Assembly: GCF_026210795.1 (NCBI RefSeq)
Contig: NC_089433.1
Span: forward strand, 1,885,001-1,949,000
DNA from: Rhizophagus irregularis
Lineage: Eukaryota; Glomeromycota; Glomeromycetes; Glomerales; Glomeraceae
DNA: 64,000 nucleotides
Reading direction: 5' to 3'
The notes beneath the pieces were generated by a model, which searched no databases, was not told where the DNA came from, and was given only the letters and a program-made list of their open reading frames with translations. Position numbers and translations under genes: made by a program. Shown here one piece after another: positions 1 to 64,000 of the stretch; positions within the stretch are counted from its first letter, which is position 1, and every line of letters begins with the position of its first letter.

Positions 1-857
1 GTAAAAGACGTCGTTTACCTATGCAACAAATTCTCCAATCTTATCAAAACCATTTGATTTCTAAAATTCAAGAAGCTGGAAAATTGGCTGATATTGATCC
101 TACTCCATTTATAGCTAAACTCACTTCTCTTTCATGCTGGTCCTTTTCTTCTACAAATTGGTCCTCTTACGCCCTAGTCCGTGGTTGTTTACCTAAACTT
201 TTTATTGACTTATTTGTCGATTTATCTATTCCAAGAATCTCTGCGATTAAGGTTATCGCTGCTATTCATAACAATTTTGTTCAAAAATTCAGAAAACGAA
301 TTTGGAATCCGCGTTCTTATGAGAAAAGTAGATGGGAAAACGCGATGAATATTACCTATAAATTGAAAACTACTCCGAAGCCGTCTAATTTGCCATTGTC
401 GATGTACATACCTTACTCATCTTTACCACCTCTGACCCTACACGATTCATGTGACTCCGGAACCGATTGGTTAAAAAACTCGATGAAATTTGGTTTGCCT
501 TGGTTTAATCACTTTTCGGGTTTTATGGGTCGTCTAACGGTGCTACTTAATAACAGCTTTTGCAGGATGGAGTGTCGATTTTTATAGTGGGCGCGCTGTT
601 CGTTATTTTGTTAGCATAGTTGCTTCTACTTTGATTGGAATATATCAAGGGGGAAGATCTGGGGAAATTTAGTGTAATGCGATTTTTCTTTTTTAGATTA
701 ATTTTTTTACTTTATTTTTTCTTAGGAGACTATATAGCTTTGTTTTTAGTTAGTTTTATTTTTATATTTTTCTTTTTATTTTTTGTAAATTGTAATGTTC
801 GAATAAATTTAATAAAGATAAAGGCTACTATGCCATGTTTGCCTGGTTTTTAACTAG
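1..857 (+). mobile_element. LINE copy 0, 3' end (cut by window edge)
   Basis: This is the 3' end of a non-LTR retrotransposon of the same family as copies A-D. It holds the ORF2 C-terminus and the conserved 3' UTR: a GGATGGAGTGTCGATTTT block, a T-rich stretch and an AATAAAGATAAAGG motif close to the end. The tail reads CCTGGTTTTTAACTAG. The next copy starts a few bases later, after a second partial tail (TGGTTTTTGATTAG). The rest of the element lies outside the window. Confidence 0.9.
3..587 (+). CDS. LINE ORF2 C-terminal fragment (copy 0)
   Basis: This is an open 194-codon fragment of the LINE polyprotein that begins outside the window. It matches the end of copy A ORF2 almost residue for residue, including the final CRMECRFL and the same stop codon. 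It covers the stretch after the CxxC...HxxxxC zinc motif, so no catalytic residue of the endonuclease, RT or RNase H lies in this part. No stop or frameshift is seen, unlike copies A, C and D. Confidence 0.85.
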   Translation, partial: KRRRLPMQQILQSYQNHLISKIQEAGKLADIDPTPFIAKLTSLSCWSFSSTNWSSYALVRGCLPKLFIDLFVDLSIPRISAIKVIAAIHNNFVQKFRKRIWNPRSYEKSRWENAMNITYKLKTTPKPSNLPLSMYIPYSSLPPLTLHDSCDSGTDWLKNSMKFGLPWFNHFSGFMGRLTVLLNNSFCRMECRFL

Positions 858-874
858 CAGTGGTTTTTGATTAG

Positions 875-1003
875 TAACTCTCTCCTGAATTTTTCAAAAA
901 CGAAAATTTCTGACGAAAATAATTTTTTATTATTTTTAAAAAATAATACAAGCTACTAATAAAATTTTATATTTTATATATTCCCAACTCAAAGCCCTCT
1001 ACT
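875..1003 (+). promoter_or_regulatory. LINE 5' UTR, probable internal promoter region
   Basis: This 129-nt leader is conserved in copies A, C (11760-11888) and D (50249-50376). It contains an AT-rich stretch and the block CCCAACTCAAAGCC just before the ORF1 start. A LINE must carry its own promoter downstream of its transcription start, so promoter elements are expected here. No specific motif was recognised. Confidence 0.4.
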
Positions 1004-3127
1004 ATGTCTGGTAACTATGCCAAGAGAGGCCGTGGAAGTCATAACCCTAACAGTAGGAAAGCTTCCCGTCAAGAACAAAAAAATAATAATAACTCCGATA
1101 ATTCAAGCTCCGATGGTGAAAACACTATCCAGCAGAAACGTAATCGTACGATTACTGAAAATTCTATGGAAGAAGACTACGTTGCCGATGCCCAGACGGC
1201 TGACGTTAGAGTAGATGGACCTTCCTCTTCTCCTCAACAAAATATCTCTGGCGAAAATACTTTGACCTCCTCCCTGAAAAAATCTGCTGCGCCAACTGCG
1301 CCCAGTCACGTCGCGTCTTCTGGAAATGTGGACGCGTCCATGCATGCACCTTCAAACAAAGACTTGCAACAACCCCCTAACGCGTCGCCTAATTCAGATA
1401 CCAATGGTGCTCCAGATGGCGATCATACTCCAAATCCAGTGGTGACTCTCGCCATAACCAGAGATAATTTTCAGGCTGCGGCTGCGCCGAATGCTGCCCC
1501 TGAATCTCTCAAGAAATTCCCTACCAATAAAGCCCTTATTGAGGCTGTGAATAACCTTTTTTTAGAAACATACGAGTCATTCACTGGAAAAGCTCGTATG
1601 ACTGGTTCTGGTGAGGCTAAACGCCTCGTTATCCACTTCCATACCGCTGAAGCACGCGACTTGTGCGTTAGTTCCACTCATCCCGAGTTCCCTGACTTGA
1701 TCTTTCATGCTCATGACCCTCGCCAACTCCGATCCAATGAAGATCTCCGGGCTATCTAAATTACAGATATCCCTTTTTTTATCAAAAAGGATAACCTCAT
1801 GGTCTATTTCAAAAAATTTGGTAATATTACCTCTTGCCGCCTTTTCTCCAGTTCTAATGCCAAAGTCCAACAAGCCCGTATTGTTTATGATCACGCCGAT
1901 TCAATTGCTCGTTTTACCGATCAATGGGCTGTATACTGTTTCTCCACCTGTCTTAGAATTACTCCATGTTTCTATACTGTGGATCAAAAGGCTGCGCACC
2001 GTCAATACGTTGCTACCCTCACTCAACTTCCCCCCAATGTTAAGGATATCAACTTGGCTCCTCTTACACGTAACCTTGGCGCAAAGGCTGTCAATGTCCC
2101 GCTTTCTTTAAATTCCTACAAACCCAAAAGATGGGCCTATGTCACCTTCAACTCCCAAGAGACCATGGATGCTGCTATGGAACAGACTGTCAGCTTCCAA
2201 GGCAAAGTGCTTTTCTGGTCCTCCCCCGATAATACTAATAAACTTTGTCACAGATGTGGCAAATTAGGTTGTGCTCCCAATTTTTGCCCACTCAAACAAA
2301 CCAGAGGTAGAAGTCGCACTCGCGACCCTGTTGCAAAACTCAAAGAACGATTTAACGTTAATCAACCTCGTCGTTCCAATTCTAATACTGTCAATGCAAG
2401 TTCTCGCTCTCGATCTCGTTCCAAATCTAGAGATCGATCTGCTTCTAATTCTGGACGTGCCTATAGCATTTCCCACGACCGCACTAATAATGATAATAAT
2501 CATAACAAACCCCCTCCCAATACCTCCCAACGTGCCCGCCATAATAGCAAAGAACGATCGGTCTCCTTTTCTTCCTCCTCTCGTTCTACAGCACGTCCCT
2601 TACCCCGACAGACTCCTAACTCTGCATTATCTCCTGATGATGCTAATAACATTTTAAACCTTTTGCGAGAATTACAATGTGAAGTTGCTAACTTTCACAA
2701 ACGCATCTCCGCTCTTGAACTTGCTGACCAACGGATGACTCGTATTGAATCACACCTTGGCCTTGATCCACTCCCTCTGCCCAATGAACCTGAACCGGAC
2801 CTCATGCAAGAAGATGCCCCTATAACTCACGTTCCGCTTAATATCCAATCTTCCGCTAAATCTCCACTGGCTCCTAAAAGCATTTTAGCGCGACCCTCGC
2901 CTACCTTCACTATTATCCCTGACACTTCTCTTCCTTCTTCTCACTTTTCTCCAAATGCTCCTCCCTTTACTCCTATCGCCTCCACGCAAGAAGAAATTAA
3001 TGATCTCAAAAATAGTAGAGTCGCCATTGAAAGCAAATTAGACCAACTTACTGGTCATATCAAACAATTCATTGGCTCCCTTGGTGGTGCTCCCCCGAAA
3101 CAAGCTGATTCAGCTTCTTCTGTTTAA
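1004..3127 (+). pseudogene. LINE ORF1 (Gag-like RNA-binding protein), copy A
   Basis: ORF1 would encode about 707 residues that package LINE RNA. One in-frame TAA at 1757-1759 breaks it; copy C has CAA there, so this is a single C-to-T change. The frame is the same on both sides. The order is: a polar Ser/Asn-rich N-terminus; a conserved region at about residues 150-410 with RRM-like segments (AYFKKFGNITSCRLF and RWAYVTFNSQETMDAAM); a CHRCGKLGCAPNFC knuckle near residue 415, a CX2CX4CX4C variant of the usual CCHC; an SR-dipeptide-rich tract (about 435-500); a short predicted coiled coil near 560-590; and a Pro/Ser-rich tail. It ends 49 nt before the ORF2 start. Confidence 0.85.
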
Positions 3128-3176
3128 TTTTCTTCTTTAACTTTTACTTCCCGACTGTTTTTATCATTGTGTTTTA

Positions 3177-6100
3177 ATGTCGGACAATAATTTTAAATAT
3201 GATACCTTTGTACGAAACCCTCCCAATCCTGATAATGTTACTGATATTTTTTCACATGAATCGTTGTTTTTTTCCCCCAGTAACACTTCCCCTATCCCCA
3301 ATTCATTCAATATTTCTTCTTTTAATGTTAATGGCCTTAAAATGTATGGTCAGACTAAATTAGAAGAAATTTCTACTTTCTTTTGTTAAAACATATTTCT
3401 TTTGGTGGTATTGTTGATACCCATCTTCACCCTAAACAAATGAAGTTTTTATCCAAACGTCTTTCTAATTATACTGTGTTCTCTTCCAATTTGGATACTT
3501 CTAAACAAATTCTTTCTTCTGGCGGTGTTTCTCTTTTTATAGAAAATTCTCTTGCCTCACATGTTCAAGATTTTAAATCCCATTCTTCACGATTACTCTC
3601 TGTTGATTTATATTTCAAAGGCAATGTTAAATTGCGTATATTTGTTATCTATATCCCTCCCCCTGCTGAAAGTGTTTTGCGCACTGATACTATTGATTTG
3701 CTTATTCAACAACTTATCCTTACTAAACAAGCTGGTTTTCACCATGCTGTTTGTGGCGATTTTAATATGCATTTAGATAAATATTACCCTATTTATTTTA
3801 ATCAACCCCAAATTGCTTCAAAACATATTCACCGATTATTTTTTCATCTCCTTTCTCATGGATATGAAGACTATACTCCTGTTAATCTTTCCTACTCTTT
3901 AGGCACCTTTCATCGCAATGACCAAATTACTCGTGTTGATTATGTATGGTCCTGTCCTCTTCTTAAAAGATTTGCCCTTACTGCTTGCATTTTTGATGCT
4001 CAAGACATCTGCACATCTGACCATAACCCTGTCATCACATACTATGATATGTCTTTACTTTTTGCCTCTACTAAATTGGCTCGCGCTCGTCAACTCAAGC
4101 GCCAAACCTGTCGCATTTTCAAATTTGATACTGTAATTGATATTCAATGGACAGAATTCGCTGACAAAGCTGATGCTTTATGTGATGTCTTACCTTCAAC
4201 TTTTTCCTTCTGGCATATCAATCAAATGTGCGAATATCTCCAATCGCGCATCCTTAAAGCCGCCAACGCTACTTTACCTTCTTCTACTGTTGGCAACAAT
4301 TATACTCCTAAGGTCCCTAAAGATCTGGAAATCTTAACTCAACACTATCGGTTCTTAAATCGCCTAATGCATTCGATACGTTTACTGCGCAAATATCCTT
4401 CTTCTTATTCTGCTGCTCATGAACATAAGTGGTCTACTCATTTAATTAGACTTCAAAACATTTTGCAATTATATAAGAAAGTTTTTACTTTCGTTCCTAC
4501 TTTGCCCTTTTCTCTTTCATCATGTCGACAAGATAATTTTAAGTCACTTCTCGATGATTTATCCAATATTTCAAAATCCTTACGGGGATTTCATTTGCTT
4601 CAAGAGAAAGATTTTCAAGATTCATCCATCCGTGCTCACTTGGACGATAGAAATAATAATTTTGAAACGGACCTTTCTTCTTTCATTGAGTCAGCGCTTT
4701 CTCGTACTCGCCGCCGTATCACCTTGGATTGTGTCTTTATTGATCATTCTACTCACCCTCAGTTGTTAACTGATCCTAAGGACATTGATGATGCTGTTGT
4801 TAACCATTTCCAAAACTTTGTACCTATAAAGTCCACTCCTCCTGTATCTGTAGATACATTGCCTGATAGATGGTCTTCTGCCTACCAACCCATGGATGAT
4901 GTGTCCTCCTCCATCTATGATTCTTTAATGAATCCTCCTACCCTTGACGAATAGTTAACCACTGTTTCTTCTACTCCTAACGGTAAAGCCTCTGGACCTT
5001 CCATGATTACCTATGAAATGCTCAAGCATCTTGGATCCCGTACCTCGGCTCTACTCCTCATTTTAATTCAAGCATGCCTTTCCAAAGCTGATATTCCTGA
5101 TTTATGGCGCCAAGCAATGGTTTTTCCCATTCCCAAACCTCATGAATGGAAATGTCAATTGAAAAATACTCGTCCTATTACTTTACTTGAAGTGATTAGA
5201 AAGTCTCTTGTCAAACTTTTTTATAATCGCCTTTCTACTATTATGGCTTCACATGATGTTCTTAAAGGTGGTAACTTCGCTGGTCTTCCTGGTGGTTCTT
5301 GTCGAGACCCTATTATTACTCTAGAATCTATTATCCATGATGCTGATATCAACAAAAATCCACTTTGGATTCTTTCCCAAGACATCTCTAAAGCTTTCGA
5401 CTCGGTCGATTTGACGATGTTACATTTTGCTCTAGAACGAATACGCCTTCCAGCTTCTGCTGTTAAGTTTATTCTTTCCCTCTTCACAAAACGCATTAAT
5501 AGCGTTTTTACTGCTTATGGATCCACGCCTGCTTATAGGGTTCGCATTGGTATTGACCAAGGCGAAGTTATTTCTCCTCTTTTATGGGTTATTTATATTG
5601 ATCCTTTACTGACTGTCTTGAAGAATGAAATGATGGATCCTTATGTTCTATCTACACCTTCCTTAATTGATTCTCCAAATCCTTCTTTCGATTTGAAGAT
5701 TAATAATTTAGTATTTATGGATGACTCTACTCTTATTTCCTCGTCGAAAGTTGGCATGGAATTTATGTTATCCATTACAGAAGAATTTTATCAGATTAAT
5801 AACACTTCTGCTAATTATAGCAAATATGTGTTAATTACTAATTCGTTGCCTTTGACTTCGAATTCCACTTTATCTCCTATCACTTTTAATTTGGGTTTAT
5901 CCTCTTTAAATAATATTCCCTCCATTACTATTACCCCAATTTCTATGACAACTTCTTTTCGTTTTTTAGGTGTTTGGTTTAATATTAAAAGCTCCCGGGA
6001 TTTTGTCAAAAAACAACTCAAACGCGAATGTTGCTCGTTCGCTGCGACCATCCGCCCTGCAAAGCTCTCTCCCAAACAAGTTGTATACTTACATAATGCT

Positions 6101-8802
6101 TTTTTATACCGAAACTTGAATACCGGATGCAAGTCACGCACTTGTCTGAATCTGACTGCCACCTAATTACGCGAAGTATACGATCTGTTGTAAAACACAA
6201 AGCAAATTTTTCTCGTTCTTTACCCAATCCCATTTTATTTTTATCTCAAGCTTTAGGCTTGACTAATTTGTTTGCTCATCAACGACAATGTCATATTGCT
6301 AATTTATTTTTAATGGCTAATTCTTCTTTTTCTTTTATTCAATCTCTTTTTATTTATAGATTGAGTTTGATACAATATAATTTTTTAATTCCTATTTCTC
6401 CTCTTTTAATTAAGGACTGGTCTATATGGTCTTCTCTTTTTTCTTTTAAGAAAGATTATATCGCATGCACTATTGCTCTCTTATCTTCTACTCCTTTTCG
6501 TTTGCTTCATACTCAACTTTCGAAGCTTCCGAACCTAACTTTGTTGAATGGACGCGTTCCTTTATTCGAATGCATGACACCTAAGGCCTTCAAAGCGTAT
6601 TTTCCTATTTTGCGAAAACGTCAATTGTTTTATCTATCTCAGCTTGTCACTCCCCAAGGAACTCATTTAATTTCCTGGAAAGCCTATTATGATAATTTGG
6701 TTGGACGACGTGGCCCTGGCCGTATCCCCTATTGGTATAAAGACATCCAGCAAGCTACCACTATTCCTGACACCAACAATCGTTTGCTGGCTCAGTTTAT
6801 TGCTACGCCTACGATTGACTCTTCATTTTATGAATTGGCTCCTTGCACATCCTCTCCTCCCACTACTAAAAATTGGATTGTCACGTTAGACGACTACGGC
6901 TCTCCCTCTTTTGGCAAACAGCTTTTGGTCCAAGCAAGTCGTGGTACTTGTTCTATTGTCCATTGGATTTCTCCTGATTGTGAATCTTCACCTGGTGATC
7001 TCATTAGACTTTCTCCTTGCCCTGGTTGCGCTGCTCATACTCCTTTGCCTCCTTCCAAAAAACGGAATGCTGATTTAACCCTTTGCACGCCTACGGTTTC
7101 TTTACAACATTCGCTTATTTTGCCCACCACCAATGAGCGAATTAGACGTAACACTTCTGAAGTGACTTCTTCTTTTACTTGGGCTGATATAGAAGATGGT
7201 GTCCGTCTTTATTATAGTCGATTGGATTTTGATTTTGACTCTCCTTCTGAAGATATTGTTGAAGCTTTTACTCCTCCTATCACTATTGAATCCTCAGCTG
7301 CTGCTGTTTTTGCAAATTCCCCGTTGGTTGTGTCCTCGGACTCACGTTATATCTTTTTCACTGATGGGTCCCTTATTAATCTAGGCACTCCTGATGTTTC
7401 TATGGGCTGGTCCTGGATGCAAATTGTTCCAGATGCTGGTTTTCCCAACTCCATTGCCACTTATGCTCATGGCCTTATTCGAGATAATCCTTCTTCTTCT
7501 CGAGCTGAAGCTGCCGCTATTTACGCAGTTTTAACCATTTCCCCTCGCGACTCAGAAGTTACTATTTATACTGACTCGCAAACTGCCATTGATGGTCTTC
7601 GAAGTTGCTCTTCCTCCGTCTACTTGAATAGTCGTTTGTACTATAAAACTTCCAATTTTGAGCTTTGGGCTATTATTGAACGGACCATCCTTTCCAAGAA
7701 TTTGACAGTTCTTCCTGTCAAAGTTAAAGCTCACTCTGGCAACTATTTAAATGATTTCGCTGATTCCTTGGCCAACACTGCTCATATTGCGTCATCCAGT
7801 ATTTTGATTTCTGGAATGGACCTAGCCTCTGCCCATGATTTTGTTTTAACTTATGACAATGATATAGTCTGTGAATCTAATCCACGACACCTCCTCAAAC
7901 AATATTATCAAACGCAATTAATGCGTGACTTGTTAAATTTAACGCGATTTTACTTTATTTCTTTATTATCATCTAATACAGATTATATTGTTGACTGGGA
8001 ACTTACTTGGTTCACTTTGAATTTCAAACCTTCTCATGACGCATCTTTTACTCTCGAGCACGCTTCAAGACATTCAACCTTTAAATTCAAACTCTTCTTG
8101 GATGATTTGCCTACATTGGAAAAGCTTAAACGGACCCGACCAGACTTATACATGGACGAATTAACTTGCCGTTCTTGTATCGACCGCATGGAAGATTTGA
8201 TGCACCTTTTTATGTGCAAAAATCAGCGCTTGCCTATGCAACAAATTTTACAATCTTACCAAAATCATTTGATTTCCAAAATTCTGGAAGCCGGTAAATT
8301 GGCTAACGTTGATCCTACTCCATTTATTGCTAAACTCACTTCTCTTTCATGCTGGTCCTTTTCTTCTACAAATTGGTCCTCCTTTGCCCTTGTCCGTGGT
8401 TGTTTACCCAAACTTTTTATCGACTTACTTGTTGACTTATCCATTCCAAGAATTTCTGCGATTAAGGTTATCGCTGCTATTCACAATAATTTTGTTCAAA
8501 AATTCAGAAGACGAATTTGGAATCCGCGTTCTTATGAAAAATGTAGATGGGAAAACGCGATGAATATCACCTATAAGTTGAAAACTACTCCGAAGCCATC
8601 TAATTTGCCTTTGTCAATATACGCACCTTACTCATCTTTACCACCTCCGACCCTACACGATTCACGTGACTCCGGAACCGATTGGTTGAAAAACTCGATG
8701 AAATATGGTTTGCCTTGGTTTAATCACTTTTCGGGTTTTATGAGTCGTCTAACGGTGCTACTTAATAACAGCCTTTGCAGGATGGAGTGTCGATTTTTAT
8801 AG
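3177..8802 (+). pseudogene. LINE ORF2 polyprotein (EEP-RT-RNase H), copy A
   Basis: The undamaged form would be about 1,875 residues and would nick target DNA and reverse-transcribe the element RNA. EEP endonuclease motifs are SFNVNGL, GDFNMH (about residue 194) and SDHNP (about 280). The RT shows QDISKAFDSV (motif A), GIDQGEVISPLLW (motif B) and the catalytic FMDD near residue 846. RNase H shows FFTDGS, SSSRAEAAAIY, IYTDSQ and VKAHSGNYLNDFADS from about residue 1390. A CRSCIDRMEDLMHLFMCK zinc motif lies near 1664. Lesions are a 1-nt frameshift near 3385, TAG at 4952-4954 (TGG in copies C and D), and a small deletion near 6105 that shifts the frame. From 6127 to the stop at 8802 it is open for 891 codons. 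Confidence 0.92.
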
Positions 8803-9078
8803 TGGGCGCGCTGTTCGTTATTTTGTTAGCATAGTTGCTTCTACTTTGGTTGGAATATATCAAGGGGGAAGATCTGGGGAAATTTAGTGTAATGCGATTT
8901 TTCTTTTTTTTAGATTAATTTTTTTACTTTATTTTTTCTTAGAAGACTATATAGCTTTGTTTTTTAATTAGTTTTATTTCTATATTTTTCTTTTTATTTT
9001 TTTTTGTAAATTGTAAAGTTCGAATAAATTTAATAAAGATAAAGGCTACTATGCCACGTTTGCCTGGTTTTTGACTAG
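8803..9078 (+). other. LINE 3' UTR and tail (copy A)
   Basis: This untranslated tail is conserved in all five copies (588-857, 8803-9078, 11387-11753, 49869-50236 and 58396-58668). It has a GC-richer block (GTGGGCGCGCTGTTCG), a long T-rich stretch, an AATAAAGATAAAGG poly(A)-like signal and the terminal GGTTTTTGACTAG. There is no poly(A) tail, and two tails run into TAG repeats instead. It is the likely site where the encoded RT recognises its own RNA, by analogy with other LINEs. Confidence 0.7.
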
Positions 9079-11283
9079 TTTCCCATCCTGCGTAAACGAA
9101 AGCTGTTTTATTTATTTCAGCTTATTACTCCTCAAGGTACTCATTTAATTGCCTGGAAGGCTTACTATGACAATTTGGTTGAACGACGTGGCCCTGGCCA
9201 TATCCCTTATTGGTACAAAGATATCCAACAAGCTACCACTGTTCCTGACTCCAATAATCGTTTGCTAGAGAAATTTATTACTATGTCTACGATTGATTTT
9301 TCCTTTTATGAATTGGAACCTTGTCTTTCCTCTCCGCCCACTACTAAAAATTGGATTGTCACATTGGATGATCTTGGTTCTCCCATCTTTGGCAAACAAC
9401 TTTTGGTCCAAGCAAGTTGTGGTACTTGTTCTATTGTCCATTGGGTTTCTCCTGATTGTGAATCTTCGCCTGGTGATCTCATTAGACTTTCTCCTTGCCC
9501 TGGCTGCGCTGCTCATATTCCTTTACCTCCTTCCAAAAAACGGAATGCTAATTTAACCCTTTGTACACCTACGGTCTCATTACAACATTCACTTATTCCG
9601 CCCACTACCAATGAGCGGATTAGACGTAATACTTCTGAAGTGACTTCCCCTTTTACTTGGGCTGATATAGAAGATGGTGTCCGTCTTTATTACAGTAGAT
9701 TGGACTTTGATTTTGATTCCGCTTCTGTTGATACCTTTGTAGCTCCTGTTACTCCTGTCACTATTGAATCCTCGGCTGCTGCTGTTTTTGCAAACTCCTC
9801 ATTGGTTGTTTCTCCAGACTCGCATTATATTTTTTTCACTGATGGGTCTCTTATTAATTTAGGCACTCCTGAAGTTTCTATGGGCTGGTCCTGGATGCAA
9901 ATCGTTCCTGATGCAGGCTTTCCTAATTCAATCGCCACTTATACTCATAGTCTCATTCGAGATAATCCTTCTTCTTCTCGAGCTGAAGCTGCTGTTATTT
10001 ATGCAGTTTTAACTATTTCTCCCCGCGACTCAGAAGATATTATTTATACTGACTCGCAAACAGCCATTGATGGTCTTCGAAACTGCTCTTCCTCTGTTTA
10101 CTCAAATAGTCGTTTGTATTACAAAACTACAAATTTTGAACTTTGGGCTATCATTGAGCGAACCATCCTTTCCAAAAACTTGTCGGTCTCCCCTATTAAA
10201 GTTAAAGCTCACTCTGGCAACTATTTAAACGATTTTGCTGACTCCTTGGCCAATACTGCTCATACTGCGTCATCCAGTATTTTGATTTCTGGAATGGACC
10301 TTGCCTCTGCTTATGATTTTGTCTTAATTTATGACAATGATGTTGTTTGTGAATTTAATCCACGATATCTCTTCAAACAATATTATCAAATGCAGTTAAT
10401 GCGTGATTTATTAAATTTAACGCGGTTTCATTTTATTTCTTTACTATCATCTAATATAGATTATGTGGTTGACTGGGAACTTACTTGGTTCACTTTAAAT
10501 TTCATGCCTTCTCACGATGCATCCTTTACTTATGAACATGCTTCAAAGCACCAAACCTTTAAGTTCAAACTTTTTTTGGATGACTTACTTACATTGGAAA
10601 AGCTTAAACAGACTCGACCAGATTTATACATAGACGAATTAACTTGCCGTTCTTGTATTGACCACATGGAAGATTTGATGCATCTTTTTATGTGCAAAAA
10701 TCGTCATTTGCTTATGCAACGAATTTTACAATCTTATCAAACACATTTGATTTCCAAAATTTTAGAAGCCGGTATATTGGCTGACATTGATCCTACTCCA
10801 TTTATTGCTAAACTCACTTCTCTTTCATGCTGGTCCTTTTCTTTTACAAATTGGTCCTCTTATGCCCTGGTCCGTGGTTACTTACCCAAACTCTTTATTG
10901 ACTTATTTGTCGATTTATCCATTCTGAGAATTTCTGCGATAAAGGTTATCACTGCTATTCATAATAATTTTGTCCAAAAATTCAGAAGACGAATTTGGAA
11001 TCTGCGTTTTTATGAAAAATGTAGATGGAAAAACGCGATAAACATTACCTTTAAGTTGAAAACTATTCCGAAGCCTTCTAATTTGCCATTGTCCAAGTAC
11101 ATACCCTACTCATCTTTACCACCTCCGACCCTACATGATTCACGTGATTCCGATACAGATTGGTTGAAAAACTCGATGAAATATGGCACACGTCAAATGA
11201 TCAAAAATAGGCAAAAAAAATGGCGCAAATCGCATAAACTATTCGCAAATTTGTATAAACTATTTACAAATAGTATAGGTTAA
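9079..11283 (+). CDS. LINE ORF2 C-terminal half with altered C-terminus (copy B)
   Basis: This frame is open for 734 codons with no start of its own; the TAG of the copy A tail lies directly upstream in frame. It contains the whole RNase H domain (FFTDGSLINLGTP, SSSRAEAAVIYAVL, IYTDSQTAIDGL, VKAHSGNYLNDFADS) and the zinc motif CRSCIDHMEDLMHLFMCK. At its end the inserted element at 11187 replaces the normal LPWFNHFSGF...CRFL terminus with a short basic tail (RQMIKNRQKKWRKSHK...). Unlike A, C and D it has no stop codon, so it looks like a recent copy. Lacking RT and endonuclease, it cannot move by itself. Confidence 0.85.
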   Translation, partial: FPILRKRKLFYLFQLITPQGTHLIAWKAYYDNLVERRGPGHIPYWYKDIQQATTVPDSNNRLLEKFITMSTIDFSFYELEPCLSSPPTTKNWIVTLDDLGSPIFGKQLLVQASCGTCSIVHWVSPDCESSPGDLIRLSPCPGCAAHIPLPPSKKRNANLTLCTPTVSLQHSLIPPTTNERIRRNTSEVTSPFTWADIEDGVRLYYSRLDFDFDSASVDTFVAPVTPVTIESSAAAVFANSSLVVSPDSHYIFFTDGSLINLGTPEVSMGWSWMQIVPDAGFPNSIATYTHSLIRDNPSSSRAEAAVIYAVLTISPRDSEDIIYTDSQTAIDGLRNCSSSVYSNSRLYYKTTNFELWAIIERTILSKNLSVSPIKVKAHSGNYLNDFADSLANTAHTASSSILISGMDLASAYDFVLIYDNDVVCEFNPRYLFKQYYQMQLMRDLLNLTRFHFISLLSSNIDYVVDWELTWFTLNFMPSHDASFTYEHASKHQTFKFKLFLDDLLTLEKLKQTRPDLYIDELTCRSCIDHMEDLMHLFMCKNRHLLMQRILQSYQTHLISKILEAGILADIDPTPFIAKLTSLSCWSFSFTNWSSYALVRGYLPKLFIDLFVDLSILRISAIKVITAIHNNFVQKFRRRIWNLRFYEKCRWKNAINITFKLKTIPKPSNLPLSKYIPYSSLPPPTLHDSRDSDTDWLKNSMKYGTRQMIKNRQKKWRKSHKLFANLYKLFTNSIG

Positions 11284-11386
11284 TTCGTAAATAGCCAAAA
11301 ACAGCCAAGAATAGCCAAGAATAGCCAAGAATAGCCACTGCTTTTCGCGCCATTTTTTTTGCCGATTTTTAGCATTTCGACCTGTG
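11187..11386. mobile_element. 200-bp CACA-ended MITE in LINE B
   Basis: The insertion is defined against uninterrupted LINE copies (ATATGGTTTGCC). The ends are CACACGTCAAATG on the left and, read inverted, CACAGGTCGAAATG on the right. The inverted repeats extend about 40 bp into a shared AAAAATGGCGC. TGG is duplicated on both flanks (11184-11186 and 11387-11389). A CAC start with a 3-bp duplication suits a non-autonomous CACTA/CMC-type element. It contains a short direct repeat of AATAGCCAAG. Confidence 0.8.
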
Positions 11387-11750
11387 TGGTTTGCCTTGGT
11401 TTAATCACTTTTCGGGTTTTATGGGTCGTCTAACGGTGCTACTTGATAACAGCTTTTGCAGGATGGAGTGTCGATTTTTATAGTGGGCGCGCTATTCGTT
11501 ATTTTGTTAGCATAGTTGCTTCTACTTTGGTTGGAATATATCAAGGGGGAAGATCTAGGGAAATTTAGTGTAATGCGATTTTTCTTTTTTAGATTAATTT
11601 TTTACTTAATATTTTCTTAGAAGACTATATAGTTTTATTTTTAGTTAGTTTTATTTTTATATTTTTCCTTTTATGTTTGTAAATTGTAAAAGTTTGAATA
11701 ATTATTAATAAAGATAAAGGCTACTATGCCATGTTTGCCTGGTTTTTGAT

Positions 11751-11760
11751 TAGTAGTAGT
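11751..11760. repeat. (TAG)n junction between LINE B and LINE C
   Basis: The B tail GGTTTTTGAT passes through TAGTAGTAG directly into the TAACTCTCTCC start of copy C. The C/D junction at 50234-50249 has the same form with more units. Confidence 0.8.
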
Positions 11761-12019
11761 AACTCTCTCCTGAATTTTTCAAAAACGAAAATTTTCGATG
11801 AAAATAATTTTATATTATTTTTAAAAAATAATACAAGCTACTAATAAAATTTTATATTTTATATATTCCCAACTCAAAGCCCTCTACTATGTCTGGTAAC
11901 TATGCCAAGAGAGGCTGTGAAAGCCACAACCCTAACAGTAGGAAAGCTTCCCGTCAAGAACGAAAAAATAATAATAACTCCGATAACTCAAGCTCCGATG
12001 GTGAAAACACTATCCAGCA

Positions 12020-12263
12020 TAAGGTTGCTTGTCTAAACCTCTTCAAAATCCTACGATTAGTTTCGTCAAAATTTTACTATAGATTTATTATAGTTTCGGC
12101 AGAGTTTCGGCAGTTTCGGCATTTATAATAAGTTTCGGCAGTTTCGCCTTTTTCCAAAGTTTCGCCAGTTTTTTAATATAACTTTAATATAGTTTCGCCA
12201 GAATTTCGCTTTTCGGCGAAACGCCATCTTGCCTAAACCCCTAGGTTTCGGCAAGCAACCTTA
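12020..12263. mobile_element. 244-bp hAT-like MITE in LINE C ORF1
   Basis: The ends are a perfect 12-bp inverted repeat, TAAGGTTGCTTG. The 8-bp flank ATCCAGCA is duplicated at 12012-12019 and 12264-12271, while intact LINE copies have it once. The inside has short TTTCGGCAG/TTTCGCC repeats and no ORF. An 8-bp duplication suggests mobilisation by a hAT-family transposase. Its ends differ from those of the hAT element at 18850, so it belongs to another family. Confidence 0.85.
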
Positions 12264-14497
12264 ATCCAGCAGAAACGTAATCGTACGATTACCAAAAATT
12301 CTATGGAAGAAGACTACGTTGCTGATACCCAGACGGCTGACGTTGGAGTAGATGGACCTTCCTCTTCTCCTCAACAAAATATCTCTGGCGAAAATACTTT
12401 GACCTCCTCCCCGAAAAACTCTGCTGCGCCAACTGCGCCCAGTCACGTCGCGTCTACTGGAAATGTGGACGCGTCTATGCATGCGCCTTCTAACAAAGAC
12501 TTGCAACAACCCCCTAATGTGTCGCCTGATATAGATATTACTGGTGCTCCAGAAGGTGATCATACTCCCGATCCAGTGGTGACCCTTGCCATAACTAGAG
12601 ATGATTTTCAGGCTGCAGCTGCGCCAAATGCTGCTCCTGAATCTCTCAAGAAATTCCCTACCAATAAAGCCCTTATCGAGGCTGTTAATAATCTTTTTTT
12701 AGAAACATACGAGTCATTCACTGGAAAAGCTCGTATGTTTGGTTCTGGCGAGGCTAAACGCCTCGTTATCCACTTCCATACCGCTGAAGCACGTGATTTA
12801 TGCGTTGGTTCTTCTCATCCTGAGTTCTCTGACTTGATCTTTCATGTCTATGACCCTCGCCAACTTCGCTCTAATAAAGATCTCTGGGCTATCCAAGTTA
12901 CCGATATCTCTTTCTTCATTAAAAAGGATAATCTAATGGCTTACTTCAAAAAATTTGGCAATATCACCTCTTGCCGCCTTTTTTCTAGGCCCAATGCCAA
13001 AGTCCAACAAGCTCGTATCGTTTATGATCATGCCGATTCAATTGTTCGCTTTACTGATCAATGGGCTGTATACTGTTTTTCCACCTGTCTCAGGATCACT
13101 CCATGCTTCTATACTGTGGATCAAAAGGCTGCGCGCCGACAATACGTCGCCACCCTCACTCAACTTCCCCCCAATGTTAAGGATATCAACTTGGCTCCTC
13201 TTACTCATGACCTTGGTGCTAAAGCTGTCAAAGTACCGCTTTCCTTAAATTCGTACAAACCCAAAAGATGGGCCTACGTTACTTTCAATTCCCAAGAAAC
13301 CATGGATGCTGCTATGGAACAAACTGTCAGCTTCCAAGGCAAGGTGTTTTTTTGGTCCTCCCCAGATAATACTAATAAACTTTGTCACAGATGTGGCAAA
13401 TTAGGTTGTGCCCCGAATTTCTGTCCACGCAAACAAACTAGAGGACGTACTCGTACTTGCGACTCCGTGGCTAAACTCAAAGAGCGATTTAATGTCAATC
13501 AACCTCCTCGCCGCTCTATTCCCAATGCTGCTAATTCACGTTCTTGCTCCCGATCTCGCTCAAAATCAAGAGATCGATCGGCTTCTGCTTCCAGACATGA
13601 TATTAATAATTCTCAAGACCACAATAACAATATTAATAATAATAATATACCCAATCCCAATACCTCACGACATGCCCGGCATAATAGTAAAGAATGATCG
13701 GTCTCTTTTTCTTCCTCCTCTCATTCTATTACACGCACCTTGCTCCGACAAACTCCAAATTTTGCATTATCTTCTGATGATGCCAACAACATCTTAAACC
13801 TTTTGCGTGAATTGCAATGTGAAGTTGCAAATTTTCATAAACGCATCTCCGCTCTTGAACTTGCTGACTAACGGATGGCTCGAATCGAAACACACCTTGG
13901 CCTTGATCCGCTTCCTTCATCCAATGAACCTGATTTGGATCTCATGCAAGATGATGCCCCCATATCCCATGTTCCGCTTAACATTCAACCCTCTGCTAAA
14001 GCTTCCTTGCCCCCCAAAAGTATTTTAACGCGACCTCTGCCTCTAACCACTATTGTTTCTAACACGTCGCCTCCTTCTTCTCATCTTTCCCCAAATGCTC
14101 CTTCCTTTCACTAGTCGAAAAAGGACAATTCGGCCTAAATTTGACCAGGTCGAATATAGGTCGAATAATGGTCTAACCTGTGTCAAATTGAGGTCGAATT
14201 TTCGGGCGCATTTAGGGTGCCAATCGTCCCAAATTCGGACTAATTATTCGACCATTATTTAGGTTTAAATTGACCAATATTCGACCTTAAAACTTTAAGC
14301 CGAATTATGGTCTAATAACAACCCATTTATTTATGAATTTATTTTGATTTTTTTTATCAAATTTATTAAATAAATGTATTTATTAATGCTTAAATACTTT
14401 ATAATTATATTATTATTATTGCATCTATCTAATTTACAAAAAATATTGCTAATTCAAATACAATTCCACAATTACATGATTCATGTATTCGTATATA

Positions 14498-16330
14498 CGA
14501 ATCTTTGATTGTTCTTTAGCAATCCACCCGAACCTATAAAAAAAAGAGAAGAACGGTTAGTAACCGTTCATAATATTAAAAAAAATAAGAAAAAAAACCA
14601 AGATTCGTACTTACTTACGAATCTTTGGTTTTTTCCGTTCTTCAGAAGACACCTGAGACACCTGAGACCTAAAAAGAAAAGAAAAGAACGGTTATTAGTA
14701 ACCGTTCATAATAATATTAAAAAAAAATCAAAAAAATAAACCAAGATTCGTACTTACGAATCTTGGTTCTTCTTTTCCCGAAGGTCGGAAGCCCACTCCA
14801 CCCGATCCTAAAAAAAAGAAAGAACGGTTATTAGTAACCGTTCATTAATATTGAAAAAAAAATCAAAAAAAAATAAACCAAGATTCGTACTTACGAATCT
14901 TGGTTCCTCTTTTCCCAAAGGTCAGAAGCCCACCCGATCCTAAAAAAAAGAAAGAACGGTTATTAGTAACCGTTCGTAATATTAAAAAAAAAAATTAAAA
15001 AAAATAAACCAAGATTCGTACTTACGAATCTTGGTTCTTCTTTTCCCGAAGGTCGGAAGCCCACTCCACCCGATCCTAAAAAAGAAAGAACGGTTATTAG
15101 TAACCGTTCATTAATATTAAAAAAAAAATTAAAAAAAATTAAACCAAGATTCGTACTTACGAATCTTGGTTTTTCCACACAAAAGCCCGCCCGAACCTAT
15201 AAAAAAGAAAGGAACGGTTAGTAAACCGTTCCAAAATGATAAAAAAATAAAAATAAAAATAAAAAATATATAAAGATTCGTACTGTACTTACGAATCTTT
15301 ATCTTTGGGTTTTCGTTCTTCGGAAGCCCACCCGAACCTAAAAAAAAAAAGAAAGAATGGTTAGTAAACCATTCGTAATAATAATAAATAAAAAAGATTA
15401 AAGATTCGTACTTACGAATCTTTGGGTTTTCGTTCTTCGGAAGCCCACCCGAACCTATAAAAAAAAAGAAAGAATGGTTAGTAAACCATTCGTAATAATA
15501 ATAAATAAAAACAAAAATTAAAGATTCGTACTTACGAATCTTTGGGTTTTCGTTCTTCGGAAGCCCACCCGATCCTAAAAAAAAGAAAAGAACGGTTATT
15601 AGTAAACCGTTCATATATTAAAAAAAAAACAAAAAAATTAAACCAAGATTCGTACTTACTTACGAATCTTGGTTTCTTGGTTTTCCTTTCTTCGGAAGCC
15701 CACCAGATCCTAAAAAAAAGAAAGAACGGTTATTAGTAACCGTTCGTAATATTTTTTTTAAAAACAATAAAAAAAAAAATCCAAGATTCTTACGAATCTT
15801 TGGAGATTTCCGTTCTTCGGAACACGGAAGCCCACCCGAACGGCCGAACCTATAAAAAATAAAAGAACGGTTATTAGTAACCGTTCGTAATATTTTTTTA
15901 AAAAAAATAAAAAAAAATCCAAGATTCTTACGAATCTTGGAATTTTCCCGTTCTTCGGAACACGGAAGCCCATCCGATCCTAAAAAAAAGAAAAAGAACG
16001 GTTATTAGTAACCGTTCATAATATTAAAAAAAAATAAAAAAAAATAAGATTCGTACGTGAATCTTTGGGTTTTCGTTCTTCGGAAGCCCTCCCGAACCTA
16101 TAAAAAAAAATACAAGAACGGTTAGTAAACCGTTCGTAATAATAAAAAAATAACAAAAATAAATTAAAGATTTGTACTTACGAATCTTTGGGTTTTCCGT
16201 TCTTCGGAAGCCCACCCGAACCTAAAAAAAAGAAAGAACGGTTAGTAAACCGTTCATAACGATAATATTTAAAAAAAACAAAAAAAAAAAAAAATATTTG
16301 ATTCGTAATACAATACTTACGAATCTTAAA
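14498..16330. repeat. About 15 hairpin repeat units of 120-135 bp
   Basis: Each unit has two short palindromes separated by an A-rich spacer: GATTCGTACTTACGAATC and GAACGGTTAGTAAACCGTTC (variants ACGGTTATTAGTAACCGT). Between them lies GTTCTTCGGAAGCCCACCCGA. Compensating changes, such as AATGGTTAGTAAACCATT near 15360 and 15480, keep the stems paired, which suggests that the structure matters or that units were copied with it. ORFs on either strand are by-products of the repeat. Confidence 0.85.
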
Positions 16331-16359
16331 ATACTCTTTCGGAAATCCATCTCCTTTCA

Positions 16360-16870
16360 TTTTACCCTTCCCCTTTCGTTTTCCCCTTTCATTTTCCCCT
16401 TTCGTTTCACCCTTTCGTTTTCCCCTTTCGTTTTCCCCTTTCGTTTTCCCCTTTCGTTTTACCCTTTCGTTTTACCCTTTTGTTTTCCCCTTTCGTTTTC
16501 CCCTTTCTTTTCCCCTTTCGTTTTCCCCTTTCTTTTCCATTTTCCTTTTCCTTTCGTTTTACCCTATCCCTTTCGTTTTTAAGCCCTTCCCCGTTTTTAA
16601 GCTTCCCCTTTCGTTTTTAGCTTCCCCTTTCGTTTTTAGCTTCCCCTTTCGTTTTTAGCTTCCTTTCGTTTTTAGCTTCCCCTTTCGTTTTTAGCTTCCC
16701 CTTTCGTTTTTAGCTTCCCCTTTCGTTTTTAGCTTCCCCTTTCGTTTTTAGCTTCCCCTTTCATTTTTTCGCTTCCCTTTCGTTTTTAGCTTCCCCTTTC
16801 ATTTTTTCGCTTCCCTTTCATTTTTCGCTTCCCCTCTCGTTTTCTCTTCCCTTTCGTTTTCACTTCCTCT
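16360..16870. repeat. Pyrimidine-rich tandem tract (CCCCTTTCGTTTT)
   Basis: About 500 bp are almost pure C/T on the + strand. The first half repeats CCCCTTTCGTTTT (11-13 bp) and the second half AGCTTCCCCTTTCGTTTTT (about 19 bp). It lies inside the CACTA-like element after the hairpin array. Such mirror-like pyrimidine tracts can form triplex DNA; this is a general property, not shown here. Confidence 0.8.
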
Positions 16871-17099
16871 TGAAACCTATAAAAAAACAAGAACGGCTGG
16901 TAAACCGTTCTATAATATTAAAAAAAATCCACTATTCGTAATAATACTTACGAATCTCAGTCACGTCTTGGATCTACAAAAGCAAAAAACGAAAACGTTA
17001 GTAAAACGTTTCGTTAAAAAACAACAAAATAAAATTTGAAGGTATATATATACCTTCGAAATAGGAGTCCGGCCTTCTAAATGGGCGTCTTGGACCTAC

Positions 17100-17226
17100 A
17101 AAAGAAAAAAAAAACTGAGGGACGAAGGGAAAGGGGAAAGGGGAAAAGGATAAGAAAAGTAAAGGGACGAAGGGAAGTAAAAGGAGGGAAAGAGGAACGA
17201 AGGGAAAGGGGAAGGGGAAGAAAGAA
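17100..17226. repeat. Purine-rich tract (GAAGGGAAAGGGG)
   Basis: About 125 bp of nearly pure A/G on the + strand, with repeats of AGGGAAAGGGGAA. It is roughly the complement in composition of the tract at 16360-16870, so the two could pair as an imperfect inverted repeat across about 230 bp. Confidence 0.7.
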
Positions 17227-17643
17227 AATTAAAAAAAGTTTAAAAAAGAATGCAATAAGATGATCCTTTTTTAAACTTTTAATACGCGTAACGCGTAACG
17301 CGTAACGTTTATTCAACAAGGTTGAATATATGTCTAATCGTAGATCATTACTAATTGAAGTCGAATTTTTTAATTTTAGTCGAATATAGGCCGAATTGTA
17401 TTAAGGCCGAATGTTCCTTTTTCGACTAGTGTTTACCCCATCTCCTCCACACAAGAAGAAATCAACGATCTCAAAAATAGCAGAGTCGTTATTGAAAGTA
17501 AATTGGACCAACTGACTGGTCATATCCAACAATTTATTAGCTCCATTGGTGGTGCTTCCCTGGAACAAGCTGATTCAGCTTCTTCCAATTAATTTTCTTC
17601 TTTAAATTTTTACTCCTCGACTATTTTTTATCATTGTGTTTTA

Positions 17644-18849
17644 ATGTCGGACAATAATTTTAATTATGACACCTTTGTACAAAACCCTCCCAACCTTGAC
17701 GAAGCTACTAAAATTTTTTCGCATGAATCGTTATTTTCTTTCCCTAGTAATACTTCTTTTATCTCCAATTCATTTAATATTTCTTCTTTTAATGTTAATG
17801 GCCTTAAAATGTATGGTCAAACTAAATTAGAAGAACTTTCAACTTTTTTTCTTTAAAACATATTTCCTTTGGTGGTATCGTTGATACTCATCTTCACCCC
17901 AAACAAATGAAGTTTTTATCCAAGCGCATTTCTAATTATACTGTATTCTCTTCTGATTTGGATACTTCTAAACAAATTCTTTCTTCTGGTGGTGTTTCTC
18001 TTTTTATAGAAAATTCCCTTGCTTCACATGTCCAAGATTTTAAATCTCATTCTTCACGTTTGCTTTCCGTTGATTTATATTTTAAAGGTAACGTTAAATT
18101 TCGTATATTTGTTATTTATATCCCTCTCCCTGCTGAGAGTGTTTTGCGCTCTGACACTATTGATTTGCTTATTCAACAACTTACCCTCACCAAACAATCT
18201 GGTTTTCATCATGCTGTTTGTAGCGATTTTAATATGCATTTAGACAAATAGTATCATATATATTTTAATCAACCCCAAATTGCCTCGAAATATATTCACC
18301 GATTATTTTTTCATCTCCTTTCTCATGGATATGAAGATTGTACTCCTATTAATTTTTTTAACTCCTTAGGTACCTTTCATCGCAATGACCTAGTTACTCG
18401 TGTTGATTATGTATGGTCCTGCCCTCTTCTCAAAGGATTCGCTCTCACTGCTTACATTTTTGATGCTCAAGACATTTGCACTTCTGATCATAACCCTGTC
18501 ATTACATATTATGATATGTCTTTGCTTATTGCCTCCACCAAATTGGCTCGCGCTCGACAACTTAAGCGCCAGACCCGTCGTGTCTTCAAATTTGACTCTG
18601 TTACTGACTCTCAATGGACGGATTTTACTGACTATGCTGATAATTTATGTGATGCTTCTCCTTCAACCTTTTTCTCTTGGCATATCAATCAAATGTGTGA
18701 ATATCTCCAATCACGAATCCTTAAAGCCATCAACGCTACTTTACCTTCTTCTACCGTTGGCAACAATTATACTCCTAAGGTCCCTAAAGATCTGGAAATT
18801 TTAACTCAACATTATCGGTTTCTAAATCGCCTTATGCATTCAATACGCC
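17644..18849 (+). pseudogene. LINE ORF2 part 1, copy C (EEP endonuclease)
   Basis: This N-terminal part of ORF2 has SFNVNGL, YIPLP and a damaged catalytic motif (SDFNMH instead of GDFNMH); the SDHNP sequence lies further on. Lesions are a frameshift near 17855 in a T-run and TAG at 18249-18251. The hAT element ends this segment at 18849. The same reading continues at 22018. Confidence 0.85.
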
Positions 18850-19025
18850 CAGTGATGTGCTTGGAAGGCTTCCAATGACTTTTTGTTGGAATTGGAAGGC
18901 CTGTTGGAAGATTTGGAAGTATTGGAAGATTTCAATCTTCCAATAGGTCATGTGCATTGGAAGCTTCCAATCAAAATTTTGTACTATTGGAATTGGCTAT
19001 TGGAAGATCAATACCGCTTCCAATG
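18850..19025. repeat. hAT left subterminal TTGGAAG motif cluster
   Basis: The motif TTGGAAG or its complement CTTCCAA occurs about ten times within 175 bp of the left end. hAT transposases commonly bind short subterminal motifs, so these are likely transposase sites. The spacing is irregular. Confidence 0.65.
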
Positions 19026-19108
19026 CTTCCAATACTATTTCGGTAATAGTACAATAAAAAAATTTAATCAACACGTCATTTAATCATCTTTTTCTCACGC
19101 TTTCTAAA

Positions 19109-21752
19109 ATGAGTACTAAAAGAAAATATAAACCAAAAAATCATCGTTTAACACAATATATAAAAGTGCTTGGCAAACAAAATAGTTGGAATAATTATGC
19201 TGTTTGTCTTGCATGTTCTGAAAATTTAGAAGAGAACGAACTGTCAAAGCTTACATTTACAAATAAAAAACCACAAGTAAAAAATCATTTAAAAAATTGT
19301 GCATTTTTTCGGAAAAAAATTGGTAGTCAGGAAGAAGTGGATGCTATTATTAATCTAACAGACAATGAAAGTGAGGAAATCGCAAAGAAAAAATGTTTAA
19401 TAGCAGATTCAGATTCTGGTAAGATTGGAAGAGAAAAGGTGTTAAGATACTTGGAATCTATGCAAAGTAATCTTGATACTGTATTTTTTAAAACAATAGA
19501 AGGAGAAATTTCTTCAGCTCGATCCTTTGCCTCAACATCAACAACGTCATCTAAACGCCACCTTCATCCAGTTAAAACTGGTGATAATGTAATGGGAAAT
19601 ATTCTTGTTCAGACGCCTACAAAAAAAGAGCAACCTGTTTTTGAACGTCTTTTATTAAGAGTAACAGTATCAAATGGATTTCCATTTCAATGGATCGAAA
19701 ATCAAGCAACATTGGATTTATTTGAGTTTTTAAATCCACACCTAATTTTACCAGGACGAAAAGTACTATCAAATCGTATATTGAATAATGAAACAGAAAG
19801 TGTAGATAAATTACGAAATGAAAAATTAAGTAATGATCAGATTGGTGTAACATTAGCGTTCGATGGATGGAAGAATGTATTAAATCAGCATATATTTGGA
19901 TCATTATTTATTACATCTTCGGGTGAAATTTTAATATGGAAGGCATCAGATATTAGCAGTGAAAAAGAACGTATGATTGAAATAATTCCTAAAATTGAGG
20001 ATTTAATTAAAGATGCAGGAGTTGACTTAGGTGCAAAAATAATTGCTATAATTTCAGATAGTGCAGCAGCTTATGCTGGAGCTCGGTAAGAATTAAGTAA
20101 ATTTGATTTATAAACCATCTATAACGCATTTTATATTATTATTACTGAAAAATAACTCATATTTTTTTTTTATTCATCTTTTAGACGACGACTTCGGTTA
20201 GAATATCCTCATATTATTTTCTTACCATGTTTCGCACATCAATGTCAGTTAGCGATCTGTGATATCTTTAAAGAATCACCTACATTAAAAAGTGCATCAG
20301 CAAAAGCAATCACAGTATCAGCATATTTTAAAAATGGAAATAATAGCTATTTTATCGGTAAATTACGTGATATACAAAAAGAATTATATAATAAGTATTA
20401 TTCAATTATGGTTCCATGCGAAACTAGGTGGAACAGCCATTTCTATTGTTTTAAAAGTTTAATTCGATCTAAACAGGCATTAAGGGTAATATAATTTTCT
20501 TAAATTTAATATTATTTGATTCATTCCATTTAGTTAATTTATTATTCTTATTAATATTCTTTAGAATTTGGCAATTCGGCATGAGCGTCCACAATCTACA
20601 CCAGCAGAAGCAAGTACTTCAACATCAAATAATACCAATGAAATTTATTTGAATAAAGACATTTGTAAAATTCTTCTTGATAATGATTGGTGGAATACAA
20701 TAGAATCTTTACAAGAAGTTTTATTACCTTATTGTGGCGTTTTAAATAAGCTTCAAAGTGACAAAGCACGTCTTTTTGAATTACTTCATGCATTAGGATA
20801 TTTTATTCAGTTTTGGAATCAGTTTCCAAATATTGAATTAGGTGAAAAAATGATAGAACGATTAGAAAAATGGTGGAATCAATGGGAGCAGCCATTACTT
20901 TTGCTTTCATTTATGCTCCATCCAAAGTATCGGCTTACATATTTCAATCCTAGTATTGAAAATTTGTCATTTACTACATTGGGACGCTATTTAACATATT
21001 ATTATAAGGCGTGGTTTCAGAAAAGACCAACCCGTTTATTGTTAGATTTTGAGGATTATCGCCAAAAAAATGAACCATTTGATGATGAAACTTTTGGACA
21101 ATTTGGTGGTGATGTATTCAAGTTCTGGAAGTATATTGAAGGTGATTATAAAGAATTAGCCAGTATTGCTCTAAGAATTTTCGGAATCTGTGTAAATGCT
21201 GCTTCAGTAGAACGCATGTGGTCTTCCATGGGATTTTTGCATACGAATCGTCGTAACCAATTGAATGTAAGTTCTATTAATAAATTTTAATAATAGTTAT
21301 TTAAAATTTGCTAATTTAATTAATTTTTTTAGAATGACAAAGTTTTATCAATGAGTAAACTTCGTGCATCTATTAATTTCTCACTTAGGAAAAAAGAATT
21401 GCAAAAAAATGAAGCAGAGTTTTTTGATTTAAATGCTAAACCGGTTGATGATTCTGCAGAAAATTTACAACAAAATCCTATAGATGATGAAGAAATTACT
21501 GGAGATGAAAATATTATAACTTCTGAGCGTTGGGAAAATGAACTTGCTGAATGTGAATCAATGTTAATAGAAGAAGAGATATCCCGATTGGAAGAAGAAG
21601 AAGCCTTAAGAGATAATCCAGGAAGTTTGAGAGGTGACCTTTTGACAGAATATACACATCCGGCAATTGATACTAGGGCAAAATGGGATCTTAAAACTTT
21701 ATTTAGTTCTGTTATTGATATTCCTAAATACTTATCAAACGAATCAATTTAA
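19109..21752 (+). CDS. hAT-family transposase, 799 aa, four exons
   Basis: Exons 19109-20085, 20185-20485, 20565-21266 and 21333-21752 join with GT-AG introns and correct phase to give 799 residues with no stop. The N-terminus is a BED-type zinc finger (CLACSEN...VKNHLKNC). The catalytic core shows LAFDGW (first Asp) and IISDSAAAYAGAR (second Asp), then PCFAHQ at the start of exon 2, the conserved C/H motif of the family. The C-terminal dimerisation domain is clear (ASIALRIFGICVNAASVERMWSS), followed by TNRRNQL and an acidic tail. It cuts and reinserts the flanking element and may also move related MITEs. No lesion is visible. Start chosen: first ATG of the long exon, 259 bp inside the left end. 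Confidence 0.93.
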
Positions 21753-21904
21753 ATAATAATGTTTGTTTTTTCCCATTATTTGTAACAGTTTATATATAAC
21801 ATAATTTACTAAATAAAATTTAGTTGCTCAAACTTTTAAATGTATATTTTTAAAGTTTTATTAATAAATGTCAATAAATATTTCTATTGGATAAAAAATA
21901 TGTC

Positions 21905-22017
21905 ACGTGAATTAAGTGCTTCCAATCTTCCAATAGAAATCTATTGGCGTTGGAAGGTTTGGAATTGGAAGAATTGGAAGATTCCAATAGCTTCCAATCT
22001 TCCAACGCACATCACTG
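21905..22017. repeat. hAT right subterminal TTGGAAG motif cluster
   Basis: About ten TTGGAAG/CTTCCAA motifs lie in the last 110 bp, mirroring the left end. The transposase gene ends about 150 bp before this cluster. Confidence 0.65.
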
Positions 22018-23775
22018 AATACGCCTATTGCGTAAATATCCTTCAACTTATTCTGTTGCTCACAATTATAAATGGTCTATTCACTTGCATAGACTTCAAA
22101 ACATTCTTCAATTGTATAAGAAAGTGTTCACTTCTATTCCCACCTTGCCTTCTTCTCTTTCATCATGTCGACAAGATAACTTCAAGTCACTTCTTGATAC
22201 TTTATCTAATATCTCAAAATCCTTACGAGGACTTCATTTATTACAAGAAAAAGAATTTCAAGACTCCTCCATTCGAGCTCACTTGGACGATAGAAACAAT
22301 AATTTCGAGACTGACCTTTCCTCCTTTATTGATTCAGCGCTCTCTCGTACTCATCGCCATATTACTTTAGACCGTGTCTTTATTGACCATCCTACTCAGC
22401 CTCAGTTATTAACTGATCCTAAGACCATAGATGATGCTGTTGTTAACCATTTCCAAAACTTTGTTCCGATAAAGTCCACTCCCCCGGTATCTATCGAAAC
22501 TCTACCCGATAGATGGTCTTCTGCCTATCGACCTATAGATGATGTGTCATCCTCCATCTATGATTCTTTAATGAATCCTCCTACCCTTGATGAATGGTTA
22601 TCCATCGTTTCTTCCACCCCTAATGGGAAAGCCTCTGGTCCTTCCATGATTACCTATGAAATGCTCAAACACCTTGGAACTCGTACCTCGGCTTTGCTCC
22701 TCATTTTAATTCAAGCTTGCCTTTCCAAAGCTGATATTCCCGACTTATGGTGACAAGCAATGGTTTTTCCCATTCCCAAGCCTCACGAATGGAAGTGTCA
22801 ATTAAAAAATACTCGCCCTATTACTTTACTTGAAGTGATTAGAAAATCTCTTGTCAAACTTTTTTATAATCGCCTTTCTGCTATTATGCTTCACATGATG
22901 TTCTTAAAGGTGGTAACTTCGCTGGTCTTCCTGGTAGTTCTTGCCACGACCCTATCATTACTCTAAAATCTATTATCCATGATGCTGATATCAACAAAAA
23001 TCCACTTTGGATTCTTTCCCAAGATATCTCTAAAGCTTTTGACTCGGTCGATCTGACAATGCTACGTTTTGCTCTAGAACGTATACGTCTTCCTGCTTCT
23101 GCTGTTAAGTTTATCCTTTCACTTTTCACGAAGCGCACTAATCGCGTTTTCACTGCTCATGGATCTACGCCTGCTTATAGGGTTCGCATTGGTATTGACC
23201 AAGGCGAAGTTATTTCTCCTCTTTTATGGGTTATTTATATTGATCCCTTGCTTACTGTTTTGAAGAACGAAATGATAGACCCCTATGTTCTTTCTACACC
23301 ATCTTTAATTGGTTCTTTAAGTCCTTCTCCTGATATGAAGATTAATAATTTAGTATTTATGGATGACTCTACTCTTATTTCCTCGTCAAAAGCTGGCATG
23401 GAATTTATGTTATCCATTACTGAAGAATTCTATCAGATTAATAACACTTCTGCCAATCATAACAAATATGTGTTAATTACAAATTCGTTGCCCTTGACTT
23501 CGAATTCTTCTTTATTTCCTATTACTTTTAATTTAGATTTATCATCTTTAAATAGTGTTCCTTCTATCACTATTATCCCAATTCCCATGACAACTTCTTT
23601 CCGTTTTTTAGGTGTTTGGTTCAACATTAAAAGCTCCCGTGATTTTGTCAAAAAACAACTCAAACACGAATGCTGCTCCTTTGCTGCAACCATTCGACCC
23701 GCAAAGCTTTCCTCCAAACAAGTTGTGTATTTACATAATGCTGTTCTTATACTGAAACTCGAATACCGGATGCAA
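22018..23775 (+). pseudogene. LINE ORF2 part 2, copy C (RT domain)
   Basis: This segment carries the RT domain: ISKAFDSVDLTM, GIDQGEVISPLLW and LVFMDDSTLISS. Lesions are TGA at 22750-22752 (CGA in copy D) and a frameshift near 22890. It stops after the codons for LEYRMQ at 23775, exactly where the 23.3-kb element begins, and continues at 47109 with VTHLSESDC as in copies A and D. Confidence 0.9.
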
Positions 23776-23817
23776 CATTTGCAAATTGAATACGGCGTAA
23801 TATTACAAAAATTTACG
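23776..23817 (+). repeat. Left terminal inverted repeat of the giant element
   Basis: 42 bp beginning CATTTGCAAATTGAATACGG. Aligned gaplessly with the inverted right end, 30 positions match. The repeat merges inward into the left array of TTTACG-type repeats. Confidence 0.75.
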
Positions 23818-23969
23818 CCTGCGAAATACTCCGTAAATTTACATGACCTTCGAAAAATTACGCAACAGTAATATTTCGTAATTTCAACGCAATATTTTGT
23901 AAGTTTACGCGTAATATTTCGTAGAATTACAGTGTAATATTGCCATGTATGTAAATTTTACATCGTAGA

Positions 23970-24470
23970 ATTTCTTAGATTTACGGTGCAATATTTTGAA
24001 ACTTTTCGAAAATGTAATATTTCATAATTTTACGTCATGGGATTTTCGTAGGTTTACGGGTGCAATATTTCGAAACTTTTCGAAATGTAATAAATATTTC
24101 GTAATTTTACGTTGTAGGATTTTCGTAGGTTTACGGGTGCAATATTTCGAAACTTTTCGAAAGTGTAATATTTCATAATTTTACGTCGTAGGATTTTCGT
24201 AGGTTTACGGGTGCAATATTTCGAAACTTTTCGAAAATGTAATATTTCGTAATTTTACGTCGTAGGATTTCGTAGGTTTACGGTATAATATTTCGAAACT
24301 TTTCTGAAGGTATAATATTTCGTAATTTTACATCGCAGAATTTCGTAGGTTTACGGTATAATATTTCGAAACTTTTCCGAAAGTATAACATTTCATAATT
24401 TTACATCGCAGAATTTTGCAGGTTTACGGTACAATATTTCGAAACTTTTCCAAAATATTATTATTTCGCG
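23970..24470. repeat. About seven copies of a 74-bp repeat (left end array)
   Basis: The unit includes GCAATATTTCGAAACTTTTC, then GTAATATTTCGTAATTTTACG, then a GTAGGATTTTCGTAGGTTTA block. Units diverge towards the inside of the element. Short blocks (AATATTTCG, TTTTACG) recur in the 51-bp array at the opposite end. Confidence 0.85.
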
Positions 24471-24479
24471 AACTTTTTT

Positions 24480-24850
24480 CACAAATTCAAGTGATTAATA
24501 TATGTAATTACAAAATAATATTTTTCACTGTAACTTACACGTAATATTTTATAAATTTATGTAATTTTTGTATTTTTATTCAAAATATAGCTACAATAAA
24601 TAATTTGTATTTAAAACTATCATAATATTGCGTTCAATCTCGTCAATAGAATTTTTTTAATCTTATTTGTCGCTCATCTTCATTTATTTGACTTTCGTTC
24701 TTTAACTTTTTATTTTTCAACTTCACTTCTATTTCATCTGTGATTAATATTTTGCTATATCTAATATTATAAAATAAAAGTCATTTGGATAACATTATTT
24801 GTTAATATCAAAAGGATGTGTTGTAAAAACAAATTGTTATTAAAACTTAA
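24480..24850. other. AT-rich spacer, nothing recognised
   Basis: About 370 bp between two tandem arrays. No ORF, splice-bounded gene or repeat was recognised. Confidence 0.5.
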
Positions 24851-25076
24851 CCTATAAACATAATTGTAATAAAGTCGTACGAACATTAACGAAATTATGA
24901 AGTACATACCTTCAGTCCTTTTACACTGCTACGTTGATAGCATGCGTTAAATTCATTTCTGCATCAACGAATATTACAAGATCAAAAGTTAGACCAACAG
25001 TTATCATTATGCGTGATTATTAATATTTTTTATAAAAAAAAAGTAAACTTACGAACATTAACGAAATTGTGAGGTA

Positions 25077-26142
25077 CACTCCCCGGTAAAAAGTATCCGA
25101 CCACCCTAAAAATTAAAAAATCTTAAAAAATTCAGTTGGCCCAACAATAAATTTATATTTACTTTACTAAAAATGACCAATTTTTTGAAATATTTTTATA
25201 GACCTAGATACAATGGCTTTCAAAACAATTGTGCAATTATTTTGTAAAATTTTTAAAATATATCAAGATATATTTAAGGTATTTTTGAGATTAAAATATT
25301 AAAATAATATCAAAGTTAATTATATTATAATAATAAAATAATAACAAAAACATTAAAAAATTATTGTGATATTATTTTAAGTTATTTTTATAGACCTAGA
25401 TACAATACAATTACAAAATAATAGCAAAAATATAATAAAAACATTTTGATGTATTAAATGTATTTTTATAGTATTTTAAAATTATTACAAAATCATTTCA
25501 AAAAATTGGCCATTTTTAGTAAAGTATTTTAAAAGTTTGAGACATGAGACACTTTTTTAAAAGTGTTTTTTTAGCTTAATTATTAGTAAAAATTGGCGGA
25601 CATTTTTAATTCTAAAAATGGCAAAATTCTTAACTTTTTAACTAGAGCAGTTACGGCCAAATGAATTCCAGAAATCAATTCTTTGACTAAAAAATAGCTT
25701 ATGTTTAAAAAATCAGAAAGATTGGACTGGTAGTTGCCGAAAAATCCACCACTGAAGATCATAATTTTTATATGTAAAAACGGTAAAATCACCATTTTTG
25801 CCAAATTTTAGTATAAAAATTATGATCTTCAGTGGTGGATTTTTCGGCAACTACCAGTCCAATCTTTCTGATTTTTTAAACATAAGCTACTTTTTAGTCA
25901 AAGAATTGATTTCTGGAATTCATTTGGCCGTAACTGCTCTAGTTAAAAAGTTAAGAATTTTGCCATTTTTAGAATTAAAAATGTCCGCCAATTTTTACTA
26001 ATAATTAAGCTAAAAAAACACTTTTAAAAAAGTGTCTCATGTCTCAAACTTTTAAAATAAATATAAATTTATTGTTGGGCCAACTGAATTTTTTAAGATT
26101 TTTTAATTTTTAGGGTGGTCGGATACTTTTTACCGGGGAGTG
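25077..26142. mobile_element. Tc1/mariner-like palindromic element, TA duplication
   Basis: The inverted ends are CACTCCCCGGTAAAAAGTAT, and the flanking dinucleotide TA is duplicated (25075-25076 and 26143-26144). Removing it restores the tandem-repeat unit. The element is almost wholly palindromic about a centre near 25797: each arm is about 345 bp once the nested element at 25162 is removed. TA duplication and the absence of a transposase indicate a non-autonomous Tc1/mariner-type element. The mirrored arms give matching spurious ORFs on both strands. Confidence 0.88.
25162..25524. mobile_element. 363-bp TA-flanked MITE nested in the left arm
   Basis: Inverted ends CTTTACTAAAAATGRCCAAT extend about 30 bp and are flanked by TA on both sides (25160-25161 and 25525-25526). 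It is present only in the left arm of the surrounding palindrome, so it inserted after the palindrome formed. It has TAGACCTAGATACAA repeats inside and no ORF. Confidence 0.85.
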
Positions 26143-27789
26143 TACATACCTTCCACTCCTTCTACACTATTACGTTGAGAACATGCGTTAAATTCATCTC
26201 TACATCAAACAAACATTACAAGTTCAAAAAGTTGGACCAAACAGTTGTGATTATTATTAAAAAGTCGTAAACATACGAACATTAACGAAATTAAGGAATA
26301 CATACCTTCCATCCCTTCTACACTATTACGTTGGGAGCACGCGTTAACTTTATTTCTACAAGTTCAAAAGGTTAAACCAACAGTTTCAATATGCGTGATT
26401 ATTAATATTTTTTATAAAAAAGACGTAAACATACAAACATTAATGAAATCGTGAAGTATATACCTTCCATTTCTTCTACACTACTACGTTGAGAGCGTTA
26501 AATTCATCTCTACATCAAACAAACATTACAAGTTCAAAAAGTTGGACCAAACAGTTGTGATTATTATTAAAAAGTCGTAAACATACGAACATTAACGAAA
26601 TTAAGGAATACATACCTTCTATCCCTTCTACACTATTACGTTAAGAGCACGCGTTAACTTTATTTCTATAAGTTCAAAAAGTTAAACTAACAGTTTCAAT
26701 ATGCGTGATTATAAATATTTTTTATAAAAAAGACGTAAACATACGAACATTAACGAAATCGTGAAGTACATACCTTCCATTCCTTCTACACTACTACGTC
26801 AAACAAACAATTACAAGTTCAAAAAGTTGGACCAACAGTTGTGATTATTATTAAAAAGTCGTAAACCTACGAACATTAACGAAATTAAGGAATATATACC
26901 TTCCATCTCTTCTACACTATTACGTTGAGAGCACGCGTTAACTTTATTTCTACAAGTTCAAAAAGTTAAACCAACAGTTTCAATATGCGTGATTATTAAT
27001 ATTTTTTATAAAAAAAGACGTAAACATACGAACATTAACGAAATCGTGAAGTACATACCTTCCATTCCTTTTACACTACTACGTTGAGAGCGTTAAATTC
27101 ATTTCTGCATCAACGAATATTCAAGTTCAATAAGTTGGGCCAACAGTTATCATTTTATGTGATTATTAATATTTTTATAAAAAAGACGTAAACATACGAA
27201 CATTAACGAAATTATAAAGTACAAATACCTTCCATTCCTTCTACACTACTACATTGAAAGCACGCGTTAACTTTATTTCTACAAGTTCAAAAAGTTAAAC
27301 CAACAGTTCATTATGCGTGATTATTAATATTTTTTATAAAAAAGATGTAAACACATTAACGAAATTACAAAGTACAAATACCTTCCATTCCTTCTACACT
27401 ACTACATTGAGAGCATGCGTTAATTTTATTTTTACTTTATAAGTTCAAAAGTTAGACCAACAGTTATAATTATTAATATTGTATAAAATAGTTAAATTAT
27501 GGAGTATAAATACTTTCCATACCTTTACCATTATATTGTACGCAAAACTTTCCATGAACAATTATTAATATTATGAAATAGTCGTAAACCTACAAATATT
27601 AATGAAATTATGAAATATAAATAACTTCCATACTTCTACTATATTGAAAGTACGCGTTCATTTTTCCAGCAGCTGTTGCAAAGCTTTTTCATGTATAATT
27701 TATTAATATTATAAATATTCATAAAGCCTATGAATATATATAAATACTTTCCATGATACTTCTGCTAGTCTTCTGCTACGCAAATGTAC

Positions 27790-28240
27790 AATGAGCGGTC
27801 CTTGCAAAATAGAGCATATAGAGAATATTAAGTTTGTTTATTTAATTCGTGTTTAGCTATTTTTAGATGATCACATGAACACATGTATATGCCATAATAG
27901 GTTAATTTATCAAATTTATTAGATTTATAAAATTAATTCGTAATCTGTGAGTCAAATTATATGATTTTGGTAGAGTCCTAAAGAATTCTGACCTCGACTA
28001 AATCAAATTGAAATCAGATTTTGATCTATTAAAAAAAAAATTCTTGCATGATAAATATAAAATTAAGAGAAATATGCATGACGTGTTGATAATATATACT
28101 ATATAAATAATATAACAAATAACTAGAGGTTAATTTGTAACACTTTTCACAAATTTATAATTTCTTATGGTCGGCACTTGGCATCAGACTTGATAGAAAT
28201 AAATTTAACTTTCCAAATATTGCGAAAGAGGAACAAAAAA
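27790..28240. other. AT-rich spacer, nothing recognised
   Basis: About 450 bp between the left arrays and the triple gene repeat. No gene or repeat was recognised apart from A/T runs. Confidence 0.5.
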
Positions 28241-28653
28241 ATGAATTTTAACAAAATTGATAAATTTTGTGCGATCAAATTCAAAATAATTTTGTGTTTC
28301 ATGGATAAAAATTCTTTTATTTGTTTAACAGTTATCAGCCAAATGAGAAAAACTCAAATTAATAAAATTTTATATATAAATTAATCACAAAAACGTAAAA
28401 TTTATTGATTTTTTTTTGTTTTTTGAAGAGAGATGCTCTTTTAAATGATTATCAAATAAATTTAATTTATAAAATTTAGAGGAGTGGGGGTATTTTTTTT
28501 TTGAAATTGTACATATCAATTACTAATTCGTAATATTATATATATTATTAATATATTCACCAGTCCTGCCAAACCAATAAAAAAAATAATAAATTTATTA
28601 AAACAAATAAACATATATATAATTATCTTATGCATATAATAAAATTCACCTTA

Positions 28654-29930
28654 TTATACATCATCACATCATCATCTTCATCATCTTCAGTTTCATTTCC
28701 ACTTTCTTCTTCCTCATAGCTATTATCTTCAAAATCAGAATAATTTATGCCCGTTTGATTATTGATTTTTTTCTTTAAAGAATAATATGATTGATTAGCC
28801 ATGAAATGATATTTTATTAAATACTACTACAAAATTACAAACTTACTAAAAATTTTTTAACTTTTTGTTTCATGATATTCTTTTTCAACATTATTTCGTC
28901 ATGATTTGGGTTCAAAATTGTTGAGCAGATCGCAAGAACATATGCGATTTCTGCATTAGAATGGTCATTTTGGAGGACTCCGCTCACTAAAACAATCGAA
29001 GAATTTTTGTCCTTGGGATTCATCTTTGTAAACAGGCTTTCATAACAACTTTTAACCTCGGGTTTTCTTTTTCATTTTGCAATTTCAGACGGCCCGGCAT
29101 TTGTGTTTATAGGTGGTAAACGGGATCCGAATATAGAAAAAATAGCCTCCCTTGATTTTGAGGACAATGTTCCTCTTACGGACCGTACTTGTTTTGTTAA
29201 CTACGAAGAAAGTTAATACTTAATATTTTATTTTATTTTATTAAACATTTTGTTACTATCGAATAAAGACTTACTTGTTTATGTATATTCTCGTTGTAAA
29301 ACGAGATCCAATCGTCTTCAGTAAAATTAGAGAAAAAACTTGCATGGTTCAGTGATAAATATCCTTCAACCGCTCCACAACATTCATCTTTTGTTGGGTA
29401 AATCGATACTTTTATTAATAATTTCGAAACATTTTTCACAACATCCTAAAATTAGTTGAAATTCAAAATAATTAGAATGTAAATAAATAATAAAACTAAA
29501 TATTTCAAAGATATTCTTACCGCTATGAATGATTCTTTAACGCTTGATGTCAAATTTATTTTATCAGAAAGTAAAGTTTTTAACTCGGATTTAAACTCTT
29601 GTATTTCTTTACTTAAAGTATCGATTTTATTTTCAATCTTTGTTAATCGATCTACCACAATTACAATAAATATTAATTAATTACAAGATAATTTTATTAA
29701 TTTCTTAAATATTTGCGAATACCTTCAATTTTTGAATTTACAGGAAGCCATTTCTTAGTCTGAGTAACATAAATTTCGTCATTGATGGTTTCGTTGGTGT
29801 TGATGTTGGTTTTACTGCTGTTGCTTCTACTTCTGATTCGGCCTCTATCACTGCGCTTATGATTCCCTTCGATTAGCAATTCCTCAATTTTCTTACGAGA
29901 GGATTCTCTCAATTTATTTCCTGATTCCAT
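28654..29930 (-). pseudogene. Unrecognised coiled-coil protein, tandem copy 1 (broken)
   Basis: Exons 29930-29723, 29651-29521, 29445-29275, 29200-28847 and 28772-28654 share splice sites with tandem copy 3. A TGA in exon 4 (near 29079) stands where copies 2 and 3 have TGG in AKWK. A small in-frame deletion follows near 28980. The N-terminus is polar and basic (RKKIEELLIEGNHKRSD), then comes a heptad-like stretch (DRLTKIENKIDTLSKEIQEF). Function is unknown. The shared splice pattern shows it was once the same gene. Confidence 0.75.
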
Positions 29931-29994
29931 AATGATACTTTTGAAAAATGGGATTTCTTACAATTTAAGAAAAAAAGAAATATTTCTGAAGGAA

Positions 29995-31010
29995 AAAAAT
30001 TGACCATTATTTATGAAAAAAAAAAACTCTTTAAACCCAAATCAAGCAATTTTTCGTACCAGTCATTAACAGAAACTTTCGAATACTCAATAATTACATC
30101 ATGCAAATTTTCGTACCAGTCATTAAGCAGAACCGCAGAAACTCTCTTAGTAATAATTATGTCAGTTGAGGAAATAAAAACATATACACATGAACATAAG
30201 GATAAATTCGCATAATTACTCATTATTCTAAACCAGAAAAAGAAACTTTCTTAGTAATAATTATGTCAGTTGAGGAAATAAAAACAAATGCACGTGAACA
30301 TAAGGATAAATTCACATAATTTCGATTACTTACTCATTATTCTAAACCAGGTAATTTTTTCGTACCAGTCATTAAAGTAGAACCGCAGAAACTTTCTTAG
30401 TAATAATTATGTCAGTTGAGGAAATAAAAACACGCACGTGAACATAAGGATAATTTCGATTACTTACTCATTATTCTAAACTAGGCGTACCAGTCATTAA
30501 AGCAGTAACCGCAGAAACCTTCGAATATTCAATAATTATATCACTTTATATGGAAATAAATAATTACGCGTGAACATGAGTTTTTTCCTTGTTATTATTA
30601 TGGATAGAACCGCATGATTTCGATACTTACTCATTATACTAAACCAAGCAATTTTTCGACAAGTCATTAAAGTAGAATCCGCAGGAACCTTGAACCTTCG
30701 AATATTTAATAATTATATCATTGTTATATCATATATGGAAATAAAACATAAACACGTGAACATGAGTTTTATTATTATGGATAGAAATTCGCATGATTTC
30801 GATACTTACTCATTATACTAAACTAAGCAATTTTTCGTACAAGTCATTAAAGTAGAATTTGCAGGAACTGCAGAAACCTTCGCATACTTTGTAGTAATAA
30901 TTATGTCAGTCGTATCTTACATGGAAACAAATAAACATTAAAGTTTTTCTTTGCACGATAAAAAATTTGTATAATTTCGAACATAAGCATGCATACACAG
31001 AATAAAAAAA
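29995..31010. repeat. Minor tandem repeats upstream of coiled-coil copy 1
   Basis: About eight imperfect units of 100-140 bp contain ACCAGTCATTAA(A), GCAGAAAC, GTAATAATTATGTCAGT and TACTCATTATTCTAAACCA. They lie directly 5' of the minus-strand gene, so they may hold its promoter or protein-binding sites. ORFs here are repeat by-products. Confidence 0.7.
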
Positions 31011-31564
31011 TCTAATGATACCACTCCTGAGTGAAATAAAATTCCAACTCGATATATATTAGTCAGGGTTGTTTGATCAGCATTTTTGATATTAGTTGGT
31101 GTGATCGATCAGACAATGAACTCCAGTCTAACCAATAAAAAATAGAACAATTTACGAATCAATTGTAACTATGAATTTTAACAAAATTACGATCAAATTC
31201 AAAATAATTTTTTGTGTTTCATGTATAAAAATTCTTTTATTTGTTTAACAGTTATCAGCCAAATGAGAAAACTCAAATTAATAAAATTTTATATACAAAT
31301 TAATCGCAAAAACGTAAAATTTTATTGATTTGTTTTTTGAAGGAGATGCTCTTTTAAATGATTATCAAATAAATGTAATTTATAAAATTTAGAAGAGTGG
31401 GGGCATTTTTTTTTTTGAAATTATACATATCAATTACTAATTCGTAATATTTGTTATATTATTAATATATTCACCAGTCCTACCAAACCAATAAAAAAAA
31501 TAATAAATTTATTAAAAAAAATAAACATATATATAATTATCTTATGCATATAAAATTCACCTTA

Positions 31565-32832
31565 TTATACATCATCTTCTTCATCATCTTCAGTTTCATT
31601 TCCACCTTCTTCTTCCTCATAGTTATTATCTTCAAAATCGGAATATTTTATGGCCGTTTGATTATTGATTTTTTCCTTTAAAGAATAATATGATTGATTA
31701 GCCATGAAATGATATTTTATTAAATACTACTACAAAATTACAAACTTGCTAAAAATTTTTTAACCTTTTGTTTCATGATATTCTTTTTCAACATTATTTC
31801 GTCATGATGTGGGTTCAAAATTGTTGAGCAGGTCGCAAGAACATATGCGAGTTCTGCATTAGAATTGCCACCTTGGAGAACTCTGTCAATAACGCTTGCT
31901 AAAACAATTGAAGAATTTTTGTCCTTGGGATTCATTTTTTTGAACAGGCCTTCAAAACAATCTTTAACTTCAGATTTTCTTTTCCATTTTGCTACTTCAG
32001 ACGGCCCGGCATTTGTGTTTATAGGTGGTAAACGGGATCCGAATATAGAAAAAATAGCCTCCATTGATTTCAAGGACAATGTTCTTCTTATGGACCGTAC
32101 TTGTTTTATTAACTTTACGAAGAAAGTTAAAGTTAATACTTAATATTTTATTTATTTTATTAAACATTTTGTTATCGAATAAGGACTTACTTGTTTATGT
32201 ATATTCTCGTTATAATACGCGATCCAATCGTCTTCAGTAAAATTAGAGAAAAAACTCGCATGGTTCAGTATTAAATATCCTTCAACCGCTCCATAACATT
32301 CATCTTTTGTTGGGTAAATTGATACTTTTATTAATAATTTCAAAACATTTTTCACAACATCCTAAAATTAGTCGAAATTCAAAATAATTAGAATGTAAAT
32401 AAATAATAAAACTAAATATTTCAAAGATATTCCTACCACTATGAATGATTCTTTAACGCTTGATGACAAATTTATTTTATCAGAAAGTAAAGTTTTTAAC
32501 TCGGATTTAAACTCGTGTATTTTTTTACTTAAAGTATCAATTTTATTTTCAATCTTTGTTAATCGATCTACCATAATTATAATAAATATTAATTATAAGA
32601 TAATTTTATTAATTTCTTAAATATTTGCGAATACCTTCAATTTTTGAATTTGCAGGAAGCCATCTCTTAGTTTGAAGAATGCTAACTTCGTCATTAATGG
32701 TTTCGTTGGTGTTGATGTTGGTTTGTTTCTGCTTCGGCTTTGGCTTCTATCACTGCGCTTATGATTCCCTTCGATTAGCAATTCCTCAATTTTCTTACGA
32801 GAGGACTCTCTCAATTTATTTCCTGATTCCAT
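31565..32832 (-). pseudogene. Unrecognised coiled-coil protein, tandem copy 2 (frameshifted)
   Basis: It has the same five-exon layout as copy 3. Exon 1 lacks about 10 nt near 32725 relative to copy 3, which shifts the frame before the first splice site. Exons 2-4 stay open, including the exon 4 helical domain (WKRKSEVKDCFEGLFKKMN ... SNAELAYVLATC), and the acidic tail exon is also recognisable. A downstream start could give a shorter protein without the basic N-terminus; I cannot tell whether one is used. Confidence 0.75.
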
Positions 32833-32894
32833 AATGATACTTTTGAAAAAGTGGGATTTCTTACAATTTAAGAAAAAAAAATATTTCTGAAGGA

Positions 32895-33960
32895 AAAAAA
32901 TTGACCATTATTTATGAAAAAAAAAACTCTTTAAACCCAAATCAAGCAATTTTTCGTACCAGTCATTAACAGAAACTTTCGAATACTCAATAATTACATC
33001 ATGCAAATTTTCGTACCAGTCATTAAGCAGAACCGCAGAAACTCTCTTAGTAATAATTATGTCAGTTGAGGAAATAAAAACATATACATATGAACATAAG
33101 GATAAATTCGCATAATTACTCATTATTCTAAACCAGGAAAAGAAACTTTCTTAGTAATAATTATGTCAGTTGAGGAAATAAAAACAAATGCACGTGAACA
33201 TAAGGATAAATTCACATAATTTCGATTACTTACTCATTATTCTAAACCAGGTAATTTTTTCGTACCAGTCATTAAAGTAGAACCGCAGAAACTTTTTTAG
33301 TAATAATTATGTCAGTTGAAAAAATAAAAACACGCACGTGAACATAAGGATAATTTCGATTACTTACTCATTATTCTAAACCAGGCGTACCAGTCATTAA
33401 AGCAGTAACCGCAGAAACCTTCGAATATTCAATAATTATATCACTTTATATGGAAATAAATAATTACGCGTGAACATGAGTTTTTTCCTTGTTATTATTA
33501 TGGATAGAACCGCATGATTTCGATACTTACTCATTATACTAAACCAAGCAATTTTTCGACAAGTCATTAAAGTAGAATCCGCAGGAACCTTAAACCTTCG
33601 AATATTTAATAATTATATCATTGTTATATCATATATGGAAATAAAACATAAACACGTGAACATGAGTTTTATTATTATGGATAGAAATTCGCATGATTTC
33701 GATACTTACTTATTATACTAAACCAAGCAATTTTTCGTACAAGTCATTAAAGTAGAATTCGCAGAAACTGCAGAAACCTTCGCATACTTAGTAGTAATAA
33801 TTATGTCAGTCGTATCTTACATGGAAACAATAAACATTAAAGTTTTTCTTTGTACGATAAAAAATTTATATAATTTCGAAAACATAAGCATGCATACACA
33901 TTATAAAAAATCTAATGATACACTCCTGAGTGAAATAAAATTCCAACTCATTATATATTA
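32895..33960. repeat. Minor tandem repeats upstream of coiled-coil copy 2
   Basis: Same unit types and order as at 29995-31010, with few differences. They lie between the start of copy 2 and the distal end of copy 3. Confidence 0.7.
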
Positions 33961-34411
33961 GTCAGGGTTGTTTGATCAGCATTTTTTGATCACGAATTTA
34001 TTAGTTGGTGTGACCGATCAGACAATGAACTCCAGTCTAACCAATAAAAAATAGAACAATTTTACACATTCAATTGTAACTATGAATTTTAACAAAATTG
34101 CGATCAAATTCAAAATAATTTTTTGTGTTTCATATATAAAAATTCTTTATTGTTTAACAGTTATCAGCCAAATGAGAAAAACTCAAATTAATAAAATTTT
34201 ATATACAAATTAATCACAAAAACGTAAAATTTATTGATTTGTTTTTTGAAGGAGATGCTCTTTTAAATGACATATCAATTACTAATTCGTAATATTATAT
34301 TATTAATATGAATTCACCAGTCCTGCCAAACCAATAAAAAAAAATAATAAATTTATTAAAACAAATAAACATATATATAATTATCTTATGCATATAATAA
34401 AATTTACCTTA

Positions 34412-35677
34412 TTATACATCATCTTCTTCATCATCTTCAGTTTCATTTCCACTTTCTTCTTCCTCATAGTTATTATCTTCAAAATCGGAATAAATTATGA
34501 CCGTTTGACTATTGATTTTTTTCTTTAAAGATAATATGATTAGCCATGAAATCTTATTTTATTAAATACTACTATAAAATTACAAACTTACTAAAAATTT
34601 TTTAACTTTTTGTTTCATGATATTCTTTTTCAACATTATTTCGTTATGATTTGAGTTCAAAATTGTTGAGCAGATCGCAAGAATATATGCAAGTTCTGCA
34701 TTAGAATGGCCATTTTGGAGGACTTTGTCAATAACGCTTGTTAAAACAATCGAAGAATTTTTGTTTTTGGGATTCATTTTTTTGAACAAGCCTTCAAAAC
34801 AACTTTTAACCTCGGGTTTTTTTTTCCATTTTGCAATTTCAGATGGCCCGGCATTTGTGTTTATAGGTGGTAAACGGGATCTGAATATAGAAAAAATAGC
34901 CTCCCTTGATTTCGAGGACAATGTTCCTCTTACGGACCGTACTTGTTTTGTTAACTACGAAGAAAGTTAATACTTAATATTTTATTTTATTTTATTAAAC
35001 ATTTTGTTATCAAATAAGGACTTACTTGTTTATGTATATTCTCGTTGTAAAACGAGATCCAATCGTCTTCAGTAAAATTAGAGAAAAAACTCGCATGGTT
35101 CAGTGATAAATATCCTTCAACCGCTCCACAACATTCATCTTTTGTTGGGTAAATCGATACTTTTATTAATAATTTCGAAACATTTTTCACAACATCCTAA
35201 AATTAGTCGAAATTCAAAATAATTAGAATGTAAATAAATAATAAAATTAAATATTTTAAAGATATTTTTACCGCTATGAATGATTCTTTAACACTTGATG
35301 ACAAATTTATTTTATCAGAAAGTAAAGTTTTTAACTCGGATTTAAACTCTTGTATTTCTTCACTTAAAGTATCGATTTTATTTTCAATCTTTGTTAATCG
35401 ATCTACCATAATTACAATAAATATTAATTACAAGATAATTTTATTAATTCCTTAAATATTTGCGAATACCTTCAATTTTTGAATTTGCAGGAAGCCATCT
35501 CTTAGTTTGAAGAACGTTAATTTCGTCATTGATGGTTTCGCTGGTGTTGATGTTAGTTTTACTGCTGTTGTTTCTGCTTCGGCTTTGGCTTCTATCACTG
35601 CACTTATGATTCCCTTCGATTAGCAATTCCTCAATTTTCTTACGAGAAGATTCTCTCAATTTATTTCCTGATTCCAT
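34412..35677 (-). CDS. Unrecognised coiled-coil protein, intact, 327 aa
   Basis: Exons 35677-35470, 35402-35272, 35196-35026, 34954-34592 and 34522-34412 join with four GT-AG introns of 67-75 nt into an uninterrupted 327-residue frame. The order is: basic, Ser/Arg-rich N-terminus (about 1-60); coiled coil DRLTKIENKIDTLSEEIQEF (about 70-100); a conserved block with VSIYPTKDE and DDWISFYNENIH (about 115-170); a helical domain with EIAKWKKKPEVKSCFEGLF and SNAELAYILAIC (about 175-290); and an acidic tail (YEEEESGNETEDDEEDD). Basic head, coiled coil and acidic tail suggest an oligomeric nuclear DNA-binding protein. I recognise no named domain. It sits in the giant transposon beside a transposase gene, so a TnpA-like accessory role is possible but unproven. 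Confidence 0.8.
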
Positions 35678-35734
35678 AATGATACTTTTGAAAAAGTGGG
35701 ATTTCTTACAATTTAAGAAAAAAAAATATTTCTG

Positions 35735-37300
35735 AAGGAAAAAAATTGACCATTATTTATGAAAAAAAAAACTCTTTAAACCCAAATCAAGCAATTTTTC
35801 GTACCAGTCATTAACAGAAACTTTCGAATACTCAATAATTACATCATGCAAATTTTCGTACCAGTCATTAAGCAGAACCGCAGAAACTCTCTTAGTAATA
35901 TTTATGTCAGTTGAGGAAATAAAAACATATACACATGAACATAAGGATAAATTCGCATAATTACTCATTATTCTAAACCAGGAAAAGAAACTTTCTTAGT
36001 AATAATTATGTCAGACGAGGAAATAAAAACAAATGCACGTGAACATAAGGATAAATCGCATAATTACTCATTATTCTAAACCAGGAAATTTTTTCGTACA
36101 ATTCGCATAATTACTCATTATTCTAAACCAAGCAAAGAAACTTTCTTAGTAATAATTATGTCAGTTGAGGAAATAAAAACAAATGCACGTGAACATAAGG
36201 ATAAATTCACATAATTTCGATTACTTACTCATTATTCTAAACCAGGTAATTTTTTCGTACCAGTCATTAAAGTAGAACTGCAGAAACTTTCTTAGTAATA
36301 ATTATGTCAGTTGAGGAAATAAAAACACGCACGTGAACATAAGGATAATTTCGATTACTTACTCATTATTCTAAACCAGGCGTACCAGTCATTAAAGCAG
36401 TAACCGCAGAAACCTTCGAATATTCAATAATTATATCACTTTATATGGAAATAAATAATTACGCGTGAACATGAGTTTTTCCTTGTTATTATTATGGATA
36501 GAATCGCATGATTTCGATACTTACTCATTATACTAAACCAAGCAATTTTTCGACAAGTCATTAAAGTAGAATCCGCAGGAACCTTAACCTTCGAATATTT
36601 AATAATTATATCATTGTTATATCATATATGGAAATAAAACATAAACACGTGAACATGAGTTTTATTATTATGGATAGAACCACATGATTTCGATACTTAC
36701 ACATTATACTAAACCAAGCAATTTTTCGACAAGTCATTAAAGTAGAATCCGCAGGAACCTTGAACCTTCGAATATTTAATAATTATATCATTGTTATATC
36801 ATATATGGAAATAAAACATAAATACGTGAACATGAGTTTTATTATTATGGATAGAAATTCGCATGATTTCGATACTTACTCATTATAGTACTAAAAAAAC
36901 TTAGCAATTTTTCGTACAAGTCATTAAAGTAGAATTCGCAGGAACCTTGAACCTTCGAATATTTAATAATTATATCATTGTTATATCATATATGGAAATA
37001 AAACATAAACACGTGAACATGAGTTTTATTATTATGGATAGAAATTCGCATGATTTCAATACTTACTCATTATACTAAACTAAGCAATTTTTCGTACAAG
37101 TAATTAAAGTAGAATTTGCAGGAACTGCAGAAACCTTCGCATACTTAGTAGTAATAATTATGTCAGTCGTATCTTGCATGGAAACAATAAACATTAAAGT
37201 TTTTCTTTGTACGATAAAAAATTTGTATAATTTCGAAAACATAAGCATGCATACACAAAATAAAAAATCTAATGATACCACTTCTGAGTGAAATAAAATT
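35735..37300. repeat. Expanded minor repeats upstream of intact coiled-coil gene
   Basis: About twelve units of the same 100-140-bp repeats found upstream of copies 1 and 2. The extra units, such as 36580-37070, explain the greater length of segment 3. The intact gene has the longest upstream array. Confidence 0.7.
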
Positions 37301-37548
37301 CCAACTCATTATATATTAGTCAGGGTTGTTTGATCAGCATTTTTTGATCACGAATTTATTAGTTGGTATAACCGATCAGACATGAACAGTCTAACCAATA
37401 AAAATAGAACAATTTACGCATTCAACCGTAACTTTACGGAAATCCATAAAACTTACCTTATCAAAAAAGGAAAAGTAATAGTCATATTTTAGATTTGTAA
37501 CGTTATACAAGATATTAGTATCGCTGTCGTTAAATATAATAAACTTTA

Positions 37549-40500
37549 TTAAAATATGTATTTATTTACAAAATATTCATTTGTTTTATTAAACTGGGGT
37601 ACTATATGTACGATATCTTGTATTGCTTCTATATCAATAAAGTTATAGATTTCAGTAATTTCTAGTAAGGGACACCCATAAAGATGTGGTTGATTTTGAA
37701 ATTTGAAGTCATACCACTGAATTAATGCGAGATTTAATGGAATATTTTGATTCTTAAGTTCTATTTTCGCTATTAATAAAACCTTAATTTAAAAAATCAT
37801 TTTTAAATTAGCAATATTATATAAATATGTAGTATCAAATCAATTAAAAAATTACCTGCCCGTAACAAATGCCTTGATCAGAAGCGTAATCAAATAATTC
37901 ATCAGAATTCATACGAACAGACACATTACTATACCAAGGTCTGCCATAATAACTGTTAGTAGCACGCATTATTGCACCATTTTCTATTATAACTGATCTG
38001 TATATTGTCACTTGGCTTTCATTTGCAATACTTTCGTGATCCATATACAGATTTAAACATTCCAAAAAATTGTCAAATCCAGATCTCATTTTGTGGTCTA
38101 TATTAGCCTGTTCTACAAAAAAATCATGGGCATCTTTTAATAGAAATTTGAAAAGTATTGCTGTAAATTTAAATATACGAGGGATAGTAGCTGAATTTGG
38201 TAATCGATGGGTTATATTTGTTATTGATTGTCGCCGAATCTATAAAAATTAATTTTTTTTAGAAATTTAACATAGTATTGTGTATTTTATATAAATAATA
38301 TTTGCTATTTTCATTATTTGAACTTCAATATTTTTTTTATTACTTAATCGGTAGGGATTCTTAACGTATTCTTTGTGAAGACTTTCGTAAGTCTCCGTAG
38401 TATATCCATTAACTGCACCAAATGATCGAATCGAATCAATTATATGATATGCCCATGAATGCAGTTTTGGTAATTTTAACTCTGAGGGGGACATACATTG
38501 GAGAATTTTGATGAACATTTGAGACCAATTGTTTATAGATTCCTGAAATTATAATTTTAAGTATTAGTGGACAGGCGTTGTTTTATAATAATTATGTAGT
38601 ACATACCCTAAATTTGGCCAAATCACTTTCTTTGAAATTTTCATATCGACTAATTGCATACATTTCATTCCAAGCTTCGTAAAGTTTTGCCAGATCTTCA
38701 TTCTTTACAAAATTTTCATCATCCTCATTATTTACAAACAAATTGTCCACTACAAAAACCATTACTTTCATCAGATTGCGATACTCATTAGCTGTTAATC
38801 TGGCTATTGATTGTATGCCATTTGTAAAGATCTTCAAACCGGGAAATCTTGGTATTGTGGCTAATTGATGATCTACTTCATCAACTAAAGTTTTGCCACA
38901 TTGCGCCCCTAAAAGTTTTTTCGTATAATCGATTTGATAATGAAAGAGGCCTAAATCGAGATGATGCATTCTATCAGGCACTGTGGCTTGATAGATATTT
39001 ATATTACTTAATATAAATTAATAAAAATAAACTCATGTTAGTGTAATGCTTGTAATGCTTACGTGATTTGGTGAAATGGCTGGATGCCTAACAAATATTA
39101 TGTAAACTTATGGCAAATTCCAAAAAAAATTAGATATATTTTCAATGCAAACGGAATTTCCTGAGTTTTGATTAAAATACTGCTGCATATTAACATGAGT
39201 TCGTGGTGTTATATCATCAATTTGTAAATTAAGATCAGCAAGATTGTCTCTTGTGACTAGACAAAAATGACAAGGATGTTTCGACATTGGTGATTTGTAT
39301 GTAAGACAGTACGTTGCAGCTTCCGGCCAGTCAGATATTATAGCTGAAACTCTAGGATAAAACCAAATCATTTCGTTATTTAAAAATAGATTAATGCCAT
39401 TTTTATTTAATTTTAATAAAGGGTCTAGTAACAATTCCAAAGATTTATGGAAGCATTCGCGAACAGCAATCTTAAATGTTTCAGACTTCCTTTCAGTAAT
39501 ATTATTAGATTTTAAGATCGGCAGATACGCTAATAATTGCTTTGCATCTTTCTTACACAGGTCGAAAAGTGAAAAATCAGGCATCAATCAGTCACCAATC
39601 GGTCACCAATCAGGTACCTGATTGGTGACTGATTGGTGCCTGATTGGCATTTTCGCCAAATACCGTCACCAATCAGGCAGTTTGCTAACTTTTGATCCAG
39701 TGATCAGAAAAGGATGAAATATAGCTCATTGGAATCGTCTCAACAAGACGAATCTAATGGTAGTAAAATCGCATCTCTAGGATTAATATTTGATGAGAAA
39801 TTAAGTAAAATATAAAAATGAAAATGTATTATTTATATTTTATTTAATTTTTTATTAACTATTAATCCTAGAGATGCGATTTTACTACCATTAGATTCGT
39901 CTTGTTGAGACGATTCCAATGAGCTATATTTCATCTTTTTCTGATCACTGGATCAAAAGTTAGTAAACTGCCTGATTGGTGACGGTATTTGGCGAAAATG
40001 CCAATCAGTCACCAATCAGTCACCAATCAGTCACCAATCAGCTACCTGATTGGTGACTGATTGGTGCCTGATTTTTCACTTTTCGACCTGTGTTATTACG
40101 CCTCCAATTTTTAATATTACCAATAGACAAGTAAATGGGATGGAGTTGACTTTTTCCTAGTGTGTCAACATTTGTAGCGTCAGAATATAATATTAAAGAT
40201 AAAAGCCTGGCACCAGGTGGCAGGAATTTTTCCGCATTTTCCCACCATATCCCAGTATTTTGTTCGCTAAACTCCCTTTCACCGTTATGCTTTAAGTTTA
40301 TATGAAGATTAGTAAATATCCTATGATATTAAGTTGTATATTTCATACGAAAGTATAAATAATTACCTCAACTTTCTCAAAAGTTAACGCAAAATTTTGT
40401 GATATGTCCGAAATTGACAAAATATTTTTTATACAGTTTATTAAAGACTGATGATAAAGAAAATACTCATTATTATTATAATTCATTATACTAGTTTTAG

Positions 40501-41130
40501 TATAATTTAAATTTGGTAGTTTCATATTATCCATATATTTGCGGCCTTGTTCGATAGATCTTGGAAGAGGTGATTTATCTAAATTTGCATGTTTATTAAA
40601 GAATTTAATTATAGCATTTCCTGTTGCATTGTTAAGTTTATGTTTCGTAACTAATGCCATTAAATCACCATATGCTTCACTTGGGTAATTAACATTAATT
40701 TCTGGTTTGGATTTTTCTTCATTCAATTCTGAATCAGAATCTTCCAAGATATTTTCAAAGACATTTTCATTTTCATCGTGGTCTATTTCTTCTATATTTT
40801 GATCAATTTCACCAACCTCTGAAATTGACATCATACTTTGAAAACTCTGATTATTTATTTCCGAGTCTGTACTTTTATTATCAGAAAGATCTTCGCATGA
40901 ATCTTCACGGACCATCTATAAAATTAATTATGTTAAAAAAGAAATTCAAAAAATTTTATAATTTCCTATTTTCTTTACCTCAATATCATGATTATTAGTT
41001 TTATGTTCAAATTCTTCTAATTCTTCACTATCGCTACTATCGTTATTAGGCGGAGTACAAAAATTCTTATGTTGAGTGTATGCAGACCTTGTCTGAAGTA
41101 CCTTGGACAAAAAGGGCATTTATATGACAT
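37549..41130 (-). pseudogene. Plavaka/Tnp2-like transposase gene, multi-exon, decayed
   Basis: The N-terminus at 41130 is a zinc finger (MSYKCPFCPRYF...AYTQHKNFC), with a 1-nt deletion near 41089 that shifts its frame. Exon 2 (40915-40367) is acidic. Exon 3 (from 40289) has the core ILYSDATNVD...HPIYLSIGNIKNWRR, then WPEAATYCLTYKSP and KHPCHFCLV. Exon 4 (from 38986) starts ATVPDRMHHLDLGLFHYQ. The last exon ends ALIQWYDFKFQNQPHLYGCP...TNEYFVNKYIF with a stop at 37549-37551. These match Plavaka-type transposases of fungi (EnSpm/CACTA-related). The gene is split by a 537-bp element at 39556, and an in-frame TAA lies at 39110-39108. It would have excised the giant element, but this copy looks inactive. 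Confidence 0.85.
39556..40092. mobile_element. 537-bp CACA-ended near-palindrome inside transposase exon
   Basis: The ends are CACAGGTCGAAAAGTG, inverted at the right. The arms are nearly perfect inverted repeats of about 235 bp around an AT-rich loop (about 39795-39850). TTA is duplicated at 39553-39555 and 40093-40095. Taking it out with one TTA rejoins the exon in frame as IKNWRRKKDAKQLLAY. The outer arms repeat CAATCAGTCAC many times. The termini match the family at 11187 and 49679. Confidence 0.9.
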
Positions 41131-41725
41131 TTTTAAGAGTATTTTATTTACTTGAATTTAAACTTTACAAATTAATTAAAAAATTATTTGCTCATTTATG
41201 TCAATTTATAAACGTTTGCATAATGGTGTAGTTAGCCGAAAAATAATTAGCCACAACATGATCCGGCTCAGGCGTAGATCATTGTGAAAAGTTTACCTTT
41301 TTTTAAATTTTTCTACGAAAAGTGGCGTATTTCGATAATCATAAAGTGAGTTTTGGGCGAAGCTATATTTCAAATTTGAAACAAGCCTCGCCTAATATAA
41401 GCTAAAATCTCTAAAATCCTATTTTTGAAACTCTATAGATCAGATCATGTTAATGGAAACATAAGCCGGTTAATCAGATCTACAAAAATTGGTTTTTCCC
41501 CTGATCGATTTTAATTTTATAATAAATATAATAAACATAAGCTATTATGGATATATAACCAACCCGATCAATCAAAAATTGTGCTCAATTGTAACTGTGA
41601 TCTGGTTGGTTATACATTTTTTCGGTCAATAGTTGTGCATTAAAAGACCACAAGCATTTTTCTATATATTTATCAATTAATAAGCTTAGAACAATTTCGT
41701 TATAATCATGCACAGCTTATTATTT
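41131..41725. other. Spacer upstream of transposase gene
   Basis: About 600 bp, holding the presumed promoter of the minus-strand transposase gene. Around 41550-41620 a short imperfect inverted repeat is visible (TATAACCAACC...GGTTGGTTATA). No ORF is supported. Confidence 0.45.
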
Positions 41726-42420
41726 TATAAAATCTGAATATTTATTGCGAGATATTTCGGATCTAGAAATATAGTAGGGCTTTGCATAAAAGATTGTCAT
41801 TTATTTATTAACTTTGTTGTAAATGTAAACGAAACCTTATAAAATCTGAATATTTATTGCGAGATATTTCGGATCTAGAAATATAGTAGGGCTTTGCATA
41901 AAAGATTGTCATTTATTTATTAACTTTGTTGTAAATGTAAACGAAACCTTATAAAATTTGAATATTTATTGCGAAATATTTCGGATCTAGAAATATAGTA
42001 GGGCTTTGCATGAAAGATTATCATTTATCTATTACTTTGTTGTAAATGTAAACGAAAACCTTATAAAATTTGAATATTTATTGCGAAATATTTCAGATCT
42101 AGAAATATTGTAGGCTTTGCATGAAAGATTGTCATTTATCTATTAACTTTAATGTAAACAAAAACCTTATAAAATTTGAATATTTATTGCGAAATATTTC
42201 GGATCTAGAAATATTGTAGGGCTTTACACGAAAGATTGTTATTTATCTATTAACTTTAATGTAAACGAAAACCTTATAAAATTTGAATGTTTATTCGGAT
42301 CTAGAAATATTGTAGGGCTTTGCATGAAAGATTGTCATTTATCTATTAACTTTGTTGTAAATATAATGAAAACCTTATATTTATTGCAAAATATTTCGAT
42401 CTAGAAATATATAGGCTTTG
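41726..42420. repeat. About six copies of a 112-bp repeat
   Basis: The unit reads CCTTATAAAATCTGAATATT, then TTGCGAGATATTTCGGATCT, then AGAAATATAGTAGGGCTTTG, AAAGATTGTCATTTAT and TTAACTTTGTTGTAAATG. Units 1 and 2 are almost identical, and later ones lose segments. There is no coding potential. Confidence 0.85.
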
Positions 42421-42555
42421 CATGAAATTAAACTTGTTGTGTAATCGATCATTACGCATAATGATCAAATAATTTTTTTTAACAAACAACAGTATATAGA
42501 AAGATTTACAAACAATAAAATATATAAATATGCATTGTTTCTGTTCATCTTCTGT

Positions 42556-43180
42556 AGGCTTGGTCCTCATCTTTTTTGTCTGCAGATTTAGTCTCTCGAG
42601 CGTCTTGCTCATTTTTCATTTCATGCCTTTTTTCTTCTACTGGATTTGCAAATGTTCCCAGATTTTTTTTTTTTTTTTTTTTTAGAAATATATGCAAGTT
42701 CATGTCTTTTCTATTTTCTTTTTCACACCCCTTAACAAAATCCTTTTCAAAAAAAAAAATTTGCAACGCAATGCAAGTCCACTAACAGAAAAAAACTTAT
42801 GCTATTGTTTCACAGGCATCCTTTAAACTCTCCTTTATCCATTAACCAACCCCTTTCAATCTATCCGTTTAGGCTTGGTCCTCATCTTTTTTGTCTGCAG
42901 ATTTAGTCTCTCGAGCGTCTTGCTCATTTTTCATTTCATGCCTTTTTTCTTCTACTGGATTTGCAAATGTTCCCAGATTTTTTTTTTTTTTAGAAATATA
43001 TGCAAGTTCATGTCTTTTCTATTTCTTTTTCACACCCCTTAACAAATCCTTTCAAAAAAAAAAAAAAAAATTTTGCAACGCAATGCAAGTCCACTAACAG
43101 AAAAAAAACTCATGCTATTGTTTCACAGGGATCCTTCAAACTCTCCTTTATCCATTAACCAACCCCTTTCTTTTCTCTCT
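42556..43180. repeat. Tandem duplication of about 314 bp upstream of + gene
   Basis: Two direct copies start with TAGGCTTGGTCCTCATCTTT at about 42556 and 42870. Each contains a T-run and an A-run of differing length. The second copy ends shortly before the ATG of the + strand coiled-coil paralog, so promoter duplication is possible. The ORFs present are short and mirrored. Confidence 0.8.
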
Positions 43181-43245
43181 CAATTCATCCGTTAAACTCC
43201 TTTCTTCTCTTCTATCCGTTAAATTTCTCTTTCATTTTTTCAATC

Positions 43246-44626
43246 ATGGACAAAAATAATAATAATAAAAAAAAAAAACACTGAAACAGTCGAGCATGTA
43301 GACAAACGGAGAAAAACCGACGAATCTTCCGATGAATCAATTAATGGTTGGTTAAATTATATATTTTTGAAAAATAAAAATAATTATTACTAATATATTA
43401 TTATTTATATTATTTATATTCTACTGTTATAAAGAAGCTTTAACAAAAATATTGCGCCAGAATACAAAAATTTTATCCAAACTGGATATAATTATTTCCA
43501 ACCAAAAGGCTTTAGAAAACAGAGTATCGAAAGTAGAAGAATCGGTCGACAAAAATAATGATAATAATCAAGGGGATGAAGAATATATAAAGGTAAGACC
43601 CAAAAATACAAATATTTACGTAAATCATGGTTGAACATTTAGTAGTAATTCCTCATTAAATCATTATATTCTTGATTATAGAAAATAATCAAAGAAGTTG
43701 CCAAAAAGTTACTTGAAGTTTCAATATATCCTACCCCGATGAACTTCAAGAGTTCACTAATAATTATATGAATGAAAACTACGACGATTTTATTAAACGG
43801 TTTAAAAGATATGATAAATGGATTATATTTTATGAAAAAAACATTGCTTCTTCCGTAAGTTTTGAGAAATTACGATTTTACATTAATTTATTGAAATTTA
43901 AATTTAAGATCTTTTCTTTAGCTTCTAGCTAAACATCGTAGTGCCTGGGGTTCTTTAGCTTCTAAAGTGAAAGACATAATGTATGTCGTTTTTAAAGAAT
44001 TTAACCTTCCCACAATCCCTGCCGTAAACACGGCATTAAAAGAAAGTGAAATAAGAAAATGGAAAGGGACCCCAGCCGTAAAAAATTGTTACGGTAATTT
44101 ATTTAAAAAAATCAAGAATCTGGATCCAGAGACATATATGTCGAGAATCCTCCAAATACTTAAAGGCAAAAATCAATTATCTAATATGCAAATTGCATAT
44201 GCAATAAGTATTTGTGAAATTATTTTAAATCTGAAAAATTTACATATTCAGGTTACAGAATCTGTCATAAAACCCGTTTTAACGAAGAATTTGGTAAGCA
44301 TTAGAAATTTGAATAAATAGTAATATTTAAAAACTAATTTTGTTTTACTTCTTAGAAAAAAATTACAAGTAAGGATAATTATTCATATTCCGATAATGAC
44401 GAAATAGAAGCTTCCCAAGAAGCTGAAGAGACAAACAGGAGTTGATGAAGCAGCAGAAGTTGATGAAGCAGAAGAAGTAGCTGACGAAGCAGAAGAAGTA
44501 CAAGAAGAGGAAGAAAACGAGATAAGAGAAGAAGATGAGGAGGAAGGTGGAAGAATTTATATAAGTAGTACAGATGAAGAGACAAAAGAAAGAATGAAGC
44601 GATTAAAAAAACAATATAAAAAATAA
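43246..44626 (+). pseudogene. Diverged inverted paralog of the coiled-coil gene
   Basis: Exons 43246-43346, 43435-43592, 43682-43854, 43922-44293 and 44356-44626 have the same number, phases and order as the intact copy at 34412-35677. The proteins share VSIYPT, KWIIFYEKNI (against DWISFYNENI), KWKGTPAVKNCYGNLFKK, SNMQIAYAISICEIILN and an acidic tail starting KKI. This paralog ends with a basic ERMKRLKKQYKK. Lesions are one extra base in an A-run near 43275, a frameshift near 43739 and another near 44435. Homopolymer sequencing error could explain the first only. Its opposite orientation and much lower identity make it an older duplicate than the tandem three. Confidence 0.8.
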
Positions 44627-45112
44627 AATAATAATTGACTACGCATATATTTTTTATATTTTAATATCCCCCCATATATTTTAATATCCCATTTATTTTA
44701 ATAAAGGAGATAATTTTCAAGTCAATAAATAAATACATGTTCGGGTAAAATATATTTGATCATTATATAGTTGGCCACTTTATTTTGTGTAAATGTGAAA
44801 TATTAAATAAGAATGATTATTTTAGAAACTTGAATTACCAGATGAGATAAGTTACGTAGCGTAATATAAGTTATTGAATTTATTACACAACTGAACGCAA
44901 CCATTTTCTGAACTTTTAGCCCGTTTTGAATACCAAAAACAACCAACCAAAATTAGATAATTTCTGTTTACGTGATATTTAAGAAAAAGACATAAGTTAT
45001 AATTTCCTTTTTAATCCTAACAAAATCAGTTACAGGAAATTCGAAAATAAAAAAATTTTATTGGATAATTTTTGTACAACAAAATCCGACCGAAAAATGT
45101 ACCCGACCGGAA
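44627..45112. other. Spacer between paralog and right-end array
   Basis: About 490 bp of AT-rich sequence. No ORF or recognised repeat apart from a repeated ATATTTTAATATCCC near 44660. Confidence 0.5.
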
Positions 45113-46990
45113 ATGAACAGGGCTAATATTTACGATCACGTATTATTACGGAATATTTTGACCGTAATACTTCGGAACATTTACGATATCGTATTATTAT
45201 GGAATATTTCGACCGTAATGCTTCAGAACATTTTTGATCACGTATTATTACGGAATATTTTGATCATAATGCTTCGGAACATTTTCAATCACGTATTATT
45301 ACGGAATATTTCGATCATAATGCTTCAAAACATTTTCGATCACGTATTATTACGGAATATTTCGATCGTAATATTTCGAAACATTTACGATCACGTATTA
45401 TTACGGAATATTTCGATCGTAATGCTTTGGAACAATTGCGATATCATAATTCTACGGAATATTTCGATCGTAATATTTCGAAACATTTACGATCACGAAT
45501 ATTTTGATCGTAATGCTTCAGAATATTTACAATATCGTAATTCTACGGAATATTTCGATCGTAATGCTTCAGAACAATTGCGATATCATATTATTACGGA
45601 ATATTTCGATCATAATGCTTCAGAACATTTACGATATCATAATTCTACAGAATATTTTGATCGTAATACTTCGGAATATTTACGATATCGTAATTCTACG
45701 GAATATTTCGATCGTAATGTTTCGAAACATTTACGATCACGTATTATTACGGAATATTTTGACCATAATGTTTCAAAACATTTGCGATCACGTATTATTA
45801 CGGAATATTTTGACTGTAATATTTCGAAACATTTGCGATCACGTATTATTACGGAATATTTTGACCGTAATGCTTCGAAACATTTACGATCACGTATTAT
45901 TACGGAATATTTCGATCGTAATGTTTCGGAACATTTACGATCACGTATTATTTTGGAATATTTTGATCGTAATACTTTGGAACATTTACGATCACGTATT
46001 ATTACGGAATATTTCAATCATAATGCTTCGGAACAATTGCGATATCATAATTCTACGGAATATTTTGACCGTAATGTTTCGAAACATTTACGATCACGTA
46101 TTATTATGGAATATTTTGACCGTAATGTTTCAAAACATTTGCGATCACGTATTATTACGGAATATTTTGACCGTAATGCTTCGAAACATTTACGATCACG
46201 TATTATTACGGAATATTTTGACCGTAATGCTTCAAAACATTTACGATCACGTATTATTATGGAATATTTCGACCGTAATGCTTCAGAACATTTTCGATCA
46301 CGTATTATTACAGAATATTTTGACCGTAATGTTTCGAAATATTTGCGATCACGTATTATTACAGAATATTTCGATCGTAATATTTCGGAACATTTACGAT
46401 CACGTATTATTTCAGAATATTTCGATCATAATGCTTCGGAATATTTACGATCACGTATTATTACGGAATATTTTGACCGTAATGTTTTGAAACATTTGCG
46501 ATCACGTATTATTACGGAATATTTCGATCGTAATGTTTCGGAACATTTACGATCATGTATTATTTTGGAATATTTCGATCATAATGCTTCGGAACATTTA
46601 CGATATCATATTATTACAGAATATTTTGACCGTAATGCTTTAAAACATTTACGATCCCGTATTATTTCGGAATATTTTGATCGTAATGCTTCGGAACATT
46701 TACGATCACGTATTATTACGGAATATTTCGATCGTAATGCTTCGGAACAATTGCGATATCATAATTCTACAGAATATTTTGACCGTAATGTTTCGAAACA
46801 TTTACGATCACGTATTATTACGGAATATTTCGATCGTAATGTTTCGGAACATTTACGATTATGTATTATTTCGGAATATTTCAATCGTAATGTTTCGGAA
46901 CATTTACGATATCATATTATTACAGAATATTTTGACCGTAATGCTTCGAAACATTTACGATCCCGTATTATTTTGGAATATTTCGATTGT
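45113..46990. repeat. About 36 copies of a 51-bp repeat (right end array)
   Basis: The unit contains GAATATTTCGATCGTAATGC, then TTCGGAACATTTACGATCAC, then GTATTATTACG. Because 51 is a multiple of three, the array stays open over long stretches: a 629-codon frame (17-residue period EYFDRNASEHLRSRIIT), a second + frame and part of the minus strand. Variants mix TTTCGATCG, TTTTGACCG and TTTTGATCG, and some units have CATAATTCTACG in place of the last block. It lies just inside the right end of the giant element. Coding is unlikely. Confidence 0.88.
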
Positions 46991-47066
46991 AAAATTACGT
47001 AGATTTACGGAAATCCGTAAATCTACGAAACATTATGCCGTAAATGTACGTAATTTTACGAAAATC

Positions 47067-47108
47067 CGTAAACTTACGGAACATTATGCCGTGTTTAAAT
47101 TCCTGATG
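47067..47108 (-). repeat. Right terminal inverted repeat of the giant element
   Basis: Read inverted it begins CATCAGGAATTTAAACACGG, and it matches the left end at 30 of 42 positions without gaps. The last base abuts the AA flank and LINE C sequence. Confidence 0.75.
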
Positions 47109-49775
47109 AAGTTACTCACTTGTCTGAATCTGACTGCCACCTAATAACGAGAAGTATTTGATCTGTCGTGAAGCATAAAGCAAATTTTTCTCGTTCTTTA
47201 CCCAATTCCATTTTATTTTTGTCTCAAGCCTTGGGCTTAATTAATTTGTTTGCTCATCAACGACAATGTCATATTACTAATTTATTTTTAATGGCTAATT
47301 CTTCTTCTACATTTATTCAATCTCTTTTTATTTATAGATTATGTTCGATTCAATATAATTTTTTGATTCCTATTTCTCCTCTTTTAATTAAGGATTGGTC
47401 TATATGGTCTTCTCTTTTTTCTTTTAAGAAAGATTATATTGCATGCACTATTGCTCTCTTAGCTTATACTCCCTTTCATTTGCTTCATACTGAACTTTTG
47501 AAGCTTCCGAACTTATCCTTGATAGATAGACGCGTTCCTTTATTTAAATGCATGACGCCTAAAGCCTTCAAAGCCTATTTTCCCATCCTGCGTAAACAAA
47601 AGCTGTTTTATTTATCTCAGCTTATTACTCCTCAAGGAACTCATTTAATTGCCTGGAAGGCTTACTATGACAATTTGGTTAGACGACGTGGCCCTGGCCG
47701 TACCCCTTATTAGTACAAAGATATCCAACAAGCTACCACTGTTCCTGACTCCAATAATCGTTTGCTAGAGAAATTTATTACTATGCCTATGCTTGATTCT
47801 TCCTTTTATGAATTAGAACCTTGTCTTTCCTCTCCGCCCACTACTAAAAATTGGATTGTCACATTGGATGATCTTGGTTCTCCCATCTTTGGCAAACAAC
47901 TTTTGGTCCAAGCAAGTCGTGGTACTTGTTCTATCGTCCATTGGGTTTCTCCTGATTGTGAATCTTTGCCTGGTAATCTCATTAGACTTTCTCCTTGCCC
48001 TGGCTGCGCTGCTCATATTCCTTTACCTCCTTCCAAAAAACGGAATGCTGATTTAACCCTTTGTACATTTACGGTCTCATTACAACATTCACTTATTCTG
48101 CTCACTACCAATAAGCGGATCAGATGTAATACTTCTGAAGTAACTTCCCCTTTTACTTGGGCTGATATAGAAGACGGTGTCCGTCTTTATTACAGTAGCT
48201 TGGATTTTGATTTTGATTCCACTTCTGTCGATACCGTTGTAGCTCCTGCTACTCCTGTCACTATTGAATCCTCGGCTGCTGCTGTTTTTGCAAACTCCCC
48301 GTTGGTTGTTTCTCCAGACTCGCGTTATATCTTCTTCACTGATGGATCTCTTATTAATTTAGGCACTCCTGATGTTTCTATGGGCTGGTCCTGGATGCAA
48401 ATCGTTCCTGATGCAGGCTTTCCTAATTCAATTGCCACTTATGCTCATGGTCTCATTTGAGATAATCCTTCTTCTTCTCGAGCTGAAGTTGCTGCTATTT
48501 ATGCAGTTTTAACTATTTTTCCCCGCGACTCAGAAGTCATTATTTATACTGACTCGCAAACCGCTATTAATGGTCTTCAAAGCTGCTCTTCCTCTGTTTA
48601 CTCAAATAGTCGTTTGTACTACAAAACTACAAATTTTGAGCTTTGGGCTATCATCGAGCAAACCATCCTCTCCAAAAATTTGACGGTCTCTCCTATTAAA
48701 GTTAAAGCTCACTCTGGCAATTATTTAAACGATTTTGCTGACTTCTTGGCCAATACTGCTCATACCGCGTCATCCAGTATTTTGATTTCTGGAATGAACC
48801 TTGCCTGATTTTGTTTTAATTTATGACAATGATGTTGTTTGTGAATTCAATCCACGACATCTCCTCAAACAATATTATTAAACGCAGTTAATGTGTGATT
48901 TATTAAGTTTAACGCGGTTTCATTTTATTTCTTTACTATCACCTAATATAGATTATGTGGTTGACTGGAAACTTACTTGGTTCGCTTTAAATTTCAAGCC
49001 TTCTCACGATGCATCCTTCACTTATGAACATGCTTCAAGGCACCAAACCTTTAAATTCAAACTTTTTTTGGATGACTTACCTACGTTAGAAAAGCTTAAA
49101 CGGACTCGACCAGATTTATACATGGACGAATTGACTTGCCGTTCTTGTATTGACCGCATGGAAGACTTGATGCACCTTTTTATGTGCAAAAATCGTCGAC
49201 TGCCTATGCAACGAATTTTACAGTCTTATCAAAAACATTTGATTTCCAAAATTTTGGAAGCCGGTATATTGGCTGACATTGATCCTACTCCATTTATTGC
49301 TAAACTCACTTCTCTTTCATGCTGGTCCTTTTCTTCTACAAATTGGTCCTCCTATGCCCTGGTCCATGGTTGCTTACCCAAAATCTTTCTTGACTTATTT
49401 GTCGATTTATCCATTCTGAAGATTTCTGCGATAAAGGTTATCGCTGCCATTCATAATAATTTTGTCCAAAAATTCAGAAGACGAATTTGGAATCCGCGTT
49501 CTTATGAAAAATATAGATGGGAAAACGCGATGAACATTACCTATAAGTCGAAAACTACTCTGAAGCCTTCTAATTTGCCATTGTCCAAATACATACCCTA
49601 CTCATCTTTACCACCTCTGACCCTACATGATTCACGTGATTCCGATACAGATTGGTTGAAAAACTCGATGAAATATGGCACATGTCAAATGATCAAAAAT
49701 AGGCAAAAAAAATGGCGCAAATCGCATAAACTATTCGCAAATTTGTATAAACTATTTACAAATAGTATAGGTTAA
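47109..49775 (+). pseudogene. LINE ORF2 part 3, copy C (RNase H, C-terminus)
   Basis: The sequence resumes with VTHLSESDC and carries the RT-RNase H linker, RNase H (IFFTDGSLINLGTPDVSMG, VKAHSGNYLNDFADF) and the zinc motif CRSCIDRMEDLMHLFMCK. Stops include TAG at 47711-47713 (TGG in copy B) and TGA at 48458-48460 (CGA in copy B). A deletion near 48806 and TAA near 48880 add further breaks. As in copy B, the C-terminus is replaced by a tail encoded by the inserted MITE, ending at 49775. Confidence 0.88.
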
Positions 49776-49868
49776 TTCGTAAATAGCCAAAAACAGCCAA
49801 GAATAGCCAAGAATAGCCACTGCTTTTCGCGCCATTTTTTTTGCCGATTTTTAGCATTTCAACCTGTG
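49679..49868. mobile_element. 190-bp CACA-ended MITE in LINE C
   Basis: Same site, same TGG duplication (49676-49678 and 49869-49871) and nearly the same sequence as the element in copy B at 11187. It differs by one 10-bp unit of its internal AATAGCCAAG repeat. Because B and C share the insertion, it was already in their parent LINE. Confidence 0.85.
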
Positions 49869-50233
49869 TGGTTTGCCTTGGTTTAATCACTTTTCGGGTT
49901 TTATGGGTCGTCTAACGGTGCTACTTGATAACAGCTTTTGCAGGATGGAGTGTCGATTTTTATAGTGGGCGCGCTATTCGTTATTTTGTTAGCATAGTTG
50001 CTTCTACTTTGGTTGGAATATATCAAGGAGGAAGATCTAGGGAAATTTAGTGTAATGCGATTTTTCTTTTTTTAGATTAATTTTTTACTTAATTTTTTCT
50101 TAGGAGACTATATAGTTTTGTTTTTAGTTAGTTTTATTTTTATATTTTTCTTTTTATGTTTGTAAATTGTAAAAGTTTGAATAAATATTAATAAAGATAA
50201 AGGCTACTATGCCACGTTTGCCTGGTTTTTGAC

Positions 50234-50249
50234 TAGTAGTAGTAGTAGT
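50234..50249. repeat. (TAG)n junction between LINE C and LINE D
   Basis: The C tail GGTTTTTGAC is followed by five TAG units and then the TAACTCTCTCC start of copy D. This array is longer than the one at 11751. Confidence 0.8.
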
Positions 50250-50376
50250 AACTCTCTCCTGAATTTTTCAAAAATGAAAATTTCTGACGAAATAATTTTT
50301 ATTATTTTTAAAAAAATAATACAAGCTACTAATAAAATTTTATATTTTATATATTCCCAACTCAAAGCCTTCTATT

Positions 50377-52498
50377 ATGTCTGGTAACTATGCCAAGAGA
50401 GGCCGTAGAAGTCATAACCCTAACAGTAGGAAAGCTTCCCGTCAAGAACGAAAAAATAATAATAACTCTGATAATTTAAGCTCTGATGGTGAAAACACTA
50501 TCCAGCAAAAACGTAATCATACGATTACTGAAAATTCTATGGATGAAGACTACGTTGCCGATAACCAGACGGCTGACGTTGGAGTAGATGGACCTTCCTT
50601 TTCTCCTCAACAAAATATCTCTGGTGAAAATACTTTGACCTCCTTCCTGAACAAATCTGCTGCGCCAACTGCGCCCAGTCACGTCGCGTCTTCTGGAAAT
50701 GTGGACGCATCCATGCATGCACCTTCTAACAAAGACTTGCAACAACCCCTAACGCGTCGCCCAATTTAGATACCAATAATGCTCCAGATGGCGATTATAC
50801 TCCCGATCTAGTGGTGACCCTTGCCATAACTAGAGATGATTTTCAAGCTGCAGCTACGCCGAATGCAGCCCCTAAATCTCTCAAAAAATTCCCTACCAAT
50901 AAAGCCCTTATTGAGGCTGTCAATAACCTTTTTTTAGAAACATACGAGTCATTCACTGGAAAGGCTCGTATGACTGGTTCTGGCGAGGCCAAACGCCTCG
51001 TTATCCACTTCCATACCGCTGAAGCATGCGATTTGTGCGTTGGTTCCACTCATCTTGAGTTCCCTGACTTGATCTTTCATGCCCATGACCCTCGCCAACT
51101 CTGATCCAATGAAGATCTCCGGGCTATCCAAGTTACTGATATCCCTTTCTTCATCAAAAAAGACAACCTGATGGCTTATTTTAGAAAATTTGGTAACATC
51201 ACCTCTTGTCGCCTCTTCTCCAGCCCTAATGCCAAAGTCCAGCAAGCCCGTATTGTATATGATCACGCCGATTCAATTGCTCATTTTACCGATCAATGGG
51301 CTGTATACTGTTTCTCCACCTGCCTCAGAATCACTCCATGCTTTTACACTGTAGATCAAAAGGCTGCGCGCCGGCAATACGTCACCACTCTCACTCAGCT
51401 TCCCCTAATATTAAAGACATCAACTTGGCTCCTCTTACTCGTAACCTTAGCGCTAAAGCTGTTAATATGTTACTTTCTCTAAATTCTTACAAACCCAAAA
51501 GATGGGCTTACGTCACCTTCAACTCCCAAGAAACCATGGATGCTGCTATGGAACAAACTATCAGCTTCCAAGGCCATGTACTTTTCTAGTCCTCCCCAGA
51601 TAATACTAATAAACTTTGTCACAGATGTGGCAAATTAGGCTGTGCTCCGAATTTCTGCCCACTTAAACAAACCAGAGGTAGAAGTCGCACTCGCGACCCT
51701 GTTGCAAAACTTAAATTACGTTTTAATGTCAATCAACCTCACCGCTCTAATTCAAAGACTGCCAATGCACGTTCTTGCTCCCGATCTCGCTCCAAATCTA
51801 AAGATCGATCTGCTCCCAATTCTGGACGTGATAATAACATTTCCCACGACCGCACTAATAATGATAAAAATCATAACAAATCTGCTCCCAATATCTCCCA
51901 ACATGCCCGATATAATAGCAAAGAACGATCAGTCTCCTTTTCTTCGTCCTCTCATTCTACAGCACGTCCCTTGCCCTGACAAACTCCTAACTCCGCATTA
52001 TTTCCTGATGATGCTGATAACATTTTAAACCTTTTGCGTGAATTACAATGTGAAGTAGCCAAATTTCACAAACGCATATCCGCCCTTAAACTCGCTGACC
52101 AACGGATGACTCGTATTGAATCACACCTTGGCCTTGATCCACTTCCTTCGCCTAATGAGCCTGAACTGGATTTCATGCAAGAAGATGCCCCTATAACTCA
52201 TGTTCTGCTTAATATTCAGTCATCTGCTCAATCTTCTTCACCGTCCAAAAGTATTTTAACGTGACCTTCGCCTACATTCACTATTGCTTCTAACACGTCG
52301 CTTCCTCCTTCTCACCTTTTCCCAAATGCTTCTTCTTTTACCCCTATCTCCTCCACGCAAGAAGAAATTAACGATCTCAAAAATAGTAGAGTCGTTATTG
52401 AAAGTAAATTGGACCAACTCACTGGTCATATCAAACAATTCATTAGCTCCATTGGTGGTGCTCCCCTGGAACAAGCTGATTCAGCTTCTTCTAATTAA
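50377..52498 (+). pseudogene. LINE ORF1, copy D
   Basis: All ORF1 regions of copy A can be followed: RRM-like segments, the CHRCGKLGCAPNFC knuckle, the SR-rich tract and the coiled coil. Lesions are a 1-nt loss in a C-run near 50749, TGA near 51102 (CGA in A), a loss near 51406, TAG near 51587 (TGG in A), TGA near 51978 (CGA in A) and TGA near 52261 (CGA in A). The terminal TAA is at 52496-52498. Confidence 0.88.
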
Positions 52499-52548
52499 CT
52501 TTCTTCTTCAACTTTCAACTCCTTGACTGTTCTTATCATTGTGTTTTA

Positions 52549-55500
52549 ATGTCGGACAATAATTTTAATTATGACACCTTTGTACAAAACCCTCCCAACC
52601 TTGACGAAGCTACTAAAATTTTTTCACATGAATCGTTATTCTCTTCCTTTAGTAACACCTCTCCTATCCCCAATTCATTTAATATTTCCTCCTTTAATGT
52701 TAATGGCCTCAAAATGTATGGTCAAACTAAACTAGAAGAAATTTCAACTTTTTTTTCCTTAAAACATATTTCTTTTAGTGGTATCGTTGATACTCATCTT
52801 CATCCTAAACAAATGAAGTTTTTATCCAAGCGCATTCTAATTATACTGTATTCTCTTCTGATTTGGATACTTCTAAACAAATTCTTTCTTCTGGTGGTGT
52901 TTCTCTTTTTATTGAAAACTCCCATGCTTCACATATACAAGATTTTAAATCTCATTCTTCACGTTTACTTTCCGTTAATTTATATTTCAAAGGCAATGTT
53001 AAATTGCGCATATTTGTTATTTATATTCCTCCTCCTGCTGAAAGTGTTTTGTGCTCTGACACTATTGAATTGCTAATTCAGCAACTTTCCTCTACTAAAC
53101 AAGCTGGTTTTTACCATGCTGTTTGTGGCAATTTTAATATGCATTTAGATAAATATTATTCTATTTATTTTAATCAACCCCAAATTGCTTCAAAACATAT
53201 TCACCGCCTTTTTTTTCATCTCCTCTCTCATGGATATGAAGACTGTACTCCTGTTAATCTTTCTGATTCCTTAGGTACCTTTCATCGCAATGACCTAGTT
53301 ACTCGTGTTGATTATGTATGGTCCTGCCCTCTTCTCAAAGGATTTGCTCTTACTGCTTGCATCTTTGATGCTCAAGACATTTGCACATCTGATCATAACT
53401 CTGTTATCACATACTATGATATGTCTTTACTTTTTGCCTCTACTAAATTGGCTTGCGCTTGACAACTTAAGCGCCAAACCCGTCGCGTCTTCAAATTTGA
53501 TTCTGTAACTGATATTCAATGGACGGAATTCACTGACAAAGCTGATGCTTTATGTGACGTTTCACCTTTAATCTTTTTCTCCTGGCATATCAATCAAATG
53601 TGCGAATATCTTCAATCACGAATCCTCAAAGCTGCCAATGCTACTTTACTTTCTTCTATTGTTGGCAACAATTATACTCCTAAGGTCCCTAAAGATCTGG
53701 AAATTTTAACTCAACATTATTGTTTTTTAAATTGCCTGCTGCATTCGATACGTATATTGCGCAAACATCCTTCAACTTATTCTGCTGCCCATGAACATAA
53801 GTGGTCTACTCATTTAATTAGACTTCAAAACATTTTACAATTGTATAAGAAAGTATTTACTTTCACTCCTATTTTGCCCTCCTCCCTTTTATCATGTCGA
53901 CAAGATAATTTCAAATTACTCCTTGATGATTTATCTACTATTTCAAAATCCTTACGAGGATTTCAGTTGCTTCAAGAAAAAGAATTTCAAGATTCCTCCA
54001 TTCGTGCTCATTTGAATGATAGAAATAATAATTTTGAAACTGACCTTTCCTCCTTTATTGATTCAGCGCTTTCTCGCACCCGTCGCTATATCACTCTGGA
54101 TCGTATTTTTATTAACCATCCCATTCACCCTCAGTTGTTAACTGATCCTAAGGACATAGATGTTGCGGTTATTAACCATTTCCAAAACTTTGTACCTATC
54201 AAGTCCACTCCACCGGTGTCTATTGATACATTACCTGATAGATGGTCTGCTGCCTACCAACCTATAGATGATGTGTCTTCCTCCATCTATGATTCTTTAA
54301 TGAATCCCCCTACCCTTGACGAATGGTTATCCACCGTTTCTTCCACTCCTAATAGTAAAGCCTCTGGTCCTTCTATGATTACTTATGAAATGCTCAAACA
54401 TCTTGAAACTCGCACCTCGGCTCTGCTACTTATTTTAATTCAAACATGCCTCTCCAAAGCTGATATTCCTGATTTATGGCGACAAGCAATGGTTTTTCCC
54501 ATCCCTAAGCCTCACGAATGGAAATGTCAACTAAAAAACACTCGCCCTATTACTCTACTTGAAGTGATCAGAAAATCTCTTGTCAAACTTTTTTATAATC
54601 GCCTTTCTACTATTATGGCTTCACATGATGTCCTTAAAGGTGGTAACTTCGCTGGTCTTCCAAGTGGTTCTTGTCGCGACCCTATTATTACTCTAGAATC
54701 TATTATCCATGATGCTGATATCAATAAAAACCCACTCTGGATTCTCTCCCAAGATATTTCTAAAGCTTTTGACTCGGTCGATTTAACAATGTTACGTTTT
54801 GCTCTTGAACGTATACATCTTTCAGCTTCCGCTGTCAAGTTTATCCTTTCGCTCTTCACAAAACGCATTAATCGCATTTTCACTGCTCATGGATCTACAC
54901 CTGCTTATAGGGTTCGCATTGGTATTGACCAAGGCGAAGTTATTTCTCCTCTTTTATGGATTATTTATATTGATCCCTTACTCACTGTTTTGAAGAATGA
55001 AATGATAGACCCTTATGTTCTTTCTACACCGTCTTTAATTGATTCTCCAAATCCTTCTCTTGATTTGAAGATTAATAATTTAGTATTTATGGATGACTCT
55101 ACTCTTATTTCCTCGTCAAAAGCTGGCATGGAATTTATGTTATCCATTACTGAAGAATTTTATCAGATCAATAACACTTCTGCCAATCATAACAAATATG
55201 TGTTAATTACTAATTCATTGCCCTTGACTATGAATTCTACTTTATCTCCTATTACTTTTAATTTGGATTTATCCTCTTTAAATAGTATTCCTTCCATTAC
55301 TATTACCCCAATTTCCATGACAACTTCTTTTCATTTTCTAGGTGTTTGGTTTAACATTAAGAGCTCCCAGGATTTTGTCAAAAAGCAACTCAAACGCGAA
55401 TGCTGCTTTTTTGCTGCAACCATCCGCCCCGCAAAGCTCTCTTCTAAACAAGTTATGTATCTCCATAATACTGTCCTTATACCAAAACTTGAATATCGGA

Positions 55501-58395
55501 TGCAAGTTACTCACTTGTCTGAATCTGACTGCCACCTAATAACAAGAAGTATACGATCTGTTGTGAAGCATAAAGCAAATTTTTCTCGTTCTTTACCCAA
55601 TCCCATTTTGTTTTTGTCTCAAGCCTTGGGCTTGATTAATTTGTTTGCTCATCAACGCCAATATCATATTACTAATTTATTTTTAATGGCTAATTCTTCT
55701 TCTTTTTTTATTCAATCCCTTTTTATTTACCGATTGTGTTTAATTCAATATAATTTTTTGATTTCTATTTCTCCTCTTTTAATTAAGGATTGGTCTATAT
55801 GGTCTTCTTTACTTCTTTTTAAGAAAGATTATATCGCTTGCACTATTGCTCTCTTAACTTCTACTCCTTTTCGTTTGCTTCATACTCAATTTTCGAAACT
55901 TCTGAACTTATCCTTGTTAGATGAACACGTTCCTTTATTTTAATGCATGACACCTAAGGCCTTTAAAGCCTATTTTCCTATTTTGCGAAAGTGACAACTG
56001 TTGTACTTATCTCAGCTCGTTACTCCCCAAGGATCTCATTTAATTTCCTGGAAGGCTTACTATAACAATTTGGTTGGACGACGTGGCCCTGGCCGTATTC
56101 CTTTTTGGTACAAAGATATCCAACAAGTTACTACTGTTCCTGACTCCAATAACCGCCTGCTGGATCGTTTTATTGTTACGTATATGAATGACTCTTCATC
56201 TTATGATTTGGCTTCTTGCCTATCTTCTCCTCCCACTACAAAAAATTGGATTGTCACATTGGACGATTATGGTTCTCCCATTTTTGGCAAACAACTTTTG
56301 GTCCAAGCAAGTCGTGGTACTTGTTCTATTGTCCATTGGATTTCTCCTGATTGTGAATCTTCGCCTGGTGATCTTATCAGACTTGCTCCCTGCCTTGGCT
56401 GCGCTGCTCACATTCCTTTGCCTCCTTCCAAAAAACGGAATGCTGATTTAACCATTTGTACATCTACGGTCTCTCTCCAACATTCGTTTATTCTGCTCAC
56501 TACTAATGAGCGGATTAGACGTAATACTTCTGAAGTGACTTCCTCTTTTACTTGGACTGATATAGAAGATGGTGTCCGTCTTTATTATAGTAGATTGGAT
56601 TTTAATTTTGATTCTCCTCCTGCTGATACTGATGTAGCTCCTTTTACTATTGAATCCTCAGCTGCTGCTGTTTTTGCAAATTCCCCGTTGGTCATGTCTT
56701 CAGACTCACGTTACATTTTTTTCACTGATGGGTCTCTTATTAATTTAAACGCTCCTGATGTTTCTATGGGCTAGTCCTGGATGCAAATTGTTCCTGATGC
56801 AGGTTTTCCTAACTCTATTGCCACTTATGCTCACAGCCTTATTCGAGATAATCCTTCTTCTTCTCGAGCTGAAGCTGCCGCTATTTACGCAGTTTTAACC
56901 GTTTCTTCTCACGACTCAGAAGTTACTATATATACTGACTCGCAAAGTGCCATTGACGGCCTTCGAAGTTGTTCTTCCTATGTATACTCAAATAGCCGTC
57001 TTTACTACAAAATAACAAATTTTGAGCTTTGGGCCATTATTGAATGAACCATCCTTTCCAAGAATTTGACAGTCCTTCCTGTCAAAGTTAAAGCTCACTC
57101 TGGCAACTATTTAAACGATTTTGCCGATTCCTTGGCCAATACCGCTCACACTGCGTTATCCAGTATTTTGATTTCTGGCATGGACCTTGCTTCTGCCCAT
57201 GATCTTGTCTTAATTTATGACAATGATGTCGTTTGTGAATCTAATCCGTAACACCTTCTCAAACAATATTATCAAACGCAGTTAATGCGTGATTTGTTAA
57301 ATTTAACGCGATTTCACTTTACTTCTCTATTATCATCTAATATAGATTATATTGTTGACTGGGAACTTACTTGGTTCACTTTAAATTTCAAGCCTTCTCA
57401 CGACGCATCCTTCACTCATGAACATGCTTCAAGGTACCTAACCTTTAAGTTCAAACTTTTCTTGGATGATTTACCTACATTAGAAAAGCTTAAACGGACT
57501 TGACCTGACTTATACATGGACGAATTAACTTGCCGTTATTGTATCGACCGTATGGAAGACTTGATGCACCTTTTTATGTGCAAACATCGTCATCTGCCTA
57601 TGCCACAAATTTTACAATCTTATCAAAAACATTTGATTTCCAAAATTTTGGAAGCCGGTAAATTGGCTGATATTGATCCTACTCCATTTATTGCTAAACT
57701 CACTTCTCTTTCATGCTAGTCCTTTTCTTCTACAAATTGGTCCTCATACGCTCTTGTCCGTGATTGTTTACCCAAACTTTTTATCAACTTATTTGTCGAC
57801 CTATCCATTCCAAGAACTTCTGCGATAAAGGTTATCGCTGCTATTCATAATAATTTTGTTCAGAAATTCAGTAGACGAATTTGGAATCTGCGTTCTTATG
57901 AAAAAAGTAGATGGGAAAACGCGATGAATATTACTTATAAATTGAAAACTACTCTGAAGCCATCTAATTTGCCATTGTCAACGTACATACCTTACTCATC
58001 TTTACTACCTCCGACCCTACACGATTCACGTGACTCCAGAACTGATTGGTTGAAGAACTCAATGAAATATGGATTGCCTTGGTTTAATCACTTTTCGGGT
58101 TTTATGGGTCGTCTAACGGTGCTACTAGGACCCCGAAAAATACATATGGAGGTCATAAATGATCGGCAAGATTTTGGCCTAAAATAAGCAACTTTTCAGG
58201 ACCGGAATTATAATAATGCTAGCCAGTATCAAAACGGACAATAAAATTTAGGCCGGCACTATCCAAAAAAGGCAAGATTTTCATGAAAATTTAGGTTCTT
58301 TTTAAGCAAACTCAAATGTGACCTTTTTATGTATTTTTCGGGGTCCTGTGCTACTTAATAACAGCTTTTGCAGGATGGAGTGTCGATTTTTATAG
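52549..58395 (+). pseudogene. LINE ORF2, copy D
   Basis: The N-terminal frame is intact where copies A and C are shifted (STFFSLKHISF). A 1-nt loss near 52832 breaks the EEP domain, and its GDFNMH motif is mutated to GNFNMH. Stops follow at 53460, 55941, 55993, 56772, 57045, 57249, 57501 and 57717. The RT core is open from 53598 to 55943 with SQDISKAFDSV, GIDQGEVISPLLW and FMDDS. RNase H motifs and the zinc motif (CRYCIDRMEDLMHLFMCK, one Ser to Tyr) follow. A MITE at 58127 replaces the last codons; the original stop is at 58393-58395. Confidence 0.9.
58127..58347. mobile_element. 221-bp MITE in LINE D, 8-bp TSD
   Basis: It has a perfect 20-bp inverted repeat, AGGACCCCGAAAAATACATA. GTGCTACT is duplicated at 58119-58126 and 58348-58355. 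It has no ORF. The 8-bp duplication points to hAT-type mobilisation. The sequence inside the left end (GGTCATAAATGATCGGCA) reappears in similar form at 62842. Confidence 0.9.
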
Positions 58396-58668
58396 TGGGC
58401 GCGCTATTCATTATTTCGTTAGCATAGTTGCTTTTACTTTGGTTGGAATATATCAAGGGGGAAGATCTGGGGAAATTTAGTGTAATGCGATTTTTCTTTT
58501 TTTTAGATTAATTTTTTTTACTTTATTTTTTCTTAGGAGACTATATAGCTTTGTTTTTAGTTAGTTTTATTTTTTATTTTTCCTTTTATTTTTTGTAAAT
58601 TGTAAATTTTGAATAAATTTAATAAAGATAAAGGCTACTATGCCACGTTTGCCTGGTTTTTGACTAGT

Positions 58669-58975
58669 GCTGATCCTACAAAAAAGAAAGAACGGTTATT
58701 AGTAACTATTTGTAATAAAAAAAATAAAAAAAAATTGATAAAGATTCACACTTACGAATCTTTATCTTTGGATTTTCGTTTCTTGGAAACCCACCCGAAC
58801 CTAAAAAATAAAGAAAAGAACGGTTATTAGTAACCGTTAATAATATTAAAAAACAAAAAAAAAATTGATAAAGATTTATATTTACGAATCTTTATCTTTA
58901 GGTTTTTGTTCTTCAGAAGCCCACCCGAACCTAAAAAATAAAGAAAAGAATGGTTATTAGTAATCGTTAATAATA
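58669..58975. repeat. Three hairpin satellite units
   Basis: Units with ACGGTTATTAGTAACCGTT and CTTACGAATCTTTATCTTTG, plus AGCCCACCCGAACCTAAAAAA, match the satellite in the CACTA-like element at 14498. No CACTA terminus is seen at either side. They start directly after the LINE D tail. Confidence 0.8.
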
Positions 58976-59110
58976 CAGTCAACTCATTCTATAGTCACTC
59001 CCGTTATAGTCACATTCTACTATATAGTCACACCAGTTAAATGTTCAAAACACTTTATTATTAAAATCTATCCTATATAGTCACAATTTATCTATAGTCA
59101 CTATCACACC
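58976..59110. mobile_element. Possible pogo-type element end (CAGTCAACTC, TATAGTCAC repeats)
   Basis: After a TA dinucleotide the sequence runs CAGTCAACTCATTCTATAGT, followed by five TATAGTCAC motifs within 120 bp. CAGT starts, TA targets and repeated TATAGTCAC-like motifs are typical of pogo/Tigger-type Tc1-mariner ends. The matching right end was not found, so this is probably a fragment. Confidence 0.45.
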
Positions 59111-59229
59111 TATCCTCAAAAATCTTATATTAAAAAGAACCATTTATAATTACAGTTATATAAAGAATATATTAAATAACTTGGCATCTAATAATCGTAC
59201 AAAGATGTACCATAGCTTGTTAGAATCGT

Positions 59230-59830
59230 CTCACTGAAACGAATTGAATGGTGGTAGTTTTATCCTTTTACTTTACTATGTTTACGGCCAGACCACCCAT
59301 TGCCTCTTTTTGAGACTAATCTCGGGTCTGTGTCCTATCATCTTCAATGGGCAACCATTATATCGAGTACTTAATTCCTCAGGTAACAGCACCACTATAG
59401 AAGACATCTCCCATCGGGCCACTTTAGGCTGATCTGAAGCTAGGTACACGCCGCCTACTCATCCTATACCCATTGCATGATACTGATACTCAATTTATTT
59501 TACGACCTTTAGAGAGCATCTACTTTCATGGAGGACTTTCGACAGGTAACATCAACCATCTAGTACCCTTTCATACTACCATTTTAGGTACTAAGTCTCA
59601 CTCAAAGGCCACTACAGCCCCGATTACCTAGCACCGATAGTACAGTTGTTTACCCCAAGTGGTATACTTTGTAGTAACCTAACCATGACAGGAAGTAGCA
59701 GGCATTTGTCCAGGATCACCCCTTATAGTGGGTATCAACCACCAGGGATCACTAACCAAAATCTAAAGAGTAGGAAATCAAACCCCATAACCATGCTACC
59801 TGTTCTGTGCACTGGTCAAAATCAATACTA
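59230..59830. other. GC-richer block of unknown origin
   Basis: About 600 bp have clearly higher G+C than anything outside the LINE ORFs. Two short ORFs (59244-59432 and 59646-59864) show no domain that I recognise. No rRNA or tRNA was recognised. Just before it, 59220-59260 resembles an arm of the MITE at 39556 (GAATCGTCTCA...AATGGT.GTA). It could be a foreign insert, a mobile-element core or an old duplicated gene piece. Confidence 0.4.
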
Positions 59831-60180
59831 TCAGGTACATATCGGGTACCTGATATGTGTATAATATATGTGATATATGTGTATGATATTTAACAATACT
59901 ACACATATCAGGTACCCGATATGTGTAGTAGAAATGTAGAAAATCGGTGACATATACTGTAAACATCACATATACATCTTACACATATCGGGTAGTCAAA
60001 TATCGGTGACATATCTTGTAAACATCATGTATATATCTTATACATATCGGGTAGTCAAATATCGGTGACATATCTTGTAAATATCACGTATATATCTTAT
60101 ACATATCGGGTAGTCAAATATCAGTGATATATATTATAGATATCATATACTTAACACACATATATCGGGTAGTTAGCTAT
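59830..60180. repeat. TATCGGGTA repeats, about 63-bp tandem units
   Basis: It begins with palindromic blocks (ATATCGGGTACCTGATATGT). Four tandem units of about 63 bp follow with CATATCGGGTAGTCAAATAT, CGGTGACATAT and a GTAAACATCAT block. Weaker copies occur near 61020 and 61260. Confidence 0.8.
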
Positions 60181-61445
60181 AAATTTCATATTAAAACTAA
60201 TAGATATATATCTTTTTTTTATTTTAATTCAGATAAAATGAAATTCAACTTTATTAAAATTTAAACAATAATACAAGTCTTACTCTATCTACTACATACG
60301 TAAAATCAAATAAAGTTGAACATTAAAAATAAATAATTATACTATGTAATATGTAAAGTTCTACTGAAAGTAGCAATGATAATAAAATTATCTGTTTAAC
60401 ATTTAAAAAAAATATTAATGAAAATATTAGTAAGTATATTAATTAATAAGAGAAATAAAAATAGAAATGTTAATAAAAACGTTAGTGGTAAAAATATAGA
60501 AAATGTTAGTAAAAATGTTAGTAGAAAGAAAGAAAAGTTAGTAAAATAGAAAATATTAATACGAGAATGTTAATAAAAACATGTTAGTAGTATTTAATAT
60601 TAATAGAAAATGTTAATAAGTGGTAAAAAACATTAGTGAGAGAAAAGAAAAAAAGTATTAGAACGTCAATAGAAAATGTATATATATAAAAGAAAAAAAC
60701 AAGCATAATGAAAATATACCTTTATGTTTATTTCTAATATAAAAATAAATAAAAAAATATAATAATATTATTATTTCATAATAACTAAGTAAAGAGTTTG
60801 TTTTAAATAAAAAGTAAAAAGTTTAAGAGAAAGGTTTTTACGAAAGGAAAAAAAAAAATAAACAAAGTGCGAAATATAAATACCGAAATCATGTGATCAA
60901 TCGCTTGATTACAACAACAAATTCTGATTGGGCCATAATTTTAACCCCGGGTTATTATAATTTATAATAGAATTACACTGCAAGTTAAACTCTTTATTGC
61001 TTTAAATTACCAATTAGTCACATATCGGGTACCTATCGGTAACCTATCATGCATATACCAGTCAACAAGTTAAATCACTGATTTTTCGTAATATCACAAT
61101 AATAAATATTAATTTAGAATCTCCTTCATCCACTCAACTTACAGTTTGTATTATTATCCAAGAATCCATGCACTGGTTGAATGATGGCATATCAGGTCAT
61201 AAGATATCATGGCATATTGGTTAAATATCAGAAACCTGATATAGCTTGATATGTAATATTAAAAATCATATACATATCAGTAACCCAATATGACAATGAT
61301 TTGTTACCATAAGAGATATCGGTATTCTAATAGGTTGTTGAAATCTATATGAAAATAATCTGATTTATAAGTTACTCTTAAGTAGCTTTAATTGATTGAT
61401 CGGCAAAGAGAAACTTTAGTTTTGGAACGGTTTAATCCATCTGAA
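60180..61445. other. AT-rich spacer
   Basis: About 1.26 kb without a supported gene. 60420-60680 is a loose repeat of AAAATGTTAGTA/AATGTTAATAA. Isolated TATCGGTA motifs occur near 61025. Nothing else was recognised. Confidence 0.5.
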
Positions 61446-61449
61446 GTAT

Positions 61450-62830
61450 ATTGTTTCATTTAATAACGGAAATACTTATTTATCATAAATATAAATATTT
61501 TTTTTTTTCCTTTTTTAGGGTAAATATTTTTATTTTTATTATTCATTTATTTGATTTTTTAACTTACAGTTCAGTTTTCTTGCAGGTTTCGTTCTCATTG
61601 GAAATAGATTTTGGTAAGTTTATTTTACATTTTTTCCCCTATATTTAATCCCTTTAATTTTATATTTCTTAACAAACTTTATTAATTGTTCATTATTTTC
61701 TTTCTATTTTAGGTGGATTTTCGGTCTTCTTTAGGACTTCGGAACTCGGAAGTTAACTTCCTTAACTTCAGTTGATATTAGACAAAACTTTTTGTAGATC
61801 GGTATCCTGGAATGAAACAGTAAGTTTCAGAGTATTTCATTTTACTTCAAAACTTTTTAAAATTTATCTTATCTTTATTAGTATTTTTTTTGTAGGTATC
61901 GATAGAGTGAGTTTCTTGGATCGTTTTTTTAAATTTGCTTTGAAGAAACTAATTATTTCTTCTTTTGTCAAGTTTGTAGGGTTCGTCTTCAATTATCAGG
62001 TCAGTTCTTTGGTAAGTTTTGAATTGAAACTAAAAGGAATTTTTTTTTTTTAACGAGCATTGCTAACGTTTCGTTAATATATTTTTTTTAGGTTTTGGGT
62101 TCAACTGGACTCCTTCAGTGAGTTTCTATTCGAACTTTTAGAAAAATCAAATTTCTTTTTAGCTAACATTTCATTGTTATTTTTTTTTAGGTTTCAGGTT
62201 CAACTGGATGACTGGATTCCCCTCCGTTCTTCAGTGTATTTCGTTCCAAACTAAAAAAAATTTTTTTTTAACGAAATTTCGCTAATGGTGGTAAATCCGT
62301 AATGATCATCACATTAATCTGATTTGTAATTGCCGATATCGATAATCTAATTTTAATTCTTCTTCAGTTTTATTTTTTTTTTCATTTAACTGAAAAAATT
62401 TTAGTAAATAATTGGTGAAGTTTTTTTATTTCTATTTTATTTTTATTCCTTTTATTATATTTTCTTTTTTATCTTTAGGGATATCTCTCAGACTTGGAGC
62501 TCAGCCCTTTATTTCAATTTGAGAACATTATTAACGTTCCCTTTCTTTTTTTTCTTTAGGGACAGTGAGACGCGGACTTCGGCCTCTTGGATACCGGGCT
62601 TTGGAATGGTAATTAGAATGGGAGAGGATTCTTTTTTTTTGATTTGAGAACATTACTAACGATCCCTTACTTTTTTCTTTAGGGATAGCGAGTCGTGGAA
62701 TTTGGTCTTGAATGCTGGACTTCGGAATGGTAACTAGAATAGGAGAGCAGGAAGGGGATTTTTTTGATTTGGGAACGTTACTAATATTCCGTTTCTTTTT
62801 TTCTTTTGTAGATTCCGGAACCCGTTGGAC
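61450..62830 (+). other. Array of short exon-like modules with splice signals
   Basis: At least eight short GC-richer blocks (25-110 nt) lie between T-rich stretches that end in TTTTTTTAG and start with GTAAGT, GTGAGT or GTAATT. Examples are GGTTTTGGGTTCAACTGG (about 62095) and GGTTTCAGGTTCAACTGG (about 62190), and a pair GGGACAGTGAGACG (about 62558) and GGGATAGCGAGTCG (about 62682), both followed by GGACTTCGG-like sequence. Blocks are similar to one another. No long frame joins them, so a spliced non-coding transcript or a decayed repeat gene is likelier than a protein gene. Strand is judged from the splice signals. Confidence 0.45.
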
Positions 62831-62841
62831 ACCATTTCGAA

Positions 62842-62990
62842 AGGACCCCGAATAATACTAATATAACTCACAAATGATCGGCATGCATTTACTATTAACT
62901 CTACGCAACTTTTTTTTTATAGTAACGCTACGCAAATCCAAATCTTAGTTCAAAAAAATTTTTGTTACTAATATAATTCATTTCACATTT
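62842..62990. mobile_element. Fragment related to the AGGACCCCG MITE family
   Basis: AGGACCCCGAATAATAC, then CTCACAAATGATCGGCATG, resembles the left 45 bp of the MITE at 58127. The opposite end was not found before the window edge, so the element is partial or extends beyond it. The 72-bp array that follows may lie inside this element. Confidence 0.5.
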
Positions 62991-62994
62991 TTTC

Positions 62995-63780
62995 TATTAA
63001 AATATTAATAAAATCATGCAAACCTCACCATTTTATATTAAAATAGTGTAGTTCGCACTTTTTTCTATTAAAATATTAATAAAATGGTGCGAAAATCACC
63101 ATTTATTTGTTAAAATGGTGCGTTTCGCACTTTTTCTATTAAAATATTAATAATATCATGCGAAACTCACCATTTATTTGTTAAAATAGTGCGTTTCGCA
63201 CTTTTTTATAATAAAATATTAATAAAATGGTGTGAAACTCTCCATTTATTTGTCAAAATGGTGCGTTTCGCACTTTTTTATATTAAAATATTAATAAAAT
63301 GGTGCGAAACTCTCCATTTATTTGTCAAAATGGTGCGTTTCGCACTTTTTTATATTAAAATATTAATAAAATGGTGCGAAACTCCATTTTTTTGTTAAAA
63401 TGGTGCGTTTCGCACTTTTTTATATTAAAATATTAATAAAATGTGCGAAACTCCCGATTTTTTTGTTAAAATGGTGTGTTTCGCACTTTTCTATTAAATT
63501 ATTAATAAAATGGTGCATTTCGCACTTTTTCTATTAAAATATTAATAAAATGGTGCGAAACTCTCCATTTATTTGTCAAAATGGTGCGTTTCGCACTTTT
63601 TTATATTAAAATATTAATAAAATGGTGCGAAACTCCATTTTTTTTGTTAAAATGGTGCGTTTCGCACTTTTTTCTATGAAAATATTAATAAAATGGTGCG
63701 AAATTCACCATTTTTTGTTAAAGTAGTGCATTTCGCACTTTTTTTTTATTAAAAAATATTAAAATAATGCGAAATGCATT
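62995..63780. repeat. About eleven copies of a 65-72-bp repeat
   Basis: The unit contains AAAATGGTGCGAAACTC, CCATTTATTTGT, AAAATGGTGCG and TTTCGCACTTTT, followed by ATTAAAATATTAAT. GTGCGTTTCGCAC is a perfect short palindrome in each unit. An ORF at 63189-63398 is only a reading of the repeat. Confidence 0.88.
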
Positions 63781-64000
63781 ACTTTTTGTTACTATATACA
63801 ATTAATTACCAAAATCCGTAATATTGCAAATTTCATAAATATATTACGGACCCATCCTTAATGGTTTTGCGCAACTTAATTTTTATCAATATTATACAAT
63901 TGATCAACATATATTTATAAACTCTACGCAAACGTGATATGTGAGTTATCCCAAAATTGACCGATCTACGCAAACTCAATTTATGGGTTTAAAAAGTAAT

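Follow-up and report, generated by a model that had tools for sequence, protein, structure and literature searches.

A 23.3-kb DNA transposon of Rhizophagus irregularis that carries a Plavaka transposase and a second gene family between ends defined to the base

The analysed window (a stretch of 64,000 nucleotides of the Rhizophagus irregularis genome, contig NC_089433.1) contains, at positions 23776-47108, a segment of 23,333 bp that the evidence supports as a DNA transposon with ends defined to the base, a Plavaka transposase gene and a second gene family, here called the partner. We consider it likely that this element represents a giant cut-and-paste family of the PlavakaB type (CMCT, CACTA-like), in which the partner would be a binder of the subterminal arrays. 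The copy in the window is damaged. For this large Plavaka-type family of an arbuscular mycorrhizal fungus, the precise ends, the 2-bp target duplications and the gene content are now given, and a protein family with no Pfam match in the exons scanned becomes tied to transposons, with predicted DNA targets.

The element interrupts a LINE, the last bases of which before the break are ...CGGATGCAA (ending at 23775) and which resumes with AAGTTACTC at 47109. The flanks rejoined with a single AA (168 bp) find insert-free, full-length or nearly full-length matches at 90-95% identity at each of the best 40 of 91 candidate places, and elsewhere in the window two sister copies of the LINE run uninterrupted through the site (6117-6161 and 55490-55534, with 2-3 mismatches). 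The AA dinucleotides at 23774-23775 and 47109-47110 are the two copies of the target duplication. Next to these lie the left terminal inverted repeat (23776-23817, plus strand, starting with CATTTG in this copy) and the right one (47067-47108, minus strand, ending ...CTGATG), which are identical at 30 of 42 positions in an ungapped alignment, compared with at most 25 of 42 for other stretches of the element in inverted orientation and at most 24 of 42 for the flanks on either strand. Thus the main structural claims of the earlier note, which had been made from the letters alone, are confirmed: the LINE breaks and resumes to the base, the ends are ungapped 42-bp inverted repeats, and AA stands at both flanks; its further claims, namely, a Plavaka-like transposase, four genes of a second family and large terminal arrays inside, hold as well, as detailed below.

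The left and the right end each occur at 19 places in the genome, and 13 of the 19 left ends are matched by an equally oriented right end 14.9-31.8 kb away (over 17 kb in 12 of these 13 paired copies); 6 left and 6 right ends have no mate. The earlier note had proposed to look for copies spaced at 15-30 kb and had regarded ends that never pair elsewhere as evidence against a single element; such pairs exist. The 13 paired copies lie at different sites and share interiors, with closely similar giant copies found at unrelated loci. The left end begins with CATC in 18 of 19 cases, being CATCT in 17 (CATCTG), CATCA only in L023 and CATTT in the window copy; the right end is TGATG in 18 of 19 and TAATG once. 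The 2-bp flanks are identical in 12 of the 13 pairs, a level that shuffling (mean, 5.4) reached in 11 of 100,000 rounds, and the 3-bp flanks in none of the 13. One of the twelve matches is coincidental because the flanks of that copy come from different sites, which leaves 11 uncontradicted; the flanks of the sole unequal pair likewise come from different sites. An uninterrupted target site was recovered for two of the four insertions checked. For the other two, the C18 and C2:902243 copies, no such site was found among the 4 loci read for each, where the repeat that holds the left flank is followed not by the right flank but by other sequence. These two copies are chimaeric, with left and right flanks from different places; exchange between dispersed copies is the better explanation for them. 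Movement of the element as one unit, which the earlier note had offered as an inference from the ends, is supported by the 13 paired copies at different sites and the equal flanks of 12 of them, the coincidental one included.

The Plavaka transposase gene (37552-40867, minus strand) consists of seven exon segments delineated by homology to a sister family, with predicted splicing: 40867-40364; 40289-about 40094 together with 39554-39111; 39017-38601; 38542-38276; 38122-37847; and 37740-37552. The two parts of the second exon are separated by a 537-bp palindromic insertion (39556-40092; CACAGG..CCTGTG, with a TTA duplication) that is private to the window copy and has no counterpart at this place in the 4 others compared. 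The window exon matches the Plavaka profile (PF18759) with an E value of 1.3e-11 and 44.7 bits against a cut-off of 26.3, and another giant copy, among the best 123 of 180 candidates, reaches 105 bits against the same cut-off. A second private insertion of the window copy, of about 1.06 kb (25079-26141), contains inverted repeats of 93 bp as well as a palindrome inside (25525-26059); none of the 5 copies compared has it.

Three of the four partner genes, designated accA, are arranged in tandem on the minus strand, and the fourth, accB, lies on the plus strand, divergent to the transposase. The conserved last two exon segments of the accA units occupy 28838-29445 (29269-29445 and 28838-29200, with an in-frame stop), 31741-32361 and 34583-35196, the last segment being open in the latter two units; accB has three conserved segments (43503-43607, 43723-43860 and 43922-44317). 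When the tandem accA paralogues of different copies are compared, those at the same place in the element group together, rather than those of one element, and therefore the tandem block predates the spread of the copies; the number of accA matches per giant copy varies from 1 to 4 among the best 150 of 248 listed. In the copies read, the last exon is open in 10 of 13 accA and 7 of 7 accB genes. The dN/dS ratio is below 1 in 13 of 15 accB pairs and above 1 in 9 of 45 accA pairs, with one more undefined, the accA values being based on few changes. In a tree that carries a long-branch warning, accB groups with the partner of the sister family (support 97/97). Among 97 places (the best 150 of 217 matches minus 53 accA-type matches of whole or truncated giant copies, with the accB of the giants kept), the partner lies within 10 kb of a Plavaka match at 81, such proximity being expected for at most about 2% of random places, and is divergent to it at 80. 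Partner and transposase remain paired across families that are about 60% identical (best 150 of 217 matches).

No Pfam family was found for the last exon of the partner across 21 members (best E value, 0.098) and no Pfam match for one preceding exon segment, and a PDB sequence search gave a best E value of 0.025. An AlphaFold model of the last exon is all-helical (mean pLDDT 71.7, pTM 0.67); Foldseek returned nothing at E <=0.001 with this model (best, 1.8), and VIA-align no convincing structural match (best Z, 4.2). We assigned no fold. Because there is neither a Pfam family nor a convincing structural match, DNA binding by the partner is a property that we infer.

The subterminal arrays, to which this binding would be directed, consist of 22- and 73-bp units on the left (23868-24467) and of 51-bp units on the right (45128-47092; 36.8 copies followed by 2 more diverged ones). 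The units of the two arrays are unrelated in sequence, yet both arrays are CpG-rich and abound in TTACG and TTCGAA (TTTCGAA on the left, TATTTCGA on the right); these motifs were selected because they ranked highest in enrichment, and their excess is in large part one of CpG. At least 8 occurrences of TTACG/CGTAA per 500-bp window were found in 2 of 3 left-end windows and in all 7 right-end windows, compared with 0 of 331 controls. The observed/expected CpG ratio is 3.2-3.5 in the arrays versus 0.9-1.2 in the gene blocks, and near the ends (18 of 19 right ends; L042 left out) C>T/G>A changes are 2.1-2.6 times as frequent at CpG sites as at other C/G bases. Array length differs between the giant copies. 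Two further tandem arrays are internal, one with units of about 158 bp (26142-27480) and one with units of 112 bp (41725-42295).

The sister family, 9.7 kb in size, ends exactly in CATCA..TGATG in 10 of 10 pairs, picked from the best 40 of 238 and the best 40 of 140 end matches; its 2-bp flanks are equal in 11 of 12 pairs (10 of 10 in this main set and 1 of 2 further pairs, the exception being GT/TA). The TTACG/CGTAA threshold is reached in 4 of its 37 windows, all near the ends. The same genome also contains a repeat unit with a Tnp2 transposase (PF02992), at C1:1542631, C4:4927770 and five more places among the best 96 of 332 candidates. This unit shares with the giant element a relative of the partner (34-36% identical to accA) and a motif array, with TTACG and TTCGAAA in both units read and 3 of 66 windows at the threshold, but differs in the transposase family, in the convergent layout of the partner-type gene and the transposase, and in that a single such array was seen, in a span of at least 16.8 kb within which the right end is not reached.

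The earlier note had held CAT ends and a 2-bp flank to be unusual for this group of transposons. They are not anomalous because the available text of the PlavakaB description includes them, with CATCA..TGATG ends and 2- or 3-bp duplications (PMC12730594, Kojima 2025). The sister family has exactly these ends, and the giant family resembles PlavakaB in its transposase, the CATC left terminus, the TGATG right terminus and the 2-bp duplications. It differs in the fifth left base, in its size of 15-32 kb, in the tandemly amplified partner gene and in the long CpG-rich arrays; the text available to us from that description mentions neither a partner gene nor subterminal arrays. Two further PlavakaB signatures, C(2)C and H(3-4)H, are placed between the second D and the last E (PMC12730594); a reading by eye only noted a candidate for the former, a CHFC that follows ISDWPEA in the exon part 39111-39554, and identified no H(3-4)H. 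According to the accessible part of PMC2613891, En/Spm with TnpD and TnpA, Tam1 and Tgmt* likewise have a second protein besides the transposase, along with subterminal repeats that are asymmetric, and Tgmt*, at 20.5 kb, indicates that a CACTA element can reach the size of the giant family. Unlike canonical CACTA/EnSpm elements, the giant family has CATC/TGATG instead of CACTA ends and 2-bp instead of 3-bp duplications. The second protein of En/Spm is a splice product, whereas the partner, judging from the genes alone, is apparently a separate divergent gene, is amplified and lacks a Pfam match in the exons scanned. VANDAL transposases are Mutator-like and thus differ from that of the giant family. 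The two systems are alike in that the element encodes an extra protein (PMC5735166, PMC10398659, as far as available), and the 9-bp motifs bound by VANC21 build up into tandem repeats (PMC5735166). A published curation of R. irregularis repeats, in the portion available, retained DNA/TIR elements only if their length was 1-17 kb (PMC11075540).

By analogy with these systems, the best reading is that the partner binds the arrays, either as a TnpA-like end binder or as a VANC-like anti-silencer. In the reading that we prefer, the DDE transposase would join the CATC...TGATG ends to a cut with a 2-bp stagger, frequently at TA, a chemistry suggested by the transposase family, and the partner would coat the TTACG/TTCGAA-rich arrays and help pair the ends, as TnpA does on En/Spm. 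Duplication of the partner, with accB beside the transposase and 1-4 tandem copies of accA, and lengthening of the arrays may have escalated together and, with nested insertions, expanded the element to 15-32 kb compared with the 9.7 kb of the sister family. A sizeable minority of our confidence goes to a mainly anti-silencing partner, dispensable for cutting, that would bind tandem-multiplied motifs and keep the CpG-rich arrays unsilenced, as VANC does in Arabidopsis VANDAL elements. Such a role would fit the CpG content of the arrays, the short motifs common to both ends, the sister family and the Tnp2 unit, the excess change at CpG sites, which would follow from occasional methylation of the ends, the CG methylation at transposons reported for the host in the available part of PMC8647823, the repeat-forming targets of VANC21 (PMC5735166), and a partner that is amplified and also found beside a different transposase; however, the arrays adjoin the terminal inverted repeats, which is the place of action of binders of the En/Spm type, and the fixed divergent arrangement of partner and transposase is that expected of a transposition cofactor. 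In this organism, with its known CG methylation (PMC8647823), the choice between end binding and anti-silencing is directly testable. More tentatively, the partner and its arrays might form a portable module, that is, a sequence-specific protein with a self-multiplying CpG-rich landing array, which rides with the unrelated Plavaka and Tnp2 lineages and shields the ends from CG-methylation silencing in this fungus; if so, the giant family would be its escalated form, with partner paralogues evolving alongside kilobase arrays.

It seems unlikely that arrays and amplified partners have no role in mobility, an ordinary Plavaka element having grown through nested insertions, unequal exchange and slippage during replication. 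The variation of array length and accA number (1-4 among the matches listed) between copies, the transposons nested in the large copies, the two private insertions in the window copy and the accA pairs with dN/dS above 1 are all compatible with such inflation, but against it speak the motifs shared by the unrelated array units of the two ends and by the sister family, the open last exons in the copies read, and the pairing of partner and transposase across families about 60% identical (best 150 of 217 matches). That the two ends are separate, smaller elements flanking unrelated DNA by chance is extremely improbable: although 6 of 19 ends on each side are unpaired and the two flanks come from different sites in two of the four copies tested, this reading is refuted by the 13 same-orientation pairs, together with the interiors that these have in common, the equality of 2-bp flanks and the uninterrupted sites at two insertions.

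The giant size derives from the tandemly amplified partner gene, the long terminal arrays and nested insertions. Starship-type elements carry a tyrosine-recombinase captain and host-gene cargo; the giant element has a DDE-type Plavaka transposase in place of such a captain, and no recombinase was detected in a general profile scan of seven element ORFs; some ORFs of one large copy match nothing. The four copies examined for being large or altered lend no support to a cargo-carrying element, with one possible exception, the 31.8-kb C7 copy, which has an extra 5.8 kb with inverted ends in which the four ORFs scanned have no matches. The extra DNA encodes a Tc1-like transposase in the C27 copy, a Tnp2-type transposase in the C2:5128870 copy and, in the C2:902243 copy, an ORF 31% identical to the Tnp2 protein of the C2:5128870 copy.

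The same ends recur as pairs across the genome. The element at positions 23776-47108 of the window, which lies inside a LINE copy, is a transposon that transposed as a single unit and duplicated 2 bp of its target; its coordinates in the earlier note were correct to the single base. In the 146.7-Mb, 32-contig assembly, the left end (70 bp) has 19 matches, of which 18 begin at the first base of the element and 1 is partial, and the right end (114 bp) has 29, namely, 19 places (one 78% identical) and 10 short or opposite-strand matches. Downstream of 13 of the 19 left ends, there is a right end in the same orientation, at a span of 14,941-31,797 bp. Equal 2-bp flanks, read as AA at the window copy, were observed in 12 of these 13 pairs (TA in seven, AA in three, TT and TC in one each). 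Shuffling the flanks 100,000 times yielded a mean of 5.4 equal pairs, with 12 or more in 11 shuffles; equal 3-bp flanks were found in none of the 13 pairs.

The expectation of empty sites was borne out for two of the four copies whose joined flanks were searched. The window LINE is uninterrupted at 40 places (the best 40 of 91 candidates scored), and the site of the copy on contig C32 at 5 places spanning the junction. No uninterrupted site was found with the joined flanks of the copies C18:1192194-1212616 (AA/TA) and C2:878317-902243 (AA/AA); in both, the left-flank repeat runs elsewhere into other DNA. We read these two copies as chimaeric, and the equal flanks of the latter as coincidence, which leaves 11 of the 13 pairs uncontradicted, 2 of them positively confirmed by an uninterrupted site. 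The left and right flanks of each of these two copies derive from different sites, which suggests that dispersed copies have exchanged sequence; such exchange could be a source of rearrangement.

The transposase exon of the window element matches Plavaka (Plavaka matches in the genome comprise the best 123 of 180 scored), and five copies of the giant family, that is, the 15-32 kb transposons to which the window element belongs, show 98.0-98.7% identity to one another across the transposase region. A sister family of 9.7-kb relatives, about 60% identical to the giant family in the compared transposase exon, includes one pair of copies that are 99.65% identical. Among the matches listed, 10 further sister end pairs, 3 of them spanning only about 3.5 kb, all have CATCA..TGATG ends with equal 2-bp flanks; together with the copies on C24 (GT/GT) and C17 (unequal, GT/TA), equal flanks are present in 11 of 12 pairs. 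To the left of the C17 and C24 copies, just outside the element, there is a similar stretch (TGCAAT..CGT) although the sites differ, possibly a target preference or chance. The ends and duplication of the sister family exactly match those in the surveyed part of the PlavakaB description (Kojima 2025, PMC12730594), whereas the left end of the giant family departs from these at the fifth base; we call the giant family PlavakaB-type, provisionally as regards that terminus. Plavaka itself, along with its ends and duplication, is already described, and plant CACTA elements of 20.5 kb appear in the consulted portion of PMC2613891. No giant Plavaka family or partner gene was found in the Plavaka literature surveyed in part (including PMC12730594 and PMC11075540).

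From left to right, the window element consists of the left terminal inverted repeat (TIR) with its array, a 158-bp array, three minus-strand units of accA, the tandem form of the partner gene, about 2.9 kb apart, the minus-strand transposase, a 112-bp array, accB, the single plus-strand partner copy, a 51-bp array and the right TIR. Paired giant copies carry 1-4 accA units among the matches listed. In a comparison of 10 full last exons, units at the same position in the C1 and C18 elements differ by 4, 3 and 5 nonsynonymous changes (units 1, 2 and 3, respectively), and neighbouring units within C18 differ by 13-15; the third unit of the window is more distant from its positional counterparts (7 and 10). 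Because units are closer by position across elements than to their neighbours, the block is older than the spread of the elements and travelled as one. In the tree, where the program flags long branches, accB clusters with the partner of the sister family (97/97) and accA forms a separate branch (84/97). The dN/dS ratio is below 1 in 13 of 15 accB pairs; for accA, it exceeds 1 in 9 of 45 pairs and is undefined in 1, values that few changes underlie.

Among the matches listed, 97 partner matches lie outside accA blocks, and 81 of these are within 10 kb of a Plavaka match, all but one divergently oriented. Of the remaining 16, 8 form one near-identical group (4 read, the rest assigned by position and score), 7 of which have a Tnp2-type transposase (PF02992) at a distance of 4-5 kb, always in convergent order; for the eighth (C10:2386108), the distance is about 27 kb. 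Two such loci, read at length (C1, ~1,535,500-1,552,300; C4, from 4,919,394; stretches L096:1632-7538 and L098-L100), contain a common unit of 16.8 kb or more, its right end not reached, with both genes and one TTACG/TTCGAA-rich array, likely one mobile element. The partner relative that diverges most among those aligned (C11:994499-994864, 25% identical to accA) is located about 2.8 kb from a Plavaka match (C11:997658), so the partner-transposase pairing may be old.

The left 73-bp and right 51-bp array units are unlike in sequence and have motifs in common. In the window copy arrays, TTACG-containing 6-mers are enriched about 20-30-fold over the interior, and TATTTCGA/GTTTCGAA/TTTCGAAA 26-69-fold, these being words chosen as the most enriched; sister-family arrays share these motifs. 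In the giant element, 2 of the 3 windows (500 bp) at the left end and all 7 at the right contain at least 8 TTACG/CGTAA, as do 4 of 37 in a sister element, all close to its ends, and 3 of the 66 from the Tnp2 unit, compared to 0 of 331 in controls (window flanks, element interior, sister and Tnp2 flanks, and a nested stretch). Much of this enrichment is CpG enrichment: the giant arrays have observed/expected CpG ratios of 3.2 and 3.5, and the sister ends 3.0-3.4, compared to 1.7-1.8 for two arrays of the interior and 0.8-1.3 for gene blocks and LINE regions. The TA-CG context is over-represented as well, with 0.29-0.41 of the CpGs in giant and sister arrays vs 0.11 in interiors. At element ends, C>T/G>A change is 2.1-2.6 times more frequent at CpG than at other C/G sites, which fits methylation of the ends, without proving it.

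The Plavaka protein would cut and join the element ends, and the partner protein would bind the terminal arrays. Such a binder could resemble TNPA, which binds subterminal repeats and is needed together with TNPD (PMC2613891, in the portion consulted), or VANC, part of an anti-silencing system (PMC5735166 and PMC10398659, likewise consulted in part). Under either role, the binder would be expected to evolve together with tandem repeats; one of the two may apply, or both together.

Some giant copies are altered. In C2:5111256-5128870, other DNA, which encodes a Tnp2-type transposase and has a 147-bp tandem repeat lying in an open frame, takes the place of about 11.5 kb of the interior. The copy retains its two ends and equal TA flanks, so a non-autonomous composite may have moved. 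Within C7:5206400-5215500, the 31.8-kb copy carries an insert of 5.8 kb that has inverted ends (CAGTCGATGTGCATGTCACA..) and includes several ORFs that match no Pfam family. In the window copy, a near-perfect 537-bp palindrome, which has the ends CACAGG..CCTGTG and is accompanied by a TTA duplication, sits in the transposase exon (39556-40092), and an insertion of about 1.07 kb (25074-26145), missing from all five compared copies, has 93-bp inverted repeats (99%) enclosing a further palindrome with 264-bp arms. Outside the element, the window contains long tandem arrays at 14524-16259, with an internal inverted motif GGTTATTAGTAACC, and at 62981-63791.
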